From Bacteroidales bacterium (lineage in GTDB: Bacteria; Bacteroidota; Bacteroidia; Bacteroidales; Muribaculaceae): a stretch of DNA of 54,272 nt. Every line of letters begins with the position of its first letter. Positions within the stretch are counted from its first letter, which is position 1. The stretch lies in the NCBI GenBank assembly GCA_030524805.1, contig JAUNFY010000012.1:1-54272 (forward strand). The letters are read 5' to 3'. The notes below the pieces were generated by a model. It worked only from the letters and a program-made list of their open reading frames with translations. It had not been told where the DNA came from and did no database searches. Position numbers and translations under genes: made by a program. Of this stretch, positions 1-54,272 are shown in pieces.

Positions 1-122
1 TTGGGTGGTTGGATTCGGTGCTCGGGTGGGCTGGATTCGGTGGTTGGGACGCGGATGCTTTTGCCCCTTCGTGGCAAAAGCCGCTGATTGCGGGGGGAGG
101 ACGGGATAGGGTCTACGGACTT
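1..122. other. Window edge: ATTCGGTG repeats and a hairpin
   Basis: No gene is visible here. ATTCGGTG occurs at 13 and 35, resembling the 15-bp core repeated near 50012-50349 and 51694-51731. A perfect 9-bp inverted repeat (GCTTTTGCC at 57-65 and GGCAAAAGC at 73-81) has a 7-nt loop and lies just downstream of the minus-strand gene that ends at 123. It has no clear T-tract, so a terminator role is only possible. Confidence 0.5.
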
Positions 123-398
123 TTATTGTAGATATAGGATGAGGATGGCGATGGCGAATATGATCAGGAGGAGGAGAATCAAGACGGCTTCTTCTTTATG
201 GCCCGATTTGAAAATCCAATAATCAAAATATGAAAAACTTATCAGCGTGGCTACATACCCCGTTATTGCCAGAAATCCATTAATGGGAACGCTGTCAAAT
301 CTTGAAATCAAGATCAATAATAATCCTGTAATGGCAATGGCATAAGTGGTTTTTCTATAAGGCATGCCACTTTTTTTAAGTATTTCATATATGCTCAT
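123..398 (-). CDS. Small three-helix membrane protein, unknown function
   Basis: This 91-residue protein is not recognised as a member of a named family. About three hydrophobic segments are visible, at roughly residues 19-34, 40-65 and 70-90, separated by short charged loops, so it probably sits in the inner membrane. The coding sequence is much AT-richer than its neighbours, which suggests an accessory or recently acquired gene. No TAnnTTTG promoter was found in the 126 bp upstream. A hairpin lies 42 bp past the stop. It has no obvious partner; the adjacent MFS gene is on the same strand 126 bp upstream in transcription order. It could also be a fragment of a larger membrane protein. Confidence 0.55.
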   Translation of the reverse strand: MSIYEILKKSGMPYRKTTYAIAITGLLLILISRFDSVPINGFLAITGYVATLISFSYFDYWIFKSGHKEEAVLILLLLIIFAIAILILYLQ

Positions 399-524
399 AA
401 TGAAGTTGTCTAAACTTGTTTATGGTAATCGCGTTGCGAAAGGGTGCTAACTGTATAACAAGATTAAACAATAATTAGTTGCTTCACAGTTGATTTCGGA
501 CCGGGAGCAGATGTATGGGAGGGG

Positions 525-1766
525 TCAGTGGGGGCGGACCATGTCGGGGAGCGGGGGGAGGCGGTAGGCGCGCCATGCGAGGAGGACGGCGATGAGGGTT
601 ATGGTTGCGTAGGCCATGGCGGTGGAATGGAACATGTTGCCGAGGCCTACGAGGGGCGAGACCACTGCCGCGAAGGCGTATTTCACTATGCTGAGGATGG
701 CGGAGGCGGTGCCGGCTTCGGAGTGCCCGACCTCCATGGAGAGGGTGTTGGCAGAAGAGAAGATCATGCCTGAGAAGAGTAGCATCGGGATGGCGAAAAG
801 CTCATACCAGAGGAAAGGATGCTGCTGCCATATCACGACGGCGTCGGCTACGGCGAAGACAAACATACCCGCGCAACCAACCACAAGAGCTTGTTTCAAC
901 ACCTTGAACTTCAGCGCCAGGGTGGAGCCGATGCCCATCGCGAGCGCGTTGGCACCGAAGATAAGGCCGAACTGCATTGACGAGTAGCCGTAATGGTCCT
1001 GGATGATGAACGGTGCCGAGGATATGTAGGCGTAGAGCAGGCCGATGGCGATGGCCTTTATGAAGACGTAGAGCATGAACCGGCCGTTGCGCAGAAGCGA
1101 CCCGTAGGCCGCGGCATACGACTTCAGGTTGCCCGACTTAAGGCGGCGTTGCGGAGGAAGGGTCTCATGATAGGCGGAAGTCCAGAACGTCATGCCGATG
1201 CCGATGGCGAGGAGCAGCACGAAGATGCCTTTCCAACCCACGGAGTCGGCCATGAAGCCGCCTACCACGGGCCCGAGCGCCGGCGCGATGCCGTTGATGG
1301 CGCCCACTATGGCCATAAGTTTCGCAAGTTGCCGGCCGAGGTAGACGTCGGCGGGGATGGAGGTGGAGAGTACCATCGCACCTCCGGCTCCGAGCCCCTG
1401 GAAGAGCCGGCACACAAGAAAGAAGGAAATGTCTTTGGCAAAAAGGGAAATGGCGGTGGAGGCCACGAAGATAAGGAGCGAGATGATGAGAATCGGTTTG
1501 CGTCCGTAGCGGTCGCTCGCCGATCCCCACAGCAGCGACCCGAGACCCATGCCTGCCATGGCAAGCGAGATACCCATCTGGGTCATGGAGGTGGAGGTGT
1601 GAAACTCCCGCATCATGGCCGGAATGGTGGGCAGATACATGTCGTTGACCAGGGAGGAGAAAGCGCCGATGATGGCTATATAGGCCACGAAGATGCCGTA
1701 GCGCTTCGGGGGCGCCGAGAGGGAGGTGGAGGGGGAAGATGTGTTGCTGGGGGTGGAATTATTCAT
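525..1766 (-). CDS. MFS drug-efflux transporter, Bcr/CflA type
   Basis: The protein has 413 residues and about 12 hydrophobic helices, the usual length for 12-TM major facilitator exporters. The loop after helix 2 carries the MFS motif A pattern (G-S-A-S-D-R-Y-G-R-K-P), and helix 5 has a GP-rich stretch (P-A-L-G-P-V-V-G-G) typical of proton-coupled drug antiporters. The overall pattern is closest to the Bcr/CflA family (bicyclomycin, chloramphenicol and sulfonamide efflux), although the substrate cannot be deduced. The N-terminal ~20 residues are rich in Ser, Thr and Pro and are presumably cytoplasmic. It is divergent from dgkA, with 154 bp between the starts. It acts in the inner membrane. 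Family assignment is firm; the specific drug is not. Confidence 0.85.
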   Translation of the reverse strand: MNNSTPSNTSSPSTSLSAPPKRYGIFVAYIAIIGAFSSLVNDMYLPTIPAMMREFHTSTSMTQMGISLAMAGMGLGSLLWGSASDRYGRKPILIISLLIFVASTAISLFAKDISFFLVCRLFQGLGAGGAMVLSTSIPADVYLGRQLAKLMAIVGAINGIAPALGPVVGGFMADSVGWKGIFVLLLAIGIGMTFWTSAYHETLPPQRRLKSGNLKSYAAAYGSLLRNGRFMLYVFIKAIAIGLLYAYISSAPFIIQDHYGYSSMQFGLIFGANALAMGIGSTLALKFKVLKQALVVGCAGMFVFAVADAVVIWQQHPFLWYELFAIPMLLFSGMIFSSANTLSMEVGHSEAGTASAILSIVKYAFAAVVSPLVGLGNMFHSTAMAYATITLIAVLLAWRAYRLPPLPDMVRPH

Positions 1767-1884
1767 GTGGCGGGTGTGTTTTTCAGTTTTTGGATAAAAC
1801 GCGGTGTGGAGTTGAAATGTTCGGGAAGGAGAGAGGAAGAGGTAGGAAGAGGGGCGGGATGAAGTGGCGGAGGAGGCGGATTTT

Positions 1885-1916
1885 GTTGCGTGAATGAATT
1901 AAAATGCTTAATTTTG
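1885..1916 (+). promoter_or_regulatory. Bacteroidetes-type promoter of dgkA
   Basis: TTG at 1885-1887, a 21-bp spacer and TAATTTTG at 1909-1916 match the -33/-7 consensus of Bacteroidetes sigma-ABfr. The dgkA start codon begins at 1921, so transcription would start at or within a few bases of the ATG. Confidence 0.6.
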
Positions 1917-1920
1917 CGAT

Positions 1921-2307
1921 ATGGAAAATGAAAAATTCTCATTCAGGAAGCGTCTGAGGTCGTTTGGCTATGCCTTCGAGGGAATCGGACGGTTGCTGCG
2001 CGACGAGCACAATTCGCGGATACATGTCGCGGTGATGATTGCCGTGGTGACCGCCGGCTTCGCGTTCGGCATTACGGCCATGGAATGGTGCGTGGTGACG
2101 ATATGCTTCGGCGTGGTGCTGATGGCGGAGGCTATGAATTCGGCGGTAGAGGCGATAGCCGACCTCGTGATGCCGGAGCGGCATCCGCTGATCAAGAAAG
2201 CCAAGGACGTGGCTGCTGCCGGGGTGCTGATGGCGGCGATGGCGTCGGCCACGGCGGGACTGGTCATTTTCCTTCCCTACGTTATTGAAATCATAAAGAA
2301 CATATAG
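1921..2307 (+). CDS. dgkA: Diacylglycerol kinase, DgkA family
   Basis: This 128-residue integral membrane kinase phosphorylates diacylglycerol, or in some bacteria undecaprenol, recycling lipid carriers. The length fits the small trimeric DgkA family. The family signature is visible around residues 75-95: A-E-A-M-N-S-A-V-E-A-I-A-D-L, with the Glu and Asn used for ATP and metal binding. Three hydrophobic helices follow an amphipathic N-terminal stretch that starts with F-R-K-R. The ATG at 1921 is the only sensible start because homologues begin with the same N-terminal pattern. It leads the plus-strand group with aroQ, 26 bp downstream. Its last codons contain the first copy of a short repeat that recurs in the gap and in the start of aroQ. 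Confidence 0.9.
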   Translation: MENEKFSFRKRLRSFGYAFEGIGRLLRDEHNSRIHVAVMIAVVTAGFAFGITAMEWCVVTICFGVVLMAEAMNSAVEAIADLVMPERHPLIKKAKDVAAAGVLMAAMASATAGLVIFLPYVIEIIKNI

Positions 2308-2351
2308 AAAGAACTTCATATAATCATAAAGCAATGATAGCGATCATAAAT
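2290..2351 (+). repeat. ATCATAAAG repeat spanning the dgkA end and aroQ start
   Basis: ATCATAAAG occurs at 2290-2298 (last codons of dgkA) and 2323-2331 (gap), and as ATCATAAAT at 2343-2351 (codons 4-6 of aroQ). It belongs to the window-wide set of degenerate gap repeats. Confidence 0.55.
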
Positions 2352-2771
2352 GGCCCGAACCTGAACATGCTGGGGCGCCGCAATCCCGGAGTGTATGGCG
2401 TAAAATCGTTTGAGGAATTCCTTCCGGAGGCCGAGCGGCTGACGCGTGAGCTCAGCGGGGGCAGCGAGACATTGGAATATTACCAGTCGAACAGCGAGGG
2501 AGAGCTCGTTGGGATAGTGCAGCGGCTTGCATTCGACCCTACCTGCCACGGGATAGTGATCAATCCCGGCGCTTACGCTCATTATTCCTACGCGCTTCGC
2601 GATGCCGTGGAGATGGTGGAGTCGCCGGTGATTGTGGTGCATATCTCCAACATCCATGCGCGCGACGAGTTCCGGCATAAAGACGTGATAGTGCCGGTGA
2701 GCAAGGGAACGATATGCGGCCTCGGGCTTGACGGCTATCTGCTGGCGCTGCGGCATCTGATCCAAAATTGA
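2334..2771 (+). CDS. aroQ: Type II 3-dehydroquinate dehydratase
   Basis: This enzyme converts 3-dehydroquinate to 3-dehydroshikimate in the cytoplasmic shikimate pathway. At 145 residues it has the normal type II length. The N-terminal motif I-I-N-G-P-N-L-N-M-L-G-R-R is followed by G-V-Y-G, which contains the catalytic Tyr. Further on are N-P-G-A-Y-A-H-Y-S, the segment V-V-H-I-S-N with the catalytic His, and the anion-binding segment that ends in R-D-E-F-R. ATG at 2334 is chosen because the family motif begins almost immediately. It follows dgkA closely and precedes an O-methyltransferase. In related Bacteroidales aroQ often sits beside xerD and pyruvate kinase; here xerD is about 6 kb away and no pyk is present. 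Confidence 0.95.
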   Translation: MIAIINGPNLNMLGRRNPGVYGVKSFEEFLPEAERLTRELSGGSETLEYYQSNSEGELVGIVQRLAFDPTCHGIVINPGAYAHYSYALRDAVEMVESPVIVVHISNIHARDEFRHKDVIVPVSKGTICGLGLDGYLLALRHLIQN

Positions 2772-2819
2772 GCATCATATATTCAAATCCAACATTGAAT
2801 ATTCAACATTCAACATTAA
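2760..2819 (+). repeat. TCCAACATT-type repeat after aroQ
   Basis: ATCCAAAATTGA at 2760-2771 contains the last codons and stop of aroQ. Near-copies follow at 2787-2798 (ATCCAACATTGA), 2801-2812 (ATTCAACATTCA) and 2809-2819. The gap to the next gene is otherwise only about 20 bp. Confidence 0.65.
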
Positions 2820-2829
2820 AAATTATCCA

Positions 2830-3483
2830 GTGACATACGAGATAGAATCGGAACTTGACTCATACGTAGACGCACATATATCGGCGGAGCCTGAGCATCT
2901 GAAGCGGCTGACGCGCGAATCATATCTGCGACTGATCAACGGCCGGATGTGCTCGGGCCATCTGCAGGGGCGGTTGCTGAAGATGCTGACGCAGCTGTGC
3001 GCGCCGAAACTGGCGCTCGAGCTTGGTACCTTCACCGGCTATTCGGCCCTCTGCATAGCCGAGGGATTGCCGGCCGACGGCCGACTGATCACGATAGAGG
3101 TGGACGACGAACTGGAAGACTTCATACGCGCGCAGTTCGGCTCCGCACCGGCGGGCGAAAAGATAGAGCTGCGCATCGGCGACGCGATGGAGATATGCGG
3201 CGCGATGGAGAGCGGATCGGTAGACATGATGTTTATAGATGCCGACAAGCGTCAGTATCCCGCCTATCTGAGGGAGGCGGAGCGTCTGCTGCGTCCGGGC
3301 GGGTTGATAATAGCCGACAACACTCTCTGGTCGGGACACGTGTGCGATCCGGAGTATGCCCGCGACCGGCAGACGGCCGGAGTGTGCGAATTCAACGAGA
3401 TGGCGGCCCGGAGCGGGAGATTCGAGACAGTGATACTTCCTCTTCGCGACGGGATAACGCTCATGCGCAAAACCGAAAGTTGA
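2830..3483 (+). CDS. SAM-dependent O-methyltransferase, COMT-like
   Basis: The protein has 217 residues and belongs to the class I, metal-dependent catechol/caffeoyl-CoA O-methyltransferase group (Methyltransf_3/24). The SAM loop is seen as L-E-L-G-T-F-T-G-Y-S-A-L near residue 62, followed by the acidic strand I-T-I-E-V-D. The metal-binding segment M-F-I-D-A-D-K and the later I-I-A-D-N-T-L-W-S-G are typical of the family. Start is GTG at 2830; no better in-frame ATG precedes the conserved region. The physiological acceptor is unknown. Placement between aroQ and rbfA is usual in Bacteroidales and suggests a housekeeping role. It probably acts in the cytoplasm. Confidence 0.85.
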   Translation: MTYEIESELDSYVDAHISAEPEHLKRLTRESYLRLINGRMCSGHLQGRLLKMLTQLCAPKLALELGTFTGYSALCIAEGLPADGRLITIEVDDELEDFIRAQFGSAPAGEKIELRIGDAMEICGAMESGSVDMMFIDADKRQYPAYLREAERLLRPGGLIIADNTLWSGHVCDPEYARDRQTAGVCEFNEMAARSGRFETVILPLRDGITLMRKTES

Positions 3484-3572
3484 ACAGCATTGTTATCAAT
3501 GAAAGGCGAGCGGCGAAAATGCGCCCCCGATAGTCGGGAGGCAGGTGCCGCCCACCGCAAGATAGAAAAGAT

Positions 3573-3971
3573 ATGGAATCAAAACGACAGGCAAAAATAG
3601 CAAGGCTCATCCAGAAGGAACTGAGCGAGATTTTCCGCAAGCAGACGGCCGCGATGGGTAATGTGTTGGTATCGGTGAGCTCCGTGAGGGTATCGCCCGA
3701 CCTTTCGGTGGCGAAGGCCTACCTCAGCATCTTTCCGCCCGAGAAGTCGCAGGAGATACTGGAAAACATCAAGAGGCAGAGCAAGACAGTGAGATACGAA
3801 CTCGCACAGGCAGTGAAGATGCTCCTCCGGAAATGTCCGGACGTGACGTTCTTCCTCGACGACTCGCTCGACTATGCCGAGAACATCGACCGCTTGCTGG
3901 CTTCCGACCCTATCAAGGGCACAGCCGACGACTATGTTGACCCGGATGAACTGAAGAAACAGAGGCGTTGA
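3573..3971 (+). CDS. rbfA: Ribosome-binding factor A
   Basis: RbfA is a KH-fold protein that assists late 30S subunit maturation and 16S 5'-end processing. This 132-residue protein shows the family pattern: an N-terminal R-Q-A-K-I-A-R-L-I-Q-K-E-L helix, the strand V-L-V-S-V-S-S-V-R-V-S-P-D-L-S-V-A-K, and the C-terminal D-V-T-F-F-L-D-D-S-L-D-Y-A-E segment. The length is standard. The C-terminal tail is acidic and basic and probably disordered. The next gene overlaps its stop, so the pair is likely translationally coupled. Confidence 0.92.
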   Translation: MESKRQAKIARLIQKELSEIFRKQTAAMGNVLVSVSSVRVSPDLSVAKAYLSIFPPEKSQEILENIKRQSKTVRYELAQAVKMLLRKCPDVTFFLDDSLDYAENIDRLLASDPIKGTADDYVDPDELKKQRR

Positions 3972-5200
3972 GAGGAATACCGCTATATATCTCGATGCGG
4001 TTTCTCGCAGGCAAGAAGTCGCATCGGGCCGTCAGTGCTATCGCCGTGGTGGCGGTGGCAGGAGTCGCTGTGGCTACGGCGGCCGTGATCTGTGTGCTGT
4101 CGGTCTTCAACGGTTTTCAGGATATCCTCTCGGGCCGTCTCGACCGGATGGCGCCCGATCTGTTTGTGACTCCGGCGAGCGGCAAGACCATAGCCGAGAC
4201 CGACTCCCTCGCGGAGGCAATCGGGAAAACTGCGGGTGTGGAACTCGCCACTCCGACGCTGACCGACAACGCTCTTGGCTTCTTCGCCGGGCGCGAGACG
4301 CCGGTGACGCTGAAGGGGGTGAACGCCGCCGACTACAGCCGGGTGACGGAAATCGACTCGCTGGTGGTGGCAGAAGGTGCTCCGGGCTGGAAGGAAGGCG
4401 ACGGCCGTGCTGCCCTTATCTCGATAGGGACGGCATATAAACTGTCGCTCTTCAATCCCGACGAGGAATTCGACGTGTTCGCTCCGAAGCGCATCGGACG
4501 GTTCAATCCGGCGAATCCGGCGGCGGCCTTCGTGATGGACACATTGCGCGTGGCCGGAATATTCCAGTCGCTTCAGGAAGAATATGACGAAAACTGCATA
4601 GTGACCGACATCTCGCTCGTGAGAGACCTTCTGCTCTACGACAGCGAGGCCACGGCCATCGAGATAAAGCTGAAGCCCGACGCCTCGCCGAGCAGCGTGC
4701 GCGAGCGGCTGGCGGCGCAACTCGGGGAGCGCTACGAGGTGAAAGACAGGCTGCAGCAGCAGGAGGTGAACTTCAGGATGGTGCAGATAGAGAAATGGAT
4801 GACTTTTCTGCTTCTCTTCTTCATCCTTGTGATAGCCTCGTTCAACATCATAACCACGATATCGATGCTCGTGCTGGAGAAGAAGGGGAGCATGCGCACG
4901 CTGTCGGCCATAGGGCTGCCGCGGGGCAGCATCGCGCGCATTTTCGCGTGGGAAAGCGTGATAGTGTCGGCCATCGGGGCTTTGGCCGGGATCGTGATAG
5001 GGTCGGTGCTGTGCGTGGTGCAGCAGAAGTTCGGTTTCATCACGATAGCGGGTGGCGGCGTAGAAGGAGAAGACCTTCCCTATCCGGTAGTGCTTCAGGC
5101 ATCTGACATAATGGCCACACTCGTGCCGGTGTTGCTGATATCGCTCGTATGTGCTTTAGTGGCAGCGGCTTTCGCCAAAACGCGTCTGCGGAGCGAATGA
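3968..5200 (+). CDS. LolC/E-like ABC transporter permease (FtsX family)
   Basis: This 410-residue inner-membrane protein has the MacB/FtsX layout: one TM helix near residues 20-45, a large periplasmic domain of about 220 residues, and three TM helices in the last 140 residues. The N-terminal pattern (I-S-M-R-F-L-A-G-K-K-S-H-R-A-V-S) and the final helices with V-L-E-K-K-G-S-M-R-T-L match LolC/LolE-type lipoprotein-release permeases. TTG at 3968 overlaps the rbfA stop by four bases; ATG at 3995 (residue 10) is an equally acceptable start. No ATP-binding partner is nearby, so the cognate LolD-like subunit must be elsewhere. Lipoprotein release is inferred from the family. Confidence 0.8.
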   Translation: MRGIPLYISMRFLAGKKSHRAVSAIAVVAVAGVAVATAAVICVLSVFNGFQDILSGRLDRMAPDLFVTPASGKTIAETDSLAEAIGKTAGVELATPTLTDNALGFFAGRETPVTLKGVNAADYSRVTEIDSLVVAEGAPGWKEGDGRAALISIGTAYKLSLFNPDEEFDVFAPKRIGRFNPANPAAAFVMDTLRVAGIFQSLQEEYDENCIVTDISLVRDLLLYDSEATAIEIKLKPDASPSSVRERLAAQLGERYEVKDRLQQQEVNFRMVQIEKWMTFLLLFFILVIASFNIITTISMLVLEKKGSMRTLSAIGLPRGSIARIFAWESVIVSAIGALAGIVIGSVLCVVQQKFGFITIAGGGVEGEDLPYPVVLQASDIMATLVPVLLISLVCALVAAAFAKTRLRSE

Positions 5201-5373
5201 AAAAGGGGTGTAAACGGCGTGTCAAATGGTAATAAAGGTTAAAAATGCCATTTTGCCATATTTTTTTGTAGATTTTGTTGGAATTTTTACTTTTTTGTTT
5301 TAACTTTGCAAAAAATCAGCAACGACAACTACTGTAAGCAAACTAACAAACATCAAAAAGCATTATCAAAACC
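5201..5373. other. AT-rich intergenic region
   Basis: The region separates the permease from the Lrp gene. It contains T-rich runs and the promoter at 5278-5308, followed by about 60 nt of A-rich leader. No hairpin terminator was seen. Confidence 0.6.
5278..5308 (+). promoter_or_regulatory. Bacteroidetes-type promoter of the Lrp gene
   Basis: TTG at 5278-5280, a 20-bp spacer and TAACTTTG at 5301-5308 match the -33/-7 consensus. The start codon lies at 5374, giving a leader of about 60 nt. Confidence 0.75.
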
Positions 5374-5835
5374 ATGGACAAAGTCGACAATCTTGACAGA
5401 AAGATTCTGAACATTATCATGAATAATGCCCGCACTCCGTCGAAAGACGTAGCGATAGTGTGCGGAGTATCAAGAGCAGCCATCCATCAGCGCATCCAGC
5501 GCCTGATCGAGATGGGAGTGATCATCGGATCAGGTTACGACGTAGACCCGAAGAAACTTGGCTACAACACCTGCACCTACGTGGGCGTGAAGCTCGAGAA
5601 GGGCTCGATGTACCGCGAAGTGGTGGCCGATCTTGAGAATATACCGGAGGTAGTGGAATGCCATTTCACCACCGGCCCGTACTCGATGCTCATGAAGGTG
5701 TTTGCCCGCGACAACCAGCACCTCATGGAGCTGCTCAACGACCGCATCCAGCACATCCAGGGAGTGACGGAGACCGAAACCCTGATCTCGCTCGAGCAGT
5801 CGATGAACCGACAGATAAAACTTGAAACTGAATGA
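5374..5835 (+). CDS. Lrp/AsnC-family transcription regulator
   Basis: This 153-residue protein is a feast/famine regulator. Residues 4-60 form the DNA-binding HTH, starting L-D-R-K-I-L-N-I-I and containing the recognition segment V-S-R-A-A-I-H-Q-R-I-Q-R-L. Residues about 70-148 form the RAM ligand-binding domain (V-E-C-H-F-T-T-G-P-Y-S-M-L-M-K-V), which usually senses an amino acid and drives octamer formation. The length is normal. It has its own promoter and its stop overlaps the start of the YfhO gene (ATGA), so the two are co-transcribed and probably coupled. The ligand and targets are unknown. Confidence 0.9.
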   Translation: MDKVDNLDRKILNIIMNNARTPSKDVAIVCGVSRAAIHQRIQRLIEMGVIIGSGYDVDPKKLGYNTCTYVGVKLEKGSMYREVVADLENIPEVVECHFTTGPYSMLMKVFARDNQHLMELLNDRIQHIQGVTETETLISLEQSMNRQIKLETE

Positions 5836-8309
5836 ACACGAAAAAAAACGTAGTCTACACCATAGCGGCGGCTCTGCTTCTTGCAGTTGTCGCCTTTATG
5901 TTTTTCTTCCCCGACGCGATGGAGGGAAGGGTGCTTCAGCAGCACGATATCCAGCAGGGCCTTGCCAACGGACATGAGGGGCAGGTGTATGAAGCCGCTA
6001 CCGGCGAATCGACCCGCTGGACCAACTCACTCTTCGGCGGCATGCCCAACTTCCAGATCTCACCCTCTTATCCGGCCAATAAATTCCTGAGCTGGATACA
6101 GACCGTCTATATGCTCGGGCTGCCCTCGCCTGCCAACCTGCTCTTCGGCATGATGCTCGGCTTCTTCATCATGTGCCTCTGCATGAAGATGAAATGGAGC
6201 GAGTCGCTGTTCGCGTCGCTGGCGTGGGGCTTCTCTTCCTACTTCATCATCATCATCGGCGCGGGGCATATATGGAAATTCCTGACGCTCTGCTACATAC
6301 CGCCCACGATAGGAGGTATGGCGCTGATCTACCGCAGGAAGTGGATAGCCGGCAGCGCGCTGACGGCGCTCTTCTCGGCGCTTCAGCTGATGAGCAATCA
6401 CCCGCAGATGACCTACTACTTCCTGCTCGTGATGGGCTGCATGTCGCTGGCGTGGCTGTGGGTGGCAATAAAAGATAAGAAAGCCGGGCAGTGGGCAGTG
6501 TCGACCTGCATACTGATTGCGTCGGGCCTCGTAGGCGTGGCGGCCAACTCGGCGAGCCTCTACAACTCGCTGGAATACAGCAAGGAGACTGTGAGAGGCA
6601 AGGCCACTGAGATAGCCGACGCCAACGCACCCGTGGCTGAAGGAATGGACAAGGATGCCATCACGGCATGGAGCTACGGACTCGACGAGACATGGACGCT
6701 GCTGATTCCCAACGTGAAGGGTGGCGCGTCGCTGAAGCCGGAGGCAGGGCAGAACCGAATGATGTCGGTGGCCGACGCCGACCTCGGCTCCGACAGATAC
6801 TACTCTCCCGAGGAGATGCAATTCATCGGGCAGTTCACGCAATATTTCGGCGACCAGCCGATGACCAACGGCCCGGTCTACGTGGGCGCCTTCGTGCTGA
6901 TGCTTGCCATCCTGGCGATGTTTGCAGTCAACGGACGTTGGGAAACCCCGATGAAATGGGCGCTTTTCGCAGCATCGGTGATAGCAATCCTGCTGAGTTG
7001 GGGCCATAATTTCGAAGCCTTCACCTATTTCATGATAGATCATTTCCCGGGCTACAACAAGTTCCGCACCGTAAGTTCGATACTTGTGGTGGTGGAGTTC
7101 TGCCTGCCGCTGCTTGCCGCGCTCTGCATCCGCGAGATGGTGACGAACAAGGATTTCTTCGTGAAAAACAAATGGACGGTGATCTGCGTGATGGGAGGCG
7201 GCCTCGTGGTCTGCCTTCTGGGCTGGCTTGCTCCCTCTGTGTTCGGCGACCCGTATTCGGCATCCGAGATGGCTTATCTGAAAGAGGCGGGAGTGTTTGC
7301 CAATCCGGCATATTCCAACGTGATGCATGGCATTTCGGCCGGACGCCTCAACCTTGTGTCGGCCGACTCGCTGAGGTCGCTCCTCTTCATCCTCGCGGGC
7401 AGCCTTCTCCTTTATCTGTGGGCGAGGAAAGCTATCACCAATAGCGCGCTCTGGGTGTGCTGCCTTTCGACAGTGGTTCTTCTCGACCTTTTCAGCGTCG
7501 ACAAGCGATATGTGAATTCCGACAACTTCCTGACCGCCGAGAGCGATGAAGCCGCCTTCACGCCTACGGCCGCCGACCAGGCGATACTGGCCGACACCAC
7601 CAACTACAGGGTGATGGACATCCCCGGCTTCTCGTCGGCTCGCAGCAGCTATTTCCATAAGACGATAGGCGGTTACCATGCAGCCAAGCTGACGCGCTAC
7701 AACGACTTGATAGAGCATCAGATATCGAAAGGGAATCCGTATGTGCTCAACATGCTCAACGCCAAGTATTTCATCACCGGCGAAGGCTACGAGCGGAATC
7801 CGGAGGCCTTCGGCAACGCATGGCTGCTCGACACGCTCACCTACGTGGCAACCCCCAACGAGGAGATGAACGCCCTTTCGGCGCTTGAGACACGCAATAA
7901 AGCCGTGGCCGACAAGAAGTTTGCCGGAGTGATAGGCGACGCGATGCCGATCGCTGCCGGCGACACGATCTATGAGACAAGCTACGCACCCAACCGCTTG
8001 ACCTATAAGGCTCACACGGCCAAAGGAGGCGTTGCTGCCTTCTCCGAGGTCTACTTCCCCTGGGGATGGAAAGCCACGGTGAACGGCAAGGAAATGCCAA
8101 TAGGCAGGGTGAACTACGTGCTCAGGGCCCTCCGCCTTCCGGCAGGGGACTCGGAGATAGTGATGAGTTTCGAGCCGAAGTCGGTGGAGACTGCCAATAC
8201 GGTGTCGATGGCGGCAGTCGTGGTGATCTATCTCCTTACGATAGCCGCGCTCGCGGTGTGGGTTCTCCCGCTTGCCGGGCGACGTGGAAAAAAGAGCGGG
8301 GAGGTTTAA
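5832..8309 (+). CDS. YfhO-family polytopic membrane protein
   Basis: This 825-residue protein has about 12-13 hydrophobic helices and a large C-terminal soluble part. YfhO proteins are GT-C-like membrane proteins linked in Gram-positives to lipoteichoic acid glycosylation, but their role in Bacteroidetes is not established. The N-terminal helix is followed by a loop with F-F-P-D-A-M-E-G-R-V-L-Q-Q-H-D and W-T-N-S-L-F-G-G-M-P, typical of the Bacteroidetes branch. The C-terminal segment Y-F-P-W-G-W-K-A-T-V-N-G-K and a final TM helix are the family hallmark. It overlaps the Lrp gene by four bases, suggesting that amino-acid status may influence its expression. Family is confident; the substrate is unknown. 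Confidence 0.82.
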   Translation: MNTKKNVVYTIAAALLLAVVAFMFFFPDAMEGRVLQQHDIQQGLANGHEGQVYEAATGESTRWTNSLFGGMPNFQISPSYPANKFLSWIQTVYMLGLPSPANLLFGMMLGFFIMCLCMKMKWSESLFASLAWGFSSYFIIIIGAGHIWKFLTLCYIPPTIGGMALIYRRKWIAGSALTALFSALQLMSNHPQMTYYFLLVMGCMSLAWLWVAIKDKKAGQWAVSTCILIASGLVGVAANSASLYNSLEYSKETVRGKATEIADANAPVAEGMDKDAITAWSYGLDETWTLLIPNVKGGASLKPEAGQNRMMSVADADLGSDRYYSPEEMQFIGQFTQYFGDQPMTNGPVYVGAFVLMLAILAMFAVNGRWETPMKWALFAASVIAILLSWGHNFEAFTYFMIDHFPGYNKFRTVSSILVVVEFCLPLLAALCIREMVTNKDFFVKNKWTVICVMGGGLVVCLLGWLAPSVFGDPYSASEMAYLKEAGVFANPAYSNVMHGISAGRLNLVSADSLRSLLFILAGSLLLYLWARKAITNSALWVCCLSTVVLLDLFSVDKRYVNSDNFLTAESDEAAFTPTAADQAILADTTNYRVMDIPGFSSARSSYFHKTIGGYHAAKLTRYNDLIEHQISKGNPYVLNMLNAKYFITGEGYERNPEAFGNAWLLDTLTYVATPNEEMNALSALETRNKAVADKKFAGVIGDAMPIAAGDTIYETSYAPNRLTYKAHTAKGGVAAFSEVYFPWGWKATVNGKEMPIGRVNYVLRALRLPAGDSEIVMSFEPKSVETANTVSMAAVVVIYLLTIAALAVWVLPLAGRRGKKSGEV

Positions 8310-8332
8310 CCGGACATAGTCTTGAAATTTCG

Positions 8333-8857
8333 ATGAAACCGAGAATTTCCGGCCTTTTGACGAGATGGCGCCATACCTTGGGGTATGGCGTTCATTCTCC
8401 TTTGGCCTACCGGATAGTGAAGGAGTGCATACGGCCCGACGAGCTGTATGCCTTCTATGCCGACTCGCGCATAGATTCCACGTTTGCCGCCGACCGGCTG
8501 CGCCGCAAAAGCATGCGTATGCTCGTGCGCCTGATCCATCAGTTGCGTCCGCAGGGTGTGTGGATTGCGCAGCGCGATAAGGAAGTGGCCGGGATGCTCA
8601 GGGAGATATTCCCTGATCTGCCGGTGGCGGCCGGAGGAAAATGTCCGGAAATATCCGATTTCATCGTGAATTTCGGTGGTGGGGACCCGATGTCGGCATG
8701 GCGTGGAGCGGCCGGGAACACCGACCTGACGATGGCCGATTTCGGGGAGAAGGAAAGGAAGGAGATAGCGGATGCCACGCTCGTGATGGAAGGAAGCGGA
8801 TATGCCATATATGCGAGGCGTGCCGGAATGATGCGCGTGGAATATCAGCTGCTGTGA
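8333..8857 (+). CDS. Methyltransferase-like protein lacking the SAM loop
   Basis: The protein has 174 residues from ATG 8333. The N-terminus (R-H-T-L-G-Y-G-V-H-S-P-L-A-Y-R-I-V) closely resembles a Bacteroidetes family annotated as class I SAM-dependent methyltransferases. Where the glycine-rich SAM loop should follow, the sequence reads Q-L-R-P-Q-G-V-W-I-A-Q-R-D-K, with no G-x-G-x-G. The protein is also shorter than the homologues I recall. It may be a decayed enzyme, a non-catalytic paralogue or a diverged form. It sits 23 bp after the YfhO gene in the same direction. A longer in-frame extension upstream (to 8066) would overlap YfhO and is not credible. Confidence 0.6.
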   Translation: MKPRISGLLTRWRHTLGYGVHSPLAYRIVKECIRPDELYAFYADSRIDSTFAADRLRRKSMRMLVRLIHQLRPQGVWIAQRDKEVAGMLREIFPDLPVAAGGKCPEISDFIVNFGGGDPMSAWRGAAGNTDLTMADFGEKERKEIADATLVMEGSGYAIYARRAGMMRVEYQLL

Positions 8858-8884
8858 CCATGAGGTGTGTATTTCAATCGTAGG

Positions 8885-8947
8885 GAAGCGACATTTGGAT
8901 GAATGGAAGCAGCATATAGAAGAGAGTAAGCGACATGGAGATGAGCA
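8885..8947 (+). repeat. Three 21-bp tandem units running into the xerD start
   Basis: Degenerate units start at 8885, 8906 and 8927, exactly 21 bp apart, each of the form (G/T)AAGC-(G/A)-(A/G)-CAT followed by a purine-rich tail. The third unit contains the xerD start codon at 8935. Confidence 0.65.
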
Positions 8948-9840
8948 TAAGGGAATATGAGTCGTATCTGACGCTTGAGCGGGGCATGGCCGACAACACG
9001 CGCGAGGCATACGTGTCGGACGCGTGCCGACTGATGGAATTTCTCGATGAAAAGGGGATAAAACTGGAGGATGCCACGGAGGAAAACCTTCATGAATTTC
9101 TCTGCACGCTGCGCGATCTCGGCATCGGTCCGCGGAGTCAGGCAAGGGTTCTGTCGGGGGTGAAAAGCTATTTCAAATTTCTGAAATTATCCGGTTTCAT
9201 CGGGCAAAATCCCACCGACCTGTTGGAATCGCCGAGGCTCGGGCGGTATCTGCCCGAGGTGCTGAGCATTCAGGAGATAGACAACATGATAGGATGTATC
9301 GACGACGCCAAGGAAGAATCGTTGCGCAACCATGCCATCATCGAGACGCTCTACGGGAGCGGTCTGCGGGTGTCGGAACTGACCGACGCGCGGCTCTCGC
9401 GCATCAATATGGAGGATGGCTATATGATAGTGGAAGGAAAGGGAAGCAAGCAGCGGATCGTGCCGGTGTCGCCGACTGCCCTCTCCCTCATCAAGGAATA
9501 TCTGCCTCAGAGGGCCCGGCTCAATATCAAGCCCGATTCGCAAGACATACTGTTTCTTAACCGCCGCGGCTGCAAGATGACGCGGGTGATGGTGTTCTAC
9601 ATCATCAGGGATCTCGCGGCTGCCGCCGGGATATTGAAGAAAGTGTCGCCGCACACATTGCGCCATTCCTTCGCTACTCATCTGCTCGAAGGGGGAGCGT
9701 CGTTGCGCGTCATTCAGGAACTGCTTGGTCACGAGTCGTTGGAAACCACGGAGATATACGTGCATCTCGACCGCTCGCGCCTGCGCGAGGAATTGCTCTC
9801 ACACCATCCGCATTACCGCCACCGCGAGGGAAAGATGTAG
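8935..9840 (+). CDS. xerD: Tyrosine recombinase XerD
   Basis: This 301-residue recombinase resolves chromosome dimers at dif together with XerC. Residues 1-100 form the SAM-like core-binding domain (I-R-E-Y-E-S-Y-L-T-L-E-R-G). The catalytic domain shows the full tyrosine-recombinase set: Arg145 in G-S-G-L-R-V-S-E-L, His240 and Arg243 in H-T-L-R-H-S-F-A-T-H, His266 in L-L-G-H-E-S-L, and nucleophile Tyr275 in T-E-I-Y-V-H. Length and context match a housekeeping XerD rather than an integrase: no attachment sites, excisionase or phage genes are visible. The start at 8935 is supported by the N-terminal family pattern. A single-gene transcript is possible. Confidence 0.9.
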   Translation: MEMSIREYESYLTLERGMADNTREAYVSDACRLMEFLDEKGIKLEDATEENLHEFLCTLRDLGIGPRSQARVLSGVKSYFKFLKLSGFIGQNPTDLLESPRLGRYLPEVLSIQEIDNMIGCIDDAKEESLRNHAIIETLYGSGLRVSELTDARLSRINMEDGYMIVEGKGSKQRIVPVSPTALSLIKEYLPQRARLNIKPDSQDILFLNRRGCKMTRVMVFYIIRDLAAAAGILKKVSPHTLRHSFATHLLEGGASLRVIQELLGHESLETTEIYVHLDRSRLREELLSHHPHYRHREGKM

Positions 9841-10007
9841 CCGGCCGATACATTTGCGTGTCTTGATTGTTGTAGTTCATATCCGTGCGGTGATAAAAAC
9901 GATATCCGGCAAGGACGATGATATCAGGCAATGACCGATATCAAGAATGATATCAAGAAAGAAAAACTATATCAAGTAAGGAACTATATACACTATATCA
10001 AGATATT
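9841..10007 (+). repeat. GATATCAAG repeat cluster in the leader of the DUF389 gene
   Basis: Six degenerate copies of (G/T)ATATC-A-A-G-N-A-A-G start at 9901, 9920, 9937, 9949, 9968 and 9994; the last ends 5 bp before the start codon at 10008. GATATC itself is palindromic. No TAnnTTTG promoter or other gene was found in this 167-bp gap. Confidence 0.7.
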
Positions 10008-11381
10008 ATGGACGGCAACAAGAATTTCTGGAACAAGGTAAAGACATTTTCGGAAAGTTATTTCACATTCTCGGGTTTTCTGATACCGCAGGAAGAGGCC
10101 GAGCAGGCCATCCGCGACGGTGTGTCGTTCAAGGGTACCAATCTGCTTATCCTTGTGCTTGCCATCTTCATCGCCTCGCTTGGCCTGAATACCAACTCCA
10201 CGGCCGTGATAATAGGCGCGATGCTGATATCGCCGCTGATGGGTCCTATCATCGGCATCGGGCTCGGCATCGGGGTGACCGACTTCCAGCTGCTGAAGCA
10301 TTCCACTCGCAACCTGCTTGTGGCAGCCGTTTTCGCCATGCTCACATCGGCCATCTATTTCCTTATCTCGCCGGTGTCGGAAGGGCATAGCGAGCTTCTC
10401 GCGCGCACCACTCCGACAATCTACGACGTGCTGATAGGTTTCTTCGGCGGGGGCGCCGGAATAGTGGCAATATGTTCGCGGAGCAAGGGCAACGTGATAC
10501 CGGGCGTGGCGATCGCTACCGCCCTCATGCCACCACTCTGCACGGCCGGCTACGGGCTCGCGACGCTGCAGATGAGATATTTCCTGGGCGCCACCTATCT
10601 TTTCCTCATAAACTCGATATTCATAGGAATCGCCACCTTTGTGGGTGTGAAACTTTTCAAGTTCAAGCCGGTGGTGACCACCGACCCTCAGCGCGCCAAG
10701 CGGATAAGACGTCTTGTCTACACGCTCGCGATACTGACCTTGATACCCTCGATATATCTCACCTACAACATGCTGCGGCAATCGAAGTTTGAGATCGACG
10801 CGTCGCAGTTTATCAACGGCGAATGCCAATGGCCCGACACGCATGTGCTTTCGACCGACATCAAGTGGCAGCGCCATAAGCGCGAGATCGACATCACGCT
10901 CATAGGACGGGCGATGCCACAGGACTCGCTTCACCTCGCGCTCACTTCGCAGCTGCGGTTTTACGGACTTGAGGGCACCACTCTCAAGATTATCCAGGGC
11001 GGGAGCCAACTGGGTTCGGCGTCAGTAGGCGATGCTTCGATAAAGGATATCTTCCAGATAAGCCAGGCTGCGCTGCAGGAGAAGCAGGAGAAGATAGACT
11101 CGCTCGGGGAGTTGCTGAAAGATTACCATCAGGAATTGTCGGGAGCCGTCACGGTGAGTCCGGAGCTGAAGGTAGTGTTTCCGTGGGTTGAGAGCATCGC
11201 GGTCACGCGGTCGGTGGTGGCATCGCCCGAGACGGGAGCGGCCGACACGCTCAACCTCGCCCTGGTGTATGTGGGCAAGCACGGCATGACGGCAGCCGAA
11301 AAAACGAAGCTGACCGAATATCTGAAGGCCCGCCTCAACCTGAAGCAAATCAGGGCCGTCTCGCTCGACGCCCCCCTCTGA
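10008..11381 (+). CDS. DUF389 family membrane protein
   Basis: This 457-residue protein matches the DUF389 / TIGR00341-like uncharacterised hydrophobic domain family. Residues about 20-260 hold six or so TM helices, with the family pattern G-L-N-T-N-S-T-A-V-I-I-G-A-M-L-I-S-P-L-M-G-P near residue 60 and a later G-N-V-I-P-G-V-A-I-A-T-A-L-M-P-P. The remaining ~200 residues are hydrophilic, with a coiled-coil-like stretch near residues 350-375. It lies alone between xerD and the ATPase pair, behind a repeat-rich leader. Function is unknown for the family; an inner-membrane location is clear. Confidence in the family is high. Confidence 0.85.
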   Translation: MDGNKNFWNKVKTFSESYFTFSGFLIPQEEAEQAIRDGVSFKGTNLLILVLAIFIASLGLNTNSTAVIIGAMLISPLMGPIIGIGLGIGVTDFQLLKHSTRNLLVAAVFAMLTSAIYFLISPVSEGHSELLARTTPTIYDVLIGFFGGGAGIVAICSRSKGNVIPGVAIATALMPPLCTAGYGLATLQMRYFLGATYLFLINSIFIGIATFVGVKLFKFKPVVTTDPQRAKRIRRLVYTLAILTLIPSIYLTYNMLRQSKFEIDASQFINGECQWPDTHVLSTDIKWQRHKREIDITLIGRAMPQDSLHLALTSQLRFYGLEGTTLKIIQGGSQLGSASVGDASIKDIFQISQAALQEKQEKIDSLGELLKDYHQELSGAVTVSPELKVVFPWVESIAVTRSVVASPETGAADTLNLALVYVGKHGMTAAEKTKLTEYLKARLNLKQIRAVSLDAPL

Positions 11382-11425
11382 TTCCGCCCCGGACCGTATT
11401 TTTGCGGGCATCATAAGTGAAAATA

Positions 11426-11457
11426 ATTGCATAGCAGGATTTTTTTAATTACATTTG
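11426..11457 (+). promoter_or_regulatory. Bacteroidetes-type promoter of the ATPase pair
   Basis: ATTG at 11426-11429, a 20-bp spacer and TACATTTG at 11450-11457 match the -33/-7 consensus. This supports ATG 11481 as the true start, because an upstream TTG at 11427 would lie inside the promoter. Confidence 0.7.
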
Positions 11458-11480
11458 CGTCTGATTTAACTGAACGAGCG

Positions 11481-12644
11481 ATGAGAGAATATTTGAAAAT
11501 TGAAAATTTCGGCCCGGTGCGATCGGCTGAAATTAATGAAATAAAACCATTTACCGTCATCATAGGAAAATCGGCAACCGGCAAAAGCACTATAATGAAG
11601 GTGGTGGCTCTCATGCGTTATCTCTATAAGCTTGCCAACATCCGGTCTTATTTCCATCTTTCCAATATCAAGCGTTCGCCTTTCAAGATAGACTTCAATG
11701 GCCTGATGCGCAAAAACGGCCTCTGGAGCATGCTTGAGCCATCTACAAGAATAGTCTATACGGTTTCTTTCGACAATGGCCACAGTTACACATTGGAGTA
11801 TAATCAGAAGCTGAAATCAATCCCTGATGTAAATGTGGAGGATCTGGTGTTTCTGAAAGGGGCATTCGTTTCGGAAAATAGAAATGCCATCTCCTCATGG
11901 CTCGGAAGCGGAATCGACCGCAGCGGCATGGGGCTTGGCTTCTATTTCGATGAAACACTGAATCTTTTCAGGCAGGCCACGGAAAGCGTCAAGGAGTGCG
12001 ATATTCCGTATCTCGACATCAGGATGTCGGTGTCGAAATCGTCCAATTCCTTCCGTCAGTATATACTGTCGCCCCACGGCGACAACCGTAAGTCGTTCAG
12101 GTTGAAAGAGGCGTCGAGCGGCATGAAATCTTCCATTCCTCTTGAGGTTATAGTAGACTATATGGCAAGGAACTTCAACTTCAAGGATGCCTATAACCGC
12201 TCGGTGTTCGACTATCTCCTGACTGCCGACCGGCTTCAGGATTACACTCCCGCTGAAAATTTCGCGGGCTTCATCCCGATTGTGTCGGTACATGTAGAGG
12301 AGCCTGAATTGAGTCTTGACCCTGAGACGCAGATAACGATGCAGGCTCACATCACCGACACTTTGTTCCACCGATGCGCTCCCGACAGGAAGTGCATGCT
12401 GATGTATGCCACCCATAGCCCTTATCTGGCCAATCATATCAATCTGCTCATGGCCGAGTGGGAAAAAGATAAGTCGAAAGGTATCGATCCGGATATTGTG
12501 GATGTGCTGATCACGTCGGCCGATGGCTCGCTCCATTCGGCAATAGTGTATGACAACAGCAACCGGAAAGTTGTCAATTCCGAATTCCTGGCAAAAGAAA
12601 TCCAGTCGATGTATTCCGATTATTATTCTCTCCGAAATGATTGA
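11481..12644 (+). CDS. AAA/ABC-type ATPase, OLD/AAA_21-like, of a two-gene module
   Basis: This 387-residue protein is an SMC/ABC-like ATPase of the AAA_15/AAA_21 type. Walker A is G-K-S-A-T-G-K-S-T at residues 29-37. An ABC-like signature A-S-S-G-M-K-S is at 211-217, Walker B with tandem Glu (V-H-V-E-E-P-E-L-S-L-D-P) starts near 270, and the H-loop A-T-H-S-P-Y-L is at 310-316. No TOPRIM or helicase domain is fused. Such ATPases are often the sensor or engine of phage-defence modules. It has its own promoter and overlaps the next gene by 8 bp, so the two products are probably made together. Base composition is AT-richer than the flanking genes, suggesting acquisition. ATPase activity is well supported; defence is inference. 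Confidence 0.8.
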   Translation: MREYLKIENFGPVRSAEINEIKPFTVIIGKSATGKSTIMKVVALMRYLYKLANIRSYFHLSNIKRSPFKIDFNGLMRKNGLWSMLEPSTRIVYTVSFDNGHSYTLEYNQKLKSIPDVNVEDLVFLKGAFVSENRNAISSWLGSGIDRSGMGLGFYFDETLNLFRQATESVKECDIPYLDIRMSVSKSSNSFRQYILSPHGDNRKSFRLKEASSGMKSSIPLEVIVDYMARNFNFKDAYNRSVFDYLLTADRLQDYTPAENFAGFIPIVSVHVEEPELSLDPETQITMQAHITDTLFHRCAPDRKCMLMYATHSPYLANHINLLMAEWEKDKSKGIDPDIVDVLITSADGSLHSAIVYDNSNRKVVNSEFLAKEIQSMYSDYYSLRND

Positions 12645-13254
12645 TTTCCATCAACTCATCGTTTCCGCAGTGCATCCGGTCCGAGTGATGGATCCGGCAA
12701 GATATCTGCAAGGTTGCATTGTGGAGAGCAGCGACTCCGCCATGGAGGTCAAGGATCTGCCGGAAATAATAACGGCACCGGGCGAAGGGTGCGGAGTGTT
12801 TGACAATCCCCGGCAATCGGAAATTGTCTTTTTCAACATCGACACGGCGCTCAGAACCGCCCCGCGCAAGTTAAACAGTCTGCCGTCGGCTTGCGATTTC
12901 ATAGCAGTCGATACGGCTTCCGGCGAATTCATGATAGCGGAACTTACTGAATCGAAAACCAGATCGCTTACAGGTGATGGCCGGAATAGTGAAGGGAAAA
13001 TCTCAAAGTCGAAAAGACAATTGTGCAACACAATCGACATCATCAACAAGACAGGGTTTATTTACGAGCCATCAAGGAAATCAGCGATTTTCTTCTTTAA
13101 GGAGACCGACTATACACCCGACCCGGCTGCAGTGATGATGCAGGCGATGAATCAAATGCCGGTGTGGAGAGTGGTCACACATCATGAAGATGCCGGTTAC
13201 GCCGGGTGGACATTTTATTCCCACCCATATCCTTTTCCCTACCGATTGCAATGA
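12637..13254 (+). CDS. Partner of the ATPase, possible PD-(D/E)XK-like protein
   Basis: This 205-residue protein is not a named family that I recognise. ATG 12637 is chosen because it overlaps the ATPase stop by 8 bp and no better start exists; an earlier in-frame start would overlap more. The central part resembles a restriction-endonuclease-like core: Asp87 in A-C-D-F-I-A-V, then a strand ending M-I-A-E-L-T-E-S-K with Glu102, and a helix with R-Q-L-C-N-T-I containing Gln128. In a canonical core the residue two after Glu would be Lys; here it is Thr104, with Lys107 nearby. It could therefore be an inactive or altered nuclease, or a structural partner. It is AT-rich like the ATPase. Confidence 0.5.
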   Translation: MIDFHQLIVSAVHPVRVMDPARYLQGCIVESSDSAMEVKDLPEIITAPGEGCGVFDNPRQSEIVFFNIDTALRTAPRKLNSLPSACDFIAVDTASGEFMIAELTESKTRSLTGDGRNSEGKISKSKRQLCNTIDIINKTGFIYEPSRKSAIFFFKETDYTPDPAAVMMQAMNQMPVWRVVTHHEDAGYAGWTFYSHPYPFPYRLQ

Positions 13255-13290
13255 TGCGGGCTGCAAAAAATTAAACAACGTCGGATTATT

Positions 13291-13321
13291 TTTGGAATGT
13301 GTGAATAATTTATTAACTTTG
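13291..13321 (+). promoter_or_regulatory. Consensus Bacteroidetes promoter of the S24 regulator
   Basis: TTTG at 13291-13294, a 19-bp spacer and TAACTTTG at 13314-13321 form the best -33/-7 match in the window. The start codon follows at 13350, giving a leader of about 25 nt. Confidence 0.85.
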
Positions 13322-13349
13322 CACAATAAATGATAAACAATCGTTTTTT

Positions 13350-14021
13350 ATGGCATCGAATAATTATGACACAGAAACCGTAAAAGGACGTTTATTGACC
13401 TATCTGAAACATAAACGCATCACGCAGGCGGAATTCTGCAAGGCTGTTGGAGTGGCGTCGACCTACATCAACGTGATACGTAAGTCGATACCATCCGACA
13501 AGGTCAACAGGATAGTGAGTCTTTATCCAGACCTTAACCGCGACTGGCTGCTCTATGGCGAGGGTGAGATGCTGACAACCGACCGCCCCGACCCCAAGGA
13601 GCTGCTGCACAGCGCCGGCTATCTCGTGCCGCTCCTTCCGGTGAACGCTTTCGCGGGCAACATCTCGGCCTGGTCGGAGACGATTCTCGACAGGGACTGC
13701 GAGAAGGTGGTGAGCCCGATAGTGGGAGTGGACTTCGCCATCCGGATATCGGGCGACAGCATGGAGCCGGAGTTCAAGGACGCGTCGCTGATACTGATAA
13801 AGAAAATCGACGACAATTCCTTCATAGCCTGGGGCCATCCGATGATAATCGACACAACCAACGGGGTATTCTTCAAAAACGTCTACCCCTCGGCGCAGGG
13901 CGATAAATTCATCGAGGCGAGGAGCATCAATCCGAAATATCCGCCGCTTACGATACCGCTCGAATCAGTCTATGGACTATACCGGCTTGTCGGCAACCTG
14001 AACACATATTCATCATATTAA
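13350..14021 (+). CDS. HTH and S24 peptidase, LexA/CI-like regulator
   Basis: The protein has 223 residues. The N-terminal ~65 residues form a helix-turn-helix ([20 protein letters not shown]). The C-terminal half is an S24 peptidase fold with nucleophile Ser137 in [10 protein letters not shown] and Lys176 in G-V-F-F-K-N-V, the spacing expected of a LexA/CI dyad. An Ala-Gly pair in V-N-A-F-A-G-N could be the self-cleavage site. Such proteins repress DNA-damage or prophage genes, but similar chromosomal copies are common in Bacteroidales without a prophage. It has its own consensus promoter and follows the ATPase pair by 95 bp; whether it controls that pair is unknown. Confidence 0.82.
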
Positions 14022-14134
14022 GGCGCAGGCATGTTGCAAGGCTCCGATATATTAAAAAATGGAGCGGAGAGCGGCTTGGCAGCCTGACAACAAGCAAAAG
14101 AAAATCAAACAAGGAAAATCATAACAAACAGACA

Positions 14135-16891
14135 ATGGCAGAATATAATCACAAGGAAATCGAGTCCCGCTGGCAGCAGTACTGGCGAGAGAACCGTACG
14201 TTCAAGACAGAAACCGACAGCAGCCGCAAGAAATTCTACGTGCTCGACATGTTTCCCTATCCCTCGGGAGCGGGCCTTCACGTAGGCCACCCGCTGGGCT
14301 ACATCGCGAGCGACATCTATGCCCGCTACAAGCGTCAGCAGGGCTTCAACGTGCTTCACCCGATGGGCTACGACGCCTACGGACTGCCCGCCGAGCAGTA
14401 TGCCATCCAGACCGGCCAGCATCCGGAAAAGACCACCAACGACAACATAGCGCGCTACCGCGCCCAGCTCGACAAGATCGGCTTCTCGTTTGACTGGGAC
14501 CGCGAGGTGCGCACGTGCGACCCGAAATATTACAAATGGACGCAATGGGCGTTCATGCAGATGTTTAACAGCTACTACGACAACAAGGCAGGCAAGGCCC
14601 GCCCGATAGCCGAGCTCATCGCTCACCTCGAGGCCAACGGCACCGAAGGACTCGACGCAGCCGAGACCAATCATCTGGAGCTGACCGCCGCGCAGTGGAA
14701 CGCCATGAGCGAGCGCGAGCAGCGCGAGACGCTGATGAACTGGCGCATAGCTTTCCAGGGCGAGACGATGGTGAACTGGTGTCCGGAACTGGGCACGGTG
14801 CTTGCCAACGACGAAGTGTCGGAAGGCCTGAGCGTGCGCGGCGGCTACCCTGTGGAGCAGAAACTGATGCGGCAGTGGTGTCTGCGCGTGTCGGCCTACG
14901 CTCCGCGTCTGCTCGACGACCTCGACATGCTCAACTGGAGCGACTCGCTCAAGGAAACTCAGCGCAACTGGATAGGACGCAGCGAGGGCGCCGAGATGAA
15001 ATTCCCGGTGAAGGATTCCGACCTCGAGCTTGAGATCTTCACCACCCGCGCCGACACCATCTTCGGAGTGACCTTCATGGTGCTGGCTCCGGAATCGGAA
15101 TATGTGGCGCAGCTCACCACCCCCGCGCAGAAAGAGGCGGTGGAAAACTATCTCAACGAGGTGAAGCACAAGACTGAGCGCGAGCGCCAGATGGATAAGA
15201 AAGTGACCGGAGTGTTTACCGGAAGCTACGCTGTGAACCCGCTGAGCGGCAAGGAGATACCAGTATGGGTGAGCGACTACGTGCTTGCCGGCTACGGCAC
15301 GGGCGCCATCATGGCAGTTCCGGCGCACGATTCGCGCGACTATGCCTTTGCCAAAAAATTCGGCCTCCCCATCATCCCGCTCATCGAGGGCGCCGACGTG
15401 TCGGAAGAAAGTTTTGACGCCAAGGAAGGCATCGTGACCAACTCCTGCGGTCCCGACCTCGACCTCAACGGGCTGACAGTGAAGGAAGCCATAGCCAAGA
15501 CCAAGCAGCATATCTCGGAAAAAGGAATCGGACGCGTGAAGGTGAACTACCGCCTGCGCGACGCCATCTTCTCGCGTCAGCGCTATTGGGGCGAGCCCTT
15601 CCCGGTCTACTACAAAGACGGGGTGGCCTATCTGATGGAGGAGTCGGCGCTCCCGCTCCTGCTACCCGAGGTGAGCAGCTACAAGCCCACCCCCGACGGG
15701 GAGCCGCCGCTCGGACGTGCGGAAAACTGGAAAACGGCCGAAGGATACCCCATCGAGCTCTGCACCATGCCCGGCTTCGCCGGCAGCTCGGCCTACTACC
15801 TGCGATATATGGACCCGCACAACGACAATGCGCTCGTAGGACGTGAGGAAAATGAATACTGGCAGGATGTCGACCTCTATGTGGGAGGCGCCGAACATGC
15901 TACCGGCCACCTCATCTACAGCCGCTTCTGGAATAAATTCCTCTTCGACCTCGACCTCGTGGTGAGTCCGGAACCGTTCAAGAAGCTCGTGAACCAGGGC
16001 ATGATACAGGGTCGCACCAACTTCGTATACCGCGTGAAAGGCACCAATCAGTATGTGAGCAAGGGGCTTGCCGACGGCTACGACGTGATGCCTATCCGCG
16101 TGGATGTCAACATGGTGAGCAACGACGTGCTCGACACCGAGGCCTTCCGCCGGTGGCGTCCCGACTTCGCCGATGCCGAGTTCATCCTGGAAGACGGCAA
16201 ATACATCTGCGGCTATGCAGTGGAGAAAATGTCGAAGTCGATGTTCAACGTGGTGAATCCCGACGACATCGTGGAGCGTTACGGTGCCGACACGCTTCGC
16301 CTCTACGAGATGTTCCTCGGTCCGGTGGAGCAGTCGAAGCCGTGGGACACCAACGGCATCGACGGAGTGAACCGCTTCCTCCGCAAGCTCTGGAACATCT
16401 TCGAGAAGAGAAGCAACGCGGAGCGCGACGCGAAAGAGAAGAAAATCATGCACACGCTCATCAAGAAAGTGAGCCAGGACATAGAGAACTTCTCCTACAA
16501 CACATCGGTGGCGGCCTTCATGATAGCTGTCAACGAGCTCGGAAAACTCGGCTCGGTGAGCTGCGAATCGATGGATGAGTTCGCCCGCCTTCTGGCTCCC
16601 TTCGCCCCTCACATCGCAGAGGAATTCTGGCATGGCCTCGGGCATGAGGGTAGCGTGTCGGCAAGCGAATGGCCGGCATGGAGCGAGGAAGCGCTGAAAG
16701 AAGACAGCGTGAAATATCCGGTGCAGTTCAACGGCAAGATGCGCTACAACATCGAAGTGCCTGCAGGCAGCGACAAAGCCGCGGTGGAAGCCGCCGCTCT
16801 TGCCGATCCGATGGCCGCCAAATGGCTCGAGGGAAAGACCCCGAAGAAGGTGATCGTGGTGCCGGGCCGCATCGTCAACATCGTGATCTGA
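14135..16891 (+). CDS. leuS: Leucyl-tRNA synthetase
   Basis: LeuRS charges tRNA-Leu in the cytoplasm. The protein has 918 residues, in the range of Bacteroidetes LeuRS, which carry an insertion relative to the E. coli enzyme. The HIGH motif appears as H-V-G-H within [14 protein letters not shown] near residue 50. KMSKS is intact at residues 698-702 (E-K-M-S-K-S-M). The CP1 editing domain is present, with the T-T-R-A-D-T-I-F-G motif and [12 protein letters not shown]. The C-terminal domain ends [10 protein letters not shown]. The start at 14135 fits the conserved N-terminus. No TAnnTTTG promoter was seen in the 113 bp upstream. A hairpin at 16935-16970 lies downstream. Confidence 0.97.
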
Positions 16892-16907
16892 AAGCAAAAC
16901 GTAAGTT

Positions 16908-16970
16908 TTCCGCATTGAAGCGGAATGGAATAAAGCAGGGAGCCGGGAATCTTGATTGCCGGCTCTCTGC
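16908..16970 (+). terminator. Two hairpins downstream of leuS
   Basis: TTCCGC at 16908-16913 pairs with GCGGAA at 16920-16925. A stronger 12-bp stem, GCAGGGAGCCGG at 16935-16946 with CCGGCTCTCTGC at 16959-16970 (one G-T wobble), follows. There is no long T-tract, so termination is likely but not certain. Confidence 0.5.
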
Positions 16971-17068
16971 CTGATTAAGTGGCGTGAGGCGCCGTCGGGA
17001 TGGCCTGTCTACAATAAGGGGCGGTCATATTTCGTTAATTGTAAGGTTATAATTGATTAAACAAAAGG

Positions 17069-20000
17069 ATGACAGAACGACGGAAACTTGTGATGGCTAC
17101 CAACAATGCCGGAAAACTCCGCGAGGCCCGCGCCATAGCCGGCGGGCGCCTTGAGATATTGAGTCTTGACGACATAGGCTACCATCAGGATATAGAAGAG
17201 ACTGCCGACACACTGAGCGGCAACGCGCTGATAAAGGTGCGTGCCATCAAGGCTGTGACGGATCTCGATGTCTTCGCCGACGACACGGGGCTGATAGTGG
17301 ATGCCCTCGACGGCGCACCCGGGGTACATACCGCCCGCTATGCCGGCGAGGCGTGCGATCCCGACGCCAACATGGACCTCCTGCTGAGGAATATGGAAGG
17401 GGTGGCCGACCGGAGGGCCCGGTTCGCCACGTGCATAGCCCTCTCGCACAACGGCGGGGAATATCTCTTTGAGGGCACAGCCGAGGGGAGCATAGCCCGG
17501 GAACGCAGCGGAAGCCACGGCTTCGGCTACGACCCTGTGTTCATATCGGAAGAGACGGGAAAATGCTTCGCCGAGATGAGCGATGAGGAAAAAAACGGAA
17601 TCTCACACCGCGGACGCGCGCTGCGGGCCATGATGAAATGGCTCGGGGCACTGTGCGTGGCGCTGATGGCCATATTGCCGGCAAAGGCGGCTTCCTCGGC
17701 CGACTGGGCACTCTACAACACATTCGACGATAAGGTGGAATACGTGTTCGACACCGAATCGAAGACCTACTTCCTGGTGCAGGCGCAGGCCTACGACCCG
17801 GCGTCGGTCGACAACCAGGATAAACTCTGCTTTCTCTTCACCCTCGACAAGGAGAGCGATGAGCTGCGCCCCTACAACAGCCAGAACTTCCTGTCGGAGT
17901 CGCTGATACGCACTGCATACTATAATGCCGAGAAGCGGTATCTGCTGATAGTCTATAGCGACATGATGATCGACATGCTCTACGACAACGGCGACGTGTA
18001 TCCCATTCATGCGCTGAAGAATTTCACGACTTCATCTACAAAGGAAGTGAGGTCGATATCGTTTGATCCGGCACGCAGCAGGGCGTATCTCGCCACCGAT
18101 TTCGGATATGTGGAGATCAACGACGACAAGCATGAGGTGGCGGCAAGCGGCGTGTTCGGCCGTCCGATCGACCGCATGGTGAGGGCCGGCGACTTCCTGC
18201 TGGCAACGATGGACGGCAAACTCTACCGCGACGACATCGACTCCCCCAACAGGTTGCTTTCCGACTTCGTGGAGACCGACTGGGCCGGCGGCGACGAGGT
18301 GATGAACCTCGTGGCGCTCGGCACCGACCGCTGCCTGATGACGAAAAACAACGGCGGAAGCGAGGATTTTTATATCCTCACTTTCAGGCCGGGAACGGTG
18401 ACGCCGGTGGCCACACCCATAGGTGGTCTCGGAGGCGCCTCGATAGTGGAAAACAAGCAGGGACTGCTTCTCGGACGCAACTCCCAGATAATAGGAATCG
18501 ACCGCACCACAGGGGAGCGCGATGTGGTTAGCCGCCGGGCGGAAGACTACGCGGTGGCCGTGGGCTCGTGGGATATGCGCGACGTTTACTACATGAAGTC
18601 GCGCGAAGGATATTATTCGCTCCGCAGGGGGAGCGACGGAGGCTGGAGCGTGACGCGCGACGTGGCGCGTCCGGATGCTCCGGCAGCCTTCCGCAGCAAC
18701 TTCATGCGCTATCTGCCCGACTACGGCATGATGGTGAACAGCCACGGCACCGACAGGAATTTCACCACGCACACCGCGCCCAACCCGATCTTGCTCTCAT
18801 CGTGGAAAAACAACGTCTGGACGCCGCTCGGCGTGCCGTATCTGGCCGCCAACCAGCGCTTCCGGCTGGTGAATCCCTGCGGCTTCGCGCAGGATCCCGA
18901 CAATCCCGACGTGTTTTATTTCGGGTCGGTGCTCAACGGCCTTCTGCGCTACAACGTGAAGGACTTCTCGTCGCTGCTCCATGTGACCCGCAGCAACGAC
19001 ACCCCCGACTATCCGGGCCACGTGTCGGCCCATGAGCCTTACTCGCGGTGGCCGACGGCATTTATAATGATGAATCCGCGTTTCGACAGGAACGGGAATC
19101 TGGTGGTGGCGCATATCAACACCAACGCCAAGGACGACAAATCATACACGGCTGAAATCTGGATGTGGACGCCGGAGAACCGCCGGGCATCCGTGTCGCC
19201 GGAAACCTACCGGCCTTTCAAGGCACTGAAAGTGAACGGCCCGACGCCGGCGAAGTCGGTGCTGGCCCTGCCGCTTGAGTCGGCTGCTGCGCGCAACATG
19301 GTGGTATATTTCGCGATAAACGACTACAACGAACCGTTTGCAGTCTACGACCATAACGGCACTCCCGAAGACGAGAACGACGACCGCCAGACGCTGCTGA
19401 GCTCGCTGCGCGACCAGGACGGCACCGTGAGCTACAACTACATTTATTGCGCCGTGGAAGACCCGCAGACCGGTCTGGTGTGGGTGGGCACCAACAACGG
19501 AGTGTTCACGATGAATCCGGCGCAGCAATTCAGCGAGGCAGGAGTGGTGAGCCGCATCAAGGTGAGCCGCAACGACGGGACATCGCTCGCCGACTATCTG
19601 CTCGACGGAATCGGGGTGAACGACATATCGATCGACGGCAGCGGCCGGAAATGGTTCTCACTCGGCGGAGGCGGCATTGTGTGCACGTCGGCCGACGGGC
19701 GGACCATACTTCAGGAAATCACATCAGACAACTCGATGCTTCCCTCCGACAACGTGTATGCGTCGGCCTACGACCCGTCGCGCAATTCGATGATGCTCTC
19801 CACCGAGGCCGGGCTCTGCGAATATTTCCTCAGCGGCAGCGCCGGAGGAGGCTCTGGGTCGAGTGTGAGGGCATATCCCAATCCGGTGAGACCGGACTAC
19901 TACGGCTGGGTCACTATCGACGGCCTCGACGAGGACTGCATAGTGAAGATCACCGACTCGGCCGGCAACATAGTGCGCGAGCTCGGAAGCGCGTCGGGCG

Positions 20001-20134
20001 GTCAGGTGCAATGGGACGCCTGCAACTCACGGCTTGAAAAGGTGGCGAGCGGCGTCTATTTCGTGCTTGCCTCTTCGGGCCCCGGCGGAGGCAGCTTCAG
20101 CGAGAAGACAAAAATACTCGTGGTCAAAGACTGA
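17069..20134 (+). CDS. RdgB (XTP/dITP pyrophosphatase) fused in frame to a PorZ-like T9SS protein
   Basis: One 1021-residue frame joins two normally separate proteins. Residues 1-187 are a complete RdgB/HAM1 pyrophosphatase, which removes ITP and XTP from the nucleotide pool: A-T-N-N-A-G-K at the start, F-A-D-D-T-G-L, G-F-G-Y-D-P-V-F and S-H-R-G-R-A-L near the end. Residues 188/189 are two Met codons (17630 and 17633) followed by a typical signal peptide (M-K-W-L-G-A-L-C-V-A-L-M-A). The remainder, about 834 residues, looks like PorZ: beta-propeller repeats and a C-terminal sorting domain (A-Y-P-N-P-V-R, then S-G-V-Y-F-V-L). PorZ is a surface subunit of the PorU-V-Q-Z attachment complex. The two halves need different compartments, so internal initiation at 17630/17633 or lost stop codon are the main alternatives. 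Confidence 0.85.
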   Translation: MTERRKLVMATNNAGKLREARAIAGGRLEILSLDDIGYHQDIEETADTLSGNALIKVRAIKAVTDLDVFADDTGLIVDALDGAPGVHTARYAGEACDPDANMDLLLRNMEGVADRRARFATCIALSHNGGEYLFEGTAEGSIARERSGSHGFGYDPVFISEETGKCFAEMSDEEKNGISHRGRALRAMMKWLGALCVALMAILPAKAASSADWALYNTFDDKVEYVFDTESKTYFLVQAQAYDPASVDNQDKLCFLFTLDKESDELRPYNSQNFLSESLIRTAYYNAEKRYLLIVYSDMMIDMLYDNGDVYPIHALKNFTTSSTKEVRSISFDPARSRAYLATDFGYVEINDDKHEVAASGVFGRPIDRMVRAGDFLLATMDGKLYRDDIDSPNRLLSDFVETDWAGGDEVMNLVALGTDRCLMTKNNGGSEDFYILTFRPGTVTPVATPIGGLGGASIVENKQGLLLGRNSQIIGIDRTTGERDVVSRRAEDYAVAVGSWDMRDVYYMKSREGYYSLRRGSDGGWSVTRDVARPDAPAAFRSNFMRYLPDYGMMVNSHGTDRNFTTHTAPNPILLSSWKNNVWTPLGVPYLAANQRFRLVNPCGFAQDPDNPDVFYFGSVLNGLLRYNVKDFSSLLHVTRSNDTPDYPGHVSAHEPYSRWPTAFIMMNPRFDRNGNLVVAHINTNAKDDKSYTAEIWMWTPENRRASVSPETYRPFKALKVNGPTPAKSVLALPLESAAARNMVVYFAINDYNEPFAVYDHNGTPEDENDDRQTLLSSLRDQDGTVSYNYIYCAVEDPQTGLVWVGTNNGVFTMNPAQQFSEAGVVSRIKVSRNDGTSLADYLLDGIGVNDISIDGSGRKWFSLGGGGIVCTSADGRTILQEITSDNSMLPSDNVYASAYDPSRNSMMLSTEAGLCEYFLSGSAGGGSGSSVRAYPNPVRPDYYGWVTIDGLDEDCIVKITDSAGNIVRELGSASGGQVQWDACNSRLEKVASGVYFVLASSGPGGGSFSEKTKILVVKD
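17630..20134 (+). CDS. porZ: Probable internal start giving a separate PorZ-like protein
   Basis: This is the downstream half of the fused frame, read from ATG 17630 or 17633. It would give a protein of about 833-834 residues with a cleavable signal peptide (hydrophobic core L-G-A-L-C-V-A-L-M-A-I-L-P, then A-K-A-A), two beta-propeller-like regions, and a type IX sorting domain at the end. That is close to the size of PorZ proteins. PorZ is exported through the Sec and then type IX route and binds anionic LPS. The internal start has no recognisable ribosome-binding site, as is normal for Bacteroidetes. Annotated separately because a signal peptide buried behind a cytosolic enzyme could not work in the full-length product. 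The symbol is by domain layout, not by confirmed orthology. Confidence 0.55.
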   Translation: MMKWLGALCVALMAILPAKAASSADWALYNTFDDKVEYVFDTESKTYFLVQAQAYDPASVDNQDKLCFLFTLDKESDELRPYNSQNFLSESLIRTAYYNAEKRYLLIVYSDMMIDMLYDNGDVYPIHALKNFTTSSTKEVRSISFDPARSRAYLATDFGYVEINDDKHEVAASGVFGRPIDRMVRAGDFLLATMDGKLYRDDIDSPNRLLSDFVETDWAGGDEVMNLVALGTDRCLMTKNNGGSEDFYILTFRPGTVTPVATPIGGLGGASIVENKQGLLLGRNSQIIGIDRTTGERDVVSRRAEDYAVAVGSWDMRDVYYMKSREGYYSLRRGSDGGWSVTRDVARPDAPAAFRSNFMRYLPDYGMMVNSHGTDRNFTTHTAPNPILLSSWKNNVWTPLGVPYLAANQRFRLVNPCGFAQDPDNPDVFYFGSVLNGLLRYNVKDFSSLLHVTRSNDTPDYPGHVSAHEPYSRWPTAFIMMNPRFDRNGNLVVAHINTNAKDDKSYTAEIWMWTPENRRASVSPETYRPFKALKVNGPTPAKSVLALPLESAAARNMVVYFAINDYNEPFAVYDHNGTPEDENDDRQTLLSSLRDQDGTVSYNYIYCAVEDPQTGLVWVGTNNGVFTMNPAQQFSEAGVVSRIKVSRNDGTSLADYLLDGIGVNDISIDGSGRKWFSLGGGGIVCTSADGRTILQEITSDNSMLPSDNVYASAYDPSRNSMMLSTEAGLCEYFLSGSAGGGSGSSVRAYPNPVRPDYYGWVTIDGLDEDCIVKITDSAGNIVRELGSASGGQVQWDACNSRLEKVASGVYFVLASSGPGGGSFSEKTKILVVKD

Positions 20135-20209
20135 TGTTACCGACTCTCGCGATCAAATACCGATATTCGTGATAAAAAAACGATACCACAGATATTCGTA
20201 ATCAAAGAC
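20113..20209 (+). repeat. Repeat of the PorZ 3' end in the gap before trmB
   Basis: ATACTCGTGGTCAAAGAC at 20113-20130 encodes the last codons of the PorZ half before the stop. Degenerate copies follow at 20143-20160, 20163-20181 and 20192-20209; the last differs at only two positions or so. TrmB starts at 20214. Confidence 0.65.
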
Positions 20210-20213
20210 AGAT

Positions 20214-20966
20214 ATGGGAAAGAACAAACTGCAGAAATTCGCGGACATAGCGGCAATGAAATGCGTGCTGGAATATCCGAGGCATATACTGATAGAGGAA
20301 GGGTTTCCCTACAAGGGAAGCTGGAACGGCGAATTTTTCCGTCGCCCCAATCCGATCACCCTCGAGCTCGGTTGCGGCAAGGGGGAATACACCGTGGGGC
20401 TCGCCCGCGCCAACCGCGACCGCAACCATGTGGGAGTGGACATCAAGGGGGCACGCCTCTGGAAAGGGGCCGGCGATGTGGAGCGCGAGGGGCTTGACAA
20501 CGCGGCATTCCTGCGCACCGAGATAGAGCAGATAGAGCAATTTTTCGCTCCCGGCGAAGTGGACGAGATATGGATAACGTTTCCCGACCCTCAGATGCAG
20601 AAGGCTCGCAAGCGCCTCACGTCGTCTCGTTTTCTGAAATCCTACCGCACATTCCTGCGCCCAGGCGGAGTGGTTAACCTGAAGACCGACTCACCCTTCC
20701 TGTATGAATACACACGCAGGCTGGTGGAACTCAACGGCTTCGAGGTGCTGACCTGCACCGACGACCTCTATGGCAGCGGGCTTGCCGACCCCGTGGCCTC
20801 GATCAAGACCTTCTACGAGCAGCAGTGGCTCAGCCGCGGCAAGACCATCAAGCTGATATCGTTCAGGATAGGGGAGGGGGAGATAGCCGAGCCCGACTGC
20901 AGCGACCTTGAGAAAGACGACTATCACAGCGAATTCGGACGGCACGGTGGCAATTCCGGAGCGTGA
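20214..20966 (+). CDS. trmB: tRNA (guanine-46-N7)-methyltransferase
   Basis: TrmB makes m7G46 in the variable loop of tRNAs, using SAM. The protein has 250 residues, the normal size. The SAM loop is L-E-L-G-C-G-K-G-E-Y-T-V near residue 53, followed by the acidic strand V-G-V-D-I-K-G-A-R. The family-specific motif W-I-T-F-P-D-P-Q-M near residue 120 is intact, followed by R-L-T-S-S-R-F-L-K-S-Y. The last ~25 residues are acidic and poorly conserved. The start at 20214 fits the conserved N-terminus (K-N-K-L-Q-K-F). It lies 79 bp after the RdgB-PorZ frame and 96 bp before mrp, all in the same direction. Confidence 0.95.
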   Translation: MGKNKLQKFADIAAMKCVLEYPRHILIEEGFPYKGSWNGEFFRRPNPITLELGCGKGEYTVGLARANRDRNHVGVDIKGARLWKGAGDVEREGLDNAAFLRTEIEQIEQFFAPGEVDEIWITFPDPQMQKARKRLTSSRFLKSYRTFLRPGGVVNLKTDSPFLYEYTRRLVELNGFEVLTCTDDLYGSGLADPVASIKTFYEQQWLSRGKTIKLISFRIGEGEIAEPDCSDLEKDDYHSEFGRHGGNSGA

Positions 20967-21062
20967 ATTGTTACTATCAATGTAGGGCCACGGCTTCCGC
21001 GCCCGGATGCGTGGAGCGCCGGCCTCCGTAAATATCATGGTAAACAATTAATATAGAAACAA

Positions 21063-22187
21063 ATGGCTATATATCCAAAACTGATTCTCGATGCGCTGCG
21101 GAATGTGAAATATCCCGGCAATGGCAAGAATATAGTGGATCTCGGCATGGTGGAGGATGATATCAGGATCGACGGCAACAAGGTGTCGTTCTCGCTGATA
21201 TTCGACCGTCCGACCGATCCTTTCATAAAGTCGGTGGTGAGGTCGGCCGAGGCCACACTTCCGGTGTTTGCCGATCCCGACATAGACGTGAAGGGCCGGA
21301 TAGCTGTGAAATACCGCAGCGAGGCCCCGGCGCCGAAGCCTGAGAAGATGCTTCCCGGAGTGAAGAACATCATTGGGGTGAGCTCTGGCAAGGGCGGAGT
21401 AGGCAAATCGACTGTTGCCGCCAATCTGGCTATAGCGTTGGCTGCCAAGGGCTACAAGGTAGGCCTGCTCGACGCCGACATCTTCGGCCCGTCGATGCCC
21501 AAGATGTTTGGAGTGGAAGATGAGAAACTCTATATGGTGAATCAGGAAGGTCGCGACTGGATTGACCCTGTGGAGAAATATGGAGTGAAGATGCTTAGCA
21601 TCGGATTTGTGGTAGACAAGGACAGCCCGGTGCTCTGGCGCGGCGGCATGGCCTCCAACGCGCTGAAGCAGCTGATAGGCGATGCGTGGTGGGGCGATCT
21701 GGACTATTTCCTGATCGATATGCCTCCCGGCACGAGCGACATACACCTGACGCTTGTGCAGACACTCGCCATCACGGGAGTGATAGTGGTCAGCACTCCG
21801 CAGGAAGTGGCGCTCGCCGATGCCCGCAAGGGAATAGGAATGTTCAGGAGCGACAAGATCAATGTGCCCATCCTCGGATTGGTGGAGAACATGGCATGGT
21901 TCACGCCCGCTCCGCATCCCGACGAGAAATACTACATCTTCGGCAACGGCGGCGCCGCCCGTCTGGCCGATGAGCTCGCAGTGCCGTTGCTGGCGCAGAT
22001 ACCGCTCGTGGCCGACATCTGCGAGAAAGCCGATTCCGGCATGCCCACGGCTGTGGAATGCACCGGCGGCGAAGTGTCGGAAAATCCGGAGGCCCGCGCT
22101 TTCTCCGACCTCGCCCAGCGGGTGGTGGAGGAATGCGACCGGCGCAACAGCAACCTGCCGCCCACAAAGGTGGTGGAGACGCATTAA
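21063..22187 (+). CDS. mrp: Mrp/ApbC-type P-loop ATPase, Fe-S cluster carrier
   Basis: The protein has 374 residues. The N-terminal ~95 residues form a MIP18/DUF59-type domain and the rest a ParA/MinD-like ATPase. The deviant Walker A is G-K-G-G-V-G-K-S-T near residue 110, with L-D-A-D-I-F-G-P-S (Walker A') and I-D-M-P-P-G-T-S-D (switch II) following. Mrp proteins bind and pass on Fe-S clusters. The C-P-x-C pair seen in many Mrp proteins after E-N-M is absent here (E-N-M-A-W-F-T-P-A-P-H-P), a pattern I also recall in Bacteroidetes homologues, so cluster binding may use other ligands. It is followed by a repeat-containing gap and panB. Confidence 0.88.
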   Translation: MAIYPKLILDALRNVKYPGNGKNIVDLGMVEDDIRIDGNKVSFSLIFDRPTDPFIKSVVRSAEATLPVFADPDIDVKGRIAVKYRSEAPAPKPEKMLPGVKNIIGVSSGKGGVGKSTVAANLAIALAAKGYKVGLLDADIFGPSMPKMFGVEDEKLYMVNQEGRDWIDPVEKYGVKMLSIGFVVDKDSPVLWRGGMASNALKQLIGDAWWGDLDYFLIDMPPGTSDIHLTLVQTLAITGVIVVSTPQEVALADARKGIGMFRSDKINVPILGLVENMAWFTPAPHPDEKYYIFGNGGAARLADELAVPLLAQIPLVADICEKADSGMPTAVECTGGEVSENPEARAFSDLAQRVVEECDRRNSNLPPTKVVETH

Positions 22188-22222
22188 CGGGCAATTCATT
22201 CAAGTTTCGCAAGATCAACTTG

Positions 22223-22249
22223 AAGGTTATTAGGTTATAAGGTTAGTAA
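22223..22249 (+). repeat. AGGTTAT triplet upstream of panB
   Basis: AAGGTTAT at 22223, TAGGTTATA at 22231 and AGGTTAGTAA at 22240 form three short degenerate tandem copies, about 9 bp apart, 23 bp before the panB start. Confidence 0.55.
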
Positions 22250-22271
22250 CTAAACACGAAAAACTACAGCA

Positions 22272-23093
22272 ATGTCAACAGCACAGGCAGAAAACACACG
22301 CAAGGTGACTACAAGCCGCCTGATGGAAATGAAACAGCGCGGAGAGAAAATCTCGATGCTCACATCCTACGACTACACATCGGCCAAGATAGTGGACGAG
22401 GCCGGAATGGACGTTATATTGGTGGGCGACTCAGCCTCCAACGTGATGGCGGGCAATATCACCACACTCCCCATCACTCTCGACCAGATGATATATCATG
22501 CCAAGTCGGTGATGAAGGCAGTGAAGCGCGCGCTGGTGGTGGTAGACCTTCCTTTCGGCACCTACCAGGGCAATTCGAAGGAGGCGCTCGCCTCTGCAAT
22601 CAGGGTGATGAAGGAGAGCCATGCCGAAGCCCTGAAACTCGAGGGTGGCGCCGAGATAGCGGAGTCGATACAGCGTATACTTTGCGCCGGAATCCCGGTG
22701 ATGGGTCATCTCGGACTCACTCCCCAGAGCATCAATAAATTCGGCACCTACAGCGTGAGGGCCAAGGAAGAGGCTGAGGCTGCAAAACTGCTTGAAGACG
22801 CCAAGAAACTCGAGGAGATAGGGTGTTTCGCCCTCGTGCTCGAGAAGATACCGGCCAAACTTGCAGAGAAAGTGGCATCGGAACTGAGCATACCGGTGAT
22901 CGGCATCGGTGCCGGCGGCGGAGTCGACGGTCAGGTGCTCGTGATGCACGACATGCTCGGCCTCACGAAGGGCTTCTCGCCCCGCTTCCTGCGCAGATAT
23001 GCCAACCTCGGCGATGTGATGACGGATGCCATCCAGCACTACATAGCCGACGTGAAGAGCTGCGACTTCCCCAATGAGAAAGAACAGTATTGA
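22272..23093 (+). CDS. panB: 3-methyl-2-oxobutanoate hydroxymethyltransferase
   Basis: PanB transfers a hydroxymethyl group from 5,10-methylene-THF to alpha-ketoisovalerate, giving ketopantoate for pantothenate and CoA. The protein has 273 residues and a TIM barrel with the family motifs: [10 protein letters not shown] near residue 28, V-G-D-S-A-S-N-V with the Mg-binding Asp, [15 protein letters not shown] and [12 protein letters not shown] near the C-terminus. ATG 22272 is four codons ahead of the family-typical N-terminus (R-K-V-T-T-S-R-L). No other pan genes are in the window. The following GH18 gene starts immediately after its stop. Confidence 0.96.
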
Positions 23094-23097
23094 CGCC

Positions 23098-24204
23098 ATG
23101 TGTCGGAAACCCAACAGTTTGCGACACGCGGTCCGCACCATAGCCGCGGTCATCACCTGCATGGTGATGGCCGCGTTTGCGGCTTCATCGCAAACCAAAC
23201 CTGCCGGAGCGCAAACCTCGACGGCCGGGAAGCCGGCGGATGGGGAGGCGCCGGGGCGGCCCATCATGGCTGTGGGATATGTGGAATCGTTCAGGCCGAC
23301 AGTGCCCGACGCCAACATGTTTACCCATCTCATCTACGCCCATGCCGGATTTAATGAAGCGTGCGACGGGCTCGAGATTCCGAATCTTGCGAAACTGAAG
23401 CAACTGACCGGACTGAAGAAGGAAAACCCGGAGCTGAAGGTGGAGATAAGCGTGGCGAGCAGCCGGCGCGACGGATTTAGCGAGATGGCGGCCGACAAGA
23501 AAAAACGCAAGGCCTTCGCTGCAAGCGTAAGGGCGGTGCTCGACAGCCTGAATCTCGACGGGGTGAATCTCGACTGGGAATTTCCCGGCACTGAAAACGG
23601 GGGGCACACGGCCACGCCTGCCGACAGCCGCAACTACGTGAAGGTGGTGAAGGATATCCGCAAGGCCATAGGCAAGAAAAAGGAGATATCGTTCTATTCC
23701 TTCAACACGGGCGATTACATCGATTTCAAGGGGATGGTGCCCTACGTTGACCATGTGTATGTGTCGGGCTACAATCTCTCGGTGCCTCAGGAAGGAAAGC
23801 CGGCGTGGCATCAGAGTCCGCTCTATCCGAGCGCGAAACTCGGGGAGTGGAGCGTGAGCGGCGCGGTGGAGCGGCATCTTGGGCTGGGAGTGCCGCGCGA
23901 GAAGCTGCTGATAGGGATACCCTTCTACGGCAGGGGAAAATCACCGTTCCCTTCCTATGTGGCCTGCAGCGCCTTCGCTAAATACTCCGACGGTCTTCAG
24001 CAACTGTGGGACGACGAGGCAAAGGCACCCTATTATGCCGATAAGGATGGCAATCTTGTGCTGGGCTATGACGACCAACGCTCGATAGCGGCAAAGATCG
24101 ACTTTATCAGGGAAAACGGACTGCCGGGCCTGTTTGTATGGAACTACGACACAGACTATGCCGACCACAGGCTCGGGCGCACGATAGAGAGGCTGCGCAA
24201 ATGA
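23098..24204 (+). CDS. Secreted GH18-family glycosidase
   Basis: Counting from ATG 23098 (4 bp after the panB stop) the protein has 368 residues; a possible earlier ATG at 23074 overlaps panB. A signal peptide is clear (R-T-I-A-A-V-I-T-C-M-V-M-A-A-F-A-A). The GH18 barrel shows the strand with the catalytic Glu: L-D-G-V-N-L-D-W-E-F-P-G, giving Asp154, Asn157, Asp159 and Glu161. In the DxxDxDxE motif the second Asp is Asn157, as in some family members. Later motifs include V-Y-V-S-G-Y-N and G-I-P-F-Y-G-R-G. Such enzymes cleave chitin or the N-glycan core. There are no SusC/SusD neighbours, so the substrate is unclear. Export is to the periplasm or beyond. Confidence 0.85.
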   Translation: MCRKPNSLRHAVRTIAAVITCMVMAAFAASSQTKPAGAQTSTAGKPADGEAPGRPIMAVGYVESFRPTVPDANMFTHLIYAHAGFNEACDGLEIPNLAKLKQLTGLKKENPELKVEISVASSRRDGFSEMAADKKKRKAFAASVRAVLDSLNLDGVNLDWEFPGTENGGHTATPADSRNYVKVVKDIRKAIGKKKEISFYSFNTGDYIDFKGMVPYVDHVYVSGYNLSVPQEGKPAWHQSPLYPSAKLGEWSVSGAVERHLGLGVPREKLLIGIPFYGRGKSPFPSYVACSAFAKYSDGLQQLWDDEAKAPYYADKDGNLVLGYDDQRSIAAKIDFIRENGLPGLFVWNYDTDYADHRLGRTIERLRK

Positions 24205-24222
24205 ACTAAAGGCAATCGCCTG

Positions 24223-24266
24223 AAATTCATCTCCAAAATCATCTTTAAAACCAAACTCATCTGAAA
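24223..24266 (+). repeat. AANTCATCT triplet upstream of the Fur gene
   Basis: AAATTCATCTCCAAA at 24223, AAAATCATCTTTAAA at 24235 and AAACTCATCTGAAA at 24253 are three degenerate copies, ending 1 bp before the start codon at 24268. Confidence 0.6.
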
Positions 24267-24267
24267 T

Positions 24268-24693
24268 ATGCACGACATGGAGTCAAAAATGCTTGAGGAA
24301 GCGGGAGTGAAACCGACATCAAACCGAATATTGGTGTTGAGATCGCTCCAAGAGGCCACCTCACCCAAAAGTCTGATAGAACTTGAGACGCAACTCGAGA
24401 CGCTCGACCGGTCGAGCATACTTCGCGTGCTGACGTTGCTTTGCGAGCATGGGCTGGTGCACGTGATGGAAGACGGGCGCGGAGTGTCGAAATATGAGAT
24501 GTGCCATGCGGGGCATCATGCCCATCATGACGCCCACGACCTGCATCATGCCCATTTCTATTGCGAGAAGTGCGACAAGGTGTATTGTCTGGAAGATGTC
24601 GAAGTGCCCGAAATCAATCTTCCCGAAGGCTTCGAGCTGAAGGGGGTGAACTTCATGCTCAAGGGAATATGCCGCGACTGCTCCCGCAAATGA
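24268..24693 (+). CDS. Fur-family metal- or stress-responsive regulator
   Basis: This 141-residue protein has the Fur layout. Residues about 8-80 form the winged helix (T-S-N-R-I-L-V-L-R-S-L-Q-E, then S-S-I-L-R-V-L-T-L-L). The dimerisation half has an unusually His-rich stretch, C-H-A-G-H-H-A-H-H-D-A-H-D-L-H-H, ahead of H-F-Y-C-E-K-C and the final C-R-D-C, so both zinc CxxC pairs are intact. Whether it senses Fe, Zn or peroxide cannot be told; the extra His residues hint at additional metal binding. ATG 24277 is an alternative start. The stop is 25 bp before the TolB-like gene, suggesting co-transcription. Confidence 0.85.
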   Translation: MHDMESKMLEEAGVKPTSNRILVLRSLQEATSPKSLIELETQLETLDRSSILRVLTLLCEHGLVHVMEDGRGVSKYEMCHAGHHAHHDAHDLHHAHFYCEKCDKVYCLEDVEVPEINLPEGFELKGVNFMLKGICRDCSRK

Positions 24694-24718
24694 GCGGCAA
24701 ATCAGCAACCATCCATTG

Positions 24719-26242
24719 ATGAAAACCGACATGATGATACAGATACTGACCAAAGCCGGCGCGTGGTTGCCGGCTGCCGTGGCTATGGCGCTGGCCGGAT
24801 GCGGGGCACCGAAAGTGCCCGAAAGCAATGTGGAGCAATCGGAAAGCGCCGCCGTGTTGGTGCCGGACTATACGGGAGTGACTATCCCGCCCAACATAGC
24901 ACCACTCAATTTCGAGATAGACATGCCGGGCGATGAATATGTGGTGAGGGTGAGCGGAGCCGGCGGCGCATCCCTGACAGAAGAGGGGAAGACCATAGAG
25001 TGGGATCCCGACGGCTGGCGCAATCTGCTTGCGGCATCAAAAGGGGGCGACCTCGACTATGAAGTCTATGTGCGCCGGGGAGAACGGTGGATATGCCATA
25101 AATTCAGCAACCATGTGGCGCCCGAGGAGATCGACCGGTATCTGAGCTACAGGCTGATCGAGCCCTCGTTTGAGCAATATTCGGCATTGAGCCTCAACCA
25201 GAGAGACCTCACTACGTTTGACGAGACAGTGATATGGAACAATCCCTCGCCCTGCGACGAGCGCCGCGGCTACTGCATCAACTGCCATGTGCCGCGCAAC
25301 CAATATAAAGACCACACGTCGCTCTTCCACGTGAGGGGAAATACGGGCGGCACAATCATCATGAGCGGCGGGAAGATAGAGAAAGTGGACCTGAAGACCG
25401 ACAGCACGCTCTCGGCCGGAGTGTATCCCTCATGGCATCCGACGCTCGACCTTATAGCCTTCTCCACCAACGAGACAATCCAGACATTTCCCGGCAAGGG
25501 AAGCCAGCGCGTTGAGGTGCTCGACAAGGCATCCGACCTGATACTCTACGATGTGGCGCGGCATGAGGTGAGCAACATATCGGCCGATCCGCAACTGCTC
25601 GAGACGTATCCCTGCTGGTCGGCCGACGGGAAACGTATTTACTACTCCGTGGGGCGGTATCCCGAGGGGGTGACAGGCGAGAATATCCATTACCATTGGG
25701 GCGAGATGCGCTACGACATAGTGAGCCGTGATTTCGACATGGCCGACCGAAGATTCTCGGAGGCCGATACCGTGGTGTGGGCTTCGGGAGAAGGGAAGAG
25801 CGCCCTGCTGCCGAGGATATCGCCCGACGGGCGGTATCTTCTCTATTGTAAGGCGCCGTTCGGCTCATTCCACATCTGGCATAAAGACAGCGACCTGCAC
25901 GTCGTGGACCTCCGGAGCGGAGCGGACCGTGAGCTGGCCAACGCCAACAGCAGCGAGGCCGAGAGCTATCATTCGTGGTCGTCGGAGTCGCGCTGGATAG
26001 TGTTCAGCTCGCGTCGCGACGACGGAAGCTACACACGCCCCTACATAGCTTATATCGATGGCAACGGATGCGACCGGAAGGCATTTGTGGTGCCGCAGAA
26101 ATCGCCGCGCCACTACGATGAGCAGATGAAATCATACAACGTTCCGGAATTAATGAGCGAGCCCTTCGCCTTCAGCCGCAGCGATATCCTTCCCAGCATA
26201 AGGAGCGGCGCGGAGCCGGCGGCGTTCAAGCCGGCGAAATAA
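24719..26242 (+). CDS. TolB-like lipoprotein with a CxxCH haem motif
   Basis: The protein has 507 residues from ATG 24719. The lipobox A-L-A-G-C marks lipidation around residue 23 or so. A single haem c motif, C-I-N-C-H, lies at residues 186-190 in R-G-Y-C-I-N-C-H-V-P. The second half has PD40/TolB-type beta-propeller blades, each with a motif such as Y-P-S-W-H-P-T, Y-P-C-W-S-A-D-G-K-R-I-Y-Y and R-I-S-P-D-G-R-Y-L-L-Y. Similar Bacteroidetes proteins are annotated TolB-like or cytochrome c-like. No matching electron-transfer partners are visible. A Fur-type gene is directly upstream and a DUF6057 gene converges on it, an arrangement I recall in Bacteroides. Its end is repeated three times downstream. 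Confidence 0.75.
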   Translation: MKTDMMIQILTKAGAWLPAAVAMALAGCGAPKVPESNVEQSESAAVLVPDYTGVTIPPNIAPLNFEIDMPGDEYVVRVSGAGGASLTEEGKTIEWDPDGWRNLLAASKGGDLDYEVYVRRGERWICHKFSNHVAPEEIDRYLSYRLIEPSFEQYSALSLNQRDLTTFDETVIWNNPSPCDERRGYCINCHVPRNQYKDHTSLFHVRGNTGGTIIMSGGKIEKVDLKTDSTLSAGVYPSWHPTLDLIAFSTNETIQTFPGKGSQRVEVLDKASDLILYDVARHEVSNISADPQLLETYPCWSADGKRIYYSVGRYPEGVTGENIHYHWGEMRYDIVSRDFDMADRRFSEADTVVWASGEGKSALLPRISPDGRYLLYCKAPFGSFHIWHKDSDLHVVDLRSGADRELANANSSEAESYHSWSSESRWIVFSSRRDDGSYTRPYIAYIDGNGCDRKAFVVPQKSPRHYDEQMKSYNVPELMSEPFAFSRSDILPSIRSGAEPAAFKPAK

Positions 26243-26308
26243 GGCAGGAGGTGTTCATGTCGGTGAGATAAGGCAGGTGGCGTTCAAGGAGGGGAGATAA
26301 GGCCGGCG
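26222..26308 (+). repeat. Three 29-bp tandem units starting inside the TolB-like gene
   Basis: Degenerate units start at 26222, 26251 and 26280, exactly 29 bp apart. The first encodes the last codons and the TAA stop (26240-26242) of the TolB-like gene; the TAA recurs at 26269 and 26298. They fill the gap to the convergent DUF6057 gene. Confidence 0.75.
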
Positions 26309-26312
26309 CATG

Positions 26313-27725
26313 TCACTGCCGGAGGCCGCGAATGGCGTGGAATTCCTCGTTGGAATCTATCAGCGCAGGATTTTCGATGTATCGCTCCATTTCTTTTGCC
26401 CATCGGCGATGGAACATGGTGCGCAGCAGGATGTCGTTGTATTTCTTCGCGAGGCGGATGTCGCCGTCGACCAGGGCGTTTTTCACCATGTATTTCAGGA
26501 AGAAAGCTCGTTTGCCATACTGCACGGTGTGCTCCATACACCAGCGGTAGGACCTGTTGTTCTCCCCGGTGTAGTAATTTACGGGCACGTCCACGAATAC
26601 CGACATTGTGAAGCTTTCGTTGTGGCGTCCGTCGGCCGGTTTGGGCGAGAACTTCGGCAGTTTCACCGTTGGGCGTCCCTGACTTGCGTTGGCAAGATTG
26701 TTGATCACGAGCATTGTGTAGTTGGGTTCTTCGCGAAGCCGGCCCATCATGTTGGATATGCCCTGCCAGTTGTGGCTGTCGATGAAGCGCATCATGAGCA
26801 CCGAAGCCCTCAGCTGCTCGCTCTTGTGGTCGGCGCGCACCACCCATGCCATGGTGAGCAGGACGAGGATACCGCTTATCCATGCCGTAAGCCTCGACCG
26901 GTGGGTCGGCTTCACGCATCCGATGATGCCGAGCACAAGCAACCATTCCGAAGCGATTACGAAAGGCAGCCAGAGATAGATGTCGAACGATTCGAACAGC
27001 AGTTCGGGCAGTCCCTTGAGGAGCAGGTAGTCGTTGTCGACCGTGTTGCCGTGCCAGTACAGGTAGTAAAGCTGCGGGGTCTCGGCAATCACGAAAACGG
27101 TGATGACGGCGGCCGCCAGTTTCCAGTAGTCCTTACACCGGAACACGTCGGCAATCATCATGACAATGCAAACGGCGGCTGCGAGCAGGGAGTAGAATCC
27201 GGCGAGGGAATAAGTGAGGGTGATGAGTGCCGGTACGAAGAGCGAGAGTTTTCCGGCCCTCTCCGACAACCTGTAGAGCCAAATCATGGCTACGGCGAAG
27301 AGATAGCCGAGAGTGTTGGAGAAGATGTAGCCGGGGGTCTTGAGGGTTAGCCATGCCTCGTCGAGCTGCACTATGGAGGCGAGCATGGCAAGAGGCACAA
27401 TGAGGCTGAGCGGGGCGGATTGCTTCCTGAGATGGAACGCCTTGCAGGAGATCCACGCAAGGAGCAGCCAGAGCGCGATGAGCGTCAGGCTTCCGAGGGT
27501 GGGATAATACATCAGCTGGGTGAGCCATGTGCCGGCGTAGCGGAGGAGGCCGCCGGGATAGTAGCAAAACGAGCGGAAGAAGAAGCCTGTAGGCTCGAAG
27601 AGCGACATCTCGTCATACCAGCGGAGCATGTATCCGTTGCGCATGGCGAGCATGAAGTAGGCGAAAAGGATGAAGGCGGCGGTGGCGGCGTTGCCAAGCG
27701 TCAGGTATTTCCTCAGGTTGGTCAT
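26313..27725 (-). CDS. DUF6057 family membrane protein
   Basis: This 470-residue protein has about nine or ten hydrophobic helices in the first ~310 residues and a soluble C-terminal tail. The N-terminal pattern (R-N-G-Y-M-L-R-W-Y-D-E-M-S-L-F-E-P-T) and the next loop (Y-Y-P-G-G-L-L-R-Y-A-G-T-W-L-T-Q) match the Bacteroidetes family I know as DUF6057. The tail has the repetitive-helix look of an alpha-solenoid (N-A-L-V-D-G-D-I-R-L-A-K-K-Y-N). It faces the TolB-like gene convergently, with a 70-bp gap of tandem repeats between them. Function is unknown; an inner-membrane location is clear. Confidence 0.72.
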   Translation of the reverse strand: MTNLRKYLTLGNAATAAFILFAYFMLAMRNGYMLRWYDEMSLFEPTGFFFRSFCYYPGGLLRYAGTWLTQLMYYPTLGSLTLIALWLLLAWISCKAFHLRKQSAPLSLIVPLAMLASIVQLDEAWLTLKTPGYIFSNTLGYLFAVAMIWLYRLSERAGKLSLFVPALITLTYSLAGFYSLLAAAVCIVMMIADVFRCKDYWKLAAAVITVFVIAETPQLYYLYWHGNTVDNDYLLLKGLPELLFESFDIYLWLPFVIASEWLLVLGIIGCVKPTHRSRLTAWISGILVLLTMAWVVRADHKSEQLRASVLMMRFIDSHNWQGISNMMGRLREEPNYTMLVINNLANASQGRPTVKLPKFSPKPADGRHNESFTMSVFVDVPVNYYTGENNRSYRWCMEHTVQYGKRAFFLKYMVKNALVDGDIRLAKKYNDILLRTMFHRRWAKEMERYIENPALIDSNEEFHAIRGLRQ

Positions 27726-27770
27726 GATAGGGAAATGTGAAAGAAATCCGTCCCGGCTCGATGGAGGGGC

Positions 27771-27804
27771 GGAGGTGATAAAAAGGGATGGAGGTGATAA
27801 AAAG
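27771..27804 (-). repeat. 15-bp direct repeat between GH28 and DUF6057 genes
   Basis: GGAGGTGATAAAAAG occurs at 27771-27785 and exactly again at 27790-27804, 19 bp apart. It lies next to the terminator hairpin of the GH28 gene. Confidence 0.65.
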
Positions 27805-27833
27805 AAGAGTCCACGTTTTTATAACGTGGACTC
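27799..27833 (-). terminator. Rho-independent terminator of the GH28 gene
   Basis: A perfect 11-bp stem, GAGTCCACGTT at 27807-27817 and AACGTGGACTC at 27823-27833, has a 5-nt loop. Read on the minus strand it ends in a T-rich tail, 23 bp past the GH28 stop codon. Confidence 0.85.
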
Positions 27834-27855
27834 ATGCGATATAGTTTCGGACGTA

Positions 27856-29349
27856 TCAGTCGATTTTGACGTTTTTCACTCCGTCGCCGTAAGTGATTTT
27901 CTCGCCGGGCACATCGACGGTGACGTTTTTCATGGTCAGGCCGTCTACATGGTTGAGGGTGAAACCCTTGTCGGCGCGGAAGCGGGAGTTTTCTATCACC
28001 ACATTCTTCATCGGCATTTCGGGGAGGCCATTGAAGAGGGCGGCGCGTGCAGCGCTGCGGCATGTCACGTTGTTGATGAAGATGTTGCGGAAGGAAGGGG
28101 TCTCCTCGGTGACGGGAGGCACGGGGGCGCCGGGCTTGATGCCGTAGTAGAGGTCGAATATGAGGGCGTCGCCGGGAATGTCGGTCATCTTGATGTTGTC
28201 GATGTAGATGTTCTCCACTACGCCGCCGCGTCCGCGTGTTGACTTGAAGCGGAGGCCGACATCAGTGCCGATGAAGAGGCAGTTGCGGGCCACGATGTCC
28301 TTGCATCCACCCGACATCTCGCTGCCGATCACGAATCCGCCATGGCCATGATATACGGTGCAGCCCTCGATGAGCACGTTCGAGGAGGGGATGCCGCGTT
28401 CGCGTCCGTCCTTGTCCTTGCCGCTCTTGAGGCAGATGGCGTCGTCGCCTACGTCGAAGCTGCTGTTGAGCAGGAGCACTCCGGTGCAGGATTCGATGTC
28501 GATGCCGTCACCGTTTTGCGCATACCAGGGGTTGCGGATGTTTACATTGTCGATGATGAGGTTCTCACAGAGGAGAGGGTGTACGTTCCAAGCCGGGGAG
28601 TTCTCGAAAGTGACGCCCTGCAGCAACACGTTTTTGCATCCGATGAAGGATACGAGCACTGGGCGGAGGAAGTCGTGGGCTATCTTGGTTGCCTCCGGGT
28701 CGCCGGCGTGGATCTTCGGCCAGAGCTCATTGGAGTGTTCATGGGCGTATTTGTGAGCCTCGTTGGGAAACCAGAGGTCGCCTTTCTCGTTGGTGACGCC
28801 TTTCTTGCAGAGGTTTTTCCACTGGCTGTCGGTCATCTTCATCCGTTTCACGGGGCGCCAGCACTGTCCGTTGCCGTTGATGGTGCCTTCGCCGGTCACG
28901 GCGATGTTGGAGCATCCGCGGGCGGAGAGCGGCGACATGCAGCGGTAGGTCTTCAGCCCTTCCCAGTCGGATTTCATCACCGGATAGTCGCTGAGGTTCT
29001 CGCTGAAGAGAAGAAGCGCACCGCGTTCGAGGTGAAGCTCGATGTTGCTGGCGAATTCGATGGGCCCGGTATACCAGATGCCGGCCGGCACTATGAGGCG
29101 TCCGCCTCCTTTGTCGGAAAGATGTCTGATTGCTTTTGCGAAAGCCTCGGTGTTGAGTGTCACGCCGTCGTCGACGCCGCCGAAATCCTTGATGGAAACT
29201 CGGGTTTCGGGAATCACGACGTCAGTCACCTGGCGGATATTCACCGGGAGGTCTTTGTAGTACTTGCTGTAGTCGGTGGCAGAGGCCGTGAGCGACGCCA
29301 TGCAGATGGCGGCAGCGGCCAAGGCCGCGGAGCGGATGTATTTGATCAT
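27856..29349 (-). CDS. GH28 polygalacturonase-like enzyme, secreted
   Basis: The protein has 497 residues with a signal peptide (A-A-L-A-A-A-A-I-C-M-A-S-L-T-A-S-A). GH28 enzymes hydrolyse galacturonan or related pectin chains. The right-handed parallel beta-helix carries the family residues: N-G-D-G-I-D-I-E-S-C, G-D-D-A-I-C-L-K-S-G with the paired Asp, G-H-G-G-F-V-I-G-S-E with the His, and R-F-K-S-T-R-G-R-G. The N-terminal V-K-D/G-G-V-D-D-G motif typical of pectate-lyase-like folds is present as F-G-G-V-D-D-G. It has its own promoter at 29381-29412 and terminator. No SusCD pair is next to it, but a barrel protein is divergent on the other side. Confidence 0.9.
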   Translation of the reverse strand: MIKYIRSAALAAAAICMASLTASATDYSKYYKDLPVNIRQVTDVVIPETRVSIKDFGGVDDGVTLNTEAFAKAIRHLSDKGGGRLIVPAGIWYTGPIEFASNIELHLERGALLLFSENLSDYPVMKSDWEGLKTYRCMSPLSARGCSNIAVTGEGTINGNGQCWRPVKRMKMTDSQWKNLCKKGVTNEKGDLWFPNEAHKYAHEHSNELWPKIHAGDPEATKIAHDFLRPVLVSFIGCKNVLLQGVTFENSPAWNVHPLLCENLIIDNVNIRNPWYAQNGDGIDIESCTGVLLLNSSFDVGDDAICLKSGKDKDGRERGIPSSNVLIEGCTVYHGHGGFVIGSEMSGGCKDIVARNCLFIGTDVGLRFKSTRGRGGVVENIYIDNIKMTDIPGDALIFDLYYGIKPGAPVPPVTEETPSFRNIFINNVTCRSAARAALFNGLPEMPMKNVVIENSRFRADKGFTLNHVDGLTMKNVTVDVPGEKITYGDGVKNVKID

Positions 29350-29380
29350 GATTAATTAGGTTGTTTCAAGTTTACATCCG

Positions 29381-29412
29381 CAAATTTAGCAATTATTCCC
29401 CGAATGTGCAAA
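29381..29412 (-). promoter_or_regulatory. Bacteroidetes-type promoter of the GH28 gene
   Basis: On the minus strand, TTTG (29412-29409), a 20-bp spacer and TAAATTTG (29388-29381) match the -33/-7 consensus. The leader to the start at 29349 is about 25-30 nt. Confidence 0.85.
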
Positions 29413-29540
29413 TCAGCGCCTGTTTATTCAGACGTGTTGTTAGCGGGGATGTTGTGCTGTGGTGTGATTGCGCTGTTCTACGTTTTTGTCGTTTTCTTTG
29501 TAAAAATAGCAGAATATGTTTTATAACATAAAACAAAAAG

Positions 29541-29570
29541 TTGTTGGAATAAAAAAATATTCTAGTTTTG
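29541..29570 (+). promoter_or_regulatory. Bacteroidetes-type promoter of the barrel protein
   Basis: TTG at 29541-29543, a 19-bp spacer and TAGTTTTG at 29563-29570 match the -33/-7 consensus. The start codon follows at 29597. Divergent from the GH28 promoter, 129 bp away. Confidence 0.7.
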
Positions 29571-29596
29571 TAAACTAACAATAAAATCACTATATT

Positions 29597-31639
29597 ATGT
29601 CTCGGTCAATATCTTTAACAACAGCATTCCTTCTGGTCGCGGTATTTATGGCGCATGGAGAGGAAGTCAATGACAGCATCAAGACCACATCTCTCGACGA
29701 AGTGGTTGTCACGGCCGAGAATATCTCCCGACAAGGAGACCATCTCGTTATCGTGCCTACAAAAAACCAGAAGGATCATTCACCGACAGGATATGCCCTT
29801 CTGTATAATCTGATGATACCGGGATTGACGATAGGAGGTAACGGGTCGGTGTCAACAATGGGGATGAATACCGGGCTATATATCAACGGTCAGCCGGCTG
29901 ATGTGCAGGATATAGTTTTCCTGAGGTCTAACGAAGTGGAGAAAGTGGAGCTTTATGACTTTCCGACAGGGAAGTATTCTAAAGACATGATGGCCTTGAA
30001 TTTCATCGTAAGGCAGTATGAATACGGAGGTTATGTCCATGTTTTAGGCCAGCAGTCGTTGGGGGTCAACACGGGGAATTATATGGCATCGGCATCACTG
30101 AGTAGAAATTCCACCACCTACTCCGTTTTCGGAGGTTTTAATTATTCAGACCTTAATAATATCCAAGACTATTCGCTGGAAGAGTATTCGTTGGCCGACA
30201 GGAAAGTTTTCAGGGAAACATCTTCCGTTCAGAAACTCAGCAATAACAATGAGTATGTTCAGTTTCGGATAAAGCATCAGCGGCCAGACAAGTATTTGGT
30301 CGGGAAAGTGTCGCTGGTCGGAAACAATCTTCCCTCTTCACACTCGCAGGGCACAGTGCTTGTCGACGGCATGGATTCAGGATCGTCAAGCAGTTCAACA
30401 ACCTCCAGATCCATCTCACCTAAAATAGATTTAGGCGGAGAGTTCTCTATAAATCAAGCCGGTACGCTCACATGGGGCGTTCACGGTCTATATTCCCACA
30501 ATAAGTATGACAGGTTGTATTCGGAATCATCGGAAGAATACCTAACCAAAGGCCGTGAGGACGCCTCAAGAGCAGATGCCAGTGTGATATATACACACAA
30601 TATCGGCAAGGGCAAACTCACTGCGCAATTATCCAACCATTATAATTCATACAGGACAGACTACTCCGGATATTACGATTCCACGGAACATTTATGGAAA
30701 AACGAGGCTTTGGCTTTTTTGAGCTATAATTATCCGTTCAGCGATAAGATGTCGTTGCAGACCCGTATTGGTGTGGACTGGTATCAATACAGGCTGAGTG
30801 GTTTCCCTAAGTTCAATACATGGAATCCGCGCCTGAATCTCAGTCTCAACAGAAACATAGGGAGGAGCATGCTGTCCTGGTCGTTCATGCTTGCAAACTC
30901 AAACACCGATATCGATGTCATAAATAATGCTGAAATCCAGATAAATCCTTTTTTGATACGCAAGGGTAATCCGAATTTGCGAAAATCATACGACATCGAT
31001 ACATATCTGTATTATTCGCTCCCTGTCAGGAAGGTTAATATCACGGCTACGGTGCGATACCAGTTTACGAAGAATCCGTTGACCTACAGTTATGAGCAGG
31101 GTGACAACGCAGTGATACAGACGTTCGAAAGCATGGGATCCAATTACGAGGCAACGGCTATTGTCGGTGCGACCTGGCAACCAAATTCAAAACTTGCATT
31201 GACCGGTGACGTCAGATGGCGTTATACCCGGATTGATCTTCTTGACAGGCCTCATAATGCCAATATTACCGGGAATTGCGCCCTGCAATGGTATGTCGGG
31301 AATTTTCAGTTGAGCTCCGGCATAAACCTTGCATCTACTACGCTGAATAAATATTCATTTGTAAAGATTCATTCCCCTTTCAACTATAGTTTTTCGGCTT
31401 CGTATTCCCATAAGAACTTAATAGCTTCAGCTTCGATCAGCTCTCCATTCGGGAAACGCAGTATAAAATACAGTCTGTCTTCTCCGTATTATTCATTCAA
31501 CAACCGGATGCTTAGTCATCAGAACTACAGATACGCCACTTTTTCTCTGTCGTATTTATTTGAATTCGGTAGAAAAACGGAATATTCAAAACCTGAAATA
31601 GATACTGAGTATAGCAGCTCCATGCTCAGGGAATGCTGA
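29597..31639 (+). CDS. Outer-membrane beta-barrel protein, TonB-receptor-like (OMP_b-brl_3)
   Basis: This 680-residue protein has a signal peptide (T-T-A-F-L-L-V-A-V-F-M-A-H-G). The region L-D-E-V-V-V-T-A-E-N near residue 34 is TonB-box/plug-like, with a plug domain up to about residue 140 (I-N-G-Q-P-A-D-V-Q-D-I, then V-E-K-V-E-L-Y-D-F-P-T-G-K-Y). The rest is a run of amphipathic strands with alternating aromatics, ending L-S-Y-L-F-E-F-G. It lacks the carboxypeptidase-like N-terminal domain of SusC proteins and has no SusD partner. It is thus closer to the OMP_b-brl_3 group, whose cargo is often unknown. The gene is AT-richer than its neighbours, possibly transferred. Confidence 0.8.
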   Translation: MSRSISLTTAFLLVAVFMAHGEEVNDSIKTTSLDEVVVTAENISRQGDHLVIVPTKNQKDHSPTGYALLYNLMIPGLTIGGNGSVSTMGMNTGLYINGQPADVQDIVFLRSNEVEKVELYDFPTGKYSKDMMALNFIVRQYEYGGYVHVLGQQSLGVNTGNYMASASLSRNSTTYSVFGGFNYSDLNNIQDYSLEEYSLADRKVFRETSSVQKLSNNNEYVQFRIKHQRPDKYLVGKVSLVGNNLPSSHSQGTVLVDGMDSGSSSSSTTSRSISPKIDLGGEFSINQAGTLTWGVHGLYSHNKYDRLYSESSEEYLTKGREDASRADASVIYTHNIGKGKLTAQLSNHYNSYRTDYSGYYDSTEHLWKNEALAFLSYNYPFSDKMSLQTRIGVDWYQYRLSGFPKFNTWNPRLNLSLNRNIGRSMLSWSFMLANSNTDIDVINNAEIQINPFLIRKGNPNLRKSYDIDTYLYYSLPVRKVNITATVRYQFTKNPLTYSYEQGDNAVIQTFESMGSNYEATAIVGATWQPNSKLALTGDVRWRYTRIDLLDRPHNANITGNCALQWYVGNFQLSSGINLASTTLNKYSFVKIHSPFNYSFSASYSHKNLIASASISSPFGKRSIKYSLSSPYYSFNNRMLSHQNYRYATFSLSYLFEFGRKTEYSKPEIDTEYSSSMLREC

Positions 31640-31686
31640 CTGTCGGTCTCGCTTCGCCCCGGAACTTTTTAAGATTGAGCGCAGAA

Positions 31687-31728
31687 GCTGATTCCCCGGC
31701 TGCCTTTCGGCATTGCTGGGGAATCAGC
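31687..31728 (+). terminator. Long hairpin downstream of the barrel gene
   Basis: An 11-bp perfect stem (31687-31697 with 31718-31728) encloses TGCC (31701-31704) and GGCA (31709-31712). It is 48 bp after the stop codon. The absence of a T-rich tail makes the terminator call uncertain; a structured RNA element is possible. Confidence 0.45.
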
Positions 31729-31861
31729 GCGTATGGCCGCGGATGCGTTAAGCCCCCAATGCGGTGGCGGAGGGCTTTATCTGACTATTATTTTGCGGCG
31801 GGAGGGGAGCGTATGTTGGAAAAATATTGGGGGCGGTGGGTGAGGTTAGAGAAATTTTTTA

Positions 31862-31869
31862 TAATTTTG
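31862..31869 (+). promoter_or_regulatory. Possible -7 box upstream of the CE7 esterase
   Basis: TAATTTTG at 31862-31869 matches the -7 consensus, but no good -33 TTTG lies 19-21 bp upstream. If used, the whole repeat array at 31898-31993 would be in the mRNA leader. Confidence 0.45.
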
Positions 31870-31897
31870 CAGAATGGGGAGGGATACATCAAATTTT

Positions 31898-32010
31898 AAT
31901 CGGAACTGAAACTATAGTCGGAACTGAAAATTTTAAGCGGGACTGAGATTTGATAATCGGAACTGAAAAATTTTTTAAGCAGAACTGAAATATACCATGA
32001 AACTGAGAAA
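31898..32010 (+). repeat. Five to six CGGAACTGAAA repeats running into the esterase start
   Basis: Degenerate copies of (A)TCGGAACTGAAA start at 31898, 31916, 31935, 31955 and 31977, about 18-22 bp apart, separated by T-rich spacers. The gene itself starts with a similar ATGAAACTGAGAAA at 31997, as if it were the sixth unit. Confidence 0.75.
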
Positions 32011-33310
32011 AGTATTTATTTTGCTGATGGTGATGGCCGGCGCGCTGCAGCTTGGCGCGGAAAACTATCCCTACCGCAGCGATGTGCTGTGGGTGACAGT
32101 GCCAGACCATGCCGACTGGCTCTACAAAACAGGTGAAAATGCTACGGTCGACGTGCAGCTGTATAAGTATGGCGTGCCGGTAGACGATGTGGTGCTTGAA
32201 TATGCCATCGGCGGCGACATGATGCCGGCCGACACAAAGGGCACCACGACTCTTAAAAACGGAAAGGCGACGGTGGAGATCGGCACGATGAAAACCCCCG
32301 GTTTCCGCGACTGCGTGCTGACGGCTACAGTGGGGGGAGTGAAGACGACGCATCATGTGAAGGTGGGTTTCTCGCCTGAGAAGATAGAACCATACACCGC
32401 GATGCCGACCGACTTCGACGCTTTCTGGCAGAAAAACAAGGAGGATCTTGCCAAAGTGCCTCTCAGCTACACGCTTACTCCGGCACCTCAATATTCCACC
32501 GACAAGATGGACTGCCAGCTCGTGAAACTGATCACCACGGCGCAGGGGCAGAGCATCTACGGCTATCTGTTTGTCCCGAAGGGTGCTGAGGCCGGGTCGT
32601 GCCCGATAGTGGTTTGTCCTCCGGGTGCCGGCATAAAGACCATCAAGGAGCCGCTACGCCACCGGTATTATGGCGAAAACGGGTGCATACGTTTCGAGAT
32701 GGAGATACACGGGCTGAATCCGGAGATGACGGAGCAGGAATTCAAGGAAATAAGCGCGGCTTTCGGCACGCGGGCCAACGGATATCTCTACAATGGCCTC
32801 GACGACAAGGATAATTACTATATGAAACGCGTATACACGGGACTGGTGAGGGCTGTCGATTTCCTGACCACACTTCCGGAATGGGACGGGAAGAATGTGG
32901 CGATGCAGGGAGGCAGCCAAGGCGGAGCGCTGGCGATAGTAGGAGCGGCGCTCGACCCGCGGGTGACGCAATGCGTGGCCAACCATCCGGCGCTCAGCGA
33001 CATGGCAGGCTACAAGGCAGGCCGTGCGGGCGGCTACCCGCACGTGTTCCGTCTCGACGGGATGGATAAGCCCGACAAACTGAACACGCTCGCCTACTAC
33101 GACGTGGTGAACTTTGCCAGAAGGGTGCAGTGTCCGGTGTATATGACATGGGGATATAACGACAACACCTGTCCGCCTACGACGAGCTATGCCGTCTACA
33201 ACGTGATCAGCTCGCCGAAAGAGGCTCTGATCACGCCAATCAACGAGCACTGGACATCGGAAGCCACCGAGCGCGGGCATCTCGACTGGATCATGCGCCA
33301 TCTGAAATGA
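31997..33310 (+). CDS. CE7-type acetylxylan esterase
   Basis: This 437-residue protein has a signal peptide (V-F-I-L-L-M-V-M-A-G-A-L-Q-L-G-A), a ~100-residue beta-rich N-terminal domain, and a CE7 (AXE1) alpha/beta-hydrolase domain. CE7 enzymes remove acetyl groups from xylo-oligosaccharides. The nucleophile is Ser307 in Q-G-G-S-Q-G-G-A-L. The acid is the Asp in M-T-W-G-Y-N-D-N-T-C-P-P and the base is probably the His of R-G-H-L-D-W. The segment Y-G-Y-L-F-V-P-K-G-A-E is typical of the family. The start is within the last copy of a repeat array. Substrate acetyl-glycan is inferred from the family, and the GH28 gene is the only carbohydrate enzyme near. Confidence 0.88.
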   Translation: MKLRKVFILLMVMAGALQLGAENYPYRSDVLWVTVPDHADWLYKTGENATVDVQLYKYGVPVDDVVLEYAIGGDMMPADTKGTTTLKNGKATVEIGTMKTPGFRDCVLTATVGGVKTTHHVKVGFSPEKIEPYTAMPTDFDAFWQKNKEDLAKVPLSYTLTPAPQYSTDKMDCQLVKLITTAQGQSIYGYLFVPKGAEAGSCPIVVCPPGAGIKTIKEPLRHRYYGENGCIRFEMEIHGLNPEMTEQEFKEISAAFGTRANGYLYNGLDDKDNYYMKRVYTGLVRAVDFLTTLPEWDGKNVAMQGGSQGGALAIVGAALDPRVTQCVANHPALSDMAGYKAGRAGGYPHVFRLDGMDKPDKLNTLAYYDVVNFARRVQCPVYMTWGYNDNTCPPTTSYAVYNVISSPKEALITPINEHWTSEATERGHLDWIMRHLK

Positions 33311-33409
33311 AGCCGGCATGCAAGGCATCGGCAGAAAAAGCACGCACGCTAAGAAACACGCAGGCGAAGAAAGAAAAAGAATGATGTTTTGCATTTTGCG
33401 GCTTAATTG

Positions 33410-33442
33410 TTTGGCTAATTAGCGGAAAAATTTGTATCTTTG
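33410..33442 (+). promoter_or_regulatory. Bacteroidetes-type promoter of secDF
   Basis: TTTG at 33410-33413, a 21-bp spacer and TATCTTTG at 33435-33442 match the -33/-7 consensus. SecDF starts at 33549, so the leader is about 100 nt, unusually long for this window. Confidence 0.75.
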
Positions 33443-33453
33443 CAAGTTGAAAA

Positions 33454-33519
33454 ATGCAGACTCAGGGCAATCGCTCAGGCCCTGGGCTGGATTTGTCGAC
33501 GTATATATATGTAAATTAA
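33454..33519 (+). promoter_or_regulatory. Structured secDF leader with a possible 21-codon leader ORF
   Basis: ATG at 33454 opens a 21-codon frame ending TAA at 33517-33519, encoding a peptide with the core N-R-S-G-P-G-L. It begins roughly 10 bases after the -7 box. A hairpin (CTCAGGGC at 33461-33468 with GCCCTGGG at 33479-33486, 10-nt loop, one wobble) covers codons 3-11. Leader peptides with Arg-(Ala/Ser)-Gly/Pro-Pro-like arrest motifs upstream of secDF genes are known in other phyla, but this one has no signal sequence and is much shorter, so the link is speculative. Confidence 0.35.
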
Positions 33520-33548
33520 TAAAATAACAATAAACAAAGAACAACAAA

Positions 33549-36524
33549 ATGCAGAACAAAGGCTTTATCAGTACGATTGCCGTGCTTTTGGTGCTCATTT
33601 GCGGATTCTACATTTCGTTCTCATTCGTGACCTCACACTATGAGAAACTTGCCGATGAATACGCAGCGAAGGCAGCAGGCACGACAGACGTAACCAATGA
33701 TGTCTACAAACAGAGTCTGAAACAGTATAACGACTCTATCGACAAGGAAAAGGTATACCTGGGCTATACCTACAACCAGGTACGCCAGATGGAAATCGGT
33801 CTGGGTCTGGACCTGAAGGGTGGTATGAACGTGGTGCTCGAGATTTCGGTGCCCGACATTCTACGCCAGTATGCCGCAGGCGAGAGCCAGCTGAAGGAAA
33901 TCAACTCGGCGATCGACAAAGCGAAGGCAGCAGGTGCGAAGACATCTGATAAAGACTTTGTGAATAAGGTAGCATCTTATTTCCAGCCGGGCACCATGGT
34001 TTCGCTCTTCACCCGCGAAGGCGAATACATGGGCAAGATCAAGAGCGGCGCCTCCAACGGCGAGGTAACAGCGGCTCTCAACGACCAGATCGACAGCCAG
34101 GTTGACGCTGCATTCAACATATTCCGCACCCGTATCGACCAGTTCGGTGTGGTTGCTCCCAACATCCAGAAGCTTCAGGACAAGAAGGGCCAGATCCTTC
34201 TCGAGCTCCCGGGCGTGAAGGAGCCGGAGCGTGTGACCGACCTTCTGAAGTCGAGCGCCAACCTCGAATTCTTCGAAGTATATAAATATGAGGAGATCGC
34301 AGCCGACCTGAACAACTTCGCGATGACTTACGCCGCACAGGACACTGTGAACCACCTCAACCTCATCCAGCTTCTCGGCGGCGCACAGCGCAACGGCAGC
34401 CCGGTAATCGGTTTCGTGGCTCCCGCCAACCGCGCTCTTGTTGACTCGATCCTCAACAGCCCGCTTGCAAAGCAGAAACTCCCCAGCGACTTCAGCGCAG
34501 TGTGGGAAGTGAAGGCAGTGGATGTGCCGGTGGCTGACGCACAGGGCAATCCCGTGATGAAGGGCAACGGCGAATACAAGACCACTCCCTACTGGCAACT
34601 CGTGGCTCTCAAGGGCGAGGCCGCTCTTGAAGGCGACGCAGTGACAAGCGCATCTTCCGAATTCGACAACATGCGCGGCAACACCGTCAACATGCGCATG
34701 AACGACCGTGGCGCCCGCGAATGGGCCACCATCACACGCAACAATATCGGCCGCCCCATCGCGATCGTGCTCGACGAGCGTGTGTATTCCTATCCCAACG
34801 TAAACAATGAGATCACCGGCGGAAGCTCGGAAATCACCGGCAACTTCACTCCCGAAGAGGCCAACGACCTTGCCAACGTGCTGAAATCTGGCAAGATGAG
34901 TGCGAAGGTAGACGTAGTGAGCAATAACGTTATCGGCCCGAGCCTCGGCGCCGAAGCAATCCAGCAGGGCTTCATCTCCTTCATCGTGGCTCTCGTGCTG
35001 CTGATGATCTTCATGATCGCCATCTACGGTGTGATTCCGGGTCTGGTGGCCAACGTGGGTCTGATGCTCAACCTCTACTTCACTCTCGGCATCCTTGCAT
35101 CGCTGCAGGCAGTGCTGACGCTTTCCGGTATCGCCGGTATCGTGCTCGCGCTGGGTATGGCAGTCGACGCCAACGTGCTTATCTTCGAACGCACGAAGGA
35201 GGAACTGAAAGCCGGCAAGAAACTGCGCCAGGCTATTTCGGAAGGCTACAGCAACGCATTCTCCGCGATCTTTGACTCCAACCTCACCTCGATCATCACA
35301 GGCGTGATCCTTCTGCTCTTCGGCAGCGGCCCGATCAAGGGCTTTGCCACCACTCTCATCATCGGCCTTGTATGCTCGTTCTTCACAGCAGTGTTCCTTA
35401 CCCGCATCGCGTTTGAACTCATCACAGCCAACGGACGTTGCGCCAACATGACTTTCGACACCGGCCTGAGCCGCAACCTCTTCGCCGGCACCAAGTTCAA
35501 CTTCCTCGGCAGCACCAAGAAGGCAGCCTTCGTATGGGGCTTCCTCATCCTGATCTCGGTGATCTCGCTCGTGGTTAGAGGCATGAATCAGGGTATCGAC
35601 TTCTCGGGCGGCCGCAACTACGTGGTGCAGTTTGACAAGGACGTGAACCCCACCGACATCCAGACCCGTCTGCTCGGCCAGCTGCAGGAAGCAGCCGACG
35701 ACAAGACAGTCAGCGTGGGCGTCATCACAATCGACGACAACACCAAGGTGCGTATCTCGACCAACTATAAGATCAGCGACGAGACCGAAGGCGTTGAAAA
35801 TGAAATCACCGAGCTTCTCTACAAGGGCCTTATCCCGGAACTTACCGACGCCCAGGGCAAGGTGATGGATCAGAACTCCTTCTCGGTGTCGGATGAAAGC
35901 CGCGGCATCATCTCGATCCAGAAAGTGGGTCCGTCGGTGGCCGACGACATGAAGAGAGACGCCTACTGGGCAGTGTCGATCGCAGTGCTCTGTATGTTCC
36001 TCTACATCCTGCTCCGATTCCGCAACATCGCGTTCTCGGTGGGTGCCGTATGTGCAGTGGCGCTGACAGCCTTCCTCATCGTAGGCTTCTACTCGCTCTG
36101 CTGGGGCTTCCTTCCCTTCTCGATGGAGATCGACCAGGCGTTTATCGCAGCCGTGCTGACCATCATCGGTTATCAGATCAACGACACCGTGGTGGTATTC
36201 GACCGAATCCGCGAGATGATGAAGGTGTATCCGAAGGAAGACCGCTATGTGACTTTCAACAAGTCGCTCAACCAGACTCTTACGCGTACGATCATGACCT
36301 CGTTCTCGACCCTTCTGGTGCTCCTCTGCATCTTCTTCCTCGGCGGCGACACCATCCGTTCGTTCACATTCGCAATGATCTACGGCGTGGTAGTAGGTAC
36401 GTTCTGCTCGCTCTTCTGCGCGGCACCGGTAGCCTACAGCATCCTTAAGAAATCGCTTGCGAAGCAGAACCAGAAAGAGGCAGCAGCCGGTCCGGCCCTG
36501 CAGGGCAACCGTCGCTTCAACTGA
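33549..36524 (+). CDS. secDF: Fused SecD-SecF protein-export subunit
   Basis: SecDF uses the proton gradient to assist late Sec-dependent export. This 991-residue single chain joins SecD and SecF, the usual Bacteroidetes arrangement. The first TM is at residues 7-28, and the SecD P1 domain follows with G-L-G-L-D-L-K-G-G-M-N-V-V-L-E. The SecD TM block has G-I-V-L-A-L-G-M-A-V-D-A-N-V-L-I-F-E-R near residue 535, where the membrane Asp is the proton-path residue. SecF starts at about residue 655 with I-D-F-S-G-G-R-N-Y, then Y-Q-I-N-D-T-V-V-V-F-D-R-I-R-E near residue 875. It has its own promoter and leader. The gene after it begins the polysaccharide locus, but a hairpin lies between. Confidence 0.96.
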   Translation: MQNKGFISTIAVLLVLICGFYISFSFVTSHYEKLADEYAAKAAGTTDVTNDVYKQSLKQYNDSIDKEKVYLGYTYNQVRQMEIGLGLDLKGGMNVVLEISVPDILRQYAAGESQLKEINSAIDKAKAAGAKTSDKDFVNKVASYFQPGTMVSLFTREGEYMGKIKSGASNGEVTAALNDQIDSQVDAAFNIFRTRIDQFGVVAPNIQKLQDKKGQILLELPGVKEPERVTDLLKSSANLEFFEVYKYEEIAADLNNFAMTYAAQDTVNHLNLIQLLGGAQRNGSPVIGFVAPANRALVDSILNSPLAKQKLPSDFSAVWEVKAVDVPVADAQGNPVMKGNGEYKTTPYWQLVALKGEAALEGDAVTSASSEFDNMRGNTVNMRMNDRGAREWATITRNNIGRPIAIVLDERVYSYPNVNNEITGGSSEITGNFTPEEANDLANVLKSGKMSAKVDVVSNNVIGPSLGAEAIQQGFISFIVALVLLMIFMIAIYGVIPGLVANVGLMLNLYFTLGILASLQAVLTLSGIAGIVLALGMAVDANVLIFERTKEELKAGKKLRQAISEGYSNAFSAIFDSNLTSIITGVILLLFGSGPIKGFATTLIIGLVCSFFTAVFLTRIAFELITANGRCANMTFDTGLSRNLFAGTKFNFLGSTKKAAFVWGFLILISVISLVVRGMNQGIDFSGGRNYVVQFDKDVNPTDIQTRLLGQLQEAADDKTVSVGVITIDDNTKVRISTNYKISDETEGVENEITELLYKGLIPELTDAQGKVMDQNSFSVSDESRGIISIQKVGPSVADDMKRDAYWAVSIAVLCMFLYILLRFRNIAFSVGAVCAVALTAFLIVGFYSLCWGFLPFSMEIDQAFIAAVLTIIGYQINDTVVVFDRIREMMKVYPKEDRYVTFNKSLNQTLTRTIMTSFSTLLVLLCIFFLGGDTIRSFTFAMIYGVVVGTFCSLFCAAPVAYSILKKSLAKQNQKEAAAGPALQGNRRFN

Positions 36525-36560
36525 TAGGCAAAACAGACAAGAAAAGCAATAATCTCTATA

Positions 36561-36590
36561 GAAGCCCTCCGGCGCCCGTCGGGGGGCTTC
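36561..36590 (+). terminator. Hairpin between secDF and the polysaccharide locus
   Basis: A 10-bp stem (GAAGCCCTCC at 36561-36570 with GGGGGGCTTC at 36581-36590, one wobble) has a 10-nt loop. It lies 36 bp past the secDF stop. There is only a short T tail, so it is a moderate terminator candidate. Confidence 0.55.
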
Positions 36591-36600
36591 ATTGATACTG

Positions 36601-38127
36601 ATGAACGCAGCAAACGGAAGGATAGCAAAAAACACCGGGGTGCTATATTTCAGGTTGATCTTCCTCACGTTGATCAATATCTACACGGTGAGAGTGACAT
36701 TCGACGCGCTCGGCGATGTAGACTATGGCATCTATAATGTGGTGGCGAGTGTGGTGGCGTCGCTGTCGATACTGACGGGAGCCATGACCTCGGCGTCGCA
36801 ACGTTTTCTTTCGTTTCATCTCGGGAAGGAAGACCACGTCGGCTACAGCCACACTTTCACGCTGCTTCTGCTCGCATTCCTCGCGTTGTCGGGGATAGTG
36901 GTGGCGGTAGGCGAGATATTGGGTTATTTCTTCGTGGAGCATTGGCTCAAACTGCCTGCCGACCGCATCACGGCCTCCTACTGGGTGTATCAGTCGTCGC
37001 TGGTGGCGCTCGTCTTCAGCCTGCTGACGATACCCTACAACAGTTCGATAGTGGCCAATGAGCGGATGGGCGTCTTCGGCGCCCTGAGCGTGGTGGAAGG
37101 CTTGCTTCGGCTCGGGATAGCATTCCTGATCGCGGCCTATCTCGGCGACCGTCTCGAGCTCTACGCGGTGCTGATGGCAGTGGTGAGCCTGATAGTGCTG
37201 TTGCTGACGGTGTGGTATTGCCACCGGAAGATACGCTACTGCAAATATGTGTGGAAGTGGGACCGCTCCATCTTCATGCAGCTTTCCGCCTACACGGGGT
37301 GGAACCTCTTTGGCTCGGTGTCGAGCATGCTTGCCAACCAGGGGCAGGCCGTTCTGCTCAACATATTTTTCGGCCCGGTGGTGAATGCCGCCAAGGCGAT
37401 AGCCGACAGGATACAGCATGTGGTGAACGGATTCTCCATCAATCTCTACATGGCGATGAGTCCGCAGATAGTGAAATCGTATGCAGCGGAAGACTACCGC
37501 CGGGCGATGAACCTTGTGATAAAGACATCGAAGCTTTCGTTTCTGCTCATATACGTGCTGTCGTTTCCGATGCTGTGCAATCTCGACGGGCTGCTGCGGC
37601 TCTGGCTGAATCCGGAGGACGTTACGCCCGACATGATAGGGTTTTGCAAGCTGATGCTGCTCTACTGCATGATACTGACGCTTGAGCAACCGGTGACCCG
37701 CATCATCCAGGCCACGGGCGATATCAAGCGCTACCAGATATCGGTGGGAGTGCTCACGCTCAGTTACATCCCTGTGGCGGCGCTTGTGCTGGCGCTGGGC
37801 GGCTCGGCGGTGATGTCGCTTGTGGTGCTGATGGCCATCATGGCCGTGGCGCAGGTGGTGAGGATAGTGGTGGCCCACGGACAGGTGGGCCTTGACTATG
37901 GCGAATATATGCGCACGGTGGTGTATTGCATAGCGCGGGTGTCGGTGATAGCCGTTCCGCTCTATTGGTATATCTCCGGGAATCAGGACGTGGCATCATG
38001 GCAGGCCATAATAGCGCGCACGATAGTGGCGGGCGCCTTCGGGGTCGGGATAGCCATAATCATCGGTCTTGACGGCAGCGACCGGAGAATGATAAGAGAA
38101 ATGATCAACAAGAAAATTGGCAGATAA
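36601..38127 (+). CDS. Wzx-like oligosaccharide flippase
   Basis: This 508-residue protein has about 12-14 hydrophobic helices across its whole length and matches the MATE/PST (polysaccharide biosynthesis) superfamily. The N-terminus (N-G-R-I-A-K-N-T-G-V-L-Y-F-R-L-I-F-L-T) is the pattern usual in Bacteroidales Wzx proteins, followed by T-F-D-A-L-G-D-V-D-Y-G-I-Y-N-V-V near residue 35. It would flip an undecaprenol-linked repeat unit across the inner membrane. ATG 36601 is preferred over the upstream TTG at 36592. Its stop overlaps the next ATG by one base, so the Wzy candidate is coupled to it. It opens a same-strand locus ending at 49947. Confidence 0.87.
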   Translation: MNAANGRIAKNTGVLYFRLIFLTLINIYTVRVTFDALGDVDYGIYNVVASVVASLSILTGAMTSASQRFLSFHLGKEDHVGYSHTFTLLLLAFLALSGIVVAVGEILGYFFVEHWLKLPADRITASYWVYQSSLVALVFSLLTIPYNSSIVANERMGVFGALSVVEGLLRLGIAFLIAAYLGDRLELYAVLMAVVSLIVLLLTVWYCHRKIRYCKYVWKWDRSIFMQLSAYTGWNLFGSVSSMLANQGQAVLLNIFFGPVVNAAKAIADRIQHVVNGFSINLYMAMSPQIVKSYAAEDYRRAMNLVIKTSKLSFLLIYVLSFPMLCNLDGLLRLWLNPEDVTPDMIGFCKLMLLYCMILTLEQPVTRIIQATGDIKRYQISVGVLTLSYIPVAALVLALGGSAVMSLVVLMAIMAVAQVVRIVVAHGQVGLDYGEYMRTVVYCIARVSVIAVPLYWYISGNQDVASWQAIIARTIVAGAFGVGIAIIIGLDGSDRRMIREMINKKIGR

Positions 38128-39281
38128 TGTGGAATTTATTTAAGATAGTAAATTTTTTCTGGCTGTTGGCATCGACCTATATGTGGCCGACGGCACTCTT
38201 CAATCTCGGTCCGCTGCTGATACCGATCAATATCCTTATGCTGCTCTGCATCACGATGCTTCCGATTCAGATAAAGTTTGACAAGAAGATCGGGTTCGTG
38301 ATGGCCGCGATAGTGGCGATAGTGCTCTGGTATATATGGATCGACGGATTGGTGATGGGAGTGGTGATATTGCTACAGTATCTGCCGGTGCTGTTCCTGT
38401 TGCAGCTGCCCTACGGATATCTGAAAGACTTGTTGCATTTCAGTACCAAATGGCTTGCCATCCTGCTTATACCGGCGATATTGCTCTACTGGGTGCTTCT
38501 GGTGGTGGACCTGCCGTCGTTCGGACTGTTTGTGCACCCGACGTATAAGCCGTATATGAACTACATCTTCTACATCAAGACAACGTTTGACTACGGCACA
38601 TTCGAGCGCTTCAACGCCTTCTTCCTTGAGCCGGGTCACCTGGCACTGCTCTGCACCTTCATCCTGATGGCCAACAAATACCGCTTCAAGGAGTGCAAAT
38701 GGCTGATAGTACTGGCCGTGTGTATCATCTTCTCGTTCTCGCTGGCCGGATATCTGCTTGCATTCCTCGGCTTCATATTGCTCAAGATCAACACTCTGGG
38801 CAAGGTGATGGCAGTGGCGGCTGCCACGGTGGTGGCCGTGGTGGTGTTTCAGAACTTCGTCGGGGAGGACAATGCGGTCAATGAGTTGATCATTAGCCGT
38901 CTGGAGTATGACGAGAGCAAAGGCATCAAGGGCAACAACCGAGTGGACAGCAACACCGACTATGTATTCGACAAGGCGGTGGATAAGGGCGACACGATGT
39001 CGGGCGTGAAATACAAGACCAACATGGACCTCATATCGGGAGCCGGCTTCAAGATCTATATAATCCATTACGGGCTTGTGGGCACTATTCTCTCGCTGCT
39101 GCTCTATCTGGCGCTGATACCGAAGTCGCCTGACCGGGTGTATACGGCCATATTCCTGACAGTGCTGATACTCTGCTTCATGCAGCGTGCCTATCCGGAA
39201 TGGTATTCATGGCTGTATTGCTATGTGTCGGGAATTTATCTTGCGAAGGGGGAAAAAGATGAAAAAATATTGATGTCATGA
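38127..39281 (+). CDS. Polytopic membrane protein, probable Wzy-type polymerase
   Basis: This 384-residue protein has about 10 hydrophobic helices and a longer hydrophilic loop near residues 250-310 (E-L-I-I-S-R-L-E-Y-D-E-S-K, then D-T-M-S-G-V-K-Y-K-T). The helix near residue 170 contains F-F-L-E-P-G-H-L-A-L-L, a pattern I associate with O-antigen polymerases. Sequence similarity among Wzy proteins is always low, so the call rests on topology and on the position directly after a Wzx-like gene. The protein would join repeat units at the periplasmic face. It overlaps the acetyltransferase gene by four bases (ATGA). Confidence 0.6.
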   Translation: MWNLFKIVNFFWLLASTYMWPTALFNLGPLLIPINILMLLCITMLPIQIKFDKKIGFVMAAIVAIVLWYIWIDGLVMGVVILLQYLPVLFLLQLPYGYLKDLLHFSTKWLAILLIPAILLYWVLLVVDLPSFGLFVHPTYKPYMNYIFYIKTTFDYGTFERFNAFFLEPGHLALLCTFILMANKYRFKECKWLIVLAVCIIFSFSLAGYLLAFLGFILLKINTLGKVMAVAAATVVAVVVFQNFVGEDNAVNELIISRLEYDESKGIKGNNRVDSNTDYVFDKAVDKGDTMSGVKYKTNMDLISGAGFKIYIIHYGLVGTILSLLLYLALIPKSPDRVYTAIFLTVLILCFMQRAYPEWYSWLYCYVSGIYLAKGEKDEKILMS

Positions 39282-40045
39282 ACTTGATCGAGGTGATAGA
39301 GGTAATATTGATTGCCGTATTGGTATTGAATTGGAAATGGATCGGCTTCGTGCTGTTCTTTCCATTGGCAAGGATGCAGTCGGCCCGTGAGCGGGCGCGA
39401 TATGCGTCGGAGCAGGAGGGGAAGAGTCCGCGCAGCGGTGTAGGAGAAGAGACTTCCGAGCCGGAGTGCGCTCCTCAGGCATCGCGCGGCATCAAATCGC
39501 TCATAGCTCCGCTGGCGCAGGGATATATAAGATGGATGACGTATGAAACCGGCAAATTGCCGTCGCATCATCTGCGCAATTTCATCTACAGGCATGTCCT
39601 TCTTGTTGATCTTGCGGAGAAGGCCACAATCTATCATGGCGCCGATATCCGTTCGGGCGCGAAACTGCACATAGGGAAGGGTAGCATCATAGGCGACAAC
39701 TCCGTGCTCGACGCGCGCAACGGGATAGAGATAGGGCGAGATGTCAATTTCTCGAGCGGCGTGCAGATCTGGACCGAACAGCACTCTCACGCCGACCCCT
39801 ATTTCAGATGCCTCAGCGACCGGAGCTACCGGGTGAGGGTGGAAGACCACGCATGGATTGGGCCGCGGGTGATAGTGCTTCATTCGGTGACGATAGGCAA
39901 GGGCGCTGTTGTCGCGGCGGGGGCCGTGGTGACGAAAGATGTGGAGCCATACTCGATAGTGGCCGGCATCCCGGCGAGAAAGATAGGGGAGAGGAATCAT
40001 GATTTGAGATATGAATTGAAAGGCGAGCACCTGTCGTTCTTATAA
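39278..40045 (+). CDS. Left-handed beta-helix acetyltransferase with a hydrophobic N-terminal anchor
   Basis: The protein has 255 residues. Residues 5-30 are hydrophobic (V-I-E-V-I-L-I-A-V-L-V-L), followed by a polar linker (about 36-72) rich in Glu, Ser and Pro, probably disordered. From about residue 115 onward the hexapeptide-repeat fold is visible: I-Y-H-G-A-D-I-R-S-G-A-K-L-H-I-G-K-G and V-T-I-G-K-G-A-V-V-A-A-G-A-V-V-T-K-D. The end (S-I-V-A-G-I-P-A-R-K-I-G) is typical of WbbJ/maltose-acetyltransferase-like enzymes. It likely O-acetylates a sugar of the repeat unit. The anchor suggests it works at the inner membrane. Its 3' end is repeated in the following gap. Confidence 0.8.
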   Translation: MNLIEVIEVILIAVLVLNWKWIGFVLFFPLARMQSARERARYASEQEGKSPRSGVGEETSEPECAPQASRGIKSLIAPLAQGYIRWMTYETGKLPSHHLRNFIYRHVLLVDLAEKATIYHGADIRSGAKLHIGKGSIIGDNSVLDARNGIEIGRDVNFSSGVQIWTEQHSHADPYFRCLSDRSYRVRVEDHAWIGPRVIVLHSVTIGKGAVVAAGAVVTKDVEPYSIVAGIPARKIGERNHDLRYELKGEHLSFL

Positions 40046-40114
40046 GAGTAAGAGCCCTGTCGTTCTTATACGTTCAATACGTTCTTATGGAGGTATGATT
40101 TTATAGAGGTATGA
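40031..40114 (+). repeat. Duplicated stop-end and start-end sequences between two acetyltransferase genes
   Basis: CGTTCTTAT occurs at 40035 (last codons and stop of the upstream gene), 40061 and 40080. GAGGTATGA occurs at 40090 and 40106, the second including the next start codon at 40111. Both gene ends are thus repeated inside one 65-bp gap. Confidence 0.7.
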
Positions 40115-40707
40115 AAAGAAGATTGATCATAATGATTCTCTATACGCCCCTGTATCTGTTTTTCATGATGCACGGGACGAGGATATTGCGGCGCGAGGTC
40201 GGCGACTGGCTTAAGGTGTTGCCGCTTCCCGACTGGCAAGGATGCTACACCGGAGCGATCGAACTGATGAGCCGCTTCCCGGAGTTCATATTCCTGTTGT
40301 ATTACCGCTACGGCATCAATGAGTTCAACCCGATAAGGCTCATCTACCGTGCGCAGCAGATGTCGATGACATGCCCGAAAGTGGGCGAGGGCCTCGTGAT
40401 CCAGCATGGGTTCGGGACTCGGATCGGCTGCGCGGAGATGGGAAGGAACTGCCAGGTGTGGCAGGGAGTGACGATAGGCAAGAAGAAAAGCGGCATCGAC
40501 GAGCCGCGTCCGGTGATTGGCAACAATGTGAAGATATGTGCCAACGCGATGGTACTGGGCGGAATAACGATAGGCGATGGCGCCACGATAGGAGCCGCTT
40601 CGGTGGTGCTGAAATCAGTGCCGGCGGGGGCAGTCGTGGCTGGCAATCCGGCGCGTATCATCCGCGGGCCCGGCGCTGAAAAGGGCGGCGGAAAAGAGGA
40701 AGCATGA
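40111..40707 (+). CDS. Serine-acetyltransferase-like (LbH_SAT) enzyme
   Basis: This 198-residue protein has a short N-terminal helical part (residues 1-75) with a hydrophobic patch and then a left-handed beta-helix: I-Q-H-G-F-G-T-R-I-G-C, V-W-Q-G-V-T-I-G-K-K-K, V-I-G-N-N-V-K-I-C-A-N-A and G-D-G-A-T-I-G-A-A-S-V-V. The end V-A-G-N-P-A-R-I-I-R-G is the CysE-type cap. The family includes serine acetyltransferase, but within a glycan locus a sugar O-acetyltransferase is more likely. It is shorter than CysE (~270), without its N-terminal hexamer domain. Confidence 0.78.
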   Translation: MKRRLIIMILYTPLYLFFMMHGTRILRREVGDWLKVLPLPDWQGCYTGAIELMSRFPEFIFLLYYRYGINEFNPIRLIYRAQQMSMTCPKVGEGLVIQHGFGTRIGCAEMGRNCQVWQGVTIGKKKSGIDEPRPVIGNNVKICANAMVLGGITIGDGATIGAASVVLKSVPAGAVVAGNPARIIRGPGAEKGGGKEEA

Positions 40708-40817
40708 AAAAAAGGGAAGAGGGAAAGAATGAAACAATAAAGAAGCATAACGAAACGTTGTTTTAATGGCGTGGCATATCCGTATGCCCGCAGAGAAGAT
40801 AGATTTTATAATCCGAC
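40708..40817 (+). promoter_or_regulatory. Gap with a short hairpin before the DUF1972 glycosyltransferase
   Basis: The gap starts with an A-rich, GAA-repetitive stretch. A hairpin of GGCATA (40773-40778) and TATGCC (40783-40788) with a 4-nt loop lies 30 bp before the next start codon. No promoter box was found. Confidence 0.35.
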
Positions 40818-41891
40818 ATGATAAAAGTAGCCATAGTGGGAATCCAGGGGGTTCCCGCGACATACGGCGGATTTGAAAGCCTTGTAGACAATCTTCTGGG
40901 AGATAACTGCCCTGAAGATGTGAAATATACAGTATTCTGTTCGGGAAAGGACATGCCGGAGAGGCTTCCCGAATACAAGGGTGCTACGCTGAAGTACATA
41001 CCGTTGAAAGCCAACGGTATCCAGTCGGTGCCCTACGATGTCGTATCCATGTGCCGATGCCTGAAGGGATACGACGTGATACTCGTGCTCGGAGTGAGCG
41101 GAGGCATATTCCTGCCCCTTTTCCATCTGCTGAACTCGAAGAAGCTCATCATCAACATCGACGGTCAGGAATACAAGCGCGAGAAATGGGGCCGCTTCGC
41201 AAAGTGGATCCTGAGGATATCGGAGGCGCTGGCGGTGAAATATGCCGATGTGGTGGTAGCCGACAACAAGGGAATACAGGACTACGTGACGGAAGTGTAT
41301 CACAAGCCGTCGACCCTCATCTGCTACGGCGGCGACCACACCATCAGGGAGCAGAAGCCGGAATTTGTAGACGCCACCTTGAAGAAATACGGGCTCGAGA
41401 AGGGTAAATATGCCATCACGGTGTGCCGCATAGAGCCGGAAAACAATTCGGCGATAGTGCTCGACGCATTCTCGAAGACTTCCAACACGCTGATCTATGT
41501 CGGCAACTGGAACCACAGCGAATATGCCATGTCGCTGAGAAAGAAATATTCTAAATACAAGAACATCAAGATGGTGGATGCCATCTACGACCTCGACGTG
41601 CTCCACGCCCTGCGCAGCAATGCGCGCATGTATGTGCACGGCCACAGCGCAGGGGGCACTAACCCGTCGCTCGTGGAGGCAATGTTTTTCGGCATCCCGA
41701 TTGTTTCCTACGACGTGGTCTACAACCGGGAGACCACTGAGGGGAAGGCCTACTATTTCAAGAATGCCGACGAACTGCGCGAGATAGCCAAACGCACCGA
41801 CCTTGATGGAAGCGGCATGAAGGAAATAGCGGAGCGCCGCTACAGATGGGAAATCATATCAGCCCAATATTCAGAACTATATCGCAATTAG
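40818..41891 (+). CDS. GT4-type glycosyltransferase with DUF1972 N-terminus
   Basis: This 357-residue enzyme opens with the DUF1972 signature (V-A-I-V-G-I-Q-G-V-P-A-T-Y-G-G-F-E-S-L-V), seen in rhamnosyltransferases of the WchF/Cps2T type. The C-terminal Rossmann half has a GT-B fold motif, with R-M-Y-V-H-G-H-S-A-G-G-T-N-P-S-L-V-E-A-M-F and the acidic nucleotide-sugar site. In this locus dTDP-rhamnose is made by the rfb genes, so rhamnose transfer is likely. Three bases after the 41889-41891 stop comes rfbA at 41898, so the two are co-translated. It acts at the cytoplasmic face of the inner membrane. Confidence 0.8.
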   Translation: MIKVAIVGIQGVPATYGGFESLVDNLLGDNCPEDVKYTVFCSGKDMPERLPEYKGATLKYIPLKANGIQSVPYDVVSMCRCLKGYDVILVLGVSGGIFLPLFHLLNSKKLIINIDGQEYKREKWGRFAKWILRISEALAVKYADVVVADNKGIQDYVTEVYHKPSTLICYGGDHTIREQKPEFVDATLKKYGLEKGKYAITVCRIEPENNSAIVLDAFSKTSNTLIYVGNWNHSEYAMSLRKKYSKYKNIKMVDAIYDLDVLHALRSNARMYVHGHSAGGTNPSLVEAMFFGIPIVSYDVVYNRETTEGKAYYFKNADELREIAKRTDLDGSGMKEIAERRYRWEIISAQYSELYRN

Positions 41892-41897
41892 AAGATC

Positions 41898-42803
41898 ATG
41901 AAAGGAATAGTGCTTGCCGGCGGATCCGGCACCAGATTGTATCCAATCACCAAGGGCGTGAGCAAGCAGTTGCTCCCGATATTCGACAAACCGATGGTGT
42001 ATTATCCCATCTCGACGCTGATGCTTGCCGGCATCCGGGATATCCTCATCATCTCCACGCCTCAGGATCTTCCGGGCTTCCGCAGGCTTCTCGGCGACGG
42101 GTCGGACTATGGAGTGAACTTCACCTACGCCGAACAGCCCTCGCCCGACGGCCTTGCACAGGCTTTCATCATAGGCAAGGACTTCATCGGCGACGATTCG
42201 GCATGTCTGGTGCTCGGTGACAACATATTCCACGGAGCCAATTTCTCGGGAGTGCTCAAGAATGCAGTAGCCACTGCCGAGAATGAGGGAAAAGCCACCG
42301 TGTTCGGTTATTGGGTCAACGATCCGGAGCGCTACGGAGTGGCGGAATTCGACCATAACGGCAACTGCCTATCGATAGAGGAGAAGCCGGAGAATCCCAA
42401 GTCGAACTACGCTGTGGTGGGTCTTTATTTCTATCCCAACAAGGTGGTGGACGTGGCGTCGTATATCAGGCCGTCGGCACGCGGCGAGCTTGAGATCACC
42501 ACCGTGAACCAGGAATTCCTGAAAGACGGCGAGCTGAAGGTGCAGACGCTTCCGCGCGGCTTCGCATGGCTCGACACGGGCACCCATGACTCGCTGGCCG
42601 AGGCTTCCATCTATGTGGAGGTGCTCGAAAAGCGCCAGGGCCTCAAGATAGCCTGCCTCGAGGGCATCGCATACCGCCAGGGCTGGATATCGAAAGAGAA
42701 GATGGCCGAGCTGGCGAAGCCGATGCTCAAGAACCAGTATGGCCAGTATCTCATGAAAGTGATAGAGGAGGTGGAGCGCACGGGGGAAAGCAATATTGAC
42801 TGA
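41898..42803 (+). CDS. rfbA: Glucose-1-phosphate thymidylyltransferase
   Basis: RfbA makes dTDP-glucose from dTTP and glucose-1-phosphate, the first step to dTDP-L-rhamnose. The 301-residue protein has the classic N-terminus [11 protein letters not shown], followed by [16 protein letters not shown]. Later markers are [19 protein letters not shown] and G-T-H-D-S-L. The length is typical. It is followed within 7 bp by rfbC; rfbD and rfbB are 3.7 and 6 kb further on, interrupted by glycosyltransferases. Confidence 0.96.
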
Positions 42804-42810
42804 CTTAGAC

Positions 42811-43365
42811 ATGAATATCATAAAGACACATATCGAAGGACCGCTGATTCTCGAGCCCAGGGTGTTTGAAGACGCGCGCGGCTATTTCTTCGAGTCGTAT
42901 TCCAAAAAGGTGTTCGACGCGGAAGTGGCGAAGGTTGACTTCGTGCAGGACAATGAATCGTGCTCTACCTACGGAGTGATACGCGGACTTCATTTCCAGC
43001 GGCCTCCATATTGCCAGGCCAAGCTTGTGAGGTGTGTGAAAGGCAAGGTGCTCGACGTTGCGGTTGATATCCGCAAGGGGTCGCCTACCTACGGGCAGCA
43101 CGTGGCCGTGGAGCTTTCCGAAGACAATCACCGCCAGTTTTTTATCCCGCATGGCTTCGCCCACGGCTTTTCGGTGCTGAGCGATGTTGCGGTGTTCCAG
43201 TACAAGTGCGACAACTATTATCACCCCGAGGCCGACGGAGGCATCTCGATACTCGACGGGACGCTCGGCATCGACTGGAAGATAGACCCCTCGCAAGCGA
43301 TACTCTCGGAGAAAGACAAGAGCCATCCGATGCTCAGCGATTTCGAAACGCCGTTTGAACTCTGA
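42811..43365 (+). CDS. rfbC: dTDP-4-dehydrorhamnose 3,5-epimerase
   Basis: RfbC epimerises dTDP-4-keto-6-deoxyglucose at C3 and C5. From ATG 42811 the protein has 184 residues; a TTG at 42796 would add a non-conserved extension that overlaps rfbA. The cupin fold is marked by F-E-D-A-R-G-Y-F-F-E-S-Y near residue 21, Q-D-N-E-S, R-G-L-H-F-Q with the catalytic His, and F-F-I-P-H-G-F-A-H-G-F-S. The tail ends L-S-E-K-D-K-S-H-P, which also fits the family. It lies between rfbA and a GT4 gene, all in one direction. Confidence 0.95.
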   Translation: MNIIKTHIEGPLILEPRVFEDARGYFFESYSKKVFDAEVAKVDFVQDNESCSTYGVIRGLHFQRPPYCQAKLVRCVKGKVLDVAVDIRKGSPTYGQHVAVELSEDNHRQFFIPHGFAHGFSVLSDVAVFQYKCDNYYHPEADGGISILDGTLGIDWKIDPSQAILSEKDKSHPMLSDFETPFEL

Positions 43366-43407
43366 TTCTTCCGAACCGCAACCTGAACCCGACTACGGCA
43401 TAACCGC

Positions 43408-44574
43408 ATGAAACTGACTACGAAAGATAAGATAAAGGTGCTATTCGTGGCGCACTACACAGATCTGTATGGAGCCAACAACTCGTTGCTTCAGATGATG
43501 CTGGAGTTGCGCGACCGGGGAGTCGCGCCCACAGTCATGCTGCCGCTGTCGCCGGAGGCGAAGGGTAGAAACCTGATAGATGAGCTCAAGATCCACGATA
43601 TCCCCTACATAAAGGCTCCGATACACCTTGTGAAATGGCCCTCGCGCCTTAAGGTCCTTCCCAACTATCTGCTGGCTATATCGGAATTGCCATCAGCCTT
43701 CAAGGCATTGGAGGGGAAGCGGTTTGATCTGGTGCATTCGAACTCGAGCACCGTGACCACGGGCGCATATCTGGCCAGACGTCTCAAAGTGCCTCATGTG
43801 TGGCATCTGCGGGAGTTTGGCGACCTTGATTACAACCTGCGCACACCTTTCGGGAAATGGTTTCAGAAAGTGCTATACAGGGGCGCCAACACGTTTGTGG
43901 CGATCTCCGACAAGATCAGGAATCATTACAAGCCATACGTAGGGAAGCAGGAAATCAGAAGAATCTACAACGGAGTGAAGCCGATGCTGCCGCGGGTGAT
44001 GGATCCCGGCAAGCCCTCGGTGGATTTCTGCATTGTCGGACTGCTTCAGCCCACCAAATGCCAGCTCGACGTGCTCAAAGCCGCCGATATCCTGGCCAAT
44101 GAAAGGGGCGTGCGGAATTTCCGGCTCACAATAGTTGGGGATGGCGATCCGGGATATACCGGGGAACTGAAGAACTACATACGGGAGAAGGGATTGGAAG
44201 ACGTGGTGGAGATGACCGGGCGCATCGACAACGTGCCTGAGTTGCTGACCCGCATGGATGTGGGGGTAGTGGCTTCATCTCACGAAGCCTTCGGCCGCGT
44301 CACCGTGGAATATATGCTCACGGGCATGGCGGCGTTGGTGTCGGACGGGGGTGCTAATACGGAGATAGTGGACGACGGGAAGACAGGTCTTGTTTATCGC
44401 AGCGGCGACGTGAGGAACCTCGCCGACCGGATGGAAAGTCTTGTAAAGGATGGCGATCTGCTCCGGTGCCTCGCTGAAGCGGGCAAGGAGCATGCGGAAA
44501 ACAATTTTACATCGAAGGCCAACAGCCGGGCCATCGGCGCCCTTTATGCCGAATTGCTGGGAAAGGAGATATGA
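43408..44574 (+). CDS. GT4-type glycosyltransferase
   Basis: This 388-residue GT-B enzyme has an N-terminal Rossmann half (V-L-F-V-A-H-Y-T-D-L-Y-G-A-N-N-S) and a C-terminal half with L-T-I-V-G-D-G-D-P near residue 235. The E-x7-E signature is intact in S-S-H-E-A-F-G-R-V-T-V-E-Y-M. Such enzymes add one sugar to the lipid-linked repeat unit; the donor cannot be read from sequence. ATG 43408 is preceded by a 42-bp gap with weak GAACC/GACTACG repeats. The stop overlaps the next start by four bases (ATGA), indicating coupling. Confidence 0.85.
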   Translation: MKLTTKDKIKVLFVAHYTDLYGANNSLLQMMLELRDRGVAPTVMLPLSPEAKGRNLIDELKIHDIPYIKAPIHLVKWPSRLKVLPNYLLAISELPSAFKALEGKRFDLVHSNSSTVTTGAYLARRLKVPHVWHLREFGDLDYNLRTPFGKWFQKVLYRGANTFVAISDKIRNHYKPYVGKQEIRRIYNGVKPMLPRVMDPGKPSVDFCIVGLLQPTKCQLDVLKAADILANERGVRNFRLTIVGDGDPGYTGELKNYIREKGLEDVVEMTGRIDNVPELLTRMDVGVVASSHEAFGRVTVEYMLTGMAALVSDGGANTEIVDDGKTGLVYRSGDVRNLADRMESLVKDGDLLRCLAEAGKEHAENNFTSKANSRAIGALYAELLGKEI

Positions 44575-44602
44575 AGGAGGGAGAAAAGAATATGGATATG
44601 AA
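44568..44602 (+). repeat. Duplicated start context of the GT2 gene
   Basis: GATATGAA occurs at 44568-44575 and again at 44595-44602, 27 bp apart and thus in frame. Each contains an ATG (44571 and 44598), giving the gene two equivalent starts. Confidence 0.6.
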
Positions 44603-45335
44603 AAAGATAACGGTAGTGACAGTGTGCTACAATGCCGGCGATCTGATGGAAGCCACCGTCAGGTCGGTGTTGGGCCAGACCTATCCGTGTCTTGAATACA
44701 TAATCATCGACGGCGGATCGACCGACGGCACTCCCGACATCATAAGGAAATATTCCGACCGCATATCCTATTGGGTGAGCGAACCCGACAAAGGAATATA
44801 CGATGCGATGAACAAGGGAATCAAGGCCGCCACGGGCGACTACATCCTGTTTATGAACGCGGGCGACGCATTCGCGTCGGCCGATGTGGTGGAGAATATC
44901 GCGCCGGCGCTCGCCGGGTCGACGGTGGTGTCGGGCAAATGGCACAGATGCTATCGCTCGGGAGTGAAGAAAACGTCGTCACCGAAAGCCCCGGAAGTGA
45001 TGCGGCGCGAGATGCCGATATGCCATCAGGCCACATTCGTGAGAGCCGATTACCACAAGGCAAATCTTTTCGACACATCGTTCAGATTCAGTGCCGACTA
45101 TGATTTCTTCTACAGGGCGTGGCGGCGACATGAGGCATTCCGCTATGTCGACACGGTGGTGGCCGATTTCCGAGAAGAGGAGGGTGCTTCGGCTGAAAAC
45201 ATAACGGCCTCCGTGATGGAACGGGAAAAGGCATGGAAGGGAGAAGGCAAACAGCCGCTCAGGAAGCTTGACCTCAGATGTCAGGTGTTGCGGATCAAAT
45301 TAGTAAAAATCTTAAAGAAAGCAATTCAAAAATAG
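44571..45335 (+). CDS. GT2-type glycosyltransferase
   Basis: The protein has 254 residues from ATG 44571; starts at 44592 or 44598 (245 residues, M-K-K-I-T-V-V-T) are also possible and would fit the family N-terminus better. The GT-A fold shows T-V-V-T-V-C-Y-N-A-G near the start, the D-G-G-S-T-D-G-T loop, the S-E-P-D-K-G-I-Y-D-A-M-N-K-G motif and M-N-A-G-D-A, where the DxD-equivalent Asp binds the metal-nucleotide sugar. Related enzymes of the WcaE type transfer Fuc or other sugars. Overlaps the preceding GT by four bases and is followed 2 bp later by another GT. Confidence 0.85.
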   Translation: MKEGEKNMDMKKITVVTVCYNAGDLMEATVRSVLGQTYPCLEYIIIDGGSTDGTPDIIRKYSDRISYWVSEPDKGIYDAMNKGIKAATGDYILFMNAGDAFASADVVENIAPALAGSTVVSGKWHRCYRSGVKKTSSPKAPEVMRREMPICHQATFVRADYHKANLFDTSFRFSADYDFFYRAWRRHEAFRYVDTVVADFREEEGASAENITASVMEREKAWKGEGKQPLRKLDLRCQVLRIKLVKILKKAIQK

Positions 45336-45337
45336 AT

Positions 45338-46459
45338 ATGCCTATGAGACTGCTGGTAGACTGCCATTGCTTCGACGAAGGAGAGAACCAAGGACTAAAT
45401 ACCTACATCAGGGAGATGTACAAGTCGTTGATTCCTATAGCAGAAGGTATAAAATTCATATTTGCCGCGCAGAATATCTCGCATCTGAAGACGATATTCG
45501 GGATGCAGAAGAATGTGGACTACGTGCGTCTGAAGAGCAGGGGCAAATACTATCGGCTGGGCGTTGAGTTTCCGGAAATAGTGAAGAAACACAAGATTGA
45601 TGTCATCCATAGCCAGTATATCACGCCTCTGATAAAGAACTGCAAGACAGTGGTGACAATCCACGACATCCTCTTTGAAGACTATCCGCAGTTCTTCCCC
45701 TACAGATACCGGCTTCCAAGGCATATCCTCTTCAAGGCCTCGGCGCGCAGGGCCGACCTGCTGCTTACCGTTTCGGACTATTCGCGCCGGCGCATATCGA
45801 AGGTATACAGGATTCCGGAAGAGGAAATAGTGGTGACCCACAATGGAGTGAGCGCCGACTTCAGGAATCTCGACCACTCCGAGTGTGTCAACTTCATCAA
45901 GAGCAAATACGGCATAGGCGACTACATCCTCTACGTGAGCCGCTTTGAGCCGCGCAAGCGTCAGGTGTCGCTGCTCAACGCCTACAAGAACCTGCGTCTC
46001 GACAAGCAGGGCATCGACCTGGTGTTTATCGGCATCGAGACGATAGAGGATCCGCAATTCAACCTTTCGTATGAGAGTTGCGACGAGGAGATGAAGCAGC
46101 ACATACACATCTACGACAATATCCCCTACAATATTCTGCTGAAGTGGTATGGAGGGGCACGCCTGTTTGTGTATCCATCTGAAGCGGAAGGCTTCGGCAT
46201 CCCGCCGCTGGAGGCAGCGGCGAGCGGTGTGCCCGTGATATGCAACGACAAGACCGCGATGGCCGATTTCACTTTCTTTGGCAAGAATCTCATCTCGACC
46301 GACAATGTGGACCTGCTTGAAACGAGAATGCAGGCCCTCCTTGCGGAAGGTAAAAACACGGAGGAGGAGCGGAGGATACAAGAAGACGTCTACCGCAGGT
46401 ATTCCTGGGATGTGATAGCGAAAGATTTCAAGCGGCATCTCGAAGAAAAGTTCATGTGA
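45338..46459 (+). CDS. GT4-type glycosyltransferase
   Basis: From ATG 45338 (2 bp after the previous stop) the protein has 373 residues; an upstream in-frame ATG at 45278 would overlap the GT2 gene by 58 bp. The N-terminal half begins M-R-L-L-V-D-C-H-C-F-D-E-G, which resembles the mannosyl/GlcNAc-transferase-like subgroup that starts with a short D-x-H pattern. The C-terminal half has L-Y-V-S-R-F-E-P-R-K-R and the E-x7-E motif in P-S-E-A-E-G-F-G-I-P-P-L-E-A. The donor and acceptor sugars are unknown. The end lies 31 bp before rfbD. Confidence 0.83.
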   Translation: MPMRLLVDCHCFDEGENQGLNTYIREMYKSLIPIAEGIKFIFAAQNISHLKTIFGMQKNVDYVRLKSRGKYYRLGVEFPEIVKKHKIDVIHSQYITPLIKNCKTVVTIHDILFEDYPQFFPYRYRLPRHILFKASARRADLLLTVSDYSRRRISKVYRIPEEEIVVTHNGVSADFRNLDHSECVNFIKSKYGIGDYILYVSRFEPRKRQVSLLNAYKNLRLDKQGIDLVFIGIETIEDPQFNLSYESCDEEMKQHIHIYDNIPYNILLKWYGGARLFVYPSEAEGFGIPPLEAAASGVPVICNDKTAMADFTFFGKNLISTDNVDLLETRMQALLAEGKNTEEERRIQEDVYRRYSWDVIAKDFKRHLEEKFM

Positions 46460-46460
46460 A

Positions 46461-46489
46461 AAGATAAATAACAGTTTCGCAAGATAAAT
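46461..46489 (+). repeat. AAGATAAAT duplicate upstream of rfbD
   Basis: AAGATAAAT occurs at 46461-46469 and at 46481-46489, 20 bp apart, the second directly before the rfbD ATG at 46491. Only 31 bp separate the two genes. Confidence 0.5.
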
Positions 46490-46490
46490 C

Positions 46491-47360
46491 ATGAATATAC
46501 TGGTGACAGGCGCAAACGGCCAACTTGGCAACTGCATGCGCAACGCTTCGGCCGGAAGCGAAGACAATTATATTTTCACCGATGTGGCAGAGCTCGACAT
46601 CACCGATGCCGGGGCTGTGGCGCGGATGGTGAAAGACCGCGATGTGAAGGTGATAGTGAACTGCGCGGCCTACACCAACGTAGACAAGGCGGAATCCGAC
46701 GCCGAATTTGCCGAAGTGCTCAACGCAAAGGCCGTGAGGAATCTCGCCGACGCCGTGAAAGCCAACGACGGCACTCTCGTGCATGTCTCGACCGACTATG
46801 TGTTTGGCGGCTCCACGGGTAACACCCCAAGAGGGGAGGACGAGCCTGCCAGCCCTACGGGAGTGTATGGCCTGACCAAATTGCATGGCGAGCAGCAGAT
46901 CGCGGAGTCGGGAGTGAAGGCGCTGATAATCCGCACGGCGTGGCTCTACAGCGAATATGGCCGTAACTTCGTGAAGACGATGCTGGGGCTGACGGCCTCG
47001 AAGCCCGCGCTTAAAGTGGTGTTCGACCAGGTGGGAACCCCTACCTACGCGCAAGACCTCGCCGACGCTATCTTCGGCATTATCGAAGGCCGCAAGCTCG
47101 ACGGCAACGAAGGAATCTACCATTACTCCAACGAGGGGGTATGCTCATGGTTCGACTTCACGAAGATGATAGCGAAGATGGCCGGCAACGACGGATGCGA
47201 CATCCAGCCCTGCCACAGCGACGAGTTCCCCTCGCCGGTGGTGCGTCCCTCCTATTCGGTGCTCGACAAGACAAAGATCAAGGCTACGTTCGGACTTAGG
47301 ATTCCGTACTGGACCGAATCTCTCGAGAAATGCCTGATGAATCTGGAAGCTGAAAACTGA
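46491..47360 (+). CDS. rfbD: dTDP-4-dehydrorhamnose reductase
   Basis: RfbD reduces dTDP-4-keto-L-rhamnose to dTDP-L-rhamnose. The 289-residue protein starts with the Rossmann motif I-L-V-T-G-A-N-G-Q-L-G-N. Family markers follow: C-A-A-Y-T-N-V-D-K-A-E near residue 65, H-V-S-T-D-Y-V-F-G-G near 105, and the catalytic Y-G-L-T-K-L-H-G-E near 128. R-T-A-W-L-Y-S-E-Y-G is also typical. The length is normal. It is separated from rfbC by three glycosyltransferases and from rfbB by the HexNAc dehydrogenase. Confidence 0.96.
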   Translation: MNILVTGANGQLGNCMRNASAGSEDNYIFTDVAELDITDAGAVARMVKDRDVKVIVNCAAYTNVDKAESDAEFAEVLNAKAVRNLADAVKANDGTLVHVSTDYVFGGSTGNTPRGEDEPASPTGVYGLTKLHGEQQIAESGVKALIIRTAWLYSEYGRNFVKTMLGLTASKPALKVVFDQVGTPTYAQDLADAIFGIIEGRKLDGNEGIYHYSNEGVCSWFDFTKMIAKMAGNDGCDIQPCHSDEFPSPVVRPSYSVLDKTKIKATFGLRIPYWTESLEKCLMNLEAEN

Positions 47361-47388
47361 CACCGGAAAGTAGAAAGTTGATGTAAAA

Positions 47389-47420
47389 TTTGGCGATACG
47401 AAATAAAAGTTTTAAATTTG
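47389..47420 (+). promoter_or_regulatory. Internal promoter before the UDP-sugar dehydrogenase
   Basis: TTTG at 47389-47392, a 20-bp spacer and TAAATTTG at 47413-47420 match the -33/-7 consensus. The start codon follows at 47443. The last two genes of the locus can therefore be transcribed separately. Confidence 0.8.
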
Positions 47421-47442
47421 GATTGTTAACCTTTACACAACG

Positions 47443-48768
47443 ATGACGCATAAAAAGGCTCCGGTGAGGAGCATACCAGATTTAGACAACCTGAAGATCT
47501 GCATTATCGGACTGGGTTACGTCGGTTTCCCGCTTGCCCGTCTGTTTGCAACGAAATATCCGACCGTAGGATTTGACATAAATCCTCAACGTGTGGGCGA
47601 GTTGAACGAGGGCCACGATTCGCGGCTTGAGATTCCGGATGGGCTTGTGGCGGAGGCATTGACCAGAAACAATCTTCTGCTCACGAGCGACATAGCCGAC
47701 ATGGTGGATTGCAACTTCTACGTGGTCGCCGTGCCTACGCCGGTGAGGGAAAAGAATGTTCCCGATCTGAAGCCTCTGCTCGGGGCGTCGGAACTTGTGG
47801 GCAAGGTGCTTTCGGAAAGGAATGTCGTGGTGTATGAATCGACGGTATATCCGGGAGTGACCGAAGAGATGTGTGTCCCGGTGCTGGAGCGCGTCAGCGG
47901 GTTGAGGTTTAACGAAGGGTTCTACTGCGGCTATTCGCCGGAGCGGGTGAATCCGGGCGACAGGCTCCACACGGTGGAGACCATAAGGAAAGTGACCTCG
48001 GGCTCCACGCCGGAGGTGGCCGACCTGATAGATAAGGTATATGGCAGCGTGCTTATCAACGGCACTTTCAAGGCGTCGTCGATCAAGGTGGCGGAGGCTT
48101 CGAAGATAATCGAGAATTGCCAGCGCGATGTCAACATCGCTTTCTTCAACGAGATAGCGAAAATACTCCATGCCATAGGCCTCGACACGGAGGAAGTGAC
48201 CGAGGCGGCGGCGTCGAAATGGAATTTCATAAGGATGAAACCGGGCCTCGTAGGAGGCCATTGCATATCGGTGGATCCCTACTATCTGATTCAGAAAGCG
48301 AGGGAACATGACATCAATCCTGAGCTTCTGGTGTCGGCGAGGGCTACCAACGAGAATATGGGGGAATACGTGGCGCGTCAGGTCATCGACCTGATGAACC
48401 GCAGGGGGATTATGGTGAAGGATGCCGATGTGCTTATCCTGGGCTTCACATTCAAGGAGAACTGTCCGGATACGCGCAACACCAAAGTGGTGGAAATCCG
48501 CGATGTGCTGAAGGAATATACCTCCAATATCGACGTAGTCGATCCGTTGGCTGATGCAAGGGATGTGGCTGATGTCTATGGCATCGGGCTGAAGAAATGG
48601 ACAGCGGGCGCGGGCACTGACAAAAAGTATGACGCGGTCATCCTTGCCGTGGCTCACCGGGAGTTTACCGGCCTCGATGTGCGCGGATTGCTCAAAGACA
48701 GTGCGCGGGGAGTGGTCTACGACGTGAAGGGGGTGCTTCCGAGGGAGCAGGTTGATGGACGGCTTTGA
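47443..48768 (+). CDS. UDP-N-acetylhexosamine 6-dehydrogenase (WbpO/TviB type)
   Basis: This 441-residue enzyme oxidises C6 of a UDP-HexNAc twice, giving a UDP-HexNAc-uronic acid. The NAD Rossmann is I-C-I-I-G-L-G-Y-V-G-F-P-L-A near residue 20. The catalytic Cys lies in G-L-V-G-G-H-C-I-S-V-D-P-Y-Y-L, the pattern of the HexNAc group rather than UDP-glucose dehydrogenase (G-G-S-C-F-P-K-D). G-Y-S-P-E-R-V-N-P-G and the C-terminal G-F-T-F-K-E-N-C-P-D-T-R-N-T also match. GalNAc or GlcNAc cannot be chosen from sequence. It has a consensus promoter of its own. An N-terminal ~12-residue extension (H-K-K-A-P-V-R) precedes the conserved domain. Confidence 0.9.
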   Translation: MTHKKAPVRSIPDLDNLKICIIGLGYVGFPLARLFATKYPTVGFDINPQRVGELNEGHDSRLEIPDGLVAEALTRNNLLLTSDIADMVDCNFYVVAVPTPVREKNVPDLKPLLGASELVGKVLSERNVVVYESTVYPGVTEEMCVPVLERVSGLRFNEGFYCGYSPERVNPGDRLHTVETIRKVTSGSTPEVADLIDKVYGSVLINGTFKASSIKVAEASKIIENCQRDVNIAFFNEIAKILHAIGLDTEEVTEAAASKWNFIRMKPGLVGGHCISVDPYYLIQKAREHDINPELLVSARATNENMGEYVARQVIDLMNRRGIMVKDADVLILGFTFKENCPDTRNTKVVEIRDVLKEYTSNIDVVDPLADARDVADVYGIGLKKWTAGAGTDKKYDAVILAVAHREFTGLDVRGLLKDSARGVVYDVKGVLPREQVDGRL

Positions 48769-48819
48769 TTGGAAAATGAAAGATAATTAGTGTGTTACAA
48801 ATATAACTTGAAAAGAAAA

Positions 48820-49947
48820 ATGAATATCCTCATCACCGGAGGCGCCGGATTTATCGGATCGCATGTGGTGCGCCTTTTCGTAAACAAATATCCGGAATAT
48901 AACATCGTAAATCTCGACAAACTTACATACGCCGGCAACCTTGCCAACCTCAAGGATGTGGAAGACAAACCCAACTACACCTTCGTGAAGGCCGACATCG
49001 CCGATCTCGACAAGATGCGCGAGGTGGTGAGGGAGCACAAAATCGACGGCATCATCCATCTCGCAGCCGAGAGCCACGTGGACCGCTCCATCAAGGATCC
49101 CTTCACTTTCGCACGCACCAACGTGATGGGCACTCTGGCCCTGCTTCAGGCCGCCAAGGAATACTGGGATTCGCTGCCGGAGAAATACGAGGGGAAACGC
49201 TTCTACCACATCTCGACCGACGAGGTGTACGGAGCGCTCGAGCTCACGCATCCCGAGGGAGTGCCCGCACCTTTCACCACCAAGGCCTCGAGCGAGGACG
49301 ACATGGCATACGGTACCGAATTCTTCCTCGAGACCACCAAGTATAATCCCCACTCCCCCTATTCGGCCTCGAAGGCGTCGAGCGACCACTTCGTGCGCGC
49401 CTACCACGACACCTACGGCATGCCGACCATCGTGACCAACTGCTCGAACAACTACGGGCCCTATCAGTTCCCAGAGAAACTGATACCTCTCTTCATCAAC
49501 AATATCCGCCACGGCAAACCGCTGCCCGTATACGGCAAGGGAGAGAACGTGCGCGACTGGCTCTTCGTAGAGGACCACGCGCGGGCCATCGACCTCATCT
49601 TCCATGAAGGAAAGATAGCCGACACCTACAACATCGGCGGCTTCAACGAGTGGAAGAACATCGACCTCATCAAGGTCATCATCAAGACGGTAGACCGCCT
49701 GCTCGGCAATCCTGAAGGCTCTTCCGAGAAACTCATCACCTACGTCACCGACCGTCTCGGCCACGACATGCGCTACGCCATCGACAGCCGCAAACTCCAG
49801 GCTGAGCTGGGCTGGGAACCCTCGCTGCAGTTTGAGGAAGGCATCGAGAAGACCGTGCGCTGGTATCTCGACAATCAGGAGTGGATGGACAACATCACCT
49901 CCGGCGAATACGAGAAGTATTACGACGATATGTATAAGAACCGCTAA
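48820..49947 (+). CDS. rfbB: dTDP-glucose 4,6-dehydratase
   Basis: RfbB converts dTDP-glucose to dTDP-4-keto-6-deoxyglucose. From ATG 48820 the protein has 375 residues; GTG 48790 would add ten non-conserved residues. The N-terminus is I-L-I-T-G-G-A-G-F-I-G-S-H-V. Other markers are I-H-L-A-A-E-S-H-V-D-R-S-I near residue 85, the catalytic T-D-E-V-Y-G near 135, P-Y-S-A-S-K-A-S-S-D-H (the YxxxK) and N-C-S-N-N-Y-G-P-Y-Q-F-P-E-K-L. It is the last gene of the locus and is followed by a strong terminator. Confidence 0.97.
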   Translation: MNILITGGAGFIGSHVVRLFVNKYPEYNIVNLDKLTYAGNLANLKDVEDKPNYTFVKADIADLDKMREVVREHKIDGIIHLAAESHVDRSIKDPFTFARTNVMGTLALLQAAKEYWDSLPEKYEGKRFYHISTDEVYGALELTHPEGVPAPFTTKASSEDDMAYGTEFFLETTKYNPHSPYSASKASSDHFVRAYHDTYGMPTIVTNCSNNYGPYQFPEKLIPLFINNIRHGKPLPVYGKGENVRDWLFVEDHARAIDLIFHEGKIADTYNIGGFNEWKNIDLIKVIIKTVDRLLGNPEGSSEKLITYVTDRLGHDMRYAIDSRKLQAELGWEPSLQFEEGIEKTVRWYLDNQEWMDNITSGEYEKYYDDMYKNR

Positions 49948-49976
49948 TCGGGCGGAACCCATAAAGATAGCATGAG

Positions 49977-50006
49977 AAAAGGACGCTTAAAGGCGTCCTT
50001 TTTTTT
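49977..50006 (+). terminator. Rho-independent terminator of the polysaccharide locus
   Basis: A stem of GGACGC (49981-49986) and GCGTCC (49993-49998) has a 6-nt loop and is flanked by AAAA and a run of eight T. It lies 30 bp past the rfbB stop and is the clearest terminator in the window. Confidence 0.9.
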
Positions 50007-50365
50007 GATGAATTCGGTAGTTTGGCCGGAATTCATTCGGTAATTTGGCGCATTTTTATTCGGTAATTTGGCTGGATTTTATTCGGTGGTTTGGCCGGAA
50101 TGCGGGAGAATGTGGGAGAGTGGACGGGAGTGGGCTGTGGGGTGCAACCCCATCCTGGGTTGCTGACATGTGGGTGTTGGGAGCCGGGGGTGGTACCCCC
50201 GGTTAACAAAATGTAAGGCCTCCGGCCTTACTGCTTTGGGGGCGCATTATTCGGGACGGCATTCTATTCAGTAATTTGGCCGGAATTTATTCGGTAATTT
50301 GGCGCATTTTCGTTCGGTAGTTTGGCCGGTTTTCATTCGGTAGTTTGGCGTAGTTAGGTTGGGAT
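50007..50365. repeat. 23-bp phased repeat arrays around a three-hairpin element (copy A)
   Basis: This 359-bp gap has no gene. Two blocks of four ATTCGGTARTTTGGC units start at 50012, 50035, 50058, 50081 and at 50266, 50289, 50312, 50335, always exactly 23 bp apart; 15 bases are conserved and 8 vary. Between them lies an element with three inverted repeats: GCAACCC/GGGTTGC (50144-50163), CCGGGGGT/ACCCCCGG (50184-50202) and GTAAGGCC/GGCCTTAC (50213-50231). Read on the minus strand, the last hairpin is followed by ATTTTGTT and could terminate the DUF4143 gene. Confidence 0.85.
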
Positions 50366-51649
50366 TCAGTCTTTGAGACATCCGATTGGAACGACAAGCA
50401 CTCCGTCTTCTCTCTTGAAGGCGTAATCGCCGGTTGCAGTCAGCACCATCAGGAAAGATGGTTTCTTCATTTTGTCAGTGTCTATTTTATCAGCCAATGC
50501 CTGAAGGGTTGACGCTCCTTCATTTATGAGTTTGTCGCCGCCCAGTTTTATTTCGATCAGTCCGTATCTGCCGTCGCGCAAGTGAATCACTGCATCGCAT
50601 TCCAGTCCGTTTTTATCACGGTAGTGATAAACATTGCCATTGAGTGCTTCAGCATACGTGCGCAGGTCGCGAATACACAAAGTCTCGAAAATCAAACCGA
50701 AAGTGTTAAGGTCAGATATGAGGTCGTTAGGTCCGATGCCCATAGCGGCGGTCGCGATGGAGGGATCGGTGAAATATCTGGTGTCGGAAGTGCGTATGGC
50801 TGTCTTTGACCTTAGATTAGGATTCCAGGCCTCTACGTCTTCTATGACAAATATATTTTTAAGGGCTTTGATATACGACGCCAGGGTGTCGGCATCAAAT
50901 GACTCACCTTCATTTTCTATAAGGTCTTCCCTGATTGCCGCGTTGGTGACCTGACCACCTTGATGTCGAGCGTAAGAGCGTAGCAATCGGTGAACTCTCG
51001 CCGGGTTTCTTGCCACGCCGTCAACTCTCTGGATGTCGCGGTGTTCTACAGCCTCAATGTAGTCGAATGCCTGATCGAGAGCTATATCCTCGCTCATGTC
51101 GATAGCCGAAGGCCAGCCGCCACGACATGTGAGGAAAGCCATTCGCGGCAAATCGATATGTGAAATGCCTGCAATGTCGAGATTTCCATCAAATATGTCG
51201 GAGAGGGACACGTCGCCGGTAGAGTCGCCTGATTCCCACAGCGACATGGGGCGCATGCGCAACCATCCGAATCTGCCGGTTCCGCTGTGAATTATCTGGC
51301 TCATGTCGGGAGGTACGGAAGAACCGGTCAGTATAAACAAACCCAAGCTATGGCGATGGTCGGCCTCAAATCTTATGGAGTCCCATAGCTGTGGGGCAAT
51401 CTGCCATTCATCGATCAGGCGAGGGTTTTCACCTTGCAGAAGCAGCTGAGGGTTGAGAGATGCCAACTGAATGTTTTGCTCCGTCTTTCCGGATTCCGAC
51501 ATATACAATATGCTCTTTGCCTGTTGCTCGGCGGTAGTGGTTTTGCCGCACCATTTGGCACCTTCTATCAGTACGGCCCCTTTGCCTTTGAGCTTGCGTT
51601 GAAGAATCTTGTCGGCAATTCTCGGCCTGTATTCGTATAAATCATCCAT
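50366..51649 (-). CDS. AAA_14/DUF4143 ATPase with a PD-(D/E)XK-like C-terminus
   Basis: The protein has 427 residues from ATG 51649. Walker A is E-G-A-K-W-C-G-K-T-T-T near residue 28 and Walker B is R-L-I-D-E-W-Q near residue 85, followed by L-T-G-S-S-V-P-P. The C-terminal DUF4143 part has E-C-D-A-V-I-H and G-L-I-E-I-K-L-G, a typical D...ExK nuclease-like core. These proteins are frequent, often multicopy, in Bacteroidales, and their role is unknown. The gene is AT-richer than neighbours and lies between two direct copies of the hairpin element, with a -7 box just upstream (51677-51670). It has no functional partner nearby. Confidence 0.88.
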   Translation of the reverse strand: MDDLYEYRPRIADKILQRKLKGKGAVLIEGAKWCGKTTTAEQQAKSILYMSESGKTEQNIQLASLNPQLLLQGENPRLIDEWQIAPQLWDSIRFEADHRHSLGLFILTGSSVPPDMSQIIHSGTGRFGWLRMRPMSLWESGDSTGDVSLSDIFDGNLDIAGISHIDLPRMAFLTCRGGWPSAIDMSEDIALDQAFDYIEAVEHRDIQRVDGVARNPARVHRLLRSYARHQGGQVTNAAIREDLIENEGESFDADTLASYIKALKNIFVIEDVEAWNPNLRSKTAIRTSDTRYFTDPSIATAAMGIGPNDLISDLNTFGLIFETLCIRDLRTYAEALNGNVYHYRDKNGLECDAVIHLRDGRYGLIEIKLGGDKLINEGASTLQALADKIDTDKMKKPSFLMVLTATGDYAFKREDGVLVVPIGCLKD

Positions 51650-51669
51650 GATCAACAAGTTTAGATTGC

Positions 51670-51677
51670 AAAGATAA
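51670..51677 (-). promoter_or_regulatory. Possible -7 box of the DUF4143 gene
   Basis: On the minus strand, TATCTTTG (51677-51670) matches the -7 consensus about 20 bp before the start codon at 51649. No convincing -33 box is found; the upstream sequence is the 23-bp repeat. Confidence 0.45.
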
Positions 51678-51693
51678 TGCTTTTATTTTAAAA

Positions 51694-51955
51694 TTCGGTA
51701 ATTTGGCCGGATTTTATTCGGTGGTTTGGCCGGAATGCGGGAGAATGAGGGAGAGAGGACGGGAGAGGGCTGTGGGGTGCAACCCCATCCGGGGTTGCTG
51801 ACATGGGGTGTTCGGAGCCGGGGGTGGCAAGCACCCCCGGTTAACAAAATGTAAGGCCTCCGGCCTTACTGCTTTGGGGCGGAGTTAGTAGCGCGTTGGC
51901 AACGCACTGAATCCAATTTAGCGCCTCCGGCCTTACTGCTTTTGGGGGTGGCGCG
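51694..51955. repeat. Second copy (B) of the repeat and three-hairpin element
   Basis: Two 23-bp units start at 51694 and 51717. They are followed by a copy of the element seen at 50058-50241, in the same orientation and nearly identical. Hairpins are GCAACCCC/GGGGTTGC (51780-51799), CCGGGGGTG/CACCCCCGG (51819-51841) and GTAAGGCC/GGCCTTAC (51852-51870). A partial third hairpin copy lies near 51922-51945. The copies differ from A mostly in loops, and stem 1 stays paired although its sequence changes. The end is adjacent to the AgcS stop, so it may act as its terminator. Confidence 0.85.
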
Positions 51956-53356
51956 TTATTCGGGCCAGCATTCTGTCTTGGTGGAGATTTCGGGGATGGT
52001 GGTGCGGTGATAGGTCGGGTCGTTGCCTGCCTTGCGCTGCGCGGTGTAGTCTTTCAGGAGGATCATGGCATATTTGCCGAGCATGATGATGGCGGCAAGA
52101 TTGCATAGCGTCATGAGCCCCATGAACACGTCGGCAAGCGCCCATACGATGTTGAGCGAGGTGATGGCTCCCATCATCACCATCGCGCCTACAAGCAGAC
52201 GATAGGCCGTCACAGGCCATTTCTTATCAGTGATAAACTGTATGTTGGTTTCCCCGTAATAGTAGTTGGCGATAATGCTGGTGTAGGCGAAAAAGAAAAC
52301 GGCAATCGCCACGAAAGCCGATCCGAGCGCCCCGACCTCGGCCTCAAGTGCCGACTGGGTGAGCGCGATGCCGTTGTCGCCGCAGTAAGCCTTGCCGCTG
52401 AGCAGGATGATGAAAGCAGTGCATGAGCATATCAGCAGGGTGTCGGTGAAGACGCCGAGGGTCTGGAGCAATCCCTGCTTCACGGGGTGGGATACGGAAG
52501 CGGTGGCGGCCACGTTAGGCGCCGATCCCTCTCCGGCCTCGTTGCTGAAGAGTCCGCGCTTGATGCCCATCATCAAGGCTCCCCCGATGCCGCCACCAAG
52601 CACGGCGGTGCCGGTGAAAGCCTCGCGGAAGATCATCGACACCACGTCGGGAAGCACTTCATGGTTGATTATGATTACGGCGACGGCAAGCAGCAGATAG
52701 GCGACAGCCATCAGGGGGACCACAATCTCGCTGAGGCGCGAGATACGCTGTATGCCTCCGAATATCACCATGAGGGTGAGGACTGTGACCACAATGCCGA
52801 CAACGAGCGGATTCCAGCCAAACGACACTTCAAGAGCCATGGCAATGGTGTTTGACTGCACCGAATTGAATGCGAAACCGAACGTGAGGGTGATGAGGAC
52901 GGCAAAGATCACTCCCCACCATCGTTTGCCGAGCCCTTTCTCGATGTAGTAGGCCGGGCCGCCCTTGAAGCTGTTTTTCCCTCTTGTCTTGAAGAGCTGG
53001 GCGAGCGTAGACTCCACGAATGCCGATGCAGAACCTATCACGGCTATCACCCACATCCAGAATACGGCGCCGGCCCCACCGACGGCTATGGCCGTGGCCA
53101 CGCCGGCCAGATTGCCTGTGCCCACACGCGAGGCGATGGAGACAGCGAAAGCCTGGAAGGAGCTGATGTTGTGGTGCGAGTCGCGTTTGCCGTCGCCGGC
53201 TTTCTTGCCCGATCCGGCAAGCAGCCGCAGCATTTCGCCGGCCATGCGGAATTGCATGCCGCGGCTCCTGACCGTAAACCAGAGCGCCGCGCCAATCAGC
53301 AGGGCAATCAGCAGATAGCCCCACAGCCAGGTGTTGATAGTGTCGATGATGCTCAT
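51956..53356 (-). CDS. Sodium:alanine symporter, AgcS family
   Basis: This 466-residue inner-membrane protein has about 10-11 TM helices and takes up alanine or glycine with sodium. Family motifs are visible: S-I-A-S-R-V-G-T-G-N-L-A-G-V-A-T-A near residue 75, G-G-P-A-Y-Y-I-E-K-G-L-G near 130 and F-S-N-E-A-G-E-G-S-A-P-N-V-A-A-T near 275. The length is standard. It follows rsmA by 40 bp on the same strand, with no promoter between, so the two are likely one transcript. The exact amino acid (Ala, Gly or another) cannot be decided. Confidence 0.92.
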   Translation of the reverse strand: MSIIDTINTWLWGYLLIALLIGAALWFTVRSRGMQFRMAGEMLRLLAGSGKKAGDGKRDSHHNISSFQAFAVSIASRVGTGNLAGVATAIAVGGAGAVFWMWVIAVIGSASAFVESTLAQLFKTRGKNSFKGGPAYYIEKGLGKRWWGVIFAVLITLTFGFAFNSVQSNTIAMALEVSFGWNPLVVGIVVTVLTLMVIFGGIQRISRLSEIVVPLMAVAYLLLAVAVIIINHEVLPDVVSMIFREAFTGTAVLGGGIGGALMMGIKRGLFSNEAGEGSAPNVAATASVSHPVKQGLLQTLGVFTDTLLICSCTAFIILLSGKAYCGDNGIALTQSALEAEVGALGSAFVAIAVFFFAYTSIIANYYYGETNIQFITDKKWPVTAYRLLVGAMVMMGAITSLNIVWALADVFMGLMTLCNLAAIIMLGKYAMILLKDYTAQRKAGNDPTYHRTTIPEISTKTECWPE

Positions 53357-53396
53357 GATAACAATGATAAAGCCCCGCGTTGCGGAAACCGCACGT

Positions 53397-54203
53397 TCAG
53401 TTGGAGAGGCGGGCGGTGAGGTCGATGAACTGCTGGACAGATAGCTGTTCGGGACGTTGCTTCAGGATGGGGTCGTCGAGGAGCGGACTGCCCTGAGGTA
53501 TCATTCCGGAGAGTGAGTTGCGCAGTGTCTTGCGGCGCTGGCCGAAGGCTGTCTTCACCACGGTCTTGAATTTCTTCTCGTCTACTCCGAGCGATTCGCG
53601 GCCGTTGCGCACGAGGCGCAGCACTCCGCTTCTCACTTTGGGCGGCGGGGAGAAGACGCCGGGCTCGACGGTGAAGAGGTATTCGCAGTCGTACCATGCC
53701 TGGAGAAGCACCGACAGGATGCCATACACCTTCGAGCCGGGGCCGGAGCAGATTCTTTCGGCCACTTCCTTTTGGAGCATGCCGGCTATGACGGGAATCT
53801 TTTCCTTATAGTCGAGCGCCTTGAAGAATATCTGCGACGAGATGTTGTAGGGATAGTTGCCGATCAGGGCAAACTCCCCTTCAGTCAGCCCGTCGAGGTC
53901 GAGCTTGAGGAAGTCGGCTTCCACCACTTTCAGGCCGGGGTTATGGCGGTGAAGGTAATCGACGCTCTCGGTGTCGATCTCGATGGCCGTGACATCCCTG
54001 CCGGCGGCCACGAGGAAATTGGTGAGCACACCCATTCCCGGGCCAATCTCCACCACGGGCATGCGCCCGTAGGCCTCGGCGAGTTCGGCGCCGCATGCAG
54101 CCTGCAGTTTGTCGGCTGAGATGGTGTCTGCGATTCTCTCGGCAGTGTGGAGGTCGGTGAGGAAATGCTGCCCCAGCGCCTTTTTTGCTCTTACTTCTTT
54201 CAT
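53397..54203 (-). CDS. rsmA: 16S rRNA adenine dimethyltransferase
   Basis: RsmA (KsgA) dimethylates A1518 and A1519 of 16S rRNA during 30S maturation. The protein has 268 residues, the usual size. The N-terminus K-A-L-G-Q-H-F-L-T-D is the family hallmark, followed by the SAM loop E-I-G-P-G-M-G-V-L-T near residue 52. The catalytic motif IV, N-Y-P-Y-N-I-S-S, is near residue 118, and P-P-P-K-V-R-S follows. ATG 54203 is the natural start. The 69-bp upstream region at the window edge holds short repeats. Confidence 0.95.
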   Translation of the reverse strand: MKEVRAKKALGQHFLTDLHTAERIADTISADKLQAACGAELAEAYGRMPVVEIGPGMGVLTNFLVAAGRDVTAIEIDTESVDYLHRHNPGLKVVEADFLKLDLDGLTEGEFALIGNYPYNISSQIFFKALDYKEKIPVIAGMLQKEVAERICSGPGSKVYGILSVLLQAWYDCEYLFTVEPGVFSPPPKVRSGVLRLVRNGRESLGVDEKKFKTVVKTAFGQRRKTLRNSLSGMIPQGSPLLDDPILKQRPEQLSVQQFIDLTARLSN

Positions 54204-54209
54204 AAGCCC

Positions 54210-54272
54210 GTGTGGTTATAATTCCGGTGAGGTTGTATGTGTGAGGTTACAGTTATATACAATGCAGTTATA
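54210..54272 (-). repeat. GTGAGGTT-type repeats upstream of rsmA
   Basis: GTGTGGTTATA at 54210, GTGAGGTTGTA at 54227 and GTGAGGTTACA at 54241 are three degenerate copies. CAGTTATA at 54250 and 54265 is a further pair. The array continues to the window edge, so its full extent is not visible. Confidence 0.55.

Follow-up and report, generated by a model that had tools for sequence, protein, structure and literature searches.

Locus-specific direct repeats in the intergenic gaps of a Muribaculaceae genome suggest repeated local duplication at gene junctions

Repeat Arrays in the Gaps of the Window

The window analyzed here is a stretch of 54,272 nucleotides from a Muribaculaceae gut bacterium (assembly GCA_030524805.1, contig JAUNFY010000012.1; the genome is called G000 below). 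Thirty-two of its intergenic gaps are 25–400 bp long, and each was compared with 400 dinucleotide shuffles of its own sequence in a direct-repeat test. Twelve of the 32 carry a direct repeat at p ≤ 0.01, where ~0.3 would be expected, and 15 at p ≤ 0.05; a run with 200 shuffles gave 11 and 15. The other 17 gaps had no repeat excess even at p ≤ 0.05 with 400 shuffles. The count agrees with the original prediction that at least a dozen gaps of the window contain local repeats. A second test added 25-nt gene edges to each gap (p values "with edges"), and in a swap test each gap was compared with the 3′ end of its own gene, relative to swapped ends from other genes. No Rfam match at gathering scores was obtained anywhere in the window and a tRNA search of the window found none.

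Several arrays include the end of the upstream gene. At 26218–26306, a 29-bp array begins in the last codons of the gene at 24716–26242 and reaches into a convergent gap (p = 0.002, score 34 with edges; swap score 10), and TRF reports period 29, 2.9 copies and 79% matches at 26221–26303. The gap itself (26243–26312) is followed by a DUF6057 gene on the minus strand (26313–27725) and, being convergent, contains no downstream start. Copies of the CG(T)GATCAAA type at 20114–20228 run from the upstream gene end through the gap to the next gene (p = 0.002 with edges; swap score 11). An exact 15-bp copy of a gene end, CCTGTCGTTCTTATA, at lag 26 is followed by a lag-16 pair that takes in the next start codon (40030–40114, p = 0.002 with edges; swap score 15), and another upstream gene end is copied at lag 25 at 40690–40737 (p = 0.018 with edges; swap score 10). 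Copies of GAAGCTGAAAACTGA with 7-bp spacing cross a stop codon at 47339–47381 and are seen only with gene edges added (p = 0.002, as against 0.39 without edges). Gene-end copies had been predicted at 2760, 20113, 26222 and 40035, and all four are borne out by swap scores of 10, 11, 10 and 15, the copy at 40690 being an additional case. Reuse of both edges had been proposed for the gap at 2290–2351; there the AATCATAAAG... pair at lag 33 (2289–2340), which lies across a stop and the aroQ-side start, is weak (score 11, p = 0.054 with edges), whereas the 3′ end scores 9 in the swap test.

Start-codon reuse is weaker than 3′-end reuse. Start codons lie inside the arrays at 8884–8954, 20114–20228 and 40078–40114; in the first of these, three copies at 21-bp spacing are present and the last crosses the start codon at 8935 (p = 0.002 with edges). 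Of the start codons said to be copied, the one at 31997 falls outside its array. In that gap TRF finds five TCGGAACTGAAA copies at ~20-bp spacing (31891–31994, p = 0.002 with edges), the core of which is kept while the spacers differ; the word is unmatched elsewhere and the best array, at lag 39 (~2 × 19.5), ends at 31973 (31914–31973). The regular spacings of 21, 29 and about 20 bp that had been named were recovered as lags 21, 29 and 39.

The remaining arrays include GATATCA-type copies with best lag 48 at 9895–9989 (p = 0.002 with edges; word unmatched elsewhere), an AACAAG... pair at lag 19 at 14089–14130 (p = 0.01; 0.026 with edges), 8-bp copies of AGGTTAT(T/A) at 22224–22245 (p = 0.005; 0.024 with edges) and a CACGCACGCTAAGAAA pair at lag 16 at 33335–33372 (p = 0.0224; 0.012 with edges). 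Two others are weak: AAATCATCT copies at lag 12 at 24223–24253 (p = 0.0175; 0.044 with edges) and a AAGATAAAT pair at lag 20 at 46461–46489 (p = 0.0025, but 0.076 with edges). A 21-bp pair, AGGG(GC/AT)GGAGGTGATAAAAAG, at lag 19 lies between two minus-strand genes at 27765–27804 (p = 0.002 with edges) and was absent from the original prediction. A 7-bp ATTCAAC array occupies 2779–2825 between two co-directional genes (p = 0.002 with edges), and its word is found again elsewhere in the genome. The dispersed word ATTCGGTAATTTGGC forms two 23-bp arrays (50012–50349), and a GC-rich element that is also dispersed, GCCTCCGGCCTTACTGCTTT, forms a pair at 51848–51946; neither belongs to the class of locus-private words.

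Repeat Excess and Word Sharing in the Wider Genome Sample

About 0.69 of the 2.91 Mb of G000, a fragmented assembly that is 95% complete, was examined using our own gene caller, whose rough starts affect 5′-end results most. Gaps <25 or >400 bp, gaps with N, and spacings <5 or >80 were excluded from the counts (spacings up to 120 were allowed in some earlier runs). Repeats beyond dinucleotide shuffles were present in 54 of 293 gaps. In a coding-matched run, 52 of 288 gaps exceeded dinucleotide shuffles and 49 also exceeded trinucleotide shuffles, compared with 11 of 288 matched coding segments. Shuffled gaps do not reach the observed frequency, a check that had been set beforehand, and chance was rejected on the basis of both kinds of shuffle, the coding segments and the other genomes described below. 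In 43 of the 54 the spacing is no multiple of 7; among these 43, it is 12–30 bp in 32 and divisible by three in 15. Copy identities range from 0.67 to 1.0 (median 0.83, 34 arrays), with perfect best copy pairs in 2 of 34. In this G000 sample, 10 of 287 gaps scored ≥10 in the swap test against the 3′ end of their own gene, compared with 1.5 expected from swaps; at score ≥9 other families are also above expectation (7/90 vs. 3.0).

Forty of the 52 array words in G000 are unmatched in the rest of the sample. The other 12 have matches there, against 7 of 260 shuffled queries, and ATTCAAC and AACCATA are shared between loci. The claim that each gap has its own word is thus correct for most arrays and fails for those at 2772–2829 (ATTCAAC) and 50012–51955. 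Most words are not shared among unrelated loci, as had been required, and the view that this is no dispersed mobile element is upheld: one sequence across the genome, as in REP/BIME-type elements, is not what the 40 words present.

Near-perfect adjacent duplications are not in excess in G000 (6.1 per 10 kb of non-coding DNA, compared with 11–12 in G017, G019 and G023). A-enrichment reached a paired p of 0.045 within gaps, but arrays and array-free gaps were alike (p = 0.63). Supply of stop codons was considered as an array function and rejected for G000, in which stop codons show no strand excess (21 gaps vs. 18); a slight excess was seen in G005, G012, G014 and G096 (19 vs. 11).

Distribution Among Relatives and Other Bacteria

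The array excess belongs to a single clade of the genus and, apart from it, to G019; it is not Bacteroidales-wide. G017, the sister of G019, and G081 are poor in arrays. Six genomes from other families gave 2 of 92 gaps, or 4, 3 and 2 as shuffles and spacing limits were varied (two further genomes with <15 kb were excluded). The same pipeline gave 9/204 in other members of the genus and 1/29 in E. coli K-12 with annotated genes. The baseline is not zero, since 16 of 226 gaps were positive in 69 loci of diverse bacteria, several of them Bacteroidales (loci <6 kb excluded). An earlier run (spacing ≤120, 200 shuffles) gave 8/74 for non-Bacteroidales, 7/64 for other Bacteroidales, 1/23 for distant and 5/22 for near Muribaculaceae. 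The tree behind the clade placement has 1239 columns from one gene, some relatives are thinly sampled (8 gaps in G081, 3 in G021) and, with one genome per species, secDF identity to the closest relatives is 81–85%.

Junction Length and Orthologous Gaps

In 53 of 57 orthologous junction pairs, and in 27 of 29 distinct junctions, the side with the array is longer. The median extra length is 69 bp with an array and 11.5 bp for length-matched array-free junctions (p = 4e-5, 29 junctions), which indicates that arrays add DNA. G000 contributes only five of the 29 junctions, of which four are longer and one is shorter than the ortholog. In 13 pairs an array in one species faces a gap of <15 bp or an overlap in the other; the junction of the 2779–2825 array is without a gap in G004 and G096, and that of 8884–8954 is an overlap in G005.

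Among the significant G000 arrays with orthologs compared, only the word of a divergent gap, L045:6735–6890, is common to another species: CCTTATTTAGTCTTAA is kept at 22-bp spacing in G042. The words at 2772, 8858, L040:6770, L049:10529 and L182:9704 are not kept. G005 and G012 have GTTAAGR arrays of unequal extent at one orthologous gap, and at one junction their arrays are identical though 200 of 438 four-fold mutS sites differ, the conserved tract running on into mutS. The suggestion that arrays set the spacing of genes or the length of mRNA leaders finds no support, as the presence and words of arrays change between species at most orthologous gaps seen.

Origin of the Arrays

The arrays predicted from the window are largely real, and reading them as decayed local duplicates of gap edges is supported in part: the 3′-end swap test, the extra junction length and the spread of copy identities argue for it, whereas shared heptamer arrays coexist with the private ones. 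We consider it probable that many gaps have received short local duplications at their junctions, at a rate raised in some lineages, and that the copies then decayed by substitution. Slipped or template-switching replication at gene junctions would create short duplications, mostly at 12–30 bp spacing, that later degrade by substitution, and their rate would be raised in one clade of the genus and, independently of it, in G019. Gaps would tolerate such copies while genes would mostly be purged of them, which would account for their being seen in gaps. The last codons may often be copied because a duplication from the gene end into the gap keeps the first stop codon, which would leave the protein unchanged. 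Several observations weigh against this reading: the kept core and differing spacers at 31891–31994 are not favored by plain duplication and decay, near-perfect duplications are not in excess in G000 and perfect copy pairs are scarce. Further points against it are the non-zero baseline in diverse bacteria, the score ≥9 matches of 3′ ends in other families, the small share of G000 among the length-tested junctions, and the array that is identical in G005 and G012 beside a diverged mutS.

Other explanations have to be weighed against local duplication. It is improbable that the arrays are only ordinary heptamer long simple sequence repeats in decayed form, a form of repeat that reportedly also makes up the intergenic heptamer STRR of cyanobacteria. 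The clade is indeed heptamer-rich, with spacings that are multiples of 7 in 10 of 13 significant gaps in G005 and 11 of 18 in G012, the words shared between G000 loci point the same way and heptamers make up 8 of the 16 array gaps in diverse bacteria. However, multiples of 7 account for only 11 of 54 arrays in G000 and none of nine in G019, most G000 words are private, and the class with other spacings is in excess in G000 (43/293 vs. 7/226 in diverse bacteria, or 7 of their 16 array gaps; p = 4e-6). Selection for binding sites or RNA regulatory elements, such as operators or translational control, is rather unlikely too. The operator-like conservation of CCTTATTTAGTCTTAA in G042, the better kept cores at 31891–31994 and the array identical in G005 and G012 would fit it, but words differ between gaps, that of L045 alone is shared with another species among the orthologous gaps compared, arrays occur in 6 of 28 convergent and only 2 of 29 divergent gaps, stop codons show no strand excess in G000, and recombination would equally produce a conserved tract that extends into mutS.

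A DNA-repair defect, for example loss of the mismatch repair protein MutS1, might also drive duplications, and we regard this as very unlikely. Full MutS1 was not found in G000 or the array-rich G019, although it scores above the cut-off in 35 of 41 genomes of the genus, and G019 has mgtE, the usual neighbor of the MutS1 gene, but no MutS1 in its assembly. G000 lacks mgtE as well, and the contig on which mutS is expected breaks off within a repeat array. This makes a gap in the assembly likely, and the absence was not counted as a loss. The array-rich G005, G012 and G014 have MutS1 above the cut-off, whereas the assemblies of G043 and G048 are without it and yet show 0/12 and 1/20 array gaps. 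MutL was recovered from 41 of 41 genomes. G000 encodes a complete PolA; none was found in G005 and G014, whose assemblies are incomplete. MutS mostly corrects loops of a few bases, not of 20 bp. Least credible is an artefact, whether of base composition, of the gene calls or of the assembly. Gaps are AT-richer than genes, the gene caller was our own and the assembly is fragmented, but each gap served as its own composition control and the excess persisted with trinucleotide shuffles, the same pipeline gave low counts in other members of the genus, other families and E. coli, and assembly errors do not look like degenerate copies.

The origin of intergenic DNA in compact bacterial genomes is seldom directly visible. 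Decayed side-by-side copies in about one-sixth of the gaps, often taking in the end of an adjacent gene, suggest that some lineages gain intergenic DNA by repeated local copying, and where a junction abuts or overlaps in one species and holds tens of bp of repeats in another, gap growth can be counted. In genomes of this kind, a short direct repeat beside a gene is a poor indicator of a binding site. A bolder reading, to which we give only a small chance, is a heritable, clade-level habit of DNA copying in which junction duplications, preferably involving gene 3′ ends, form new intergenic DNA and space overlapping or abutting genes within the time that separates species. The locus-private form (G000, G019) and the shared-heptamer form (G005, G012) could then both stem from a single polymerase or repair trait. 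Finding the cause of the raised rate would link a feature of replication or repair with operon spacing and with the rapid turnover of gaps.

Comparison With Known Repeat Systems

Searches among open-licence papers turned up no report of such gap arrays in Bacteroidales. Among the tandem repeats described for archaeal Borgs, one Borg has a 20-nt intergenic array that its relative lacks, and, like the private words of G000, Borg words are locus-unique (PMC9879509). That account describes perfect head-to-tail units, about half of the regions in ORFs with units divisible by three, and A-enrichment (PMC9879509). Copies are mostly imperfect here, unlike the Borg units, the arrays are concentrated in gaps and A-enrichment is not array-specific.

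The TAACTGA arrays of Beggiatoaceae and long simple sequence repeats are described as intergenic, tandem and capable of overlapping stop codons, and some Bacteroidetes carry intergenic heptamer repeats (PMC4679880). The arrays of G005 and G012, in which 7-bp units predominate, resemble this class. Heptamer repeats as described there place one 7-bp word at many loci (PMC4679880), whereas G000 has mostly private words at 12–30 bp spacing.

In prokaryotic intergenic regions, short words mostly recur within 50 bp more often than in Markov controls (PMC4060949). That is a widespread trend, while the excess found here is several-fold and confined to some lineages, and gene-end reuse and a measured gain in junction length go beyond the close repeats described there. 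Short intergenic length variation is also a feature of small variable segments, which were detected by comparing strains in three species, are ascribed to short-homology replication slippage, and comprise REP units and minisatellites among others (PMC2884548); here the variation is seen between species, not strains. Of the features expected of slippage, an excess of young, near-perfect duplications is lacking in G000, whereas close copies at short spacing and a gain in length with the array are both present.

Materials and Methods

The window is contig C81, one of 128 in the 2.91 Mb genome (G000); among the matches listed for the best 80 loci of a protein search, four of the first five closest named aroQ relatives are Muribaculum or Muribaculaceae MAGs. 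Genes came from an ORF list and a purpose-made hexamer-based caller. Each gap of 25-400 bp received the score of its strongest direct self-match, ungapped and with the copies spaced 5-80 bp apart; significance was assigned against dinucleotide-preserving shuffles of the same gap. About 0.69 Mb of G000 was sampled (a slightly smaller first sample served the 288-gap tests), and word privacy was searched at E<=0.01 in a 679 kb sample. For gene ends, the last 18 nt of a gene were compared with its own gap, against randomly reassigned ends in 20 permutations. Junction length was taken from the closest aligned residue of one flanking protein to that of the other.

Results

The repeats in the gaps of this genome are real. 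Direct repeats occur in 12 of 32 window gaps at p<=0.01 (15 of 32 at p<=0.05) and in 54/293 G000 gaps at p<=0.01, 42/261 beyond the window, frequencies that shuffles of the same gaps do not give, as the original prediction had supposed. In the first sample, 52/288 gaps survive dinucleotide and 49/288 trinucleotide shuffles; the figures for matched coding segments are 11/288 and 4/288. Arrays, that is, close direct-repeat copies within a gap, are found in co-directional (25/133 and 19/98), convergent (6/28) and divergent gaps (2/29).

These arrays reuse gene ends. At score >=10, 10/287 gene 3′ ends match their own gap (expected 1.5, permutation maximum 5), among them the 3′-end copies named from sequence alone at 2760, 20113, 26222 and 40035, as do 10/289 5′ ends (expected 3.1, maximum 6). 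At L043:1579-1620 a gene start carries a perfect 19-bp duplication. At the same score, the related genomes G005 and G012 together give 6/57 3′ ends (0.35 expected) and 1/53 5′ ends (0.8 expected); 3′ ends give 1/142 in other genus members (0.85 expected) and 1/90 in other families (0.75 expected), where score 9 gives 7/90 vs 3.0 expected. The 1021-aa ORF at 17069-20134 combines a Ham1-family NTP pyrophosphatase match (residues 7-191) with a PorZ N-terminal beta-propeller match (256-391), and may be a fusion or a frame needing scrutiny.

The proposal that every locus has its own word holds for most arrays: 40 of 52 significant G000 arrays have no match elsewhere in the 679 kb sample. It fails for the other 12, which include the heptamer words ATTCAAC and AACCATA and a GC-rich element at 51848-51946; shuffled control queries matched elsewhere in 7/260 cases. 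Spacings are not multiples of 7 in 43/54 arrays. These 43 lie between 6 and 67 bp, 32 falling within 12-30 bp; 15 are multiples of three, matching the expectation without any reading-frame constraint. A dispersed 23-bp minisatellite word, ATTCGGTAATTTGGC, lies at 50012-50119, 50257-50349 and 51690-51770, with a GC-rich dispersed element, GCCTCCGGCCTTACTGCTTT, between, and recurs as ATTCAGTAATTTGGC in a G096 array (L258:6413-6738). An 88-aa ORF at 31633-31899 has no Pfam match; its part at 31648-31745 has 11 further matches in G000 (75-82% identity), most on contigs C55, C84, C83 and C77. Loci from these contigs also bear AAATCCGCG-type 10-bp dimers, nine in the sampled sequence.

Arrays add DNA to junctions. 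Of the 202 pairs of orthologous junctions, 129 are free of arrays, 57 carry one in a single species and 16 carry one in both species. The array side is longer in 53/57 pairs (median 69 bp) and in 27/29 distinct junctions, of which G000 contributes only five (four longer, one shorter). Regression to the mean is not the explanation, since for array-free junctions of matched length the median excess over the ortholog is only 11.5 bp, and 26/29 array junctions exceed these controls (p 4e-5). In 13 pairs, an array stands against a gap <15 bp or an overlap in the other species, as for 2772-2829 (G004 and G096) and 8858-8934 (G005).

At the orthologous gaps compared, G000 words are absent from other species, the divergent gap L045:6735-6890 excepted. 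There CCTTATTTAGTCTTAA occurs at 22-bp spacing, in two copies in G000 and three at the orthologous junction of G042 (L233:9933-10106); this conserved direct repeat looks like an operator. The flanking stretches tested gave no Pfam match. At some gaps G005 also has the same word as G012, and at some the same word as G014. An AAGACTG array between mgtE and mutS (L216:4389-4501, L217:9847-9945) is identical in G005 and G012 despite differences at 200/438 mutS four-fold sites; the conserved tract extends into mutS and may be a recombination tract.

Arrays are restricted to some lineages. At p<=0.01 they occupy 13/37 gaps in G005, 18/28 in G012, 11/42 in G014, 6/23 in G096, 9/29 in G019 and 0/8 in G081; the other thirteen sampled genus members give 9/204, six genomes from other families of the order 2/92, diverse bacteria 16/226 (eight with spacing 7) and E. 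coli K-12 1/29. A degenerate 21-bp GAGAAATAT array in a Clostridium gap (L129:4316-4461) closely resembles those of G000, so such arrays occur sporadically elsewhere. In a secDF tree (1239 columns), G000 joins G096 (100/99), and both cluster with G081, G005, G012, G104, G014 and G100 (100/100). Array-rich G019 pairs instead with G017 (97/90; arrays 0/20), so the trait was gained at least twice or lost repeatedly. G005 and G012 arrays are mainly heptamers of a known kind, with words recurring at several of their gaps; those of G000 and G019 have mainly non-heptamer spacings, in G000 with private words.

Discussion

The simplest account is that replication would produce short local duplications, which would be purged from genes and tolerated in gaps, where the copies would then decay. 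Copy identities of 0.67-1.0 (median 0.83, 34 arrays) fit continuous birth and decay. Counting against duplication and decay, near-perfect adjacent duplications are not unusually abundant in G000, and the array at 31891-31994 keeps its core while its spacers differ.

Loss of mismatch repair was considered as a cause. MutS1 is missing from the G000 assembly, which has MutL and a complete PolA, and from that of array-rich G019, where mgtE is present. MutS1 is retained in array-rich G005, G012 and G014, so its loss is not required for arrays. Its absence from G000 is most plausibly explained by a break in the assembly at a repeat: at the high-coordinate end of contig C18 (L244), the sequence stops within a heptamer-type array where mutS is expected. 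Arrays may thus break assemblies and be undercounted.

A literature search of open-licence papers found no report of this pattern in Bacteroidales. Close direct repeats are described as a widespread intergenic excess in PMC4060949. Borg tandem repeats, as described in PMC9879509, share private words and overlap with ORF ends, but unlike the present arrays they have perfect units and are about half genic. Heptamer repeats (PMC4679880), like the present arrays, are intergenic and overlap stops, but differ in reusing one word.
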